Source: Chrysogorgia sp. JL179-B06
Taxonomy: Eukaryota; Cnidaria; Anthozoa; Scleralcyonacea; Chrysogorgiidae
DNA: 64,000 nucleotides
Direction: 5' to 3'
Assembly: GCA_035772405.1 (NCBI GenBank)
Contig: JAYKKM010000155.1
Coordinates: 186,001-250,000, forward strand
The position numbers and the translations under genes are program-made. Within the stretch, counting starts at the first letter, position 1; every line of letters starts with the position of its first letter. Positions 1-64,000 of the stretch are shown here, one piece after another. Under the pieces are notes generated by a model. It searched no databases. It had not been told where the DNA came from and worked only from the letters and a program-made list of their open reading frames with translations.

Positions 1-522
1 AAAGATTTGATTTGAATAAAAGTAAATTGATTTGCACTTGTGGGCCACCGTACGTTATTGCTTCCAAAAAGCCCAATTTTGGACATTCCGCCTAAAATTG
101 CCGAGAATGTTTTCAATGCTTCAGGAACCGACGCCGCTCGCTCAGTGATATCTCATTAATAAAAACTGCGTCTTATCAGTTCAAGCTTGTGTTTTTTTGA
201 TGGTAATGCCGGATAGGTATGTTGTTTACGGTTGCTCAAACCAGGCAAGTTTGGAGAATAATATCCCTTCATATATATAATACCATACTTTAACGACGAT
301 TCATCTGTCGCGAAGCGCAGAAGTGGATATAACCTTCATGCAAGTAGGTAAACCCCCCCCCCCCCCATCCACCGTAACAAAGGGATGCCGACAGGAAGTG
401 ACTTAATAGGATTAAGTGTGAATAATAAAAGTAAATTCCCTGGTAAATTCCCAAGCGTACGTACGCACTAATCCTTGAATAATTAAAAGATGATCCCCTG
501 TGTTGCTATGTTTACTTTTACT
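1..522. other. AT-rich sequence, no gene recognised
   Basis: No convincing exon or RNA gene was seen. There is a C homopolymer near 353-366 and a GCGTACGTACGC-like palindrome near 453-466. A similar palindrome recurs near 1550-1562, on the other side of the MITE at 532-1524. Confidence 0.5.
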
Positions 523-531
523 TTAGCGTAC

Positions 532-1524
532 CTGCCTCGTACCCAGGCGTCTCAATCCTTCCATAGGCGGAGGAGCGGCTAGGCGGAAGAGCGGGGCGAG
601 CGAGGCGCGGAGGGGCTGCTGGGAAGGCTGAGGAGCGGGGAACGCCTGGCAGATCTTGCAAGTGTTATGGCGGACAACTGCGTTTAATAGCGAACCGGAA
701 AGCTCGAGAAATCCTTTCGATTATTCCAGAAGACCTGCTCACTTGTGAGCAATTTTAGAATACCCATCCACTTTTGAAACCGCATTTAAAGGCAGAAATA
801 CAAACCAGGTTGCTCTAAAATCTCTTTAAATATAATGTCGAAGGTTTCTATTGACTATTGTGTGTACTTGTTGTCGTTGTTGATATATAGTTATCAAAAT
901 TAAACGGAGTTTTAAAATAGAACGAAGCAATTGTATAATATGATGAACTTTCCGTCATTTGACTCCTTTTACCAACTGTCAACAGATAATTCTACAATTT
1001 AGCGGAGAGCGGAGTTGACCATCATATGCGAGTAAGGCGCAAACCATCGACTAAAGTTACACGCAAGAAAATTTCCATAGCGTCGAGGACGTTTTGTTGT
1101 GGTTTTTTGACAGAAATAAACAGAATGAATCGAGAGTCTATAATGCTGATAACCAAACAATAGCATTATTTACATACCTTGCAAACTTAGCTTTCTCACA
1201 GCTTTATTTACATCTTGAAGTGTAGACATCTTGAATTCATCAAGTGTCAATGGTCCTCAGACCCCCGAATAAAGGCTCAGACAAAGGATCAAGTGTTATT
1301 TATTACAACTGGGTCGAAAAAATACGGAAATTCGAAAAAACAGCGGTCAAATAGAACGACTTGCAAGAAACCGAACTTTCTTGCAAGAAACCGAACAAGA
1401 TCTGCCAGGCGTCTCAATTTCTCTCTCCGCCTTCCCAGCAGCCCATCCGCGCCTCGCTCGCCCCGCTCTTCCGCCTAGCCGCTCCTCCGCCTTGGAAGGA
1501 TTGAGACGCCTGGGTACGAGGCAG
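532..1524. mobile_element. Mutator-like MITE with 9-bp target duplication
   Basis: The ends are inverted copies beginning CTGCCTCGTACCCAGGCGTC and extending about 135 bp into GC-rich arms (532-662 and 1398-1524). The 9-bp direct repeat TTAGCGTAC lies immediately outside both ends (523-531 and 1525-1533). A 9-bp duplication with long inverted repeats is typical of the Mutator/MULE superfamily. No transposase lies between the arms, so it is non-autonomous. Short open frames in the arms (1215-1580, both strands) are by-products of GC-rich inverted repeats. A related terminus occurs in the element at 37572-38396. Confidence 0.75.
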
Positions 1525-1684
1525 TTAGCGTACGTACAGAATAATAATGAGCGTACGTACGCATGAATATGCCTGATCATGGCTGGTTTTGTGAGAGTAT
1601 AAATTGAGAGTGTAAAACAGCACAGATCATTCGTTTCACAGCTTTCACAAAGTGGAATTTACTGCGTATATATTTCTGGCACAG

Positions 1685-1858
1685 ATGGAGTGTCTACATG
1701 GGAAACCTGCTTCTTGCTCGACAACAAAAAATGGTTCATTCTGGTTTTGTGGACAAAAACCTAATTGTGGTTTTATTCGTACTGAGGACGATGGTTACGT
1801 ATTTCAAAAAGCCATGGTCGATTGGAGATCTACCAATTTAGGCCAGCCTCTCCAATAG
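1685..1858 (+). pseudogene. GRF-type zinc-finger exon fragment
   Basis: After a plausible splice acceptor (CTGGCACAG), the frame from ATG 1685 reads ECLHGKPASCS, then NGSFWFCGQKPNCGF. The Cys/His, FWFC and NCGF spacing resembles the GRF zinc-finger family, whose members bind nucleic acid and often occur in helicases, topoisomerases and transposon proteins. The frame hits TAG at 1856-1858. The same frame stays open afterwards to about 1980, but I could not recognise that part. No further exons were found, so this is most likely a captured or decayed fragment. The fold assignment is from motif spacing only. Confidence 0.45.
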
Positions 1859-2230
1859 CGCAAGATATGGCTGTGTAGCACCACTAGAATTTGCGTCACA
1901 AATCACGATCTTGCAAGTACACAACAGCCTCTCAATATTTCGTGGGCAAATGCGCAATCAATAGCGTTTCGGGCATTGTAGCGGTAGCGCACATAAGATT
2001 TAAGATGACTCGCTGATAGAAATATTTAAGAATTAAGATAAGAACAATTAGCTGAAACATTTTTAAATATATTGCATTGGAAAGTTTTGTACAGCAACCA
2101 ACTGAAACGCAAGCGGAAGAAAATTAAGCTGACATTTCTTGTTTGCAAGCAAACATTTGATGACGATTATCGGCAACAACACAACAAAAGTACCATGGAG
2201 ATTTTTTGAAATTATTGGGTACGTGTTGAT

Positions 2231-2880
2231 CAGGGGCGTAAATATAGCCAGAATGCGGTGTATATATACCCTCTAAATTTTGGAAAACAATGTTATATAC
2301 CACAGATTTTGGAAGATAATGTTATCAATGCAGTCTGTCAACACATATGCGAAGCGTGTCGTAAAAAATTATTAGAAATAGCCAAACACGACATGTAGAC
2401 GCAGAATTATTGTGCTCACATATAAATAAGTTATAGCTAACGCTACCTGGACTACGACTGTAATTATATAATATAGTATTAGACGTTCTTCACGTTCTCT
2501 TCACGTTATTATACAGTACTTCATGCTAACATGCTTGAATGCTTGACAAAAAAACTCTTTACAATCTTCCCCAAAATGCTGTGCGCATGTTGTCAACATA
2601 AAAAAAAACCAATCCAAAATATGAAATAATTTTATAAACTTCTGAACTGACTGAAAATCACCGCTCAGAGTGCAGGAAATGCCAGTTGCGGATTCTATAT
2701 TTCAAAATTTCAAAATATTTCAAAAGGACATGCCCCGACCCCCCTAGAAAGCCTAGCGCCTGCAGCGCTTCAGTTCATCCCCATCATGACCACGCCCAAA
2801 CCACGCCCATGTCACGCCCAATTTGTTGGCAAAACTGGGTCATGCACCCCCCCAAATGCATTGCCTTCGCTACGTCCCTG
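2231..2880. mobile_element. Possible hAT-like non-autonomous element
   Basis: The left end reads CAGGGGCGTA and the right end TACGTCCCTG, an inverted pair with one mismatch over ten bases and typical of hAT termini. The right end carries the poly-C and CACGCCCA-rich stretch often seen inside such elements. I found no matching 8-bp target duplication, so the two ends may belong to different insertions. No coding sequence was recognised. Confidence 0.35.
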
Positions 2881-3520
2881 CGTACAGACATCATCAACTC
2901 TCAAACATAAGCGGGTAATCTTGGCATCTCCGTGAGATATTCTACATCTTCTACATCTTGACAATTCGTATGAACGTTCCAAACGTTCCTTCATCGTCTC
3001 GGTACTGTATTCGAAGTTTTTTTGCGCCATGATAGAACGTGCCAGCCGTTTCACTTACAATGTTTGAAAGGCTTTTTAAGTTTAATTCTTTTAAAGCTCG
3101 CTCAGTAATTGTGGTCTTCTTGCAATGATCGTATTTGTGGCCGTATAAAATTTTGACTTGCACAGACATTGTACGAAATTTAACATGTCCTAATTAATAT
3201 AAAACCTTTCTGTTACACTTACAAACGTGTTTGTCTCGCAGATCAAAATGTTTGATTGATAGGTTGAAAGTGACACGTTAGTAAACGTGCGGGTCTGAAA
3301 CGTAAACAAACGAGAAAAAACGTTTGCAGTTGGCGGTTGCTTGCAAATGGTAGTATTCAATATCCAATGTAAAAAGCAAAGAAATTATTCTGTCCAACAC
3401 TTCGTCGCACGGCATTATTGTAGACCGAGCTATCAAGTAAAGACTGTTTTCGATTACGCCCGCTTTGCACGCGCGTGCGAAGCGCTAGTCAATAACGGGT
3501 GGAATTGCCTCGGCATTTTT

Positions 3521-4067
3521 TTGCCGAGGTAAACTATGAAAATCGCAACTTGCCTCGGCATTTGCCTCGGCAATCCGAGTGCCGAGGCGAATTTCGAGGG
3601 TTGTGTATAGTCACTGTAGTGAACCATCAAGTGGAGTGTCGAGTTACTATTGAAAATTGACCAGTTTATAGAGGTCAGTTTTTTCGCGCGAAACGAATGC
3701 GCATTTCGAATGGGACTAATTAGAAATCTTTTCAATTTTAACGATAGAAATTTCGTTTGGTGCACTAGAGTGCACTAAACGCTATTTTCTATACAGCGAA
3801 ATTTTCACTTGCAATTTTTATCGACGCGAAGCGAAATTTCTATCGTTAAAATTGAAAAGATTTCTAATTAGTCCCATTCGAAATGCGCATTCGTTTCGCG
3901 CGAAAAAACTGACCTCTATAAAACTGGTCAATTTTCAATAGTAACTCGACACTCCACTTGATGGTTCACTACAGTGACTATACACAACCCTCGAAATTCG
4001 CCTCGGCACTCGGATTGCCGAGGCAAATGCCGAGGCAAGTTGCGATTTTCATAGTTTACCTCGGCAA
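3521..4067. mobile_element. Foldback element with 235-bp near-perfect arms
   Basis: Left arm 3521-3755 and right arm 3832-4067 are reverse complements, differing by about one base (a T-run near 3662). They flank a 76-bp loop. The outer parts of the arms contain clustered GCCTCGGC/GCCGAGGC octamers, and more of these occur just outside, at 3507-3515 and 4299-4362. The near identity of the arms implies recent formation or gene conversion. The open frame on the minus strand at 3454-3765 is an arm translation, not a gene. Superfamily unassigned; no target duplication seen. Confidence 0.7.
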
Positions 4068-4362
4068 TTCACTCCTTGTTAATGTCGCTGGATTATATCG
4101 TATCATTCATGACGTATTGGCCATATAGGACCGCGGGCGCGAACACGCTAAAAAAAAGTTTTTTATTGTTTATCACACGAACTATGCATGTTATAATATT
4201 CGTTATAATATCTTCCGTATGTACTTTACTTTAATTACAACTGCCGACGCGAATGCCGCAGGAATTTAAGGTGATTTCATTGTGCGCCTCAGCAAAACAA
4301 ATTGCCGAGGCAAACGCGAAAATTATCGAAAGACTTCGGCAATTATTTGCCGAGGCAAAAAT

Positions 4363-5440
4363 AGTTGAATTACGAGGGTTGCTACACAAACACAACAGCA
4401 TTTTCATAACATTTGTACAAACGACGTCTAATTAGTGTTTTGCAAGGAGATCAAGGGTTATTCATCGTTAATATTATGTGGGTATATGAGTAATTATCCT
4501 ATTAACTAAAATTCCCTAGCAAAATTATTTCTCTGGTATTTCTATGCTGTGCATTAATTGTATTTGGTTGCTGGTGGTTTTAGATCAATTATGTTCATTA
4601 GAGAATTTTCATGTTGGATAGTTTATAATGAACGATGACCACTTTGCAATACCATGGATAGAGAACATGGCTGCCGACTGTAAATGAAAAAGGACCAAAA
4701 CGACTCCAAAAATGGGGCTGCCAAAACGGCACCTATAACAACAATTTTTACTTAGATTACTAGGCAAAAACAGTAGTGGCTGCCATTTTTTCTCATTCTA
4801 ACAAAAGAGATCAAGATTGACAGCAAAAATGAGAGTGATTACATCAATCTTGAGTTTAATATGTGAGCCCCTCCCTAAGACAGCAAGAATTTCGAAAGAA
4901 CGCACTTCCATCGTAGAAAGTTTGCTCTGTGACATTTTTGCTCATTTTAATAGTTCATTTATCCTATTTAATATTTGATATACATCGTGTATTAAAATCA
5001 TTGAAGAACAAATGGCCTTGTCCTGTAGCTTATAAAAGTATAAAACATCTTTTGGCATATCAGCTGGCACGTCAGACACATTCGTGGCATAAACAACCTC
5101 TGAAACAAACACTTGAGAAAATTGGGAAGAATCTTTTGACACCAGTACAAATAGCAAATGGAACCCCGTACTGCTCCAGTACGACTAGCCACTTCGTTTT
5201 TAAAACACAAGTATATATATATATATATACTGTCTGTACATCTTTACACTACTGAAACTGTTGTGAACTTATGATAAGAAACTAACAATTCAGTTGATCA
5301 ATGGACGCCGTTTAAAGTAGGTTAAACGAATCGGTTAGTAAATTATTGCTTACACTTACTACTTAATACTGTACTTACGGTTCGTAATCGCTCATTGGGA
5401 AAGGTTTATATTTAGTTTAGTTTACAGTAGTTTACACCCA
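4363..5440. other. No gene recognised; short TA microsatellite
   Basis: AT-rich sequence with a (TA)n run at about 5209-5231. The open frames near 4929-5255 overlap on both strands and show no family resemblance or splice context, so they were not called. Confidence 0.4.
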
Positions 5441-5443
5441 ATT

Positions 5444-5632
5444 GCGTTCTACTGCAAACCGCAAACATTTTTTCGAGTTGTTTCACGTTGAAACGTAACG
5501 TTTGGGTTATCTCGTTTTAACCAATCAGATTGCACTGATCTCACGGTGAAATGTAATATGCACCGTGGGAACATTAAAAGGAGATAAATCATGAACAACT
5601 CGAAAAAATGTTTGCGGTTTCCAGTAGAACGT
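5444..5632. mobile_element. Short inverted-repeat MITE
   Basis: Ends GCGTTCTACTGCAAACCGC and the inverted GCGGTTTCCAGTAGAACGT enclose a 189-bp element whose inverted homology continues into TTTTTTCGAGTTGTT. Its centre (about 5490-5580) is repeated in inverted orientation at about 8610-8697, inside another MITE, so the two share a core family. No transposase. Confidence 0.55.
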
Positions 5633-5785
5633 AAATGGTTTAGGCTCCGTATCTGGGTTTTTTTTGTGTCGCGATATCGCAATACGCTGTCTGGAGCGTC
5701 GCTCGAAGTATATAATTATTGAAATAATTAATAATTAACCAGACACTGGTTGTTGACAAGCTCTTCCGCGTTTCTCCATACGAGG

Positions 5786-6500
5786 CAATACGTGCAAGAT
5801 GTTGTGAATCAATATGGTATTAACTGCACAACAAACGACTGGGCAACACTTGTTACTGAGAAGCGTAATGCGATTTAATGACAAACTTAGCGACAAAACT
5901 TAGCGGCAAAACTTAGCGGCCTTGTTTCTATAATATTAATGCACTTTATAGTCAATTGAAACCCAGGACCCCAGGACTATGTGGGGATTTTCACATTTCA
6001 CGAGTGTTAAAAACCCGGCTCAAAATACCGTTCAGTTGTTAAAATATCCAGCTACCAAAAGATCGACGTTTGTTAACTGGACGAAAAAGAGACCACTCCG
6101 CATTTTCAACACTCAAACGTACTGGGAGATACCGTACCGTAAACGTACCTTAAACGTACTCGTCGTCACGTTTTAAACTTGCATTTGAAATTTATCAGTT
6201 GCGAATTTAATATCAATCCGAGTTCTATCCAAACCGACGAGCAGTGGGGACTTGTTCGTCGATTCCTTGGTCAACTTCTATTGAGGTATTTAACTTCAGT
6301 TTATTAAGGTACGTTTACATTGAATATATTTTTTATATATATATTATTTATATTTGTAATACTGCACTTACGTTTCGTAATAGCTCTCAGCCAAACCTTT
6401 ACCTTGCCAAACCCAACTGACGAGTCCCGGATCATCCGGATGAAACGTAGCCTTCGGAAAAATTGCGCGCATGCCGGGAGGGAAAAATGGTGGGGGGAGG
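5786..6500. repeat. Dispersed repeat, copy 1 (partner at 9411-9905)
   Basis: Bases 5786-5876 are nearly identical to 9411-9501 in direct orientation. Bases 6149-6500 resemble 9670-9905 (shared CGTACCTTAAAC, GTCACGTTTTAAACTTGCAT, then a G-rich stretch beginning ATGCCGGG). The two copies differ by indels in between. This is either a repeat family or a local segmental duplication. The short frames inside on both strands are not supported as genes. Confidence 0.55.
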
Positions 6501-7151
6501 TAAATTGCGGGTGGAGATGAAACTGTTTGTCAAGGGAGCCGAACACTCAACCTCGTCCCAGAGGAGGGAGCGCCCGGGCACAGAGGCCGGGGATGGGAGG
6601 GAGGTGAGAAACCGGGCAAAAAGCAATCTCGTTCCCAGAGCCTCCGCCGCGCCACGCAAACGGACCGGAAATAGGGCGACGATTGAAAAGAGCATGCGCC
6701 AGAAATAGACCGAGCGTATATCGAGTTTCTTCCCTAGACACGTTAATAACTCTCAAGGATATCTCTTCAGAGGTGAAAAAATTTGTTGTCTGGTGTGTAT
6801 GATTTTAGAATATATTTATGTAACTCGCGGCAATGAAATCAAAAAGGTCGATAAACACTGCATTGTGTATTTATTAATAGGTGTTGGCTGATTGTTGAAA
6901 CTTCAAACAATAAAAAAAGACTTGACAGCACAAAAATTAACGGTAACATCTTTTTACAAGTTCACGCGGCGTTCGTGAGGCGTGGGAAAATCTTTGATCA
7001 ATCTTTGTTTTGATTCTCGATGGCTTGTGTTCTCGTTTCTGTGCTGCAAATATAAACACTACGTCCGATCATTTACTTGAAGATATCAAGATACGTTTTG
7101 GTCGCATTTCCTGAGCCAAGAATAACTGAGGCAATTTTTTGCACCATGTTC

Positions 7152-8302
7152 CGCCAAAATTAATGTTTACGTTTTGCACTCCAATTTGTACATTTTGTTA
7201 TTGACACAATGCGTTATGACATTAAAGACTTGAATTATGATATGACGCTCAACGTTTTGTCCACATCCTGAGACATTCCATTAGATACTTTGAGACTCCT
7301 CGCGCTGTCGTGAACAAAACACTGCAATATTATTATATCGGACGAGTAAAAATTGGTCGTGGGCAAATGATTGACCTTAAATAAACTCCACACAAAGTGG
7401 AGACTCACAAAAGCCGATGATGTCGAAGGTAATTTTTAACACAAGCTGCTTCCCAGTGCCAGTGGTGAGGAGAATTTAAAACAAATCAGCTTCAAAGCAC
7501 GACTAATCGCAGACTAATCGGAACTTGTAAGTTTATTTATAAGTTTATCTGTTACACATTTATTTGACGTACTATTCGTGTGAAACAAATTATTCTTCGT
7601 CCAAACTAAATACGTTAATACGGCAATTTTGTTCACAAGCCAAACTTCTTCGGGGAGTCATCAGCTTTGTTTACTTCGTTTGGTTTCAAATCCTTGAATG
7701 TTTGAGCTAGATGTGGCTGAGATTCGCATTTTCTCAACAGTGGTAATGAATATTAAACACACGCATCGTGTTCAAAACAAAGCAAGTGAGCCAGCTTGTG
7801 ACCAAAATTGCCGTATTATTAACGTATTTAGTTTGGACGAAGAATAATTTGTTTCACACGAATAATACGTCAAATAAATGTGTAACAGATAAACTTATAA
7901 ATAAACTTACAACTGGGAAGCAGCTTGTGTTAAAAATTACCTTCAACATCATCGGCTTTTGTGAGTCTCCATTCGCCAACGACCAATTTTTACTCGTCCG
8001 AGATAATATTAAATATTGCGGTGTTTTGTTTACGACATCGCGAGGAGACTCAAAGTATCTCAATACTTCCGGATATGAAGGGATATGATCTAGTGCCCAC
8101 CCCAAATTGGTGTTCTGAGTATGTCTCAGGATAAATGAGACAACCAATTTCACCAAAATGAGCAAACAGAGAACAAAGATCACTGCAAAACGTGCAGCGT
8201 CCATGTCATAATTAAACTCTTTAATGTCATAACGCATTGTACATGTGTCAATAACAAAATGTACAAATTGGAGTGCAAAATGTAAACATTAATTTTGGCA
8301 GA
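7152..8302. repeat. Large inverted duplication around a 110-bp spacer
   Basis: Sequence 7152-7665 is repeated in inverted orientation at about 7775-8302. The right-hand arm carries an open exon (7911-8237, minus strand). The left-hand arm carries a shorter, damaged copy starting ATGCGTTATGACATTAAAG near 7209, with about 100 bp missing internally and extra sequence before its GTAAGT donor-like site. The duplication therefore includes both exon and flanking non-coding DNA. The arms have diverged more than those of the foldback at 3.5-4.1 kb. Confidence 0.65.
7911..8237 (-). CDS. First exon of an unrecognised membrane-anchored protein
   Basis: An ATG at 8237 opens 109 codons ending exactly at a GTAAGT donor (7910-7905), phase 0. 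Residues about 17-38 form one hydrophobic helix (FAVIFVLCLLILVKLVV), so this looks like an N-terminal signal anchor followed by a soluble region (LGWALDHIPSYPEVL, then SPRDVVNKTPQYL). I do not recognise the family. No downstream exon was found on the minus strand between here and the palindrome centre. The exon is duplicated in inverted, degraded form at about 7209-7470. It may be a captured gene fragment rather than a functional gene. Confidence 0.4.
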
Positions 8303-8462
8303 CACCACCCTCCATATAGACCAGGCGCTCTTTCTTGCATTTCATGTAGAATGTCAATCCATTTAAACGTCGACAGGACTAAAAGTTTGTCCGAAGATAA
8401 CTTTTTTGGTGTAAACTCTGCCATATAAAGAACGAAGTACGTACATATTAAGCGTTAATTTC

Positions 8463-8905
8463 CTGACGAAACAAACGAAGAACGACAAAAAATTATAGTT
8501 TGCTTCAAACTATCACCTATGTTATTGTTATGGATGGAATCAATGGAAGAACAGTGTTTAAAACGTCAAGGTTTTGCGAAAAATTGAATAATACTTCGAG
8601 CGCTTTTAATGTTCCCACGGTGCTACATTTCACCGTGAGATCAGTACAATCTGATTGGTTAAAACGAGATAACCCAAACGTCACGTTTCAACGTGCGGTT
8701 TGCACTTGCACGCAAATGGTTTTTCGTCAATTTCTATTTTTTTTGTGTCGCGATATCGCAATTCTTGCGCAAGAATATAATAGCCTTGCAAGCTGTCTGG
8801 CAAGCTGTCGAGCGTCGCTCGAGTTATTCAATTTTTCGCAAAACCTTGATGTTTACACTGTTCGCAAACTATAGTTTTTTATCGTTCTTTGTTTCGTCAG
8901 CAAAA
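8463..8905. mobile_element. MITE with long imperfect terminal inverted repeats
   Basis: The ends read CTGACGAAACAAACGAAGAACG and the inverted CGTTCTTTGTTTCGTCAG. Inverted homology resumes further in (AAGGTTTTGCGAAAAATTG at about 8568, inverted near 8838). The centre shares a block with the MITE at 5444-5632. No target duplication or transposase was found. Confidence 0.55.
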
Positions 8906-9410
8906 ATCCAGGAAGAGAGCTTAGGGTAATAGGATCTTTGTTGTTTTGGGGTCGGTTATTAAAAACTCGTTTAGGACAAATTGTTGTTTTGTTTCGCAAA
9001 CCTGTTTCGTTTCGCAAAATACCATAAGCCTGATGGATGGTGTATTCTGCTATCCTGTATGGTAATCCTTCAAATCTGGGATAGTGCAAATCTCGCAATG
9101 ATCCGCGAATATAACAAGCAGTGTTTTTGAGATATGTAGAACTTCATACATCGGCCAAGATCGACAACGTTTACCTAAACACTATATATTATACCCATAT
9201 ACACATTATACCCATTCGTGGCATCATAAAATCACAATTGCGCTTAGGTTGCACGCGAGAGCTGTCAAAGGTAGCCCGAGTTAACGCCTAACGGGGTCTT
9301 GTTATAAATCATAGAATTCGCGAAACAAACCATCTCGAAATAAACCGTCTCAGAACAAACCCGTCTTTAATCCGGAAGACTTGAGCAAGTCTATAGTGTA
9401 CCAGATCGTG

Positions 9411-9905
9411 GCAATACGTGCAAGATGTCGTGAATCAATATGGTTTTAACTGCACAACAAACGACTGGGCAACACTTGTTACTGAGAAGCGTAATGCGAT
9501 ATATTGAGTGCTATAATATTAAGTAATAATGCTATAATAATGCTATAATATTAAGTAATAACGCGGATTTTACTTCACTGTGAACTTCACGCAATATTTT
9601 CTCCTGTCGATTCAACTTCGTGGCAAGTACTGCCCGGGACTCCGCGTCTTCAAGACAACCCAATGTAAACGTACCTTAAACTGCGTCGTCACGTTTTAAA
9701 CTTGCATTTGATTACGTTTATGTACGTTTATATATATATTTTTAATAATTTTTTTAATACTGCACTTACGTTTCGTAATCGCTCTCCGTTTCGTAATCGG
9801 TTTACCAACCCAAATGAGCCTCCGGGAAAGTTGCGCGCTCTCATGCCGGGCGGGAAAAATTGGGGGGGGGGGGGGGGATTTCGGGCGGAGACGAAACTGT
9901 TTGTC
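9411..9905. repeat. Dispersed repeat, copy 2 (partner at 5786-6500)
   Basis: Direct repeat of the block at 5786-6500, sharing the 91-bp unit and the downstream ATGCCGGG/poly-G stretch. The G homopolymer at about 9862-9877 makes both-strand open frames here unreliable. Confidence 0.5.
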
Positions 9906-12439
9906 AATGAGGGGGGTAGGGGGAGCAGAGACGGGGGGGGCTCATTTTGCTTGAATGTAGACTTTTTACTATGTTGCAATGTTAATAAACTGCTTTTTCT
10001 TCGATTATTTTCAATTCACAATGTTTAGACAATCCTGAATCTCCTGGCTGTTTTTTGAGGATTTGCAGTTGTCAACTGATGTCCCAATGGACTTTTGTCC
10101 AGGATTGTAGTTTCGTTTACTGTATAAGCTCTGAAGTAACAGAAACAAAAACATATATGTCAACGAACTTCGTGTGAATAATACCAAATAATGACAAAGG
10201 ATGGATATTTTCGATAAAAATCATACCCTACAGCAACTAGAAATTAACAAACAACAGCTCGACTAAAAATATATAAAACGGGGTTAGCTGGAAAATACGG
10301 AGTCGGAGTGCCGGAGTACGGAGTGCCGGAGTGTGGAAAAGACGGAGTGTGGAATGGAAAACACGGAGTGTGGAAAACACGGAGTGTGGAAAACACGGAG
10401 TATGGAAAACACGGAGTCGATGTGACGTAGTTGTCAGCGTGGAGTATGGAAAATAAGGAGTCTGTGACCGCGTGTAAATATACTAAATACCGTAAGAGTT
10501 CGAACGGTTTGATAAACCGCTATTAAACTGGAACCTGTCGAACTGATTCCGCAAAGCGTTTAAATGCGAAATAATCGAACACTACTCACTGATCTGGACG
10601 CAGACCGTTTGAAGTTTTGAACGCTTGCAGTTAAACGGTATGAACGCTTAGCTCAAAATTCATCCATTCAAATCGTTAGATTTCGAGAACTTTCCTCATT
10701 TCAAAACAGATATCTTGCTTGACACGGCGGGGTTAAAAAGCGAGTCGCAGGTGGCGGGTAGATACTAGCAGATAGCGGGTACGAACAGGAAAAATATGTC
10801 CTTTTTAATAATAAATCTACCTAGGAAAAAACATTCGAATCTGATATTACATACCTTAAACAATAAATATTATTCAAAACTTTTGCGTTATGCTGTAAAT
10901 AACAGCAAAAACTTTTAATTTTTTGGGTTAATATTAACCCCTGAATAAAACGACTTTGTGTTATCTGGGTAATCAATAAACGCCCGACTAAAACGGACGC
11001 TAGTCAGCCTCACTCTCCTCCGCATGCAGAGGCTTCTTGCGCTTTTATTTGTAGCAATAATGTAATTTGTATTAGGCTCACAGGGTGTTTTGGGGACGCG
11101 TCAGCCTAATCTTGTATCCGAGACTCCCTAAATAATAGACATTTAGTAATTTAGGCATGCAGCAAGTCAAAAAGGAAGTACTCTAGTCATTCTACTTTGA
11201 TGAGTCAGCAAATACTCTCAATTTTATATTTAGAATTATTTCGAATTTTATTATTTCAAAACAAATTATGAGGATATATCATGAGAAAAAGTTATTATTC
11301 GAAATGATGACCAACTCTCCCTGTTCTAAGAATGACTAAAGAATATTGACTTTCCCACGATCTCGTTTAATGTTTACAATGGAAGATTACTATGGGGCGC
11401 CAAATGTGTTTTTATTATTTAAACGTTTTATGTCAGTTTTTTTAATATATATTATAGGTTGCAGTTTGTCGGTCGTTGCAGTTTGTCGGTCTACCAATTG
11501 TTAGAATTGAGCTGTAAGGTCTATAATATCAGATTCGAATGTTTTTTTTTATTTTTCCTGTTCGTAACCAATCTTGGTTCAAGCCGGAGACTGGTTTCCA
11601 GTACTTTTAATAAATGAGTTTCAAACGCTATTGCATAATAATATGCGTTGTTCTCTATTTTGGTGAATTATTTTGGTCAGACATACATTGTCATTGAATG
11701 AATTGAGAGACCCCGTGTATGATCGATAATGTTTTTGTCGAAACGCTTGCACTAAACGGCTTAAAAACGGCTTTAAAACTAAAACGCGCAATACGAACTC
11801 CCTTTGTTTTTGACCGTGCTAAATGTAAACATATCAATCAAATTCGCATGTTTCACATTGAAAAGGAACCATTTTTCTCTCGATTCATTCAATAACAATG
11901 TATGTATGACCAATACTATTTACCAAAATGAAGAGCTCATTTATTAAAAGTACCGGAAACCAGTACAGGAAAGCAAACTGCAAGCGTTCCGAACGGTCTG
12001 CGTCCAGACTGTCAGTGAGTAGTGTTCGATTATTTCGAACGTTAAAAACAAAGCGTTTAAACTCTTTGGACCAGGCATTTAAACACTTTGAATCAGTTCG
12101 ACAGGTTCCAGTTTAACAGCCATTCGAAAGGTTTGTTATATAATTTGAAACGGTTTATCAAACCGTTCGAACGCTTACCGAACGGCATACGAACGGTATT
12201 TACACGCGTTGAATGCTGCGGAAGAAGCTCTTGGCATCCCCCCAAAGACCAGACCTAGTACACAGCTGACTCCTTATTTTCCATACTCCACGCTGACAAC
12301 AAACGTCAGACTCCGTGTTTTCCATACTCCGTGTTTTCCATACTCCGTGTTTTCCACACTCCGTGTTTTCCACACTCCGTGTTTTCCATTCCACACTCCG
12401 TCTTTTCCACACTCCGGCACTCCCACAGGACGAAAACGC

Positions 12440-12860
12440 ACCCTTAATATGCTATTAAAGTAGGATTAATGGCGTATTTTATTCGTGTTTAATTACACTT
12501 AATGCGATATATTAAAGACACTAAAGGTGCCTTTTAACACCTTTAGTCAGTTGTATTAAGTGTATTAACGACGGGTTTAGTACCGATAGACTAAAGTTCG
12601 ATTAAAGGGTATTAAGTGTGCATTTAATTTAGGAGATTAAAGACTCATTAAAGAGGTTTAAGGATGTATTTAATCGCCTTTAATGTCGGTAGAATTGTTG
12701 ATTAAAGACGAATTTAATCATACAAAGATTTGTTGCTTAAAGGGTATTAAAGGTGAATTTATGCCGTTGATTAAAGACCGCTTAAAGCGATATAAAGAAT
12801 AAATTAATCACCTTTAATGCATTGATTAAACTTTGTGTAAGTGCAATTTTAACCCTCTTT
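12440..12860. repeat. Left subterminal TTAAAG repeats of the giant element
   Basis: Dense degenerate repeats of ATTAAAGG, CTTTAATC and TTAAGTGT in both orientations, with no coding potential. Matching sequence lies at 35420-35725 at the other end. Such clustered subterminal motifs are the transposase-binding regions of EnSpm/CACTA elements. That function is inferred here, not shown. Confidence 0.6.
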
Positions 12861-14006
12861 AGTCGCGCCATTATATTTGCAATAACCTGTATGACTCGTG
12901 ACGTTAGGTTTTATTGTACTTTTGAACATGTGTAATGTGTAATATCTTCTGACCATATTAATATATTCATAAATACAAAAACTCCACCTTGCTCGACTCA
13001 AGGGTCATGCTGCACAGATAACATAAAACATGCAACAAAACGATAATTTATAATGATGAAATGCAACATTAACTCAAATATACAACACGCGTTAATTTTT
13101 AAAATACATTTATTATAACAAATACCTGTGTATGTACAAATATGAAACTAAAATACATTTTACATAAATTAGTCGTTATTCGCGTAACTGCATGAAACAT
13201 TGAGTTTAACGATTAAATTTTACAATAACAATAAAGATGCATAAGGGTCTTTAGCTTTCAGTAAATACGAACCTAAAATGATCACGTTTTGTGATTGGCT
13301 TTCTAAGACAAAAGTGACTAGTGTTTGTGACTCGTTCTTTAGAAAATTTATTCTATAGTTATATTGTTATAATAAACGAATCACAAAACCTGTTCATATA
13401 GGTTCGTAGCGACCCTTAGCTTTCGAATGATACCTTTTAAAATTGTGCCGTCAGAACTATTCCTCTACTTGGATGAATGCGATTTAATTTAGAGCGGAAA
13501 TTTTTAGTAGAAGAGTATATATTTGGTCTTTTCTGAATATAAAATAGGCACTATCGAAAACTGAAAGCTCGTTTTATTGCTATGTCAAAAGTGAATCGTT
13601 TATAAACTCTCAATATTAAGCGCAAATAAACCTGTTAAATAAATTGCGTACTCGTCTATATGTAACATATTCAGCTATCAGAAATTGTGTTGCTAATTTA
13701 CGCATACAAAGGTAAAAGCCAAGGCTAAAACTAAACGGTCAAGCCAAGCGAATATAGTGCAATTTCCTTAAATCTTTTAGCTCCTAACTGCAAGCTTTCA
13801 TATGTATTTCAATTAAATGAAGAATGTTGGTAACTTAAAACTTATCTCTTCTACAGTACTTTTCGCACTTGGCTTAATTTTAATGCATTTAGCTGCAAAT
13901 AACACATGCAGAAACTTAAAACATCGCTTAAAAATGAATAAAGTGTGTGTATAAAGAAGCCCATCAGTAATTAAGTTTTCTAGAACAAACAGTTCAGAAT
14001 TATAGT
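12861..14006. other. Non-coding, probably downstream region of the minus-strand gene
   Basis: AT-rich with no exon recognised. It would contain the 3-prime UTR and polyadenylation site of the gene ending at 14007. The 65-codon minus-strand frame at 13813-14010 overlaps the gene's stop and is not supported. Confidence 0.4.
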
Positions 14007-17000
14007 TCACCGAGAGACATTTAGATCCACAGCTGCATCATCATCTGGCGTTCCCTGCACTGGCGGATTTGTGGACACATTTGCGACTTGCGCTGGTGGG
14101 TTTTCAACAACACATGTCCAATCTGGACAGTTGGCTGGTTTCGGCTTACTCGATGGTTCCCCTTGTTCCCTTGGTACCATAACTCTTTTCGATAGTCCAG
14201 GCAGTGATTCTTGATGACTCTTATCGAGCTTTTTCTTTGCCCGCCTTAGTTCTCTGCTTTCCCAGGAAAGCTTTCGCACGTTATAATGCTTAACCCTACG
14301 GGTTTCTTCGTCCATCTCGCTTTCGTCGGATGACATGTACTCCATCCTGAGGACATCTGCCACCTTTGCCACTTTCTCCAGGCTCCAGTTTACTTTATTG
14401 AGGTGTTTCAATCTTCTTGCCAGTTTCTAAAATTAAATACCGACAATATTAGCATCATTCAAGTTTTTACCCATCATGTGCCAACGAACTTTGAAACTTA
14501 TTGGTATACAATATATATAAAATGCAAGATTTTCTAACTTTAACCTTCAGTGAAATATATTTCAGATGAAATATATTTCAGATGAAATATATATATATAT
14601 ATATATGTTATTTACCGGTTTGGAGGTCCGTATGGAGAAATATTTCCCGAGGTCTCAAAAACGGCCCGAGGCCGCAGGCCGAGGGACGTTTTTGAGACCA
14701 AGGGAAATATTTCTCAATACGGACCGACCAAAACGGTAAATTATTTATTTATTTTTTTCCTTAATATCCCGGCTTGTTTTTTTTGGTCGTCATCAGTATT
14801 TCTAGTCAGTGGACAAAAAAGAAAAGTCTGTGCTTTTTATGCGTCAAAGGAAATTGAGAGTTAACTCTCTATCCTGATAAAAATATGTCTTTCACTATGT
14901 TCAATCTCGTTTGAGTTCATTTTCAAATGTTTTTAGTATATTTTACGGCTTATAAAATGCGTTTGCATTTAAAACTGAAATTATGTCGAGCGGTCCGTAT
15001 CTCACACGGACCGCTCGTTAGCCAATCAGAAAGCAGGATTTGGTAGGATACGGACCGGAAAAAATAAAGTAAGGGATGTTGTAATTTTAAAATTAGAAAA
15101 TCTTTCTGTGAAAAAACAGGCATCTTCTTAGATCTTGACTAAAAGTACACAAGAGTGATCACGAATGACCACGAATGTCCACGAGTGCTATTTTCATGTT
15201 TGGTCGCAGGGTTTCTCAGTGCCCGCACTCCCATCCCGGGTACGAGGTTGGGATACTCGCAACTTAAATACAAATCCCAAATATATCTCTAATCCTAACA
15301 CTTACCCTAATCCTAACCGAAAGCCTAACCCCGCGTCCTTCTCGCCCAAAAAACGTCTTTTTCGCCCAAAACGCCTGTGGAGGAGGTAGCCCTAACCACA
15401 CTCCAACCTTAATAGCAGGCTTAAACTAACTGAACTCATACAATAATATATAATTACTTTCTGATTTGAAACTTAGTTGGAAATTATTTTCAAATCAACA
15501 AGTGATTTGAAAAGAATACACCTTTAATTATTTTCCTGAATGGGTTTCTTTTTTTTATTCACAGTGTATAAGAAAAGTCTTGTCAGCGATAGACGTTATA
15601 AATACTTGTATTCCGCATATTGATCTGGCATTAGGTATCTTTATAGAGCTGTATATAGCTCTAACTTATATATACTATAGGCTTGTACTGTACAGGTATA
15701 TTGGTATAATATGGGCATACCTGTATAGTGGGTTCTTGATATTACATCAAGTTGTTTTTTTTGCGTGGGAAACATGAAGGTTTTGGTTAGATGAGATACT
15801 CCCAGTTTAAGCTTGCGATTAAGGTTGGAGATAGATTTGGGATTTGGATTTAGTTCAAACATATGATTACTTCAAGATTCTCAACTGCGAGTATCCCATC
15901 TAGCCGCGACCAAACATGAAAATAGCACTCGTGGTCATTCGTGGTCACTTCACTCGTGTGTACTTTTAGTCAAGATCGTCGTCTTAAGCCAATGCATGCA
16001 ATTCGAATTTCTAGCTAAACAGTTCAGAATTATAGTTCACCGAGAGACATTTAGATCCACAGCTAATGCATGCAATTCGAATTTCTAGCCCTTCTTCTAA
16101 TGAAACAGAGTATTGTCAAATTAAGTGATAGTGGAAAATGATACTGTGAATTATTAAGGCATGACGGTATAAGCATTATAAACTAAATAACACACCTCCT
16201 TTCTGCTTCTCCTCCTGCAAGTACGAACATGCTTCTCTTCTTGTCCACTGGCAACTCTCTTCTCCCTCGACTTACACGACTTATGGTATCTCTTGAATGC
16301 TTCTAAAAATAAAACATAAAACGTAACTATCACTTTCCGAGTTTACTTTTATGCAAAGGTATAAAATGCCGGATACAGTATAGTTAATGGGCTGTTTAAA
16401 AAAATGGGAAAATTATAGCTGTGTCCTGTCATAGAATTACGTTAATCTAATAGCGAGCAAGAGGTCTGGAACTAGTAACAGAGTAGAAATTCAATTCGTT
16501 ATAATCGCTTGTTTCTTATTTTTCCTTTATGAAACTGGTTGACATTTTGTAATGATGTTTAGATGAAAGCAAATGCCATGCCAACTTTGATAGCAAAATA
16601 AAATTTATTTCGCAAGATAATGAGTATAGCTTTAATCTATTTGACAACTAGTCCCAGTCTTGTTCAGTGCTATCAGATCACTGGAAGTATTTGCATTTTC
16701 ATATCATTGTTTTCCATGAAAAGTTGAGATTTAGCAAACATACACGATTTGTACTGTACCTGTTCCCACCCTTATACCAAGTGTACAATGATGGACATGT
16801 AATATTTGTATAAAGTTTATTTTGATACCTATGTCAAAACTACACGTAAACTAACTTTGCCTATAATTAAATATTTAACCATTTGTGAACTAGACCGTTG
16901 ACTGGCTGTTATTTTAACTTTGTAATGGGGGCAGGGGTTCAGTTTGGAGAATTTACAATTTTATTACTAGCTTTAACCTCGCCTCAATCGGAGTACACTA

Positions 17001-18980
17001 TCTGCAGACACTCCGGTTTAATATGTCGCTATCAGTATTCAGTGCCAAGTAGGACACTACTAAGCCAGAAAAAAAGCAGAACGAAACACCAAAATAACCA
17101 AACGGAGCATATTTCGAATGACGTCTAAATTAGAATAGAACTAGACTCAATGCCAATGGATGACGGTTTCCTTACTCGTTGTCACGATTATAAAATATCC
17201 TCTTTTTGCTTTGTTTCCGCCTTTGGTTCTTCGAGTTTCAATAACAATCTCAGGTTTTACACTGTGATCAATTTGTTAGCCCCATGCATAAAGTGTAAAG
17301 CATTGTCAAAGACTGGATTAAAGTTTCGTTCCTCTGATTCCCTATCAGTATCACAAATTTTTAACGTTCATTAAACAGGCTACTATACCTTTTAAAACAA
17401 CAGCTGACCATGGACAATTTTCCTGTCCACCAAATTCATGACGTAATTCTTGAACTAGTCCACTAAACAGTAGAGCATTTTGCTGAGATTCCGGGCTACA
17501 GTAAATGGCAAATGAAATATGAAATAAGGATTAAGCACTTGTAGCATATACTGTCGAACTGCATTGCTTGGTTATTCTACGTATGTTACAGTAACTGTTT
17601 TTCAAATTCATGAATATGCAGCAAATATAAAATCACAACCAATAAAAATGATGACCTGAACCTAAATAAAAAAAATTCATGACAGATTTATCAGATTTAA
17701 GGCTTTATATTAATAATTTCCAGTTGATTTAATCAGGTAATGGACATTAGCTGTATCATATATGCCTTTCCTCACCCAAACGCTTCTACTATTGGTATTA
17801 TAAAGCAAAACTTCTGGGTGCATTCTCCTAAGCCTAAAATGGTAAAGAGAAAACTTCTTGGCTTTTTGAGCAAAGGCCTTTCATCAGGATCTTGTTTGTG
17901 CAAAGGGCCTTTATCGAAACATAGAGAAGCTTTTCTTTACTCTTTAAAGCAGACAATCAAATCCACCTCAAGTTGTGATACCTGGAATCTGGCAGACACT
18001 AAAGACCCCAAATTTAAAGATTTTTATTAAATACAAAGTTGTGACTCACTGTACCTTTCATTTAATCTAAAGTACAAATTTTCATCTGCACTTTTGAGGG
18101 CCTTGATTTTTCTTCGGACATTATTCTAATAAATATACAGTAAAGTAATAAATATATGTTGTGTTTTCCACCAACCAAAACAAGTCATTGTTTCACCAAG
18201 CAAAAAAGTACCACAAATTATCAAGACCATCTGTTAATATTGTATCAGATTAAGCTACCAGAAACATCCTTATCTTATGCCCAGCAAATACTTGAACTGT
18301 CCCTATTGACAAGTAAAGTATTTGACCTTTGGTGGTACATGTAACTGTAAAATATCAAAGTATGGGTGGACTTAGGCAATTAATTTGAAGTGCAATGGGT
18401 TAACTAACCATTAATGCCCAACACGCCCCCCCCCCCCTTGACAAGAAAAATCATTTGGTATTTGATAGACTAAAATTACAAATCAGGCTAGTGTACTTGG
18501 GCACAATGGCGGCTATGTTAACTAGAGACACGCGCAAACACTAGTCTGGTTAACCCATTCACAAAGAGCAAAATAAACAAAGTAGGGAAAATAAGGCGTA
18601 TTAGTACTGATCATACTGTATCGATATACTATTGCACATACTGTAATCTCAATGACTATTCTATGAGATGATAGTTGACAAATTAAAAACTCCACTCTTG
18701 TCAACTTGTGTTCATAATCAATTTGTTAAAAGGGCTAATAAGGGATGCAATACTCTGCCCTTGACAATTAAAATATTTGGTATAAGACAGTACGTATATA
18801 ATAAAGAAAGTTTGAGTAATTATCAAGTGTTGAGACCCAGAAGTTAACTGACAAGATCTGAAGGTCAATGGTTGAGACCTGTGGCAAGACTTCTGGCAAA
18901 TTGTTGTGAATAAAAGTTATATATTTAACCTGCCAAAAACTATGCAAAAAATAAATATAACAGCACTACATACGTACAGT

Positions 18981-19012
<32 letters not shown>

Positions 19013-20358
19013 TTTATTGAAGTTATAACTTACAGCATCAAAGGCTGAATTAAAATAACCTTTACATTAAAAAGTATATTTATATGTTACACTAAAATTT
19101 TATAAAATTATGATTACATTCTTAATACGAGTATCTATAGGAATTGTATGTAATATATTTTGTGTATTGTTTGGGTATTGTTGTGAAATTAATTGACCTG
19201 AGTGTGGTTTTAACCACTGTACTTATAGTGGTGTAATATTTGTTTCACAGGATTTGAAGCACGGGATCATGGATTCATCACATACCCTATTACGCCACAT
19301 ATAAGCGCATCTCGGATAAAGAAGTTTTCCAAAATTGCAGAAAATTTGTTTATGGCGATGCGCTTATATGCGGCATAATAGGGTAATAGCTCAGTTGATT
19401 GTTTTGCATGCACCGAGGTGGGACCACTGGTTTACAGTACATACAGATCTACAGTATGCTTTTAAAAGCAAAAAGGAACCGTAAAACTGTATGTCATTCA
19501 AGTCTCAACCTTGATTTTTGAGTCTCGACCTTGACTTTAAGTCTCAACCAACAACCTTCAAGTCTCGACACTAAACCTGCAGCGAGTTTTGACACTCAAC
19601 AAAATTACCCAAACTCTAATGAAGCAAAGCACATTAACAATGGGTTCATAAGGGACATTGGCAAATAGTTTGATTTATAACCCCATAAAATAGGATAAAT
19701 GTGTAAAACACTCCTCTTGACAAGTAAAGTCATTTGGCATTAATTTAATACTGTAGCCCAAGTAAAAAAACAACAAAAGCATTGTCACTATAAAAAAGGC
19801 ATACAGTCTCTTGTTTGACCCACTATAAAGCAGCAATGGCCTCTAATATGTCTAATGTATATAATGCACTATAATTGAATATGAAGAGATTCAGTCAGGC
19901 ACTTTAATGCATTAAATACTAGCAATTTTAAGAAGCATCAATAGCCATTTTATACACAACATGACAAATTAAACTTATATAATAAGATTACTATTAGCCA
20001 GCCAATTCAAATAATATGGACTTTTATATGTCATTGATTTTGAAATAATATGGACTATATGTCATTGATTTTGAAAATGATTTCAATTTTGGCGCCAATA
20101 TATCAAATTAACAGTATTTACAACGGTCAAATGGACAAAGTCTAATTATATATACGAAGCATTGTCTGATGTATTCTTGAAATGATATAAATAAACCAAA
20201 ATATACACTGTTTTACTTACACTGCAAGCCTTGGGCACTTTCTCTTTATTTTGTCCGGTCTGCTTGACTCGTCTCCCAGTATTTGTTCGGGCCATAATAT
20301 CCATCTTCTCGTTAATATTCTTTAGCGCATTTTCACTGCTAGTTATTGTATTGGCCAT
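14007..20358 (-). CDS. Five-exon gene of unknown function, cargo of giant element
   Basis: Exons on the minus strand are 20358-20221 (upstream limit uncertain), 18125-18055, 17495-17389, 16302-16196 and 14426-14007. Every junction has GT/AG and a consistent phase (0, 2, 1, 0), giving 280 residues from the ATG at 20358. An in-frame GTG at 20442 would extend it. Exon 1 looks like a coiled coil (LLQNVVQENRLLREQ lies before the ATG, then NALKNINEKMDIM). Exon 2 reads NNVRRKIKALKSADENLYF, exon 3 QNALLFSGLVQELRHEFGG, exon 4 is strongly basic (KSCKSREKRV, then RTCRRRSRKE), and exon 5 has an acidic SSDESEMDEE patch, a basic RRAKKKLDK patch and a low-complexity tail. The family is not recognised. A DNA-binding accessory protein of the transposon would fit the position and charge, but this is inference. 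Confidence 0.7.
14611..14740. repeat. 130-bp near-perfect palindrome
   Basis: The half starting TTTACCGGTTTGGAGGTCCG is the inverse of the half ending in ACCAAAACGGTAAA. The centre is GC-rich (GGCCCGAGGCCGCAGGCCGAGG) and the next tier is GGTCTCAAAAACG. It lies within or beside the last exon's upstream intron. A second short inverted pair, GCGGTCCGTATCTCACACGGACCGC, follows near 14990-15018. It is probably a foldback MITE; no target duplication was resolved. Confidence 0.6.
15131..15977. mobile_element. Inverted-repeat element in the last intron
   Basis: The ends GATCTTGACTAAAAGTACAC and its inverse extend about 100 bp (15131-15260 against 15880-15977). Flanks TCTTCTTA and TCGTCTTA may be a decayed 8-bp duplication. 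It holds a telomere-like degenerate stretch (CCTAATCCTAACC near 15310) and no transposase. Its position in the intron between exons 4 and 5 of the minus-strand gene is consistent with those exon calls. Confidence 0.6.
15991..16089. repeat. Templated 48-bp duplication of the gene's stop-codon region
   Basis: Bases 16017-16064 are an exact copy of 13987-14034, which spans the stop codon and final codons of the five-exon gene. The copy is flanked by a 25-bp direct repeat (15991-16015 and 16065-16089, beginning AATGCATGCAATTCGAATTT). The copied piece is too short and too exact for a standard transposon. It looks like a double-strand-break repair insertion that used a template 2 kb away. Confidence 0.8.
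18983..19012. repeat. (GATA)n microsatellite
   Basis: About seven tandem GATA/TAGA units in the first intron of the minus-strand gene, followed by TTTATTGAAGTTATAACTTA. Confidence 0.9.
19285..19383. mobile_element. 99-bp MITE with TA target site
   Basis: The ends CCCTATTACGCCACATATAA and the inverted TTATATGCGGCATAATAGGG form inverted repeats of about 28 bp (including GCGCATC). TA dinucleotides flank both ends (19283-19284 and 19384-19385), as expected for Tc1/mariner-type insertion. Confidence 0.7.
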
Positions 20359-20442
20359 TTGTTCTCTGAGGAGCCTGTTTTCCTGTACGACATTTTGCAA
20401 CAGCAAAACATACTGGTCTGGTAGGGAAACGCCGGTAGTCAC

Positions 20443-20754
20443 TAGTCATGTCGAAATTTCAGCAAGCTAGTGTTAGTACTGTGACTGGGTGACAGCTAAG
20501 CGTCGTAAAAGGACTTCGAACCTCGATACGGTAGTTGAAAACATATGTAGTTTATGATTGAGCGCCATCCGATCACAAGTCATTCGATTGGTTGTAGAAT
20601 ATTTTCACAGTAGGAATCTTTCGTTGTATCATATTTCTTCTGTATACTAGGGAGGCCACACACATATAAACCAAATCCCCTTTGTCCAAAAAGCAGTGAG
20701 CAAAGTACAAATTGGGCTTTATAAGGTATACTGAGTAATTTGCAAATTGATTCC
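20443..20754. other. Upstream region of the five-exon gene
   Basis: About 310 bp between the first exon and the telomeric array. It presumably holds the promoter and 5-prime UTR. No TATA box or other motif could be assigned with confidence. Confidence 0.35.
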
Positions 20755-20909
20755 GTGGGTTAGGGTTAGGGTTAGGGTTAGGGTTAGGGTTAGGGTTAGG
20801 GTTAGGGTTAGGGTTAGGGTTAGGGTTAGGGTTAGGGTTAGGGTTAGGGTTAGGGTTAGGGTTAGGGTTAGGGTTAGGGTTAGGGTTAGGGTTAGGGTTA
20901 GGGTTAGGG
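20755..20909. repeat. Interstitial telomeric array (TTAGGG)n, about 25 units
   Basis: A pure TTAGGG array of about 155 bp on the plus strand ends directly at the CACAGAATAAG terminus of the first P element. Flanking DNA continues on both sides, so it is interstitial, not a chromosome end. The open frames that translate it as Pro-Asn or Leu-Thr repeats are artefacts. Confidence 0.95.
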
Positions 20910-23716
20910 CACAGAATAAGTATTGAGCAGAAGGTCCACTCGCGTCGGAACCTTTGAAGTTTTTGTCCTCGCGCATGTCGCTCCGCGCATACCGGCCGCC
21001 ATGTTGAAAGCAAGTAAACTCCAGCCAGGTGAACAGTAATTAATATAGCGAAAAACGGGTTTGGATCATTTGAACGGCTATATCTCACAATTTTGCACGC
21101 CGATTTTCTTTCCACGGCTAGTACGTCTAAAGCAAAGGTAGGTGATCAATTTTATTGTGGTTAGAAGGCAATTTAACAAATGTTAAACGGGTAATTTTCG
21201 CGATTTTATATTTGACAACTCGCCACTCGGTCTGTCCTCGAGTTTTTCAAATTGTCTGTAGCCTATATTTTTACAAATCCCATATTTTCTTGCATTGTTA
21301 CTTGTTTTTTAGACTACTTAGTGGAGTTATTTACATTTGATATATTCGATATTAGATCAAACCAAAGTTTTTCTGTTCGGCATTTATAAATTTAAATTTA
21401 ATAATTCAGATGACTCAGTCAGATATATTTTCTAGAGCACACGCTTGAAAGTTGAAATCATCAGCTTTGTTATAACACTGGTTGTCAGGCTTCTCCACAG
21501 TATTTGACAGTGCTGTTCCCATTTCCTTTATTGATTTATAGTAATTATTTTAAAGATGTGCCACCTTCACATACTTTCTTTCCTTTCTTTTAGTAGAGGA
21601 AAGGTCACTGTTTGCAAATCTCAAACAATAATAAATTCGCATTCTCAAAAACAATTTGAGAGGGAATTCTTCACAGCACAGGAATATTTATACATTCTTC
21701 AATAGCTCCAGGATATTGCCTCCAACACAGGAGCTCTTGGTGAAAATGGAGAAGTGTTGACAAAAATATCTTCCAGCTGAATGATGAGGTCTAGATTGTC
21801 TGAGACCAGGGCTTCTTTGCAAGTTGAGCAACAGTGGATCTTCATACATTTATGGAACAAGTAACCAGAAACATATGCAATGGAATTTTCTTTGATGTTT
21901 GACATTTGTCTCCCTATAAATAATCAGTTTACCCAATATCCAAGGTTTGAGGAGATATGGAAAATTGGAAACCAGTGTTGTTGCATTTGTTTGATGTTTC
22001 TACATCCCACTGTATAGAGATCTAGACATTTTTTGTAATCACTTTGCCTGAAGATGACTTTGAAATAAAGTTGAAATATTACAATTTCACATTAGTCTTG
22101 TCTTGACTCAAATCTTGGGTTTTCAGGATGTCATTATTTTTTGGAATATGCTTTGTTTTATAGTGTTTGTGTAAACTGGGCAAGAAGGTCTTGCTTCTTG
22201 GTCTCTTCTGCACAATTCCCAGCTGAAGAAGTGGGAAAAGAACTGAAAAACAATTTCTTAAGTGTCTGAGTGAATTATACTGCTGTTGGGTTATCATTAT
22301 TCTCTCCCTGTTGTATAAAACGTTTGTGGCTGATCACTCCCCTCTTTTGACACCAAGTTATAATAAGCAGTCTTTCTTTGAAGTCCTACTTTTTAACCCC
22401 TGAGTTCCCATCTCTGTTATGATATCCTGCCTTTTTTAAACCCAAATGACAGACCCCTTTTAATTAACTCTTCTAAAACACCTCCCTTTTTATTTTCAAT
22501 CTTCTAACTTTAGTTAATTACAGTTCTAATTGTAACTAATCAGTGTCTCAACATTGTACTTTTAAACATTTTGATTAAACATTAAGACATACAAAAATAA
22601 TGCTTTCATTGATATTTAAAATAATCTGCAGCAACATATAATTATTATCTTTATCATTTGTCAAAACATGCACTAAATCACAATAAATGCCTTGAACAGT
22701 TTGGTCAGTTTCTTATTGTGAGTTGAAATCCAGGAACAACAATACAGTCAAATATGTCAGTATACATACAGCAGACAAATATGGTCCATTATGTGTAATC
22801 TTAGTGAAACTTAATGGTCTGAATTTGGAGCATTTGAGAGTGTTTCATTAAAATTCCCATCAACTTGTCTCTTGAAGAATGGAAGCTTGCTTTCAATTCA
22901 ATGAACTGTCAAATCCAGATAAAGTTCAAACATAACATCAACTAAAATGAAGAATAAAAAACTTATATATTATAATAATCTAAAACTTTAAAAAATATGG
23001 CAAGGTAGGCAAACAAGACAGTAAAAAGCCTAATTGTCCATACACAAATATGTATTTACAGGCATTATAGGCATAAGAGTAAAAACGCTATAAGAACTCG
23101 GCAAACATAAAACAGAGAAGAAGGATGAAATCGCATGTATCTGGTATTATTAATGACTCATAATTGAACTGAATTTTAAGGAACGCTGCGAGGCAATTCT
23201 ATTATTAAAATTGGTGTATATTTTAGGCAACGTTGGAGTGTTGACTTTGAACGACCAGTTGAAGGTATAATTTTTAAAAGCAAGGGAAATCTACACACAG
23301 TACAGTCGTGACATTAGGATTTTAATTGACATGCACAAATACTAATGAATAAAACTGTTATTGAGAAAAGTTTATCTCGACTTGACATACCGTGGATTCA
23401 TTGTGTCATGACCGAAATCATCACTCAGAAGAACTAGCTAAATTCCACACAAAAAAATTGTGTATGTACCTTCTAACCACAAGTAAATTAATCTCTTACC
23501 TTCCATTTATAATATATCAGAGTAAAATGAAAATCGCCGTAATAGTTTTCCACCTAGAGCCGTTTTAGTGACCCAACTTCGTTTTTCGCCATGTTGTTCC
23601 TTGTTGAGACGCTGGAGTTTACTTGCTTTCAACATGGCGGCGCAACGCATGCGCACTAAAAAAACGAGGACACCGCGTACCCCCGAGTGGACCTTCTGCT
23701 CAATACTTATTCTGTG
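20910..23716 (-). mobile_element. P-type (THAP9-like) element, internally deleted copy
   Basis: A 2.8-kb element with inverted ends CACAGAATAAGTATTGAGCA and its inverse at 23697-23716. Read on the minus strand it matches the full element at 23773-29729, but the part equivalent to about 25219-28152 is missing. That removes the THAP domain and the catalytic core. Retained are the non-coding left part (about 22320-23716) and the transposase C-terminus (about 21596-22320). It sits between two TTAGGG arrays in the same orientation. Internally deleted P elements are typically non-autonomous. Confidence 0.8.
21590..22320 (-). pseudogene. P transposase C-terminal remnant
   Basis: Minus-strand fragments match the end of the full transposase. 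At 21905-21699 the frame reads KENSIAYVSGYLFHKCMKIH, close to the same motif near 28420-28480. The 22297-22079 segment corresponds to 28165-28320 but in a shifted frame. Indels, an internal loss after the VSDNLD motif and an extra inserted block around 21940-22130 destroy the frame. Confidence 0.75.
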
Positions 23717-23772
23717 GTTAGGGTTAGGGTTAGGGTTAGGGTTAGGGTTAGGGTTAGGGTTAGGGTTAGGGT
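23717..23772. repeat. Second interstitial TTAGGG array, about 9 units
   Basis: A 56-bp TTAGGG array in the same strand orientation as the first, between the end of the deleted P element (23716) and the start of the full one (CAGAAGGTCCACTCG at 23773). The 7-mer GTTAGGG abuts both ends of the deleted element, as if that element had inserted into a longer array. Confidence 0.95.
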
Positions 23773-25490
23773 CAGAAGGTCCACTCGGGGGTACGCGGTG
23801 TCCTCGTTATTTTAGTGCGCATGCGTCGCGCCGCCATGTTGAAAGCAAGTAAACTCCAGCACCTCAACAAGGAACAACATGGCGAAAAACGAAGTTGGAT
23901 CACTAAAGCAGCTCTAGCTGGAAAACTATTACGGCGATTTTCATTTTACTTTGATATATTTTAAATGGAAGGTAAGCGATTAATTTACTTGTGGTTAGAA
24001 GATACATACACAATTTTTTTGTGTGGAATTTAGCTAGTTTTGAGTGACGATTTGTCCGATCAATTTTAATACGCGTATCACAGCCAAGACACAATCTACG
24101 GTACGTCAAGACGGGATAAACTTTTGTCAATAACAGTTTTATTCATAAAGTATTTGTGCATATTAGTTAAAATCTTAATATCATGACTGTACTGTGTGTA
24201 AAGATTTCCTTTGTTTTTAAAAATTATACTTGTTCACTTTCAAGATATGTAGCATTAGTAGTTCAACTGACTTCAACGTTGCCTAAAATATTTACCAAGT
24301 TAATAGAATTGCCTCGCAGCGTTCCTTAAAATTACTCGTTCAATTCAGTCAGTAATAATACCAGATAATGCGATTTCATCCTTCTGTCTCAGTTTTATGT
24401 TTGCCGAGTTCTTATAGCGTTTTTACTCTTATGCCTGTAAATACATTTGTGTATGGACAAGGCTTTTTAGTATTTTACTATCTTCTTTACCTACCTTGCT
24501 ATATTTTTGAAGTTTCAGATCATAATATATACGGTTTTTTTTCTTTATTTTAGTTGATGTTATGTTTGAACTTTATCTGGATTTGACAGCTCATTGAATT
24601 GAACGCAAGCTTCCATTCTTGATGAGACAACTTGATGGGAATTTTAATAAAACACTATATCTCAAATGCTTCAAATTCAGACCAGATTATACATAATGGA
24701 CCATATTTGACTGCTGTATACTGATATATTTAACTGTATTGCTGTTCCTGGATTAAAGTGGATTTCAACTCATAATAAGAAACTGACCAGACTGTCAAGG
24801 CATTTGTGATTTAGTGCATGTTTTGACAAATGATAAAGATAATAATTATATGTTGCAGCAGATTATTTTAAATATCAGTGAAAGCATTATTTTTGTATGT
24901 CTTAATGTTTAATAAAAATGTTTTTAAAGTACAATGTTGAGACACTGATTTGTGACAATTAGAACTGTGACATAATTTTAACTAAAGTTAGAAGATTGAA
25001 AATAAAGAGTTAATTAAAAGGGAGTTAAAATAAAATTTAAAAAGTTAATTAGAAGGGAGAGTCTGTCACTTGTTAAGGTTAAGGAAAGTATGGTTTACCA
25101 GAAAGAATTTAAAAAAGGCATGATATCATAACAGAGTTGGGAACTCACTAGAGGGGGTTTCAAAGAAAGACTGCTTATAACTTGGTATCAAAAGAGGGGA
25201 GTTACTTGCCACAAAAGTTTTAGATGGCTTATGGATAAGAGTGGGTTGCTGAAAATAAAGCATTATAAAAGGATTGACTGACAAAAAAGGACAACTGTTT
25301 CTTAATTTTTTATAACTATACAATGTCCCAACAGATATCCACTTATTTGGCATTTATGAGAAACAAACCTGCCAGAAGTCCTACAAATAGGGCTCCGAAT
25401 ATCCAACGTGGCAGCGGTTTTGCGAAAAAGTGTTCCAGGAAAGTGTTCAAACATTTTCGCTGCTCTTTGTGGTTGTGTTATTACACCAAA

Positions 25491-28400
25491 ATGGCTGATT
25501 TAGAAAGTGCTGTTTCGTCAGATAAAAAACCCGGATCCAAAACGCATTGTTCAGCTGTAAACTGCTCGAACAGCAAGCGTTCCCATCCTCATCTCAGTTT
25601 TTTCCGCTTTCCGTCAGATCCAACAAGGTACGTTTTGCCTCGTTCAAAGCTAATATAACTTGACCTTTTTCAAAAAAGGGGGTATTTTAAATCGTTTAGA
25701 TCAAAAGAATGGGTAGTGCTATGTCGACGCGAAGACCTCCTGAAAACGAGTGCTAACTATCTATACAATAATTGTAAATTGTGTGCGGAACATTTTGAAG
25801 ATTGTATGTTTTACAACTATTTGAAAAATCGCTTGAAATGCGAGGCCAAACCTACACTGTTCAATATCCCAAATCCACCAACCAAAATTGGTCAGAAACG
25901 ACGAATCCTGCAGAAAACGTCTACCTATGTTGGTCAAGGTAACTATAGCATTTCCTGGTCATTTCTCCTGTACCTAAATCGTTTAAAATTTTGTCAAAAT
26001 GCAGTCTCAATAAGCTTTTGTCCTTTCAGGAAAGAAACTAAAATTAGGCGAAAGTGTTAAAGGTATGTGAAAACAGCCACACTAGTACAACAACTTCTTT
26101 TTTCAATTGCCCCTACTCTTTCTACAGACTACACCTATACACCAATGTGAGACTTTCAAAGTTTAACCCAAAAAACAATTAAGTTTTAATATTTATTTAT
26201 TTCACAATTACTTTTTATTTTATGTTACATATACAAGATATCATATATCATAAAAAAACAATTTAACAACAAACGATTTTTAAACAATATAGTGCAACAT
26301 GACATACAGGAAAGTCCAAGTAAGGAAGACAGCAATGAAGCACATGATATTGAACATTTTGAAGGTAAGGTGATTCATGCATGACCTTTTACATATATGA
26401 CATAAGTGTCTGTGCTAAGGTATAGGACCTGAAAAGAAAGATAATTAGACAGAAATTAATCCACTCCACTTTTTTCGTATTCAGAGCATCAAGAAGATTC
26501 AGAGAGGAACAAAACAACAAGTTCCAGTAGTCAAACAAGCCATCACCTTTCCAACAACACACCTAGAAAAAACAAACAAAAAAAAGTTATTAAATCTCAG
26601 AGCAAGAAAATCAAGCGGTTGAAGACAGCTCTTAGTAAAGTTGCAGGTGGGAAAAAAGCCAGAGAAGAGAAAGCTTTAGAAGATGCCCTAGGGAAGTTAC
26701 CAGAAAATTTGGCAAATTTTGTAAAGATGCAATTGAAATTACATTCCAAAAAAAAACATGGAAGAAGATATTCGTCACAGATGAAGTCATTGGCCATCTC
26801 TTTGTATCATGCCAGTGGGAAAGCATATCGATTGCTCTCTAAATTATTTGTTTTGCCAACCAAATCATCTCTTCATAGATATGTATCAAAAATGCCAACA
26901 AACACTGGTATATCTCAAGCTGCTTTGAAAATAATACAGAAGAAAGTTATGCAGATGGGCACAAAAGAAAAACTGTGTACACTGTGCATGGATGAAATTT
27001 CTTTGAAAACCAACTTATTTTACAGCATACCTGGTGACAAAATTGTTGGTCTCGAAGACTTTGGGGATGGTTACAGGACCAACAAAGTGGCAACCTCGGC
27101 ACTTGTATTACTGGTCCGCAGTATCTCTGGGAAGTGGAAACAGCCAATTGGTTATTTCTTGGTGAATGGAGGATGTCGCAGTGACATCATGGAAGATTTG
27201 GTGAAAGAGGCAATTGAAAAACTGGATGGCATAGGTCTAAAAGTTGTGGTGGTTATGTCAGACATGGGATCCAATTTCTACAGTTTGTCTCTCCGTCTGA
27301 AAGTCACTCCTGAAAGGCCATGGTTCATGCACAATGACCAGAAGTATTTCCTGATGTTTGATCCACCACATTTGCTAAAGTGTGTGCGAAACAACTTGAT
27401 AAAGTATTGCTTCAGATTTGGTCAGCATACTGCCAAGTGGAATGACATCGAGAATTTTTATGAAAAAGATACAGCACTTCCCATCCGAGCTGCACCTAAA
27501 CTAACAGAAAAACACATACGCCCAAACAATTTTAATAAAATGAAGGTTAAGTATGCCACCCAAATTTTAAGTCACACTGTAGCAGCCTCACTTTGCATGT
27601 ACATTAGTGTGGGGGCAGGCGCGGATTTAGAAGTTAGTCGCATAAATTAGATTTATAATTTGCAATTCAAAATACCTGTGAATAACAATCCTATTGGATA
27701 GGTTGTTGTTCTGAATTATTCTTAAGAAAAGCATAACCAATAGGGTTGTTCATGGAGTGTCTAATTTATGCGACTAACTTCTAAATCCGCGCCTGTGTGG
27801 GGGGACTTCCATCAACTGCCATGGGAACAGCAGAGTTTGTTTCCAAATTTGATTCTGTGTTTGACTGTGTCAACAGCTCCACAGTGCACTCAACAAAAAA
27901 GCTAAAGTGTGCCCTTAGTGACAAAACCACACACCAAGATTTTATGAAAGAAGCAATCACATTCATAAAAGAATTAAAAGTTTTCAATGGAGATGAAAAT
28001 GTAACAGGTAGAATTAAGTGCCTTAAAGGGTGGTTGGTTACGCTCAATGCAATTCTTTTAATTTGGGATCAACTCAAAACAAACCATGATTTTAAGTTTC
28101 TTTTCACAAGAAGACTAAATACTGACCCCTTAGAGAATTTCTTTGGCACCATACGGCAACAGGGAGGGAACAATGACAACCCAACACCAGTACAATTCAC
28201 TAGGGCATTTAGGAAATTGTTTTTTAGTTCTTTTCTTACTTCTTCGGCTGGGAATTGTGCAGAAGACTTGGATGACCTTCTTGCCCAGTTTACACAAGCA
28301 CCAAATGCAGAAACATCAAATGCAACAGCACTGGTTGCCAATGCCACATCTCCTCAACCTCAAACCTTGGATATTGGGCCAACTGATTACAGAGAGACAA

Positions 28401-28873
28401 ATGTAAACTCAAACATTATTAAAGAAAATGCCATTGCATATGTTTCTGGTTACTTGCTCCATAAATGTGCCAAGATCCACAGTTGCTCAACATGCAAAGA
28501 AGCCCTGGTGTCAGACAATCTAGACAATGACAGAAAGTTACTATGTTATTTCAAGGCATACGAGCAAGAGAAATCAACTTTTGGAGGCCTGAATGCACCA
28601 ACTAATAGTTTCTTACAATACATCATTCAGCTGGAAGATATTTTTTATCAAAACTTCTCCATTTTCACCAAGAGCACCTGTGTTGGAGGAAATATCCTGA
28701 AGCTACTGAAGAATGTACCAGTAACATTCCAGTGCTGTGAAGAATTCCCTCTCGACTTTCTGCAGAAGTTGTTTTTGAGAATGCGTATTTATTATTGTCT
28801 AAAATTTGCAAACCGTGACCTTTCCTCTGTTAAAAGAAAGGACAGAAAGTATGTGAAGGTGGCACATCTTTAA
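25491..28873 (+). CDS. P-element/THAP9-like transposase, spliced, interrupted by MITE
   Basis: DNA transposase of the P superfamily, cutting and joining element ends in the nucleus. Exons are 25491-25627, 25700-25938, 26030-26062, 26293-26364 and 26485-27615, resuming at 27804-28873; all introns are GT-AG with matching phases. With the MITE and one target copy (27616-27803) left out, the frame is 893 residues, close to human THAP9 (about 903). An N-terminal THAP zinc finger spans exons 1-2 (CSAVNCSNSK, FFRFPSD, KEWVV, CKLCAEHFED). A basic coiled segment (KKIKRLKTALSK) follows. RNase-H-like core motifs are LCMDEISLKTN and VVMSDMGSNFY, then FDPPHLLKC. C-terminal motifs are PLENFFGTIRQQGG and IAYVSGYLLHKC. 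The ATG at 25491 directly precedes the THAP domain; an upstream in-frame extension reaches 25323. No stop or frameshift was seen outside the MITE. Confidence 0.85.
27616..27795. mobile_element. 180-bp hAT MITE inside the P transposase
   Basis: Terminal inverted repeats start CAGGCGCGGATTTAGAAGTT and extend about 34 bp. An 8-bp duplication, TGTGGGGG, lies at 27608-27615 and 27796-27803. CAGG-type ends and an 8-bp duplication indicate the hAT superfamily. The insertion adds 188 bp, shifts the frame and brings a stop at 27648. It can be distinguished from an intron because no GT-AG boundaries coincide with its ends. Confidence 0.9.
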
Positions 28874-29735
28874 ATCAACAAAGAAAATGGGAACAGAACT
28901 GTCAAACAATGTAGAGAAACCAGACAACCAGTGTTATAATTATAAAGCTAATAACTTTCAAGCGTATGCTTTTGAAATATTTCTCAATGATTCAACTCTA
29001 AGTCGAGGACTGCATGAGTCATATATAATAACTTCAATAAGTCAACAATAATAAATATGAAAGCTGCTAAGTTCTCAAAAGAATTGGATATAATATGAAA
29101 AGGAGAAATAGGAGAACTTCAATGTGTTGAAAAATACTTAAGTAAGAGTACTTACGTATATATATATTAATGGGACGACGTTTCGGACGATGTGTCCTTC
29201 CATCTGATCTCAATATAAAGTTAATTACTGTACATTTAAATTTATAAATACCAAAATGAACAACTTTGGTTTGGCCTAATATCGAATACATCAAATGTAA
29301 ATAAATAAGCAATTTACGACTAAGTGTCTATCAAGTCAATCAACTCCACTAAGTGTCTAAAAAACAAGTAAAAATACAAGCGGATATGGATTTGTAAAAG
29401 TAAAGGCTAGTGCCGACATTTTGACAAACTCGAGGACAGACCGAGTTGTCAATAAAATCGCGAAAATTACCCGTTTAACATTTGTTAAATTGCCTTCTAA
29501 CCACAATAAAATTGATCACCTACCTTTGCTTTACACGTAATAGCCGTGGAAAGAAAATCGGCATGCAAAAGTTTGAGATATAGCCGTTCAAATGATCCAA
29601 ACCCGTTTTTCGCCATATTAATTACTGTTCACCTGGCTGGAGTTTACTTGCTTTCAACATGGCGGCCGGTATGCGCGGAGCGACATGCGCGAGGACAAAA
29701 ACTTCAAAGGTTCCGACGCGAGTGGACCTGCTATA

Positions 29736-30268
29736 GGGGACAGTTACCCGACCGGGGCCAGTTTAAAATAGCGCGCGCGGGAAGATCGCATTCGCATTGT
29801 CCTACATAGCACTTCGCAACAACAGTTTGATACGCACAAAGACCATCGAATTCTGTAAAGCTTTTGGTGGTATACCTTGCGCAAAGCCGGTTGAAATGGC
29901 GCATTTTAACCAGGCATCCCACACAGCGAGTGGCGCACTTGCTACCAGTGGAATGCGCAGCCGTCTGGAAGCTACAATCCCAGTGCCACCAAAGGCTGCA
30001 CAGAATTGTTTACCTGCCAAGCAACGACGTCTTTCAAGACCAAATAACTCTGAGGAACTGCGTCTTAAATATCGCAGACGTAATAAAAAGTTGCGAGAAA
30101 AAAGGCGTGTCTAGAAATGCCAAACAAAGGCGTCTAGAGGATAAAATAAAGAGTCAGATCGAGAAGGAGCTCAAAGCCAACCCGTGCAGCAACATCCAAG
30201 CTACGATCGAGGGCAGAATATTATTGGAGAAAGTGGAAAGAGGAAAGATCCATGCGTACAACGACTAG
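29736..30268 (+). other. Unrecognised open frames beside the P element
   Basis: Two overlapping plus-strand frames (29797-30114 and 29864-30268). The second ends NAKQRRLEDKIKSQIEKELK, then ILLEKVERGKIHAYND. The first ends in a basic YRRRNKKLREKRR stretch just where the second becomes lysine/glutamate-rich, so one frameshifted coding exon is possible. GC and CpG content rise at 29736-29800. A GTAAGT donor-like site follows near 30275. No family recognised; possibly further cargo of the giant element. Confidence 0.3.
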
Positions 30269-32043
30269 CAGTGTGTAAGTACATATAGAAATTGTATGTA
30301 ATTGCTATACAAAATAAACAAGTTTGAGCGGTCTGAAGCTGGATGGCCTTAAATAATGTAATTTAATGTAATAACATCAGCTTTTGTTTTACTATACTGT
30401 ATAATGTATTATAAACCAGGACTAGGAGGGCTGGGGCAGCTGAAGCCATCCGATAATACTCAAAAGTACAGAAAGGTTTGTCAGGTTTGGGGAGCCCCTA
30501 GCCAGGGACGTCAGAACGAGGTCACTGAAGAGGGCAAGGAGGGAGAATTTTGTGGAGGGGCACTTTTGAATAGATACTGTATATATTCAGGATTGATATA
30601 TATTCAATGTTAAAAATTAACCTCCAATCATCATTATTGCAATAATGCACCTATCAATGTTAAGCCGGAAGGGGTGGGGGGGGGGGAGGGCCAGCAAATG
30701 CGGGCGATTTGACATATATACCTTGAGTGACATGGAAACTTGAGTGACACAAGGTTTTATAATTTGGTGAGTATATTAGTATAATGTACTGCAGCAGTGA
30801 TTTTAATGCTTGGTTAGAGTATGAAAGAACTACACAAATGGAATTAATATATGTAATATATGTATAGTACAACTCGTTCACTCCCGGTTGATGACTTGCA
30901 GAATTTAACAATCAAGCGTCAACTTCTAGGTAAGTCTCATTTAATTTTCAATTTACAGTCATGTTTGCCAGAGTTTTCTAGAACATCAGCAACTGAACAT
31001 GAGGTATCATTGTGTTTGATTGCACACATGTTGGTATAATTCCACTGTGATGCAAATATATAATGCTAATAATATTATCATTTATAATTATTATAATTGT
31101 AAATGTGTCATAAATTTCTGTTGTACCTGGATTAAGGGCACAATCTGCTTTGAACAGGTGGATTTATGTAAATAAAAACCTTGAATTAAGGATGAGCATT
31201 AGTAAGATGCACAATGTACTATTGTTTTCTGATCTGTGTCAATGTTTATGACTAGTTTCTGTCAACAGTACACAGGAGTTGGGCAATACCCAACTACAGT
31301 ATAGTCGGGGTGCAATAATAAACAATGAGGATATGTTTAATTCCTGCAATGTCCTGGGGTGGGGTGTTGGAAGTTTTAATTCACAGTACATGTGTTGTGT
31401 GTACTATTTAACTTCTACGAGACTGTTTTTGCGTACAATGGAACAAGGTGGAAATTTTAAACCATAATTTAAATATTAAAAGTAAAATGAGGTAGGTTAA
31501 AACTAATTGCAACTACAGTACAATCCCCAGGCTGGCTAGGTTTCAGCCGAGGCTGAATTCGAAATTGGGCAGCTCAATATGAGCTGAAATATGTTACCAG
31601 GATTTTATTACTGGCTGGGCTGAAATTTCACCTCGGTTTACTTGGGCTAAAACTGAGCCTTGGGTTAAAATCATCGATGAGTGTTAAAATCATGATGTGA
31701 GTATTCCCACTGCCATTCCATTATTTCAATTATTTCATGAATAGGTAAAACTTGTGATTGTTGATGTGTCAGATATTGATTGTTTAAATATAAGCTACTT
31801 AGTTACATGGTCAAACTCTGAATTTCCTGGCAAATTTGTGTCAGAAATAGCCTTATCACAAGCTACATGGGACACATATATAAGAAAATTTATATACTCA
31901 TAACACATAAATCTAATACGAGCATAATATTGTAGCATAAGATGCTGGAAACAATTGTTATGTCAATAATAAGTCGATATATTATTAACTAAATATAGAA
32001 TTGGAATGTTTGCAAAAGGTATGTTTTCAAGGAATTTATATAC
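30269..32043. other. No gene recognised inside the giant element
   Basis: AT-rich DNA where the rest of a minus-strand zinc-finger gene would be expected, but I could not find transposase motifs. A G-rich run lies at 30671-30690. A GGCTGAAA/TTTCAGCC-rich patch (31540-31680) resembles motifs in the Harbinger-like element at 58 kb. Confidence 0.4.
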
Positions 32044-32231
32044 CTGCAAAGTCGCAACTATTAAAATCAGTTTCCCCATCTGTATCGGACGAATAAGTCG
32101 AAGAATCTTTATTCAAACTTCGCTTTAGCTGGAAAGATTGATCCAAAGCCATATGACGCCGGAATGTTTTTTTCTGAAACGCTTTGCTTGCAGTGGTCGC
32201 AAAATACGTAATTCCCAACCTTAGTATTCAT
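32044..32231 (-). pseudogene. Zinc-finger first exon with homopolymer frameshift
   Basis: On the minus strand an ATG at 32231 opens MNTKVGNYVFCDHCKQSVSE. After a run of seven A (near 32175) the reading must shift by one base to continue KTFRRHMALDQSFQ, then SSTYSSDTDGETDFNS, ending at a GTATAT donor at 32043. The CxxC, VS, TF, RH pattern followed by an acidic serine-rich stretch is the kind of N-terminal exon I associate with invertebrate EnSpm-like transposon proteins. That association is from memory. One extra A would explain the break. It supports the EnSpm reading of the giant element. Confidence 0.45.
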
Positions 32232-32430
32232 ATCGCCGGTACTTTTAAATATTTACCAAGCGTAATAACAGAATAAATTGGCGATATATAAAAGCGTTTC
32301 ACTTCTAAAACGAGTAGAATCACAGCGAATTTGCGGTGGAGCACGTGTAGTATTATCTGAGTATCTGTGACAAATGCATCGAATATCATCATGTTTATTG
32401 GTTACCATGACTACAAATAAGATTGTCTTT

Positions 32431-35414
32431 AGGGGCGGACCATTTGATTTTTGAGGGGGGGGTTGGAAGATTCAGTCCATGCAAGCATTTTTTTTCTACC
32501 CAAGCGAACGAGCCAGATATTTTTTTCGCGTAAAAGTGCAGCGCAAGATATTTTTTTCGCAATATATTCCGCTGCAGGATATTTTTTTGCCACTCATGAT
32601 ATTAACGGCTTACAGTAACTTAATAAAGCTTTCATACGCTTCAAGAACTGTGTACCTAGAACGTCGATGGCGGCATACGCAAACTGCAGAAGACCGCCAG
32701 TTGTATCTCAATCAACGTGCATTGGTTAAGGACATTATAAACTCCGCTAAAATGGAATATTTTACTTCATTAATTGAGGAAGCGGGATCTGACCATAAGA
32801 AACTTTTCCAAACAATTGATCATCTACTTCACAGGAAGCCTGAGAAACTCTATCCAACATGTTCATCAAATGCGGAACTTGCCAATCAATTCGCAAATTT
32901 CTTTGACCAAAAAATCAAGATAATCAGGCAGCAATTTGCGGGGACTGGGGCTGATGGATCTCGGTTTACAGAACTAGACACGCCTCAGCTTGTTTGTGAA
33001 TTGAGCTCACTTACACCGACCAGTATCGAGGAGCTGTCAGACATGATTAGACCTATAGCACCAAATCTTGTTCTCTCGATCCTCTGCCATTCCAACTTGT
33101 TGTGAATAATCTTGATGTTCTTATGCCAATTATCTGTAGAATCGTCAATGTATCACTAGAGAATAGCCAAGTACCATCTGCTCTCAAAGTGGCTGTGCTG
33201 CAACCGCTGTTAAAGAAACCTTCGTTAGATCATGAAATCTTTAAGAACTTTAGACCCGTGTCTAATTTGAAAATGACTTCTAAAACAACTGAAAAGGTTG
33301 TTGCAGTTCGCTTAAACCATTATCTTGAAGAAAATAACCTATGTGAGCCCCTCCAGTCCGCATATAAGAAATACCACAGCTGTGAAACTGCATTACTCCG
33401 AGTTCAAAATGACATTCTTTGTGCCCTTGATGACAATAAATGTGTTGTACTTTTAATGCTTGACCTCTCACCTGCTTTTGACACTGTCGATCATGACATT
33501 TTACTTTATCGAATGCAGAGCAAATTTGGAATCACCGGCAAAGCCTTGGATTGGTTTAGATCATACTTAACCGATCGTACCCAGTTTGTGAATATCAAAG
33601 GTGTGAAGTCTGATATTCACAATGTTACATGTGGTGTTCCCCAAGGGTCTGTTCTGGGTCCAATATTATACCTATTGTACACCTCTCCTTTAGGCGATAT
33701 TCTTAGAAACCATAACATGTCGTTCCATCTCTATGCCGATGATAGTCAACTGTATACTACATTTAGTCTCAACAGTGACATAGAACAAGACAGTGCAACC
33801 AGCCGCATCGAAGTCTGTATAGTTGACATTGAGAGTTGGATGAACCAGAACAAGTTGAAACTCAATGGTGACAAAACTGAACTTATTATTTTCTATCCAA
33901 ACATCGCCAGCCTCCCAAGAATTCTATAGTATCTGTCGGATCTGATCAAATTGAGCCTGCTGCTTCTATAAGAAATTTTGGTGTCATCTTTGATAATACC
34001 ATGTCTATGGTTCCACATGTCAACTCCGTATGCAAATCTGCATTTTACCATCTGCGCAATATTGCAAGAATAAGGAAATTTTTTACCTCTAAATCAGCCG
34101 AAACACTTGTTCATGCTTTTGTCAGCTCCAAAATTGATTATTGTAACTCTCTATTATATGGCATCCCTAAATATATCTTGCAAAAGCTCCAATATGTTCA
34201 GAATGCTGCCGCCCGTTTGATAACGCTGTCACGCAAGCACGATCACATTACACCACACCTCATGCATCTACATTGGCTACCTGTTGAATATCGTGTCCAT
34301 TTCAAGATTCTTCTTCTAACTTACAAAGTTCTGAATGGCCAAGCACCAATATACCTCCTTGATCTATTGCAGTACTACACACCCAAGAGAAACCTCCGCT
34401 CATCTTCTGCTTGCCTCCTTCAACAAAAACGATTCCGTCTGTCCACCTACGGTTCACGTGCTTTCTCCGTCACAGCACCTCTACTATGGAACAAACTGCC
34501 CCTTTCGATCAAGAAATCTTCAAATTTAACTCAATTTAAAACTTCCGTCAAAACCTATCTATTTAAGCTTGCTTTTTTTTAATACTTTGTTTTATTATTG
34601 AATATAGTTGGTTTTTTAGTTTGTTTTTTTAGATATAGATTATTATGTATTTATTATGTAAAGCGCTTAGCACCAATAGGAATAAGCGCTATATAAATGT
34701 ATTATATTATTATTATTATATTACCTAAAAAGTCCTAAGTTCTGATGTCAGAGAAACTATTAAAGGCCATAAATTATAAGGAACTATGACAACAATGGTG
34801 TATAAAAACTGATGTTTTAATATTCAAAAAATATTAATATAAATATTACTTGTGTATAGAGACCTTTAGAAGTTAACCTATAGCTATTTTTATAGGAAAT
34901 GAAAGCCTGTCACTATAAAGCTGAACCCAAGGGTGAGTAAAATGAAATAGAAGTGAATTCCTAAAAATCCACTTCTATTCTATTTTATGCACCTGTGCCT
35001 ATGGGTTTAGCATAGTGCTATCTGCTGTAAAGGAATTCTAACAATAAGTAATTTCTGCTTGATTGAAGTTGGCATTCTGCTGACCTATAGACTGATGAAT
35101 AGGATAAATTATACCAAATATAAAATCACTGTGATGTTGTCCACTGTTCACCCATGTGTTCTTTTAAGTCAGCAAATCTGCAAATGTGCCTTCTCAAAAA
35201 TGCAAAATCAAGCCTGTGGACTTGGCCTGTGGACACCATACCGAAGAGCATCAGTAGCTTGTAGGAATTTATTTTTTTGAGCACTCTCTTTGCATGATAT
35301 TTTTTTTCCTCGATTGTACGCTGCATGATTTTTTTTTTCTTTCTTCTAGGCTTGCAGGAATTTTTTTTTCTAAATCTTCCAACCCCCCCCTCAAAAATCA
35401 AATGGTCCGCCCCT
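32431..35414. mobile_element. Inverted-repeat element that received a LINE
   Basis: The ends AGGGGCGGACCATTTGATTT and its inverse at 35395-35414 are matched over about 42 bp, followed by repeated T-rich GATATTTTTTTC blocks on both sides. GGGGCGG termini resemble hAT families, but no 8-bp duplication was found. The LINE at about 32640-34725 lies inside. The remaining right part (34726-35270) has no recognisable gene. Confidence 0.6.
32640..34725 (+). pseudogene. 5-prime-truncated CR1/L2-type LINE, reverse transcriptase
   Basis: Encodes the connector and reverse transcriptase of a non-LTR retrotransposon. Motifs in order are [60 protein letters not shown] (catalytic) and the C-terminal LHWLPVEYR block, ending at a stop at 34582. 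Two one-base deletions break it, near 33063 (PIAP to [10 protein letters not shown]) and near 33900 (FYPN to HRQPPKNS). The endonuclease domain is absent, so the copy is 5-prime truncated. The 3-prime end has AGCGCTATATAAATG followed by TATTATTATTA, typical of this group. Not able to move by itself. Confidence 0.85.
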
Positions 35415-35419
35415 TAATC

Positions 35420-35725
35420 CCTTTAATATTGTCGCAATAAAGAGAATTAATGAAGCTGTCGGCTTTTGACTTCCTTTAAATTCAAATTAAAGGTGGTTAA
35501 ATCCCATTGCTGTCTTTAATCAAATTTAAAACATGCATTAAAGGTGACTAAAGCAAGCATGGTTTAAAGTCGGTTTTATGCTGCTTTAAAAGCTAGACTA
35601 AGTGTAACTAAATCCATAGGTAATGTGATTAAATGTAATTTTTTATTTAACCACATTTAAGCAACATATTAAAGGTGTAAACAGACATTTAATATATTTA
35701 GTGTTTTTATTAAAGCTAATTAATG
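35420..35725. repeat. Right subterminal TTAAAG repeats of the giant element
   Basis: Repeated ATTAAAGGTG, TTTAATC and ACTAAAG motifs mirror the left end at 12440-12860. This pairing supports reading 12424-35744 as one element. Confidence 0.6.
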
Positions 35726-36136
35726 ACACGCATTTCGTCCTGTGGATCCGTACTCCGGCACTCCGACTCCGTATTTTCCACCTAACCATAAAACGTTACC
35801 TGCACAGCATGAATGACGTCTTGTGGAGAAACGGCTTCACTATGCCTTCTAATATTCATCTTTTTCAGACGCCTTTTCAACGTTGCTGGACTATATAAAA
35901 ATAAATATGGTATTTTTTTATTTTATATAAAATTTGTATGGATTACACACTAAAACAGTGCAGTTTTTTTATATCGGTGTACAAAATACAAATATCGTAG
36001 ACGATTTACCTCCATGTACAACCAAATTCTTCGGACAGGTAAAGCAGTATCATCCGAACATGTACAAAACAACGTTCTCTCTCAAGTATTGCTGTCTATT
36101 TGTAGAGTAATTGAACATATTACGTGGGCTAACATC

Positions 36137-37462
36137 CAGTGGCGTATAGAGGGTGGGGGTGGGGGGCAGGGGGCGAGCGCCCCCCCACTGGACCTCTGAA
36201 AGTTGTTTGTCGGAAACATTTGTGGCCTGTCGGAAAATCGTATCGTTGAAGAAGGCGAATTGATCCAGAACGACTTACACATTTGTGTTATTGTATTTTA
36301 CAAATAATAACTTTTTACTTTCATTTTTCTCAATAAACTAAATAATGTTTGTTGCGAAAAGTCAAGGGAAACGCACGAGAAGACGAAAAGTCTCAACTGA
36401 TACTTGATACATATAAACTGGTGACAAAGTGCCGGGTCACGACGTCAGATTACATGCGATTGCAAAATGCGAACACGCAACAGATCATTTTCACAGGTTG
36501 ACTGTTTCAATCAGTTTGCAGTGCAATAACTCAACACAAAAACTCGAATTGACGAATTCTGTTCTCATCTTCAATTTTCTCATCGATATAAACAAGTAAG
36601 TGAATCGCGACTGGTTGGTTTATCAGGGGCCGCGGAACACGGGGGGTAGGGTGTGCTATAGCCCCTCCCCCACTTTTTTCGTAAACTGAAAAAAGTCGTA
36701 AACTGTAATATAGCAAAATAAAAACTTCTGCATAGAAACTGTGATTTAACACCATTAAATGAATCCAAAAATTGAAAGATGTTTGAAGCTATATTAGCAA
36801 AATGGAGACCCTAAATTTACCGGCGTGAGCATGTGCCCGGCCGGCGCAGCACAATGACCGAAAATCGCCTCTCTAATCTGGCATGTATATTTCTATCAAT
36901 CGCGAACTTGTTTCTCATATTTCGATTCGCGCGAGAACTTCAACAACCATTTTTAAATGAAAAACAAGAAGAATTTTTCAATGACGTTTTAATTTAATGA
37001 TGAAAAAATGGCGTATACAGGGACGGCGGAGCGTGTTTTGAAGTGGGGGGGGGGGGGGCTAGAAGCGGCGAAGAAGGGAGAAATTTAATTTCCAAAGAAT
37101 ACACAGGAGAAAAAGTGGGGGGGGCTATCCCCCCCGTGCATGGTATACTATTCTATTTATACTATTCAAATCTTTGTAGGGACAATTTGTAAATATTCTA
37201 ACTAGCTCGATTCATATAATATTAAAAAATAGACTACCATTATTTATTTATTATGTACTAAAAGTTTAAAATTCAGCCTATTCGTTTGTTATGCAGGCTA
37301 CTCTCTATCCGTTGACACTTGATTTAGATATCGAATATTCGAAATTCGAATATAAGCCATTCTTCATGCGGTACTATTATAGCCACGCCCATTTGACCAC
37401 GCCCTTTTGTCGGAAATTTTCAACGCTCGCTCCCCCTGAGGAAATTCCTAGCTACGCCACTG
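36137..37462. mobile_element. Non-autonomous hAT element with perfect 8-bp TSD
   Basis: The ends CAGTGGCGTA and TACGCCACTG are inverted. The 8-bp CTAACATC occurs at 36129-36136 and 37463-37470. The interior contains several G/C homopolymers and hAT-like ends (CAGGGGCCGCGGAAC near 36627, CAGGGACGGCGGAGC near 37018), suggesting smaller nested insertions. No transposase was recognised. Confidence 0.85.
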
Positions 37463-37571
37463 CTAACATCATGAGGAAGAACTGCAACAGCATCGTCATC
37501 CAAAGCGTCCGCCATGTTTATTCTCCCTTGTGCGCAGAGACCTGGGACCGAGAGTTGAGCCTGCTCGGCTA

Positions 37572-38396
37572 CAATCTCGTACCCAGAGCCTGCGATCCCC
37601 CTGTCCTGCGGAGGGGAAACGGAGGCTCTGGGGAACTCCGATGAAACTCGTCATTTGATTGGTTGATGCTGAGCTCTCGCACCAGTTTCTTTAGGAGCTA
37701 ATTGCTCGAGCGAAGTTTTGAATTTTCGAATCGCGGTTTAAAAATTAAACAATTCTTTTCAGAACTATGGCTGGTAAAGATTTATTCGATACACCTGCAA
37801 CATATAATTATACACGACAGACTCAAAATACAATTGAACACATGAAATAAGTTAAAACTTAAAACTATTATTAATATTATTCTCGCTTCGTCGCCAAACA
37901 AACATCCATCGTCTGACTCGTCTCGTAATTCTTCGCAGTTTCGCCTCAGAACTTTAAAATTATATTAGAGACTACAAGGTCGATGTAGTTTAGCCAAAGT
38001 TCTTGACAGAAAATACAATTCCTTACATTTTAATGTGTTCTGTGTAACCTGAGCGGCTGAGCCGATCACTGCCGACGGCGACGCGGACATATAAAACACT
38101 CTCGTCAATCCTCCGGTTGACGATTTAGCGAAAAGCTAAGAAAGACCATTTGTATCGCAACGCTTTGCCAAGAGCTTTGTAAAACATACTGGGCCATTCT
38201 TTATCGGTAAACAAATATTTTTCCTGGTCTTCGAACAAGCTAAACATCGTTGATGACAGTAGCAAATTATAGAGAACTGGGAACCAGAGGACTGGGAACA
38301 AAAACCCAATTTGGGGGACTTTTTCATCGGAGTTCCCCAGAGCCTCTGTTTTTTTACTGCAGGCCAAAAGGAACGCAGGCTCTGGGTACGAGATTG
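37572..38396. mobile_element. Mutator-like MITE with perfect 9-bp TSD
   Basis: The inverted ends start CAATCTCGTACCCAGAGCCT, and a second inverted block CGGAGTTCCCCAGAGCCTC lies inside. The 9-bp GCTCGGCTA flanks both sides (37563-37571 and 38397-38405). It shares the CTCGTACCCAG core with the element at 532-1524; isolated similar ends lie near 6628 and 56281. No coding sequence. Confidence 0.85.
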
Positions 38397-38461
38397 GCTC
38401 GGCTAGGGAAAAGCCGAAGTCGAAAAGTGAACAGAGAAAGTTTAAAAGACGTTTTCTTTTC

Positions 38462-38860
38462 GGGATTCCTAAACGGCATTTTGCTTTTGCTAAATAGAGT
38501 TTTGCTTTTAATTACGATTCCTAAACAGCATTTCACTTTTGCTAAACAGCATTTAGCTTTTACGATTCCTAAATGGCATTTTGCTTTTCCTAAACGGCAT
38601 TTTGCTTTTGCTAAATAGAGTTTTGCTTTTATACGATTCCTAAACGGCATTTTGCTTTTCCTAAACGGCATTTTGCTTTTCCTAAACGGCATTTTGCTTT
38701 TGCTAAACAGCATTTCACTTTTGCTAAATAGCATTTTGCTTTTGCGATTCCTGAACGGTATTCTCTTTTCGCTAAACAGCATTTTGCTTTCGCTAAACAG
38801 CATTTTGTTTTTGCCAAACGGCATTTTGTTTTTGTCAAACGGCACTTTGCTTTTGCAATT
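38462..38860. repeat. 21-bp minisatellite, open on the minus strand
   Basis: Tandem units of CCTAAACGGCATTTTGCTTTT with GCTAAACAG variants. On the minus strand the 21-bp period gives a seven-residue repeat (KSKMPFR) and keeps about 177 codons open (38887-38354). Because the period is a multiple of three and the unit lacks stops in that frame, the open frame is expected by chance. I do not call it a gene. Confidence 0.8.
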
Positions 38861-39702
38861 AGAACAAATGAAATGTCTAAAGGCCATTTAACTTCTGATG
38901 AGTGAGCCTCCTCGGCTTCTATAACTTCGGATATGTTTTAAACAAAAGCGAATTAAAAGACAAAGTTCTGCAAACGTTTGTAGTTTTCTAACTGAAGCAG
39001 AGAAAGTTTTAGATGAACATTAGTGAACATATTTTTGAATATATTTTAAGAATATTGGAATGATATAATTTCTCATCTTGTAGTTCGTTGTTAATCTATA
39101 ACTTTAAAAGAATCGTATAAATTTATTTTACATCAAAAAACAAAGTTTCATATTTGTATTAGCTTTTGTTTAAAACATATCCGAAGTTCATACATACAGT
39201 ATTAGCAAAGTTATTTAAAATATCAAACCCTGTAACTGCAAAAGGAAAAGCAAACTTCAACAATTCACACAGGCCAGACAAAAATGAAAAAAGGTTTTCC
39301 TCTTTTTTGAAATACTTTCCGTTAATCTAGAAACCCGTTAAGCTAGAAACTTGAGATTTCTGCCACAGATAAAATTTTACAGTATCTTCTGTTTGATATC
39401 AAGCCCAAGCTTCTGTGTTAAGTATTTTATGAACAATATTCAAAATTCTACAACATATGGTACGAACATTTTGAGCATTTAAAAAAAATACAGATAACGG
39501 GAAAACGTGAACTATATACCAAATGAAAGCTTATGAAATTATTAACATACGTACGTAGACGATGTCTTTCAACAATGCGTAGTTTGGAAGTTATTAGCCA
39601 TTTTCCTCCATCAACAAATATGCACGCTTGTTAGCAAAATGGCCGACTCGCGCATGCGCATAAAAAAATGGGACATGTTTTCACGGGAGTTGGACTTCTA
39701 GA

Positions 39703-40369
39703 CATAGAGATCATAAATAAAACTAGAGGGGGCACTTTGAGGAAATCGGGTAGCCAATTGGCCGCCGCCATCTTGGCCCAGTTGGCGGCACAATAGCTCA
39801 CCCGGATGTACAATTACCAGCTCCCAGACCTCTGCCTAGACTACGAGTAGGAGGAGAATTTGAATGTTTTTAACATTATATCTGAGTCTATAACTGAACA
39901 GTCAACGGCAAAATGGAATCCATTTGTTTTATACAACAAAAATTGAAAACAAACCATTCAAAAGGCTTATTAGCTCTTTGGCGATTTCTGGGGCATGAAA
40001 AAAAGATAAAAGCAGTCAGCTGACGTGATCTGACGCGAGCTGACGTGAGCCGTGCATCTGTCCTCTATTCTCCTGTCTACCTGTTTCAGCAGTCTACAAA
40101 CGAGCATGAATTTACCATGGCTGGTTTCCGAAAAAAGGTGTATTAACACATGAGCAGTTTCAACACGGTTTTCGTTTTCTACAGCTGTCAAAATACATGA
40201 AAAACAACGAGCGACCTTTGACCTCACGACAATCACGAAGGTATTTTTACATCCGGGTGTGTGAATGTGCCGCCAATTTATCCAAGATGGCAGCGCCCAA
40301 TTGGTTACCCGGTGTTTACTGAAATGAAGATTGGATGCCCCCTCTAGTCTTATATTTATGATCTCTATG
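39703..40369. mobile_element. 667-bp MITE with 8-bp TSD CTTCTAGA
   Basis: The inverted ends CATAGAGATCATAAAT are followed by ACTAGAGGGGGC and share a further block with CCGCCATCTTGG/CCAAGATGG. Target copies lie at 39695-39702 and 40370-40377. It inserted a few bases inside the left end of the larger element at 39691. The 8-bp duplication fits hAT or P. The short frames inside were not called. Confidence 0.85.
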
Positions 40370-40659
40370 CTTCTAGAACCATGTTGAGCCCGCCAACACC
40401 ACTAACCCAGCGGTGACATTTTCGTCGTAAAACAGTCGCAAATCCACACATTTCAAAATATGTAAATATTTAGTACTTTACACGCGCACGTGGAGAAGAG
40501 CGTTCATGCAGAAGAATACATGACAAACTCTCAATCCTAGAGCAGTAAATTTGATTTTGTCATCGATAGGCAAAACGGATATAGATACTTTTGGCAAAAG
40601 GCAAACGACGTTATTCGGGATTTCGAAATATCAATCGCAACAACGTATGCTGCGAGGTC

Positions 40660-40800
40660 TCAAAATATATTTGTGGACTGACAAAATATATTTGTCGGCT
40701 GAAAAATATATTTGTCGACTGACAAATATGGTATATTATTCGACTGAAAAAACTGAAATACATTTGTCGACTGACAAAATATATTTGCCGACTGAAACTA
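40660..40800. repeat. Tandem repeat of TATATTTGTCGACTGAC units
   Basis: About six degenerate units of roughly 20-24 bp (ATATATTTGTCGACTGACAA). They produce a plus-strand frame (40551-40832) with a repeating pattern and no other support. Confidence 0.7.
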
Positions 40801-41224
40801 TTATATCACGCATTGCATATACATTTATGTAGTATATTACGGTTCGTAAAGTCACTTACTAGATAAAACGTGTTGTGCTGCGTAGGCAGTGTAGAAATAC
40901 AAATCAAATATATAAAAAGGTTGGTGTAGCTACTGCCGAAATAGCGTGTAAGTTGTCTAACGTTTCGAGCGAAGGACCTTCGTCAGAAAGTGAAACATAA
41001 AGTGAAATAATCACTCGGTTATTATTTCACAGTTTACGTTTCATTCTCCGACGAAGCGCGAAGAACGCTCGCCTCCCAGTTTTGCTCCGCCCACTTTTTC
41101 CGCCTCGCATCCTCGCGTGACCCCGTTATCCCGGGTACCGACGAAGGGCCTCCGCTCGAAACGTTTTTCACACCATTTCAGACTTGCTCCAAATCCGGCT
41201 CTTGATTGTTTCGGGTTTGTTTAA

Positions 41225-41833
41225 GGGTGGCAAGATCCCTCTGAATACATTTTTAATACCATACAATATAACAATTAACCCTTTTACAACCATTTGATAG
41301 AACATATGACAAATCATATTTCCACACAAAATTAAAAGTTTGCATAAATTATGCTAATTAACTGACGAAATGGCCGCCGATTGGTCAAAATCGGGATATA
41401 CTTCAAACAAATTTGCCATTTTCCAAACACTATTTCTCCCTCATTTTCCCATATATTTCAATAAAATTTTCACCACAGCCTCTTAACAGGAATATCTAGG
41501 GAATGGTGGTAGGAATTTTGAATCTGATTCATACTTGTTGAATTATCTGACATAATTAATATAATTTAGGTGGTGGAAACCAGAATATGCCTTAGTATAT
41601 AAGCTATAAACTCAGAAACTTTCAGGACCTTATCTCTAAAACTGCCTGAGAAATCTTGTTTGAAGTATATCCCGATTTTGACCAATCGGCGGCCATTTCG
41701 TCAGCTAATTAGCATAATTTATGCAAACTTTTTGTGTGGAAATATTATTTGTCATATGTTCTATCAAATGGTTGTAAGTGTTAATTGTTATATTGTATGG
41801 TATTAAAAATGTATTCAGAGGGATCTTGCCACC
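41225..41833. mobile_element. MITE with TTAA target site (Kolobok- or piggyBac-like)
   Basis: Inverted ends GGGTGGCAAGATCCCTCTGA extend about 185 bp, with TTAA at 41221-41224 and 41834-41837. TTAA duplication occurs in piggyBac and Kolobok. The purine-rich GGG/AGG-type start favours Kolobok. One G is missing at the right end. The arms include ATGGCCGCCGATTGGTCAAA. Confidence 0.75.
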
Positions 41834-42069
41834 TTAAAGAACCCGTCTGGCGTCTTCTCGAAACAAACTCGTCTTTGAAACCAAAGCACTCTCGAAAGAA
41901 ACCCGAAACAGTCAAGAGTAACCATTTCACTATTTCGGCAGTAACACCTAATTTCGCTTTCCGAGTTCCGACCGTTTGGCAAAATGGTTCGTAATATTTA
42001 CGACGAACATGTTACCGCTGGGTTGGTGGTGTTGGCGGGCTCAACATGGTTCTGGCACCCTACGGGAGT

Positions 42070-43590
42070 CTGGGTAATAGCGTCAAGCCTCTTAGATCCC
42101 CCATATATTGAAATTGTTTGATTTTTTTACCGTCTAAGGAACAGCTAATACAGACTAATGAAACAGGGTGTTTCGGTAGCTTATCCAATTTTCTTTCGTT
42201 AGCCATTATAATTTAACATAGGCAACGGCACGAGTTTTTGTAGTTCTTTTATAAAACAATGTTCAAAGATGAGTTCAGTTTCAGTTCTGAGTTATTAAAT
42301 GTGTCTGTACTGATGTACAGATGCCCTCTTTGTAATCTTACACATTTTAGAAATGGCTTGCTGGCCTATTTTGGCAAAAATTAGAAATCACCTGAAATAC
42401 ACTTCTGGCAACCCTTTGCGGTTGCACTTCTGGGAGACTGGGACTTGTAAAATTAAATATTTTCTGTTTCTGGAAGAGCAAAACCCCACACCTCCCTAGT
42501 GGAGTGCCGAAAATAACCCTGGATCTGTCACTGCTAATAAACTCTGTGTTTATAAAGAGGAATGGTAATTTAGAGCTCTTTCATTTCTTTAGATATTTAG
42601 ACTTATATAGTTGATATGCAAATGAAGTCAAGTTAGAAAATCAAGAATTTAGAAATCGTAAATTAGTTTGGCATCACTATTTCGATGTAATAAGGAAGGT
42701 CATTAATTATTGGGGGAGGGCCAATAAATTTAGGGGGAGGGCTAAGATATTTTTGGCTCCCATTTGGGGAGGGTCAAAACATTTTGTCCCACGCCAAAGA
42801 GGGTCACAAATTTTTCGGCGCCTGTTTTAACAAGAATTTTAAAATCTTTTTAAGCTACTTCAATGGACTATCCAGCTCCACCTTGGTCCCTTAACCAGCA
42901 ATCAGCACGTGCTGGATGCGGCTAATGGCCAACGTTCGAGACCTCAAACATTCTGCTTGATAACGAGGCTTCCAGGAGTAAAACAAAAGCAATAATTTCC
43001 TCTTTTGTTAAAAAATTACCTTAGTTTTGTTTGATTCTTTGTCAAATACCCTTGGAAGCCTTGGTGTCGAGCAGATTTTTTACATCTCGAACGTGATTCA
43101 ATACGGATATTTCCGAAGTGGACCACATGCTTCATAATATGGCTGGAATGGTTGACTTTCAACGCCCAGTTTCTGTAATAAGGCTTGGACCCTTTTAATG
43201 TATTATTGGTAGCTTTTGTAAATTCACGAAGGGCATATTTTTATTAAATAATTTTCTTACACAGATGTGTACTTAATTGTGTATAGGCACACTACGCCCC
43301 AGGTAATTTGCCGTTATTTAATACTTCTCTGAATAGCTGATTGGTATCCCCCCTTGATTTTTTTGACAGTGTATTGAAAACTCCTGTGTCTAAGTTGATT
43401 CCAATGATGGAACAACTTGATCAATTGAAAGGATCAGCTATCTCAGGGGAGGGTCGTAATTTTCTGGGCTGGTGTTTTGGGGAGGGCCAAGATTTTTTGG
43501 ACCCAAATTTGAGGGAGGGCCAACAATTTTGGGCCCTCGTTTTAGACATTTTACAGTCTAGAAACTGACATTTCAAAATAGAACACGGGG
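42070..43590. other. No gene recognised
   Basis: AT-rich sequence with GGGGGAGGGC-type patches (42710-42830 and 43435-43525) that look like repeated hAT-interior motifs. The plus-strand frame at 43341-43568 has no family resemblance and was not called. Confidence 0.4.
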
Positions 43591-43599
43591 GGGATTCTT

Positions 43600-43725
43600 T
43601 TTTGGCGGGGGGTTAGGATTAGAATACCCATTAGGCGGGGGGGGGTTAAGGTTAGAAAACACATTAGGCGGGGGTTAGGGTTAGAAAACATATTAGGCGG
43701 CGGATTAGGGTTAGGATCTTTGTTA
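43600..43725. repeat. Telomere-like minisatellite (TTAGGCGGGGGTTAGGGTTAG)
   Basis: Three or four units of about 31 bp containing TTAGGGTTAGAAAACA and ATTAGGCGG. A shorter copy lies at about 62930-62990. It resembles degenerate telomeric repeat with added spacer. No coding value. Confidence 0.7.
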
Positions 43726-43914
43726 TGTAGGGGTTGGGTTCTATTGAATTCACGATTCTCCTTAATTCTGAGCGATTTCAAAATTAAGGATAATCGTGAA
43801 TCTCAGGTGAGACTTGAGAGGCAACCTGGGCTGGGCTCAAATTTCGGAGAGAGTACACAAACAGCGATAGAGACCTGGGAACTAGTCAGGAAGTGAAGCG
43901 CCAAGCTAAAAGCA

Positions 43915-44470
43915 GAAGTCATGTAGACGAAGCAAGGAGAAGCCAAGAGGTAAGGAGAGCTTTGTATTCATTAACAGATTGAAGACCAACTAAGAGCTGA
44001 TTCAAATAACAATTAAAAATACTAAAAGGTTGCTGTACCGTTAAAATAGTGAATAGGAAGTCTAACTTTTCGAGTGAACGACCTTCCTCCTTCGTTAGAG
44101 AGTGAAATGCATTATATTACTTTATATTTCACTCTCTGATGAAGGACTGACTCCTGCGCATGCGAAACAGAGTTTTGCAAGAGGGAGAGCTATTGTATTC
44201 ACATTCCGCAGCGCTTCTCCACTTTCTCATTCGCGGCAGAAGGAGATATATATAGGAGAAAGGACGAAGAGCCTTCGCTCAAAACGTTACACCTCCAATT
44301 GCAGTACAGCAGTTTGTTTATTATGTACTTGAGTTAAAATTATGTGAGACGTAATCTTTGCTACTGAAGTTCGTCTTCATTCAGACCATTTCTGAGTTCC
44401 AGCCGGGAATCGAATCCGCGACCTTATCACTACAAGGCAGATGATCTAACTATTTATCGACGTAGCTGCA
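43915..44470. repeat. R1 family copy: nested hairpin plus tRNA-like segment
   Basis: Carries the R1 modules: AAGCCAAGAGGTAAGGAGAG, AAGGTTGCTGTACCG, an outer arm ACTTTTCGAGTGAACGACCT, an inner hairpin (GTTAGAGAGTGAAATG against CACTCTCTGATGAAGG), the closing arm AGCCTTCGCTCAAAACGTTA, and the tRNA-like end. Minus-strand 44466-44394 has an A-box-like TAGTTAGATCATCTG and a B-box GGATTCGATTCC. This fits a tRNA-derived SINE read on the minus strand. Confidence 0.55.
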
Positions 44471-44929
44471 TATAAGTTACGATAATTACTATTAGTATTG
44501 ACTATTGACTGGCGTGGCCTACGTATTCCTTGAGTTTCCTAATCTCGAATCTCGATATGTTTACAACCAGATAGTCTTTAACATGTTTAAAATGATGGTG
44601 GAGATTTCGTTTTACAATCTCTAATGATTATATGATGAGGTTACGGGCACAACGTTCAGATCGCTCTTGATTATCGCAAACAATGTAGAGCGATGGGCGA
44701 AGCGTAAACTGTCCAGGTCGCGTTCATAACTTCTTGACCTAACCGGGATATTGGTCATCAGACTAATATCGTAATTACACGAGAACTGTGATTGGAATGA
44801 TTCGATACCGAAAGACACATAGTGAGTAGTGACTGTGCGATGATTGCGAGAGAGACGAGATGTTGTGTGTAATTTTGAGTGAAATAAAAGATTCAAAACT
44901 AAATAGTGACTATGTCGTGAGAGACTACC

Positions 44930-45150
44930 CAAACTAAATAGTGACTATATGTTGTTGATATTTGGGAAGGGAAATTAGCTATACACGGCATCTCCAACGG
45001 GATACAAGTACTGGTGATTTCGACCTAGAGACAGAGAGACTACCCAAACTAAATAGTGACTATGTCGTTGATATTTGGGGAGGAAAATTAGCTATACACG
45101 GCATCTCCAACGGGATACAGGTACTAGTGAATTCGACCTCTAGAGACAGA
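44930..45150. repeat. About 110-bp tandem duplication
   Basis: Two adjacent units share AAATTAGCTATACACGGCAT, CTCCAACGGGATACA and ACTAAATAGTGACTAT. A third partial unit precedes at 44898-44932. The plus-strand frame through both units (44962-45378) has no family resemblance. Confidence 0.75.
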
Positions 45151-45179
45151 GAGTCTATACCCGTGAAAGTTCGAAATAA

Positions 45180-46426
45180 TCGAACACTACTCACTGACAG
45201 TCTGCAGGACGCAGACCGTTCGGAACGCTTGCAGTTTGCTTTCCTGTACTGGTTTCCGGTACTTTTAATAAATGAGTTTCAAACGCTATTGCATAATAAT
45301 ATGCGTTGTTCTCTTTATTCTTTTGAGCTCTTCGTTTTGGTAAATTATTTTGGTCATACATACATTGTTATTGAATGAATCGAGAGCCTGAAAATCGTTC
45401 CTTTTCAATGTGAAACGTGCGACTACAGTTTGACACATTTGATTGATATGTTCACATTTAGCACGGTCAAAAACAAAGGGAGTTCGTAGCCTCCTCCGCA
45501 GTAGGGAGTTCGTATTGCGCGTTTTAGTTTTAAAGCCGTTTTTAAGCCGTTAGTGCAAGCGTTTCGCAAAAACATTATCGATCATACACGGGGTCTCTCG
45601 ATTCATTCAATAACAATGTATGTCTGACCTAAAGAATTTACCAAAATAGAGAACAACGCATATTATTATGCAATAGCGTTTGAAACTCATTTATTAAAAG
45701 TACTGGAAACCAGTCTCCGGCTTGTCGGGCAGACGAACAGGAAAAATAAAAAAACATTCGAATCTGATATTACAGACCTTACAGCTCAATTCGAAGATTG
45801 GTAGACCGTATCTTATCAAAACATGTTGTTTTAAATACTTTACATTTACAAACTGCAACCTATAATATCAATAGTAATCTTCCATTGTAAACATTAAACG
45901 AGATCGTGGGAAAGTCACTGCCTAAACGAGATCGTGGGAAAGTCATTCTTAGAACATCATTGATGTTGGTCATCATTTCGAATAATAACTTTTTCTCATG
46001 ATATATCCTCATAAAAAATTTTTGAAATAATAAAATTCGAAATAATTCTAAATATAAAATTGAGAGTATTTGCTGACTCATCAAAGTAGAATGAGTAGAG
46101 TACTTCCTTTTTTACTTACTGCATGCCTAAATTACTAAATGTCTAAGGATCGAGTCTCGGATATATAAAGAATCGGCTGACTAGCGTCCGTACGTTTTAG
46201 TCGAGCGTTTGATAACCCAGATGAGATAACCCAAAGTCGAGCCCAAAGTCGTGTTTTTCCGTGTTTTCCACACTCCGTGTTTTCCACACTCCGTGTTTTC
46301 CACACTCCGTGTTTTCCACACTCCGTGTTTTCCACACTCCGTCTTTTCCATTCCACGCTCCGTCTTTTCCACACTCCGGCACTCCGTACTCCGGCACTCC
46401 GACTCCGTATTTTCCAGCTAACCGTT
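45180..46426. mobile_element. Second, partial copy of the ACGGAGT foldback element
   Basis: Sequence from 45180 matches 10560-12020 in mixed orientation (CGAACACTACTCACTGA, CCGGTACTTTTAATAAATGA). The right end 46260-46426 is an array of ACTCCGTGTTTTCC units closing TATTTTCCAGCTAACC. Here GGCACTCCGTACTCCGG is uninterrupted, which identifies the exact point where the giant element entered the first copy. The left terminus was not located. Confidence 0.75.
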
Positions 46427-47480
46427 GTTGATGACTACAAACGCGCCAAGTGTATTATCGAAAGAAGCTAAGAAAACAATTTATATTAATGCGAGACCGC
46501 CGTGCGCGCGTGGCGACAAATAAAATTGAGATTTCGTAGGAAATTCGAATACGGTCAATACGGTAAGATAAATATCGTGATGGAAATTCTAACAATATTT
46601 CTGGAAACATTTGTATAACTTCTTACAACGCTATATCTCCGGTATTTGGTTATATCAACATATGGCGCTTGCTTTTATCATAAGACGACTCCTTCCTGTA
46701 TATACAGCTTTGTTTACCTATAGCTTTTTCACTCTGCGGTCATAGTAGTCATACTTCTGCCAAAGCGCAAGTTTCCCAAATTCACATGTTTCAAAAATGT
46801 ATGTGGTCAAAGCAAATAATCGCTATGCTGTAATATTTTTAAAAACAAATTGATTACTGCTACAATAGAACTAACAGATTACAGAACTCGGCTTAGAACT
46901 TCAATTTAGTTACGATGGTATTTGAGTTATGCGATGTCGTCAACTGGTATTTATATATTGAGCTGAATGCTTGTTACATGCATCCAGTTAGCATTGATGA
47001 ATATGTGATGTAAATGTAGTAGGTTAAAGAATAATACGCAACACTACTTGTCTGGAGTTTTATTCTTTTATTTATCTTGCTATATGTAACGTATATTCAC
47101 GAATATATTTTCGTGTCAGGAGGCGGACGTTCGAACTATGCTCCTTCTTGTCATATGAGAGCGTTCTATTCTCCCTAATCGCTTGCGCTGTCAAACTTAA
47201 TTACTATAAATAGTTACGCGTTGAATGATATATCACATTGCTACATGAACTTAAATTCACAGTTTGTATAATTGAGAATTTGAAGAAACCCGAATGATCA
47301 CTTTGACACTAGAACAATTTGTGTTATGAGGTCACTTATATGATAGCAAAAGGCTATGATGACGTCTTAGTATACCATATAAACTGTTAATAGTTATTAC
47401 AACAATGAGGCCCCGATTATTTGTTATCTTCGCCGATTATTTGTTATCGTGTCGCAAATAGTACGTTCCATTGAAAGTAC
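46427..47480. repeat. Dispersed segment, also at 62150-62780 and 60610-60760
   Basis: 46427-47040 matches 62158-62750 in direct order (GCGCCAAGTGTATTATCG, AAGAAAACAATTTATATTAA, GCTGAATGCTTGTTACATGC). 47400-47480 matches 60615-60720 (CGATTATTTGTTATCGTGTC). This is part of a larger repeated unit that also includes R1. No gene recognised. Confidence 0.65.
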
Positions 47481-47559
47481 AAATGGAGTTAATAAGGAGT
47501 TTCCTTTAGCAGTATAAATGAGATTATGAAAAACTTTCACGAAAAAATACGTCGTATAA

Positions 47560-48150
47560 CAGTACCTTAGTCGGATTTCAGAGAATAGCCAAGAAAAGCC
47601 TTTCTCGGGAAGAAATCTGAGTTACGTCAATGATCACGTGAGACTGCTATTAAATTTCCTGTAGGCGAGCAAAGTGAAAGTGTAAAGACTAAGCTGCAAG
47701 TCGAGCTACAAGTTAAGCTACCAGTAAAGTTAACGAGAAGCCAAGAGGTAAGGAAAGTTTTTTATTTATTAACAGACTGAAGACCAACTAAGACCTGATT
47801 CAAATACTAATAAAAAATACTAAAAGGTTGCTTTACTATCAAAATAATGAATAGGAAGTCAAACGTTTCGAGTGAACGACCTTCTTCCTTCGTTAGAGAG
47901 TGAAACGTAAATGTAAATGTCACTTAACGTTTCACTCTCTGACGAAGGACTAACTCCTCCACAGAGACTTACAAGCCCGTGAAAGAGAATTTTCTAAGGC
48001 GGAGAGCTGTTGCACTACGTTTCTCAGTGCTTCTCCGCAATACAACAGCTCTGCGTATTAAACTAAAACGTCAGGAGAACGTCCTTTCGCGGCCTTGAAG
48101 GAGAGAGGAAAAAGGACGAATAGCCTTCGCTCAAAACGTTACACCTATTC
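47560..48150. repeat. R1 family copy
   Basis: Contains GATCACGTGAGACTGCTATT, AAGCCAAGAGGTAAGGA, the inner hairpin GTTAGAGAGTGAAACG against CGTTTCACTCTCTGACGA, and the closing CCTTCGCTCAAAACGTTAC. The tRNA-like segment is missing at this copy. Confidence 0.6.
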
Positions 48151-48388
48151 AGTATTGAAGTAGTACACCAGCATTTTAGTACTTTTAATTCGTATGTAAC
48201 ACAGCCTACGTATAAAAGCTGTAATGTATTATTTTCATGCCTTTTCCCCTGCTAATGTTCACAGGAAGTGACGTCAACGCAGGAACACGGAATACTTTGC
48301 TACTTTATTCAACAGTGAATGTTTAGGAATTGAGTGAATTTTGTCTAAACAGGCTGTTTAAAGTTCAAAACCAAACTTTCGCTGTATT

Positions 48389-48862
48389 TCATTGCTGAAT
48401 CACACCGCAAAATATCGCGTGTACCTGCGCCTGGCCATGCAAAGCCTTGAAAGTAATTATTAGTATCTTAAAAACAATCCGTGATCTCACCGGCAACCAG
48501 TGAAGATTACGTAGCACAGGGGAGATATTCTCCGATTTTCTAAATTCTGCAAGAAGTCTAGCAGCTGTATTTTGAATTCGCTGTAACTTTCTCAATTCAG
48601 TATCTGGTAAGCCATATAGGATGCTATTACAGCTGTCAAGTTTTGATGTTATGAATGCATGCACCAACTTCTCACAGTCCTTTTTACTCAAATATTTCCT
48701 GATCTTGCCAATATTTCTGATAGCCAAAGTGGCCGATTTACAAATGTTATTTACATGAGTATTTAATTTTAAATGTCTATCAACAGCAACACCGAGATCA
48801 CGTGCAACCGGAGCCGGTTGGATTATCACATCATTGACACATATTTCTGATAAGGGGAACGA
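48389..48862 (-). pseudogene. LINE (CR1/L2-type) 3-prime fragment
   Basis: Minus-strand frame with VIIQPAPVARDLGVAVD, HAFITSKLDSCNSILYGLP, KLQRIQNTAARLL and LHWLPVRSRIVFKILIIT, the conserved block after the reverse transcriptase palm. It is truncated on both sides. It is a different sequence from the LINE at 32.6-34.7 kb. Confidence 0.8.
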
Positions 48863-48899
48863 AAAAATGCGTAGGTTTCAATTTCAAAATTTTTAACAG

Positions 48900-49760
48900 A
48901 ATAGTCATTTCACGTCCTTATGACCCGTAATCGAAGAAAATCTGAGAATGATGACGTCAATGATCACGTGAGACTGCTATTAAATTTCCTGTAGGTGATG
49001 TAAAGTAAAGTTAGTAAACCATTGTTTGTTTGAAAGAGAAAGTGATAAGATCAAGGTACAAGTCGAGCTACAAGTTAAGCTACGAGTGAAGTTAACGAGA
49101 AGCCAAGAGGTAAGGAGAGTTTTTTATTCATTAACTGACTGAAGTCCAACTAAGACCTGATTTAAATACCAATCAAAAATTCTAAAAGGTTGCTGCACTG
49201 TCAAATTAATGAATAGGAAGTCTAACTTTTCAAGTGAACGACCTTCTTTCTTCGTTAGAGAGTGAAACGCATTATGTCACTTTACGTTTCACTCTCTGAT
49301 GAACGACTCTCCTCAGCAGAGACTTCCAAGTCCGCGAAAGAGAGTTTTTCAAGAGGGAGAGCTGTTGTATTACGTTCCTCAGCGCAGAGAGGAGAGAGGT
49401 CGAAGAGAAGAAGAGAGGAGAAAGGACGAAGAGAAGAAGAGAGGAGAAAATGCGAAGAGAAGAAGAGAGGAGAGAGGACGAAGAGAAGGAGAGAGGAGAA
49501 AGGACGAAGAGAAGAAGAGAGGAGAAAGGACGAAGAGAAGAAGAGAGGAGAAAGGACGAAGAGAAGAAGAGAGGAGAAAGGACGAAGAGCCTTCGCTCAA
49601 AACGTTACACCTCCTATTCAGTATTTCAGCAGCACAGCAGTTTGTTTATTATTTTGAGTTAAAATTATGTGAAACGTAATCTTTGCTACACTGTAGCTCG
49701 TCTTCATTGAAACCATTTCTGAGTACTAACCACCAGGCAGATGATCTAGCTATTTATTGA
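48900..49760. repeat. R1 family copy with internal GA-rich expansion
   Basis: The same modules as the other R1 copies, with a 26-bp GA minisatellite inserted before the closing arm (49386-49590) and a degraded tRNA-like end (about 49720-49760). Confidence 0.6.
49386..49590. repeat. 26-bp GA-rich minisatellite, about eight units
   Basis: Units of AGAGAGGAGAAAGGACGAAG plus AGAAGA. Other R1 copies have only one such unit, so this array expanded within this copy. The unit is 26 bp and nearly all purine on one strand, so all three plus-strand frames stay open with Arg/Glu/Lys repeats. These frames are not genes. Confidence 0.9.
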
Positions 49761-50603
49761 GGTAGCTGTAGGTTACGATAATTACTATTGTCCATTGACT
49801 AGTTGCATACGTAATCCTTGAGTTTCCTTGTCTCGAGTCTCGATATATTTGCAACCAGCTAGTCTTTAACATGTTTAAAATGATGGTGGAGATTTAGTTT
49901 TACAATAATGATTTTATGATACGGTTACGGAGTGATATTGGCTCGTGAGTTTCGCAAAAAATGTAGAGCGATGGGCGAAGCGAAAGAAACTGTCCAGGTC
50001 GCGTTCATAATTTCTTGACCTAACCGGGGTATTGGTCATCAGACTAATTTCGTAATTATACGAGAACTGTGACTGGAAAGATTCGATACCGAAAATGAGT
50101 TAACGGATGATCAACTTGGGGTGAAGTGCGGAAGCTGCACTCACAAAGTGTCTTTGTTAAAAGAATCCTTAAACTGATGCTGAACTTGCAAACAAATTAA
50201 ATGAAGAGAAAACTGCGATTACCAAAATAATGATGACCATCAAGGACGTGCAACAAGCGATCGTAAAGAATTTTTTTTGCACATCTGGAGAAACTGAAGA
50301 AGACATTCCAGCCGATAAGGCTCATGAGTTTCCAGATGATACGAAGTTTCCCTATATTTAGGAGATTGTTCAAAATACAATACAATAATCTTTATTTAAC
50401 GTGAACAAATACACTTAGCTACACTGAGTTCATTTCCAGATCTTGCCACAATAGAAATAATATAAAAAATTAAAATAATCCTATTATATAATATGTACAG
50501 AAATCGTAATCCTAATATAAATTCTATATACTAAAATTATAACTATATAAGAAGAAATGATATCAATGTCGATGTCAATGTCAACAATGTACTTAGCTCT
50601 TTG
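49761..50603. other. Repeat-derived sequence, no gene recognised
   Basis: 49930-50090 matches 44650-44815 (GTAGAGCGATGGGCGAAGCG, AACTTCTTGACCTAACCGG-type sequence) and 50320-50365 matches 62080-62145. The rest is AT-rich. Confidence 0.5.
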
Positions 50604-53600
50604 CAGGGTGGAAAGTTCGTAGTCTGCGCCGAAGATCTTCGGCGTGGCGTATTCATAAATCAGGCTTGTATTGGCGCAGAATGTGTGCAATTGAACTCGC
50701 GTGGCGCACTGGCGCAGCGTCAGCTGCGCCACTCGCGTGGCGCAGAGTAGTTTGTGTGAACAAATATTTCATGCTATTTACGCATAATTTACTTTTTAAT
50801 TATTTTAAAAAGTCAAGCATCTTCACTTTTCAAGAATAAATCATCGAAAAATGTTCGTCTTTATAGTTTATATCGAATTTTTCGACGACTTTTTAATGTC
50901 CTTAATAATTTGTCTTACTCCAAGTAATGGCAATCGTCAACAGTACGCATACCCCAATAAACGAAGGCGTCATCTACGTGTCTCTCCACGTGGACCACGT
51001 GGAAATTGTCTGTTGTCTGTGTTCATTGATGCAAGCAATGAGGTAAGCTTTTCATTTCATTTGAATTATTCATGTGCTTTGAGCAGTGCTTTTTTAATTA
51101 ATGTAAAGTAATATGGGCGGCCATGGCCATATGATATGGCTATGTCTTATTCTCTTAATTAATGCCTATGGCCGTATTGGCCGGTGGGTCGCCGACTCGC
51201 CGGTCGGTGGATTTCTGCGGCGGTGGCCCTATATTACATTATATATCTTAAAAATGGCTTAACATTTGTCAATTGTGTTTGGCAAAACTACAAACATGAG
51301 TATGAGGAACTCAGTAACATGGGAATATATTATCATCTATATATTTGGATGTACATGTATTTATGTATTGACATCGCTTTATATAAGCGTTATATCTGGT
51401 TTGACAGGTTTGTTAGTTGTTAGTTGTTACTTGTTGCAGCTTTGTTTTGCTTCAAATGTCACAATCACTCAATCAGAATATCAGATTGATTCAGCAATCA
51501 GCTAAAATTAAATCAGCTTCTATTTTTTATGTTATTGAAATTTGAAATGTGTTTATCACTTTTGCACTTTATCTTCATTATATAAAATGCTTTGTTATTT
51601 TAAATTAAAGATATGAATGCTGATTCAGGGGAAGATTCGGACAGCCAGAGGCCTCTAGCACTAGCAGGTATCACTATCATATTAATACATACATGTATAT
51701 ATTGTATATCAGTTATGATGAGCATCATTGTTATTCAATGACGTATGACTTAATGACTATAATTATATGCCTATTTAAATTATTTCCAAAAAAATGTTTT
51801 GCAGAAAGTAAATTATTATTATTTATATTTGGATGAATATAATTATATATTTAATTGTAGATTCTTCATCATAATGTTATGTATGCAAACGACCGATACC
51901 AACAACTAGTGCACACAAGTGCCTAAAATGTAAAAATGCAGTTCATTCGATTTGTGGTAAAAATGCTGATGGGGATGAAGGATATGGTGTACCTGTTGTT
52001 TGCAATGTGTGTTTAAAAAGGCAGGAGAGTAATGGTAAGTTGTTGATAAGTAGTTAGACTATATTTACTTGACTTACTCAATACTCATCCGGTTGTCATC
52101 TTATTGATATACATCCACCTACATACTTTAGTAGTTGTAGCCCCACTTTGAACTGGGGTGTTGGTATAATTATAACAAATTATAATATTGTATATTTTAG
52201 AACCTGAAAGTGATTCTGGACCAAGTTCTATAATAACTGGAGTAAAACACAAACTCCAAAAAGGTAAGATTTTGCAATCTTTGTTAGGGAGCTGTCATTA
52301 ATTCAACCTGGGAGGCAGGGAGAAGTAAAAGTGGTTGGTAATAAAACTATCCACAAAACATTAACAAGAATTTTCAGGTTTCCTTCTGTCCCACCCCCAG
52401 GTGAATTTTATGGCAGCTCCCTTATCTGTATCTGTATGTATATTTAGACTCAGAATTATATGACATATACCTATTGTTACTGTGTTGTAAAACAATTTTT
52501 TTTCTATATATAGATATCTGCACTATTACTATGGGCAAACAGAAATGGTGGTTACAGCCAGCCTCAAAAAAAGCCAAATCTTCCACTGATACTACCACTG
52601 ATACATCCAAGAAAACATGGGGTATCTGTCTGAAATGCTTTAGGTACAGTATTCTTTGTGGACACTACAGTAGTCTAAATTTAATCCAATAATTATAGTA
52701 ATATGTATGTATGTAAGATACGGTAGTAATACTATTGATAATTGGATGGTAAGTATAATATTGATGGAAAGAACAAAATAAAAAAGCACTTAATGTTAAT
52801 TCCTTGTTTGCTCTTTTTTAGAGCTGGGAAAAACCCAAGTGAGTTCAAGTTATGTCGCATAAACAAGACCACGTTACAAAGACATGCCAATAGGCGACAT
52901 AATGACAACCTAGCAGAAGTTGATGTTCGACCCTACAACGAGGGAAGTGAAACAGTCAGACAGGCAAGAGAGAGATGTGAAAAGGGCAATAAAGGTGTGG
53001 AAACTGTTGTACGCCCTTCGGTAGATCCAACATCCAGCATCTCTATTGACGAAGAACTATTTCCAAATGAATTCGGGGAGAAATCTATTGAAATTGCTAA
53101 AACTGTTGACTCTCCTGTTCCAGCAAAAAAGCAAGTAGAAAAGGTGCAAACCACACTTTCCTTTAAAGATCAAGCTGGTACTGAACAACCAGTTGGCGAT
53201 TTACATTCCAAGATCGACACACTCATCAATGAATTTAAAGAATTGAAGGTGCAAGTCAAGTCGAAGTTGTTGAAGGAAAATAAACCCGGTCCAAACCCAC
53301 TCATGGCAGTTGATGGGAAGTCTCTCGAAGAAACTGCAGAGCTCCTACTTTGTTGGCCAGAGGTAAAAAACATCCTTGACTTGGTTGGAGTTTGCAAACA
53401 CATGCAATTCTTTTGTGGAGATGCAGAAAAGGGAGAGCTATCGGTGCTACGATGCGAGACGTGCTACCAATACCTTAAGAAGTTCAAAGGAAGTTCATCG
53501 TTGGCATCAACCCCAATAACCATTGCAAGGAAAGGACTTGGCGGGTAAAGTGTTCTTCACATGTAAATTGTATTTGGATATTATTCGTAAACTTTTCCAT

Positions 53601-56600
53601 AGTTTTTTTGACAGTTTGACTTTTTTGGTACTGGTCTTATATATTCTTCGGAGAAGGCAAGCTTACTGCTTCAAGGTGGAAATCAGGAATTCTACAAGCT
53701 AAAGAATACCGTGAAGCAGCATGTTACTTTAGCTGGTGGTCAGGTGCATTTTGAAGCATTACAGGTAAGCTTTTTGTAACCATGTCCTTTTAAAGTCCCA
53801 AAGAAACGAAACTTATTACTCTACGAGCAGATACAAATTTATGCAATAATTATTTACGGGATTTCCTTTTATGTAGTATCAAAGAGAGTGCAACAGAAGA
53901 GAAGAACTTGGCCTATCAGTTATGAAAAATCTTGTCAGCATCGCCTTGACGGTCGTAAAAACAAAATCCGCCGCCTTGCATTACGAGACATTAGTTGCAT
54001 CTCATGCATTCACTGGTTCGGATGTCGGAGAATTCGGCCATGGCCGGAAACAGTTTTCTGAAATTTTACGTGCAGCCGAAGTATGGTGCGACAAGCAAGT
54101 TGCAACATTTTTGTCTACACCCTTGCCTTCCACAAAGCTTCCTCCCCACTACTATGCCACTGCCGACAAATCTACACCCAGCAGAATATCCAATCAAGCA
54201 GTGATGGTGTGCCCGATGGTTGAAGGTCGTCGGAAGGCAATTGCAGTAAGTGCTCCAGAAGTGTACAAAACCACGGAAACGAACGTCGATGGCGATGTGA
54301 GTGGAGCAAATGCGCCTGAGCTAGCGGAAACCGTCTTCCAGGAGATAAAAGATGCGTATCCCACAATCGAAGAATCGACCACTAAAGGAGCGTGGATGGG
54401 AACTGTGTGTGATGGGGCTTATGCAACTGCTTCAGAGTTCGAGACAACACTTGCAACTCTTTTGGATCAGGAAAAATATGATTCATCTTTTTTTTCTGTG
54501 TTGTGGGACCCGCCACATTTTATTGATCTCGCATTCAGTGATGTTTTCAAAGGTAAACGTGGAAGCTCAGAAGCATTTGTGAGTCGTTTGGTTCAACGGT
54601 CTTGTGTTGTGCACCGAATTTTCCAACGTAGTAAGATGCTGACGCATGCTATGGCAATGGAGGAGACGGAAGACGAGTTTGTGTTAAAGTTGACCAGCAG
54701 AGCTTGTAGCACAAGGTTTACAACGTCACAGTACATGGAATTCCTAAAGTTGCTGGACAGCCTGCCGTTGTATATCGCCACTTTTAGAGAATTCCAGTTT
54801 TCCGCGATCAAAGAATATCAGATTGCTGGGGATGACTTTCTGCTCGATTTGTGTGGTATTTGTGACATTATGAAACCGCTGATGAATCTTTTTGTCACGC
54901 TGCAAGGTCTCAGTATTCCATGCTGGAAAGTAGTGAGTTGGTGGCCGAGTCTGAAAGCACACATGGAAAGTATGGAGGAAAATGTTTCTATTGAAGCCCA
55001 AACATCTTCGTTCCCACTGCTGAAAAAGCACTCAAGCGACATACTTTCGAGGAAATTCAAAGGGACGGAGCTTGTCGAAGGATGGTCAATCAAGTCATCA
55101 ACATCCAGCGTTGCTGAAGAAGGTGACGTCGTTACTGTTGACAAATGGGTAGCCAGGGAGAAAAAAGATGTCCAAGCTGATCTACAGATCTTTATGGCTG
55201 ATCTTATTTCATCCTTTGACAATCGGATCAAAAACGGTTCGAAGGAGTTAATGTCCATCTTGACATGCTTAGATCTCGATAGCATCTTCGGTTTCCTTTG
55301 TGGTCAACGCTTGAGAAACGGAAAGATCAACCTTTCTGGCGGAGAAGGATCCCTTGATGGGTATGGCAAAGCTCATTTTGATAGGTTCTTTGCGTTTGTA
55401 TGTTCCTTGGATCACGTTCAGAAGCTCTGTCGGGATTACGAAGGCGAGGATTTGCTGTTTGATCCTGCGTTTTCCCACATAGTCTTCCACAAGATAAAAC
55501 AGGCTCTGAAGTCGTGGTTGTGGAAGAATGCCGGAAACTATGCGGTTAAATGGTTTTCTCTACCATCAATTGCACCAAAGGCTTATGGTCCTCTTGTGGT
55601 ACTTTCCGTCCATGACAAGTCCATTCAAAGTGAGGATGCAGAAGCGAAGCCATACTGTCAGGGCAATCTATACTCCCTCACGTTTGAGTCTGTAGAGAAA
55701 CCGATCCTAGCTGAACTGGATGAAGCAGCAGTTTATCAGAGCATCTACTGCGAGGAAGATATCTTTGACGGCATTGGAATCGAAGGATGTGTCTCTATCG
55801 ATATTGCTTTGGCGAAAGGAGGCACTGAAGCTGTTGTCGAATCATTTTACAGCGTTATGAATTCACAACAATCAACTGGAGGACAGTCAAATGAAACCCT
55901 GGCCTTGAGGTAGGTGTCTCTGGCCTCTGGGGTACAAGAACATTCTTCCATAGTAGCGATACAGCAACCATATGCGACTGTTTACCAATGTTCACAATTG
56001 ATAGTTTGGTAGTAATTGTGTGTATTTTCGTTTTTTTAGAACGAAACTTGACTGGTGCATGCCCCCAATACTGAAAGGAACACGTGCTTGTAAGGAAATC
56101 GCGCAGATCTATCTTCATGGTGACAAAGATGCACTCCTGCCCAAGCATGCATTGCCGATCTTAGGAGATCGTGCGAATTATGCAAAAGAAGGAAAAGTAC
56201 TTCAACGCCAACGCACACAGGACGTTGCCTTGCCATTCCTATTGTAAATTTGTAAATAGTGTTAACCTGGGAAACACCAGTCTCGTACCCAAGCCGGCAG
56301 GCCCGCGATCCTCTTTTAGGCCTCAGTACCTGTATATATAGTTCATTTTAAATAACATTAACGTGGATCTTATTCTTAATCGCTCCTACAACTAGTTATG
56401 TCTCTTATTTATGAATTTTTACGTTAATAGTACATAGTACCGACTACGGACTACCGAATTATATTATATATTTGTTTTTTGCTGTCGTTATCAGCAAACA
56501 GCATGTTGCATGTATGTATTGTGTATTGTGTAATCATTTTGGTGAACAAAATTCGTAACGCCCCCCGCTGGCGCTGGCCCGCATACGGCTGGAGAGTGGA

Positions 56601-56709
56601 GCAGGAGGAATAAGGAAAAAAATCCGTAATGTTACCGCTGAATCCGCTGATGCACGATTCCGATTCTGGCGTGAATCTTCGGCGCACGTAAAACGAACTT
56701 TCCACCCTG
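50604..56709 (+). mobile_element. hAT-like DNA transposon with its transposase gene
   Basis: The left end CAGGGTGGAAAGTTCG is matched by the inverse at 56694-56709. Imperfect inverted homology continues to GCGCCGAAGAT (about 33 bp). TGGCGCA repeats crowd the left subterminal region (50640-50745). The 6.1-kb body holds one multi-exon plus-strand gene. CAGGG ends suggest hAT, but flanks GCTCTTTG and GCAACCTC do not match, so no target duplication can be claimed. Confidence 0.65.
51613..56247 (+). CDS. hAT-like transposase, eight exons, two apparent lesions
   Basis: Exons: 51613-51667, 51861-52034, 52201-52263, 52514-52643, 52822-53544, 53615-53764, 53877-55909 and 56040-56247. All but one junction agree in phase. 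Exon 2 encodes a Cys/His finger (CYVCKRP, HKCLKCKNAVHSIC, CNVCLKR) but has an in-frame TAA at 51872-51874. Exon 5 ends in phase 2 while exon 6 is open only as phase 0 (FDFFGTGLIYSSEKASLL), so a base is lost or a site misread. Exons 4-5 hold a second finger (CLKCF, LQRHANRRH) and a coiled stretch. Exon 7 is the transposase-like core (YYATADKSTPSR, GTVCDGAYAT, WDPPHFIDLAFSDV); the C-terminus has VESFYSVM and TKLDWCMPP. About 1,180 residues. The terminal repeats favour a transposon over a domesticated gene. Superfamily from resemblance only. Confidence 0.65.
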
Positions 56710-56939
56710 GCAACCTCACTGTGTCCAGAAGGGCGTTCCATATAATTTGGCTGCTTGATACCGCCAATACTTGAGCCCCGACGTGGTGGTATTAACTTTC
56801 GAGAGTTTCAAAATATATTTCTCACTGCTGCTTTGTCTGTATTATTTATCAACTTAATATAAAGATTTCAAACGATTTTCGTAACTCTTTAATGTCTCAG
56901 AGTAGTTATCTGCAGTTTTTAAATAGTTCCTCATACGGA

Positions 56940-57790
56940 GTAGGGGTCAATCCCTCTGCTATCTCTCATGGAATTTCAGCGGTTATAAACTTAGATGCTA
57001 TATCAATAAGTGCCTGTAAAACGTTTTGACGGGAGCCTCGCGTTGTCGTCCAAAACTTGATTATAAAGTTTTTCCCAACATCAATAGACATTATCAGTCT
57101 CGTCAAATACATTCTGCTTAGATCGTCAAGAAAAGTTTCTTGGTCGAAGCTTTTCAACGAGCGTTTCACGTTAACTTCGAATTTAGGTCGCATAAGTTTG
57201 GTATTTAACACAATGTAAACGAAACAGTGATCATTAAGCAGAGTCTTTCATAAAAGCTGGAATATTATAGTCAATATATAACATCAAGGCAAGACCATCG
57301 GTTTTCCGATACCCGATAGTTAGTATGTTTATAAGAAAGTCTACATCATATAAATATCGCATATATATGTCCAGTATTTCCCCTGTTTGTTATTACATAG
57401 AGGGTGCAATATATCCTAATTCAGATCACCAATATAGAAATAATGTTCTCGCATAATAAAAAGCTTCGTCTAATATCCTTAACAGTTCGCTATAGTAAAA
57501 GTGCTATTGTCTATACCGACGGTGGTTTCACAGCAAACCCGTCGCTGAGCAATACGCAATTCAAGAAGATTCTCCATTGATTTGCATGCAACTTTCCTTT
57601 GTTGTGTAACAATGTTCTCATTGACTAAACAGCATATACCTACACGTCCGCCTTTCTTCCTGTCTCGACAAATTAGTTTGAAGCCTTCGACATGGAATTG
57701 AGAATTTGGAAAAGTTTGATAAAAATTACGGTTTCCTGTCTAAATTCCTTAATCTCCACAAATCTATTCGGCAAGCTATTGATGTTTAAG
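56940..57790 (-). pseudogene. LINE endonuclease-region fragment
   Basis: Minus strand from about 57720: FPNSQFHVEGFKLICRDRKK, then GGRVGICCLVNENIV, typical of the apurinic-type endonuclease of CR1/L2-like LINEs. A degenerate GDLN-like motif lies near 57430. A later segment (57211-56966) reads VKRSLKSFDQETFLDDLSR, typical of the connector before the reverse transcriptase. Stops interrupt the frame and no reverse transcriptase follows. Confidence 0.65.
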
Positions 57791-58003
57791 TTTTCCGTAA
57801 TACGTTTCTTACAATTATTATTCACCAATGTTGTATGTCATCCGCTAAGAAAGCTGGCATGATCAGCAACTTCGGAAACTGCATTGGAGGACGAGTCCAT
57901 GAAGTTGAAGGACGTCGAGTCATGCACTAGTCGCTTACATATTGTATATATACTTAGATAAAACACATGTAGTGTAGGTGCGGTCGATGTTCGGATACTC
58001 TAA

Positions 58004-58529
58004 GGGGCCGATATGAGAGTTTTCAGCCTGTTTGTAACTTTAACCGGGCTGAAATTTGCATTGATTATATGGTGATTTTCAACCCGGGCTGAAATCCATA
58101 TTTTTCGCGGTAAATCTTTTCAAAATGGCGCCACGCAACATGAAGAAAATGGCTCTTTTCGTATTTTCGCAGTTCAGTGTGCTTCTTGCTCTTCTTTTTC
58201 AAATGAATGGCATAGTGATTGAGTACAAGCTGTTGGAAGCCAAAAGGAACTTGATTTTGGCAGCATACCTATCTTCAAAGAGAACAAAGATTGGTAGAAA
58301 TAGAAGATATTTATGCTCCAATAATTTCAGCCCGGTTTAAAATTATGATTTGCGATTATATGGAATTTTTCAGCCCGTTTTGTGGAGCTGAAAATCCTAT
58401 ACCGGTTGGAAAACTATCATGTAATCGCAAATTTGTTTTAACATGACTTTGACCACGACGCCGCGCTGACTTTTCAGCCCGGCTAAAGTTACAAACGGGC
58501 TGAAAACTTTCATATAATCGGCCCCTATA
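58004..58529. mobile_element. Harbinger-like MITE (GGGGCCGAT ends)
   Basis: The inverted ends AGGGGCCGATATGAGAGTTT and AAACTTTCATATAATCGGCC are matched over about 50 bp, including TTTTCAGCC and GTTTGTAACTTTA blocks. Flanks TAA and TAT could be a mutated 3-bp TWA duplication, which with GGGGC ends suggests PIF/Harbinger. Several GGCTGAAA motifs repeat inside. Confidence 0.6.
58125..58340 (+). CDS. Short open frame inside the Harbinger-like MITE
   Basis: 71 codons from ATG 58125, with one hydrophobic stretch (LFVFSQFSVLLALLF) and a basic SSKRTKIGRNRRY segment. The basic segment recalls the N-terminal arginine-rich part of Harbinger nucleases, so it may be the first piece of a deleted transposase. 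This is weak, and it could equally be a chance frame. Confidence 0.25.
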   Translation: MAPRNMKKMALFVFSQFSVLLALLFQMNGIVIEYKLLEAKRNLILAAYLSSKRTKIGRNRRYLCSNNFSPV

Positions 58530-58739
58530 GGTAGTACTTGAAGATACAGCTAGACAGCTTGTATGAAACCAAGTGTTACATTCAGCGCACAAATAATGGA
58601 GTCTTAGTTTGTCTGACATTCTTACAGCACTCTCCGCAAGGAGACTTAAGATTAGGCTTTCTGTAGGGAGCAAGGGTTTGAGGAAACATTACTGCATGCA
58701 GGCTAAGATATTCCTGAAAAAATATTGAATTTATTTATA

Positions 58740-58965
58740 TAACACGAATTTATTTTGGAGCGGAGCCCTTTCGCCAGAGAGTGAAATGTGAAGGTACTAA
58801 CACCGCTGGAAGTACATAAAACTTTGCCAGTGAACAATCATTTTGCTCCGTGCCTTCCTCCTCTCTGAAACACGAATTTATTTTCGAGCGAAGCCCCTTC
58901 GTCAGAGAGTGAAATGTGAAGGACCTTCACTCAATACGTCGTTAGACCTCCTACACATTATTTCA
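58740..58965. repeat. R1-related hairpin fragments (two adjacent)
   Basis: Two similar segments read TTATTTTGGAGCGGAGCCCT and TTATTTTCGAGCGAAGCCCC, each followed by CAGAGAGTGAAATGTGAAGG. They share the R1 arm motifs but lack the rest. Confidence 0.6.
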
Positions 58966-59689
58966 GCAGTACACCAACGTTTTATAATATTATATTAGCA
59001 TTTTTACACTACATTCCTAATTTTAGGATATTTGATATACTTATTGGCCAGTACGGTAGTTATAAGTGGCAGCGTGGTCTTGCAAAAGGTTGCGCTAACT
59101 GTAGCGTCAAATTTGTTGATTTTAATAATTGCGTTGTTTTGACGTTCTCTCTGCTTTTCAGACTCATTTCGTCTAATCATTCCGGCATAATATCGTGTTA
59201 TTGCCATATTACACTTCTTTGTTATGTTGTCTTTGTCATAAGAGCCACTTCAGTCAGTTGTCTTCACTTCAGCGAGTTCGTTGCGTGTACGTTTCAAAAT
59301 GAAATTATTGTCTTCAGTAGTGTAGGGAAAAACTTTATCGTCTGAAGACATCTTTTCCAATGTTTCCGAAAGATAAAGCTTTAAAGGACGTGTTCGAACT
59401 ATTTGAACGGAAGGGATGTTAGTAAACACTTCAACATCACAGAGCAGTCTCTGGGAACAAGTTGAGTTCTGTGTTTATGTCGTGCCCACATAAGTGTCTG
59501 CATCATGGAACCTACAGTGTTGTAGTCTAGAAACTGACATTTCATAAGAGAACACGGGATAATTTTAAGGATCTCAAGCAGTTTTGTCTAAAACCAAAAT
59601 ATTTCCTTATCCGAACGGAACGCAGTTGAGAGAAGTTTTAAAATACGTCGTGTAACAGCACCTTAATCCCATTTCATGAATAAATGAAC
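58966..59689. other. No gene recognised
   Basis: AT-rich. A segment near 59520-59560 (TCTAGAAACTGACATTTCA) repeats 43555-43580. No exon support on either strand. Confidence 0.4.
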
Positions 59690-60480
59690 AAAAATAGTTT
59701 GAATTTCAAGATGGGAAGATGGGCCTTTCTCGTCCTTATCGCCCCTAATGAAAGAAAATATGAGAATGATGACATAAAAGATCATGTGATGAATAGCATT
59801 AAATTTCCTGTAGGTGATGCAAAGTAGACCATTGTTTGTTTGAAAGTGACGAAGTCAAGTAGACGAAGTAAGGAGAAGGCGCGCGATTGGTAAGGAAAGC
59901 TTTGTATTCATTAACAGACTCTGAACTTCCAACTAAGAGCTGATTCAAATTGCAAAAGTATTAAAAGGTTGCTGTACTGTCAAAATAGGAACTAGGAAGT
60001 CTAACGTTTCGAGTGAACGACCTTTCTCCTTCGTTAGAGAGTGAAACTGACATTATATCACTTTACGTTTCACTCTCTGACGAAGGACTCTCTCCTGCGA
60101 AGAGACTTCCAAGTCCGCGAAAGAGAGTTTTTCAAGACGGAGAGCTGTTGCATTACACGATTCCTCTGCGCAGAGAGGACAAAGAGCCTTCGCCCAAAAC
60201 GTCACACCGCATGCTATTCATCATTTCAGCAGCACAGCAGTTTGTTTGTTATGTTGAATTAAAATTATGTGTTCTTTGAGTAAAATTATGTAATCTTTGC
60301 TACTGAAGTTCGTCTTCATTCGGACCATTTCTGAGTTCCAGCTGGGAATCGAACCTGCAACCTTCTCACTACCAGGGGGATAACCATCTAATTATTTATC
60401 GAGGTATAACTGTACGTAGCGATAATTACTATTTTCTATTGACTCGTGGCCTACATATTGTTTTACCAAGTCATGTAGAC
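59690..60480. repeat. R1 family copy with tRNA-like end
   Basis: Complete R1 organisation: GATCATGTGATG block, outer arm TCTAACGTTTCGAGTGAACG, inner hairpin, closing arm CCTTCGCCCAAAACGTCACA. The tRNA-like segment on the minus strand at 60398-60334 has an intact B-box GGTTCGATTCC and an A-box-like TAGATGGTTATC. Confidence 0.65.
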
Positions 60481-60784
60481 GTAGCAAGGAGAAGTCAAGA
60501 ACTAAGGAGAGGTGTTCATCAACAGAATAAGTCCAACTAAGAGATGATTCAAATACCAATCAAAAATATTAAAAGGTTGCTGTACAGTATGCCATATAAA
60601 CTAGTAATATAGTTATTTCAACAACGAGGCCCCGATTATTTGTTATCTTCGCCGATTATTTGTTATCGTGTCGCAAATAGTACGTTCTATATTGAAAGTA
60701 CAAATGGAGTTAAGGAGTTTTCTTTAGCAGTATAAATGAGATTATGAAAAACAAGTTTCATGAAAAAATGCGTCGTATAACAGC

Positions 60785-61395
60785 ACGTCTTAATCGGATT
60801 TCAGTTTTAAGTAAAAACGTTTCGTGAATAAAAGAATAAACAAGGTTTGAATATCAAAATGTTTAACATGACAATAGCCAAGAAAAGCCTTTCACGTCCC
60901 TTATGGGAGAAAATCTCAGAATGATGACGTCAAAGATCACGTGAGACTGCTATTTAATTTCCTGTAGGCGAACAAAGTGAAAGTGTAAAGACCAAGCTAC
61001 AAGTCCAGCTACAAGTTAAGCTACCAGTAAAGTTAACGAGAAGCCAAGAGGTAAGGAGAGTTTTTTATTCATTAACAGATTGAAGACAAACTAAGATCTG
61101 ATTCAAATACCAATCAAAAATACTAAAAGGTTGCTGTACTGTCAAAATAATGAATAGGAAGTCTAACATTTCAAGTGAACGACCTTCCTCCTTCGTTAGA
61201 GAGTGAAACGTAAATGTCACTTTACCATTTACTCTCTGACGAAGGACTCACTCCTCCACGGAGACTTCAAGTCCGTGAAAGCATAGTTAATAGAAACACT
61301 GTTTCTATTAACTATGGTGAAAGAGAGTTTTCTAAGGCGGAGAGCTGTGGCATTACATTCCTTTCGCGGCCTTCAAGGAGAGAGGAAAAATAGGT
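60785..61395. repeat. R1 family copy interrupted by a tiny palindrome
   Basis: The same modules as 47560-48150, to which it is most similar (ATTTCCTGTAGGCGAACAAA). It is interrupted at 61282-61316 by a 35-bp palindrome with a duplicated target and truncated after GGAGAGAGGAAAAA. Confidence 0.65.
61282..61316. mobile_element. 35-bp perfect palindrome with 7-bp TSD
   Basis: CATAGTTAATAGAAACA, a single central C, then its exact inverse. GTGAAAG occurs on both sides (61275-61281 and 61317-61323). Sister R1 copies at 47978 and 60118 show the empty site with one GTGAAAG- or GCGAAAG-type copy. It looks like an extremely reduced transposon remnant or a repair insertion. Confidence 0.8.
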
Positions 61396-61399
61396 ACGC

Positions 61400-62149
61400 A
61401 GTGCGTACATGTGTATACTGGATTTTTCTGTTAACACTACAAGTCTAGTGTGAAATATTAGCCGTTACAGAAACGAGTGCCGAATAGGGAATTGACTGCA
61501 GTTTAATTGCAAATTTTGTTCTGAAAACAGCATAGTAGATTAGCATAGTACTGTATATGTAGATTTAAAACTAGAAAAAGATAAGTTTGGCACAGCTGGC
61601 AGATTGCATTGGTTCTGTTGACGAGTACACGAGCATTGTAATTTTAACTTTGCCATTAGGCATAAACAATAACTGGGTCCCAAAGATGCTTTAATTTCCA
61701 AATTCCAATAATTAAATAATTATTATCAGCAATCTCATAAATTGTGAAATGGAAAGATGACAAAAAATCATAATCCTTATACTTGGGTAGGGAAAGTACG
61801 CCAAAAGTGTTGTATTTAACTTGTTTTGATTTATTGTAGCGTTTTTTATTTATTTTAGCTTATAGTACACATAATTGTTGGTTTGAGGGGCTCTTTGAAA
61901 AAACCGACCTCATCAAATAGGGTATTGATAATTAACATGCAGATCAGCTGTACATTTCAAGGAACATGTTGAGTTAAAATTATGTGAAAGGTAATCTTTG
62001 CTACACTGTAGGGAATCGAACTCGCAACCTTGTTAGTTCTTACCACCGATTTCCGGGTCAATTTTCCGCTGAGATCGACAAGGCCGAGTTTCCACATGAT
62101 ATGAAGTTTCCGATATTTGGGAAATTGTTGAACCCAAAATACGATATAC
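61400..62149. other. No gene recognised; tRNA-like scrap
   Basis: AT-rich. A short tRNA-like scrap, GGGAATCGAACTCGCAACCT, lies at 62010-62030 and belongs to the R1/SINE family. Confidence 0.45.
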
Positions 62150-62780
62150 ATTGACGGATAGTTGTTGATGATTATACAAAGGCGCCAAGTGTATTATCGC
62201 GGGAAAGAAGCTAAGAAAACAATTTATATTAATGCCTTCTTTAGTCCATCCGTGACCGCCGTGCGCGCGTGGAGACAAATAAAAATGGAGATTTCGTATA
62301 AATATCGTGATGGAAATTGTTACAATATTTCTGGTAACATTTGTATAACTTCTTACAGCGCTATATGCACGTTATTTGGTTATATCAGGATATGGCGATT
62401 GCTTTTATCATGAAAGACGACTCCTTCCTGTCTCTAGTCTTGATTTACAGCTTTGTTTACCTGGCTTTGTAACTCTGCGGTTATAATAGTCATACTTATA
62501 TGCTAAAGCGCAAGTTTTCCAAATTAAAGCAAAGAATCGCTATGGTGTAATATTTTTAAAAACAAATTGATTACTGCTACAATAGGACTAACAGATTACA
62601 GAGCTGGGCTTAGAACTTCAATTTAGTTACGATGGTATTTCAGTCATGCAATGTTCTCATTGAGCTGAATGCTTGTTACATGCATCCAGTTAGCCTTTAT
62701 GAATGTATGATGTAAATGTAGCAGGTTAACGAATAATACGCAACACTACTTCTCCTGTGTATATCTTGTGATTTCGATTT
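62150..62780. repeat. Dispersed segment, second copy (partner 46427-47040)
   Basis: Direct-orientation copy of 46427-47040, several per cent diverged, preserving the flanks before GTTGTTGATGA. In the first copy those flanks are replaced by the ACGGAGT element, so this copy shows the uninterrupted site. Confidence 0.65.
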
Positions 62781-64000
62781 TCGAACGGTAATTTGATGTC
62801 TTCCCGACAAAAGTTTCATTTGCCGACGGCTCTGAGGTGGTTAGATCATATAGAGTTAACGTAGTCCGTGTCTTTTGGACGATGTTTTTTAGTATAACCA
62901 TAGAAAATACAGCCTGGGATTAGGAAGACACTTAAGGCGGGGGGTTAGAAAACTCATTAGGTGGGTTGGTTAGGATCTAAGTTGTTTTGGGGTTAGTGGT
63001 TATTTGTGTTAATATATACACTGCTGTAGTGAATGTGGGAGAGCTTGGAGTAGACAGACGATTAGTGAATATACGTTACATATAGCAAATAAAAGAATAA
63101 AACAGCAGAGGAACTGAGGTGTGATGTACACCAGGCCGTTTCTATACTACAGTCATTCAGTTAAATCCCACTTTCATTGACCACCTAGAAGCCGATAGTT
63201 CCATCTTTCCTGTGAGTCGGAGTTTTTGGTAGTTTGGTAGTTTTAAAATCAGGTAATTTTCATGTCACCTAATGATATGTCCAAGAACATTCTGGGTTTG
63301 TTATTTTTGAATGACCACACCCAATGACCACGCCCATTTGTCGGCAAAATTAGTTCTCATACCCCCCTGCTCAACACCCTTCGTGACGGCCCTGAGCATC
63401 CTCGTGCCTTCTTTTAATGTTAAGAAATAGTAAACATATTCCATGTTTCCATACAGTTATAGAAACACGAGTGGAAGTTTGAGAGAACGAGAAATTGCCG
63501 TGGGTGACTGTTTCATTTCCATTGCCATTTTGAGTTCTCTCAAAGACCCAAATTGTTACGAGTATTTCTATTGGGCGTACGGACGGGAATGCCTGAATAA
63601 AATATGACGTCATAGATGTCATAAATATGACGTCATTTCGCGAGATTATTTATATATACCCCCCTTTAGAACACAAATTGCCATCAGGCGAAATCACTGA
63701 TCTCAAAAATAGGACTGGATTGAGCTTTCTATTGTATCTGATGAGCTTTTTTTGAAGCTTGTACATTTGCATAATGTAAATTGATGAGAGATCATCACTG
63801 ATTTCGAAAGAAGACGGATCGAGCAACTATTGTTCAGAAAATGAAGCCGGAAGTCCGCCATTACTAAGGGACCAATCGAATAACCTATTTTTGTTCTGTT
63901 GGATTATTACCATCGACAAAATAAATAATTTTACAATAAAGAGGACCAGAAGATATTTTTCAAATTACTGGGTAAAACGATCGATTAATGACCTACCTAC
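62781..64000. other. No gene recognised; repeat fragments
   Basis: Contains a short telomere-like GGCGGGGGGTTAG repeat (62930-62995) and a possible hAT terminus with CACGCCCATTTGTCGGCAAA and GACGGCCCTG near 63320-63395. ATGACGTCAT-type palindromes lie at 63600-63640. No exon was recognised. Confidence 0.4.

Follow-up and report, generated by a model that had tools for sequence, protein, structure and literature searches.

A nested CMC/EnSpm-like transposon in an octocoral-like genome and the protein kinase gene of its fuller relatives

The transposon and its insertion site

The 64,000-nucleotide stretch of DNA analysed here (the window) contains, at 12424-35744, a single CACAGGACGAAA-ended transposon lying inside a 2.2-kb non-coding element (Table 1). 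Exact CACAGGACGAAA occurs only twice in the window, at 12424-12435 (plus) and 35733-35744 (minus), the two copies being inverted. By itself the 12-mer would be weak proof, since it is met seven times against 4.4 expected when up to two mismatches are allowed; genome-wide it has 286 matches (144 forward, 142 reverse) versus 36 for a reversed control 12-mer. TTAAAG/CTTTAA shows no enrichment over the whole window (72 versus 82 expected); 12 occurrences fall within the unit's first 400 bp and 9 within the last 330 bp (Poisson ~1e-13 and ~3e-10, left and right, for these chosen intervals), in agreement with the subterminal arrays described in an earlier note on this DNA. The left array sequence has 11 further matches in the genome, six of them shorter than 270 bp.

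Two uninterrupted versions of the target, at 10282-10322 (minus) and 46383-46423 (plus), both read GGCACTCCGTACTCC, and the occupied site reads GGCACTCC, element, GA, TCCGTACTCC. The struck element is flanked by an 8-bp ATAAAACG duplication (10273-10280 and 35788-35795), so its two halves are one interrupted element. The insertion into another transposon, previously thought clean, is thus borne out by the empty sites and the flanking duplication, except that two extra bases stand at the right end; because of these bases the TCC duplication, suspected earlier and present on both sides, is imperfect.

Table 1. Features of the transposon and its surroundings (window positions)
Feature	Position	Strand	Basis
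Older non-coding element, ~2.2 kb minus insert, struck by the unit	10281..35787	.	empty sites and flanking duplication
Left target duplication TCC	12421..12423	+	comparison with empty sites
Left terminal inverted repeat CACAGGACGAAA	12424..12435	+	exact match
Left subterminal TTAAAG array	12424..12870	+	repeat counts, Poisson; other genome copies
g1 exon 5 (MSSDE/WESREL C-terminal part)	14010..14426	-	64% identical to Dendronephthya P0001 residues 168-298
g1 exon 4	16196..16315	-	tblastn to P0001 127-166
g1 exon 3 (extent of match; real exon shorter)	17390..17587	-	tblastn to P0001 62-130
g1 exon 2	18039..18125	-	tblastn to P0001 72-100
g1 exon 1 (SLPDQYVLLLQNVV coiled coil)	20221..20430	-	77% to P0001 1-71
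Nested later insertion: P-element (THAP/TNP-like) block with TTAGGG arrays	20758..29730	.	missing in C361 copy
First exon of kinase gene (g2, basic N-terminus), frameshifted, kinase exons gone	29836..30265	+	57% to C16 g2 exon
Internal deletion point (7.7 kb with kinase and tnp2 exons here in copy C212)	30755..30757	.	comparison with C212
Broken C2H2 first exon of tnp2 transposase gene	32039..32252	-	short two-frame matches to C16 C2H2 exon
Nested later insertion: 48-bp-TIR element holding reverse transcriptase (RVT_1)	32428..35417	.	missing in C361 copy
Right subterminal TTAAAG array and terminal repeat	35418..35744	-	repeat counts; genome copies
Extra bases GA, right end to duplication	35745..35746	+	empty-site comparison
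Right target duplication TCC	35747..35749	+	empty-site comparison

The positions 12424-35744 do form one unit, but its 'giant' size needs correction: the surplus length consists of later nested insertions, without which ~11.8 kb remains, close to the 'about 11 kb' first estimated. TNP-like RNase H domains, the mark of a P element, occur only in the block at 20758..29730, and P element identity was set aside for the whole unit, as this block is nested and absent from the copy on contig C361, and so is no part of the unit. The five-exon gene reported earlier is the coiled-coil gene g1, matched by tblastn to P0001, a full-length relative in which a Pfam search gave no match. The kinase gene is represented by its broken first exon only, a part that the relatives P0007 and P0009 link to a kinase N-lobe. 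The broken zinc-finger exon was recovered through short matches at the same relative position (E 0.002 and 0.02, compared with a handful of short frames only), an exon search of the window giving no match there at E 0.01. The tnp2 core likewise had no match in the window at E 0.01; this copy is therefore non-autonomous, and the evidence for an EnSpm element is drawn from its relatives.

Copies elsewhere in the genome

In the 781-Mb, octocoral-like host genome (G000), contig C361 carries an 11,832-bp end-to-end copy flanked by TTA on both sides and free of the nested blocks. It is colinear with window positions 12424-18984, 19148-20757, 29731-30767, 30778-32405 and 35411-35744, and 90-95% identical where aligned. 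This copy is the strongest proof that the mobile unit with inverted ends is real, and the observation as a whole is confirmed. A chance pair of short MITE ends around host DNA might be suspected from miniatures of 245 bp that end in the same 12-mer (seven pairs among the 100 of 286 TIR places listed), and the earlier note had held that such MITEs would undo the long unit. They coexist, however, with long gene-bearing copies having duplications of their own, so that the long unit is not refuted by them. Chance pairing is itself refuted, and retains almost no probability, because C361 has the same 11.8-kb interior within a TTA duplication of its own; further, left-end-anchored copies of interior parts lie at C284, C212, C292, C107 and C394.

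The window unit and the C361 copy agree in their left deletion breakpoint and in the frameshift of g2, although their insertion sites differ; the right deletion breakpoints are ~160 bp apart, plus filler. In C212, another copy of the window family, kinase and tnp2 exons are present where both are deleted; this copy is right-truncated and its tnp2 is broken. Related long copies of 12.9, 15.8 and 17.7 kb have ends, arrays and 3-bp duplications as in the window family, and the miniatures share all three with the long copies. The 3-bp duplications are identical in seven of the eight elements read (C16 ATG, C82 ATA, C95 TCA, C361 TTA and, by eye in miniatures, C76 TTT, C90 TCA and C148 ATG), the two flanking copies at C109 differing at one base. 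C16 and C95 are 99.3-99.7% identical over five long blocks and occupy different insertion sites; in C95 most of tnp2 is missing, as is the exon for the kinase N-lobe.

The assignment to the CMC/EnSpm (CACTA-like) group, first proposed from the termini, is supported by sequence features of the family. The termini are CAC..GTG, the target duplication is 3 bp long, and subterminal repeat arrays, an EnSpm trait, are found at both ends. The TNP2-type transposase that was to be sought in full copies is present there, with Transposase_21 at E 2.3e-17 (over the Pfam cut-off) in the 15.8-kb C16 element and at 3e-4 (below it) in the 17.7-kb C82 element. In the C16 tnp2 exon the C(2)C (position 391) and H(3)H (605) signatures are bracketed by D372 and E629, our own assignment of the catalytic residues; C(2)C and H(3-4)H between the second D and the last E are a criterion for EnSpm transposases in the available text of PMC12730594. 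The genome holds at least 61 tnp2-related loci, from 63 scored of 1015 candidates.

Protein kinase gene and gene order in fuller copies

Fuller copies carry a predicted conventional protein kinase gene, whose product has a basic N-terminus that is NLS-like by eye. Pkinase is matched at E 1.8e-18 in the C16 element and 2e-19 in the C82 element, where an early stop interrupts the kinase exon; in C16 the Pfam match to PF00069, from which the alpha-kinase family is separate, is accompanied by a G-loop, VAVK, HxDIKxxN, DFG and APE (motifs by eye).

The gene order of fuller members is g1 (minus), g2 (plus) and tnp2 (C2H2 and Transposase_21, minus). Among the matches listed, 39 of the 61 tnp2 loci have a kinase at a distance of up to 12 kb, convergent with tnp2 every time; 16 of the 22 loci with no such kinase belong to the more distant tnp2 group, and the kinase is thus dispensable for some CACAGGACG elements. 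All three genes occur together at no fewer than 28 listed loci, 28 in the canonical order and orientation and none in another, with g1-kinase distances below 10 kb at 23 and of 16-29 kb at five, and with tnp2 identities spanning 50 to 100%. For the 100 of 286 TIR places listed, all 14 TIR-kinase pairs within 16 kb and all 11 TIR-tnp2 pairs point inward, none outward. Several sets are near-identical recent copies, so neither the 28 loci nor the 14 TIR pairs count as independent. The distance count took in 99 of 151 kinase matches and all 67 tnp2 rows, merged into the 61 loci. For the three-gene count the coverage was 70 of the 151 kinase matches and 73 of the 135 for g1, and for the TIR pairing, which extended to contig C191, 47 kinase rows and 31 tnp2 loci. 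As only the best candidates were scored (kinase 150 of 462, tnp2 63 of 1015, g1 150 of 210), absences of a gene at a locus are unproven.

The kinase and g1 could be normal genes of the host that happen to lie between, or next to, transposon fragments unrelated to them, so that their proximity to tnp2 would be incidental. Of 20 kinase matches at 30-37% identity, which presumably represent host kinases, one is near tnp2, meaning that kinases in general are common in this genome, and host-kinase pick-up is known from maize, where MULEs often have receptor kinase insertions (available text of PMC8647823). Against this stand the single order and orientation at 28 of 28 listed loci over so wide a range of tnp2 identity, the inward TIRs near several of them and the 3-bp duplications at C16 and C82. 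Further, Dendronephthya g1 and two g2 kinases are each reported with a longest contig of 296,664 bp, an adjacency read solely from this equal value; between kinase relatives and the 120 of 636 tnp2 relatives listed, no shared longest-contig value was seen by eye. Desmophyllum P0018 is a similar basic-tail kinase. The host-gene explanation is largely refuted and very improbable. The cargo-carrying family proposed earlier holds insofar as g1 and the kinase recur with tnp2, but the evidence supports a recurrent element gene set (transposase, coiled-coil protein and protein kinase) of several families and no random host fragment.

The kinase might also be a useless hitch-hiker, captured once and slowly decaying. 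Distant tnp2 copies do without it (below 52% identity, 1 of 17 has a kinase nearby among the matches listed), the window copy spread without it, and 15 of the 44 long kinase matches listed (span at least 170 residues, identity at least 37%) contain a stop. The remaining 29, however, are stop-free, and in the C-lobe exon, where C16 and C212 differ with pS 0.76 and pN 0.27, synonymous change is saturated against a pN of only 0.27-0.43, which indicates purifying selection on the kinase, as on the transposase; pS and pN are reported instead of dN/dS because dS is saturated in most comparisons. A decaying passenger is therefore unlikely.

Proposed working and known systems

The window unit is, with high probability, an internally deleted and non-autonomous member of a CMC/EnSpm family in whose fuller members the order of the three genes is fixed. 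Such members would work as follows. With g1, g2 and tnp2 between CACAGGACGAAA ends and their subterminal TTAAAG arrays, the tnp2 transposase would cut at the ends and reinsert the element with a 3-bp duplication. The g1 protein might bind the arrays and help end assembly, like TnpA of En/Spm, which binds arrays and helps to assemble the ends; the predicted g1 structure is of low confidence (pLDDT 60, pTM 0.34), and with so weak a model array binding is a guess. Targets of the kinase may be the element's own transposase or g1, or a chromatin or checkpoint protein of the host, whose phosphorylation would favour or time transposition. Window-type copies, with tnp2 and kinase lost, would be mobilised only by enzymes from full copies.

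That the kinase acts on the cell cycle or on host defences, and not on the transposase, deserves serious consideration, at somewhat below an even chance. Its NLS-like N-terminus fits this, as does the name 'spindle assembly checkpoint kinase-like' given by NCBI, by similarity only, to a Dendronephthya relative, and the TET/JBP enzymes of fungal transposons have been proposed to evade silencing (available text of PMC12730594). Tentatively, an octocoral (perhaps other coral) EnSpm clade may have made a protein kinase a standing transposition component, its own signalling enzyme controlling cutting, timing or host silencing.

Accessory enzymes of DNA transposons (TET/JBP, RecQ, nucleases, alpha-kinase) reveal how elements manage their host, and a conventional kinase that purifying selection has maintained in diverged EnSpm families would add a new type of accessory. 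The system is testable, offering recent copies that are almost identical yet inserted at different sites, relatives without the kinase, and copies that moved in spite of their deletions. Coral gene sets may count transposon kinases as host 'checkpoint kinase-like' genes.

The plant En/Spm (CACTA) type has TnpD/tnp2 and TnpA. The coral family is alike in its CAC termini, 3-bp duplication, subterminal arrays and tnp2-type DDE transposase with a second, non-catalytic protein, but differs in having CACAGGACGAAA ends, a g1 whose relative P0001 has no Pfam match and an extra convergent kinase gene. Literature listings showed no kinase in an EnSpm element; PMC12220107 and PMC8647823 mention, in the parts available, both EnSpm and kinase in unrelated places. 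Kinase capture of the maize Pack-MULE type likewise puts kinase sequence inside a transposon, but through MULE insertions and not as a complete gene that recurs in an EnSpm clade, and CMC-EnSpm is under-represented beside most amplified signalling genes, a class including kinases (PMC8647823, same parts). Hydra Spongebob/EnSpm-4N1_HM is also a cnidarian CACTA superfamily member, but measures 5.8 kb, with CCC ends and a 2-bp duplication, and the word kinase is absent from the main text of its description as available (PMC4298943). Fungal EnSpm families with TET/JBP share CAC..GTG ends, 3-bp duplications, a C(2)C/H(3-4)H transposase and an accessory enzyme gene, but the accessory is a dioxygenase and the host a fungus. 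The same source (PMC12730594), in its available text, uses 'kinase' twice, both times for the alpha-kinase of fungal IS3EU, a DNA transposon that resembles the coral elements in having a kinase gene opposite in orientation to the transposase and differs in superfamily, in its 6-bp duplication and in the kind of kinase.

Structure and copies of the mobile unit

The terminal 12-bp inverted repeats (TIRs) and subterminal TTAAAG arrays reported for the 23.3-kb unit (window 12424-35744) were confirmed in the sequence of the window (C155:186001-250000 of G000, the 781-Mb host assembly), with arrays far denser than the window average. The junctions are directly readable because the window holds two uninterrupted versions of the target, derived from the flanking element, which has its own 8-bp duplication on its far sides. 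Comparison with these empty sites showed that the suspected TCC is indeed duplicated, but that the right end has two additional bases.

That the long mobile unit proposed in the earlier note is real was established by searching G000 with its left 447 bp (12 matching places) and right 332 bp (two), itself included in both counts. Contig C361 carries both ends, bounding an 11,832-bp copy with TTA on either side. This copy is colinear with the window apart from two nested blocks and one stretch specific to the window (see table), and ~360 bp near window 30770 that is specific to C361.

Coordinates of features in the window
Feature	Position	Remark
Nested block 1, P-element region	20758-29730	Absent from C361
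Nested block 2, TIR element with reverse transcriptase	32428-35417	Absent from C361
Window-specific stretch	18985-19147	163 bp
(TTAGGG)n telomere-like arrays	20757-20909; 23716-23772	Adjoin P-element ends CAGAAGGTCCACTCGCGTCGG inside palindromic P-element block; target preference or capture possible
Small internal elements (two), palindromic or with TIRs	14599-14752; 15131-15977	Both align in C361 copy
End of g1 (coiled-coil gene), 48 bp	13987-14034	Copied 2 kb off at 16017-16064, flanked by direct repeats AATGCATGCAATTCGAATTTCTAGC; resembles a templated insertion
Non-coding element with ACTCCGTGTTTTCCAC array	10281-35787	8-bp duplication ATAAAACG; second copy of its end at 46258-46423
Pair of long open reading frames, 268 and 678 aa	52742-55910	No Pfam match; might, at a guess, be a domesticated or hAT-like gene

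The exact 12-mer occurs 286 times in G000, versus 36 for its reversed control. Among 100 listed places, 11 inward pairs were found: seven of 245 bp and one each of 12,855, 15,779, 17,727 and 23,321 bp, the last being the window unit. Duplications were read for four of the seven miniature pairs, the three other long pairs and C361; the 3-bp duplications were identical in seven of these eight elements. The family of C16 (15.8 kb) and C95 (12.9 kb) has moved recently, because these copies share five long blocks of 99.3-99.7% identity yet occupy separate sites whose duplications differ (ATG, TCA). Separately, outward-facing CACAGGACGAAA pairs ~3.1-3.2 kb apart, with flanks in common, lie on C26, C74 and C186 and, by coordinates, C119.

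Genes of the fuller copies and their partial loss from the window

C16 encodes g1 (minus), a gene with a basic N-terminus and protein kinase (g2, plus) and a transposase (tnp2, minus). Its tnp2 exon matches Transposase_21 (2.3e-17), the TNP2-type enzyme for which the earlier note proposed a test in full copies, and holds the second D, C(2)C, H(3)H and E in the order that defines the EnSpm group (PMC12730594). The g2 exons run from the basic N-terminus through an N-lobe (GEGTFG, VAVK) to a C-lobe (HFDIKSDN, DFG, APE; Pkinase, 1.8e-18). This gene model is supported by a Dendronephthya protein, P0007, since its single chain contains both that basic part and the kinase. Sequence matches to solved structures were weak and unspecific, the best being BTK (E 2.6e-11); the DIKxxN motif suggests a Ser/Thr type. 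The 17.7-kb C82 copy has kinase and tnp2 pieces 36-58% identical to those of C16, and a g1 match of 31%. Among proteins with a species name, the relatives of g1 and the best relatives of both g2 and tnp2 come from octocorals (Dendronephthya gigantea and Paramuricea clavata), so the host is described as octocoral-like.

The window's own family once carried all three genes. C212, 89-93% identical to the window, holds at the window jump 30755-30757 a 7.7-kb stretch with kinase and tnp2 exons (61-70% identity to C16; tnp2 C-terminal exon 52%); C212 is itself right-truncated, and its tnp2 is broken. The stretch is missing from the window and from C361, which have a common left breakpoint and a common g2-exon frameshift but right breakpoints that differ by ~160 bp plus filler. 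The two occupy separate sites and their duplications differ, which is most simply explained if a copy was mobilized after its deletion, by enzymes made elsewhere.

Distribution and conservation of the kinase

Judged by grouping on tnp2 identity, the kinase seems to be a feature of one clade of these transposons, as indicated by tnp2-kinase counts, a fixed three-gene order and inward TIR pairs. Among 61 tnp2 loci scored (from the best 63 of 1015 candidates), 39 had a kinase within 12 kb, convergent in every case: 38 of the 44 loci with at least 52% tnp2 identity to C16, and one of the 17 below it. Among 99 of 151 kinase matches, tnp2 was near 41 of 79 closer ones and one of 20 at 30-37% identity, the latter presumably host kinases. 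At least 28 loci among the matches listed combine g1, kinase and tnp2, all in one order and orientation, with g1 and kinase up to 10 kb apart in 23 and 16-29 kb in five; many are near-identical copies, so the 28 are not independent events. TIR-kinase pairs among the 100 listed TIR places were inward in 14 cases and outward in none. Three same-end copies on C170 (end 2.5-3.1 kb from tnp2) had no kinase nearby among the matches listed.

Kinase exons compared among C16, C212 and C82 gave synonymous difference proportions (pS) of 0.66-0.82, saturated or nearly so, and nonsynonymous proportions (pN) of 0.20-0.43; tnp2 gave 0.80-0.83 and 0.20 between C16 and C212. Internal stops were absent from 29 of 44 long kinase matches (at least 170 residues and 37% identity) among those listed. 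The kinase has been retained as a protein, notwithstanding one stop near the start of the C82 exon.

Proposed working and known systems

By group membership, tnp2 would act by cut-and-paste with a 3-bp duplication. The TnpA part may be taken by g1, as it is constantly present, is predicted to form a coiled coil and accompanies the arrays. Two main roles are conceivable for the kinase, either controlling the transposase complex or acting on a chromatin or checkpoint protein of the host; our guess places the two roughly equal and makes a passenger role unlikely.

A literature search short of most subscription journals, and of Repbase Reports where such families may be entered, listed no EnSpm/CACTA element described as carrying a protein kinase. 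Kolobok lineages carry assorted accessory enzymes (PMC9587614). The nearest precedent comes from fungi, where PMC12730594 mentions IS3EU elements with alpha-kinase genes.
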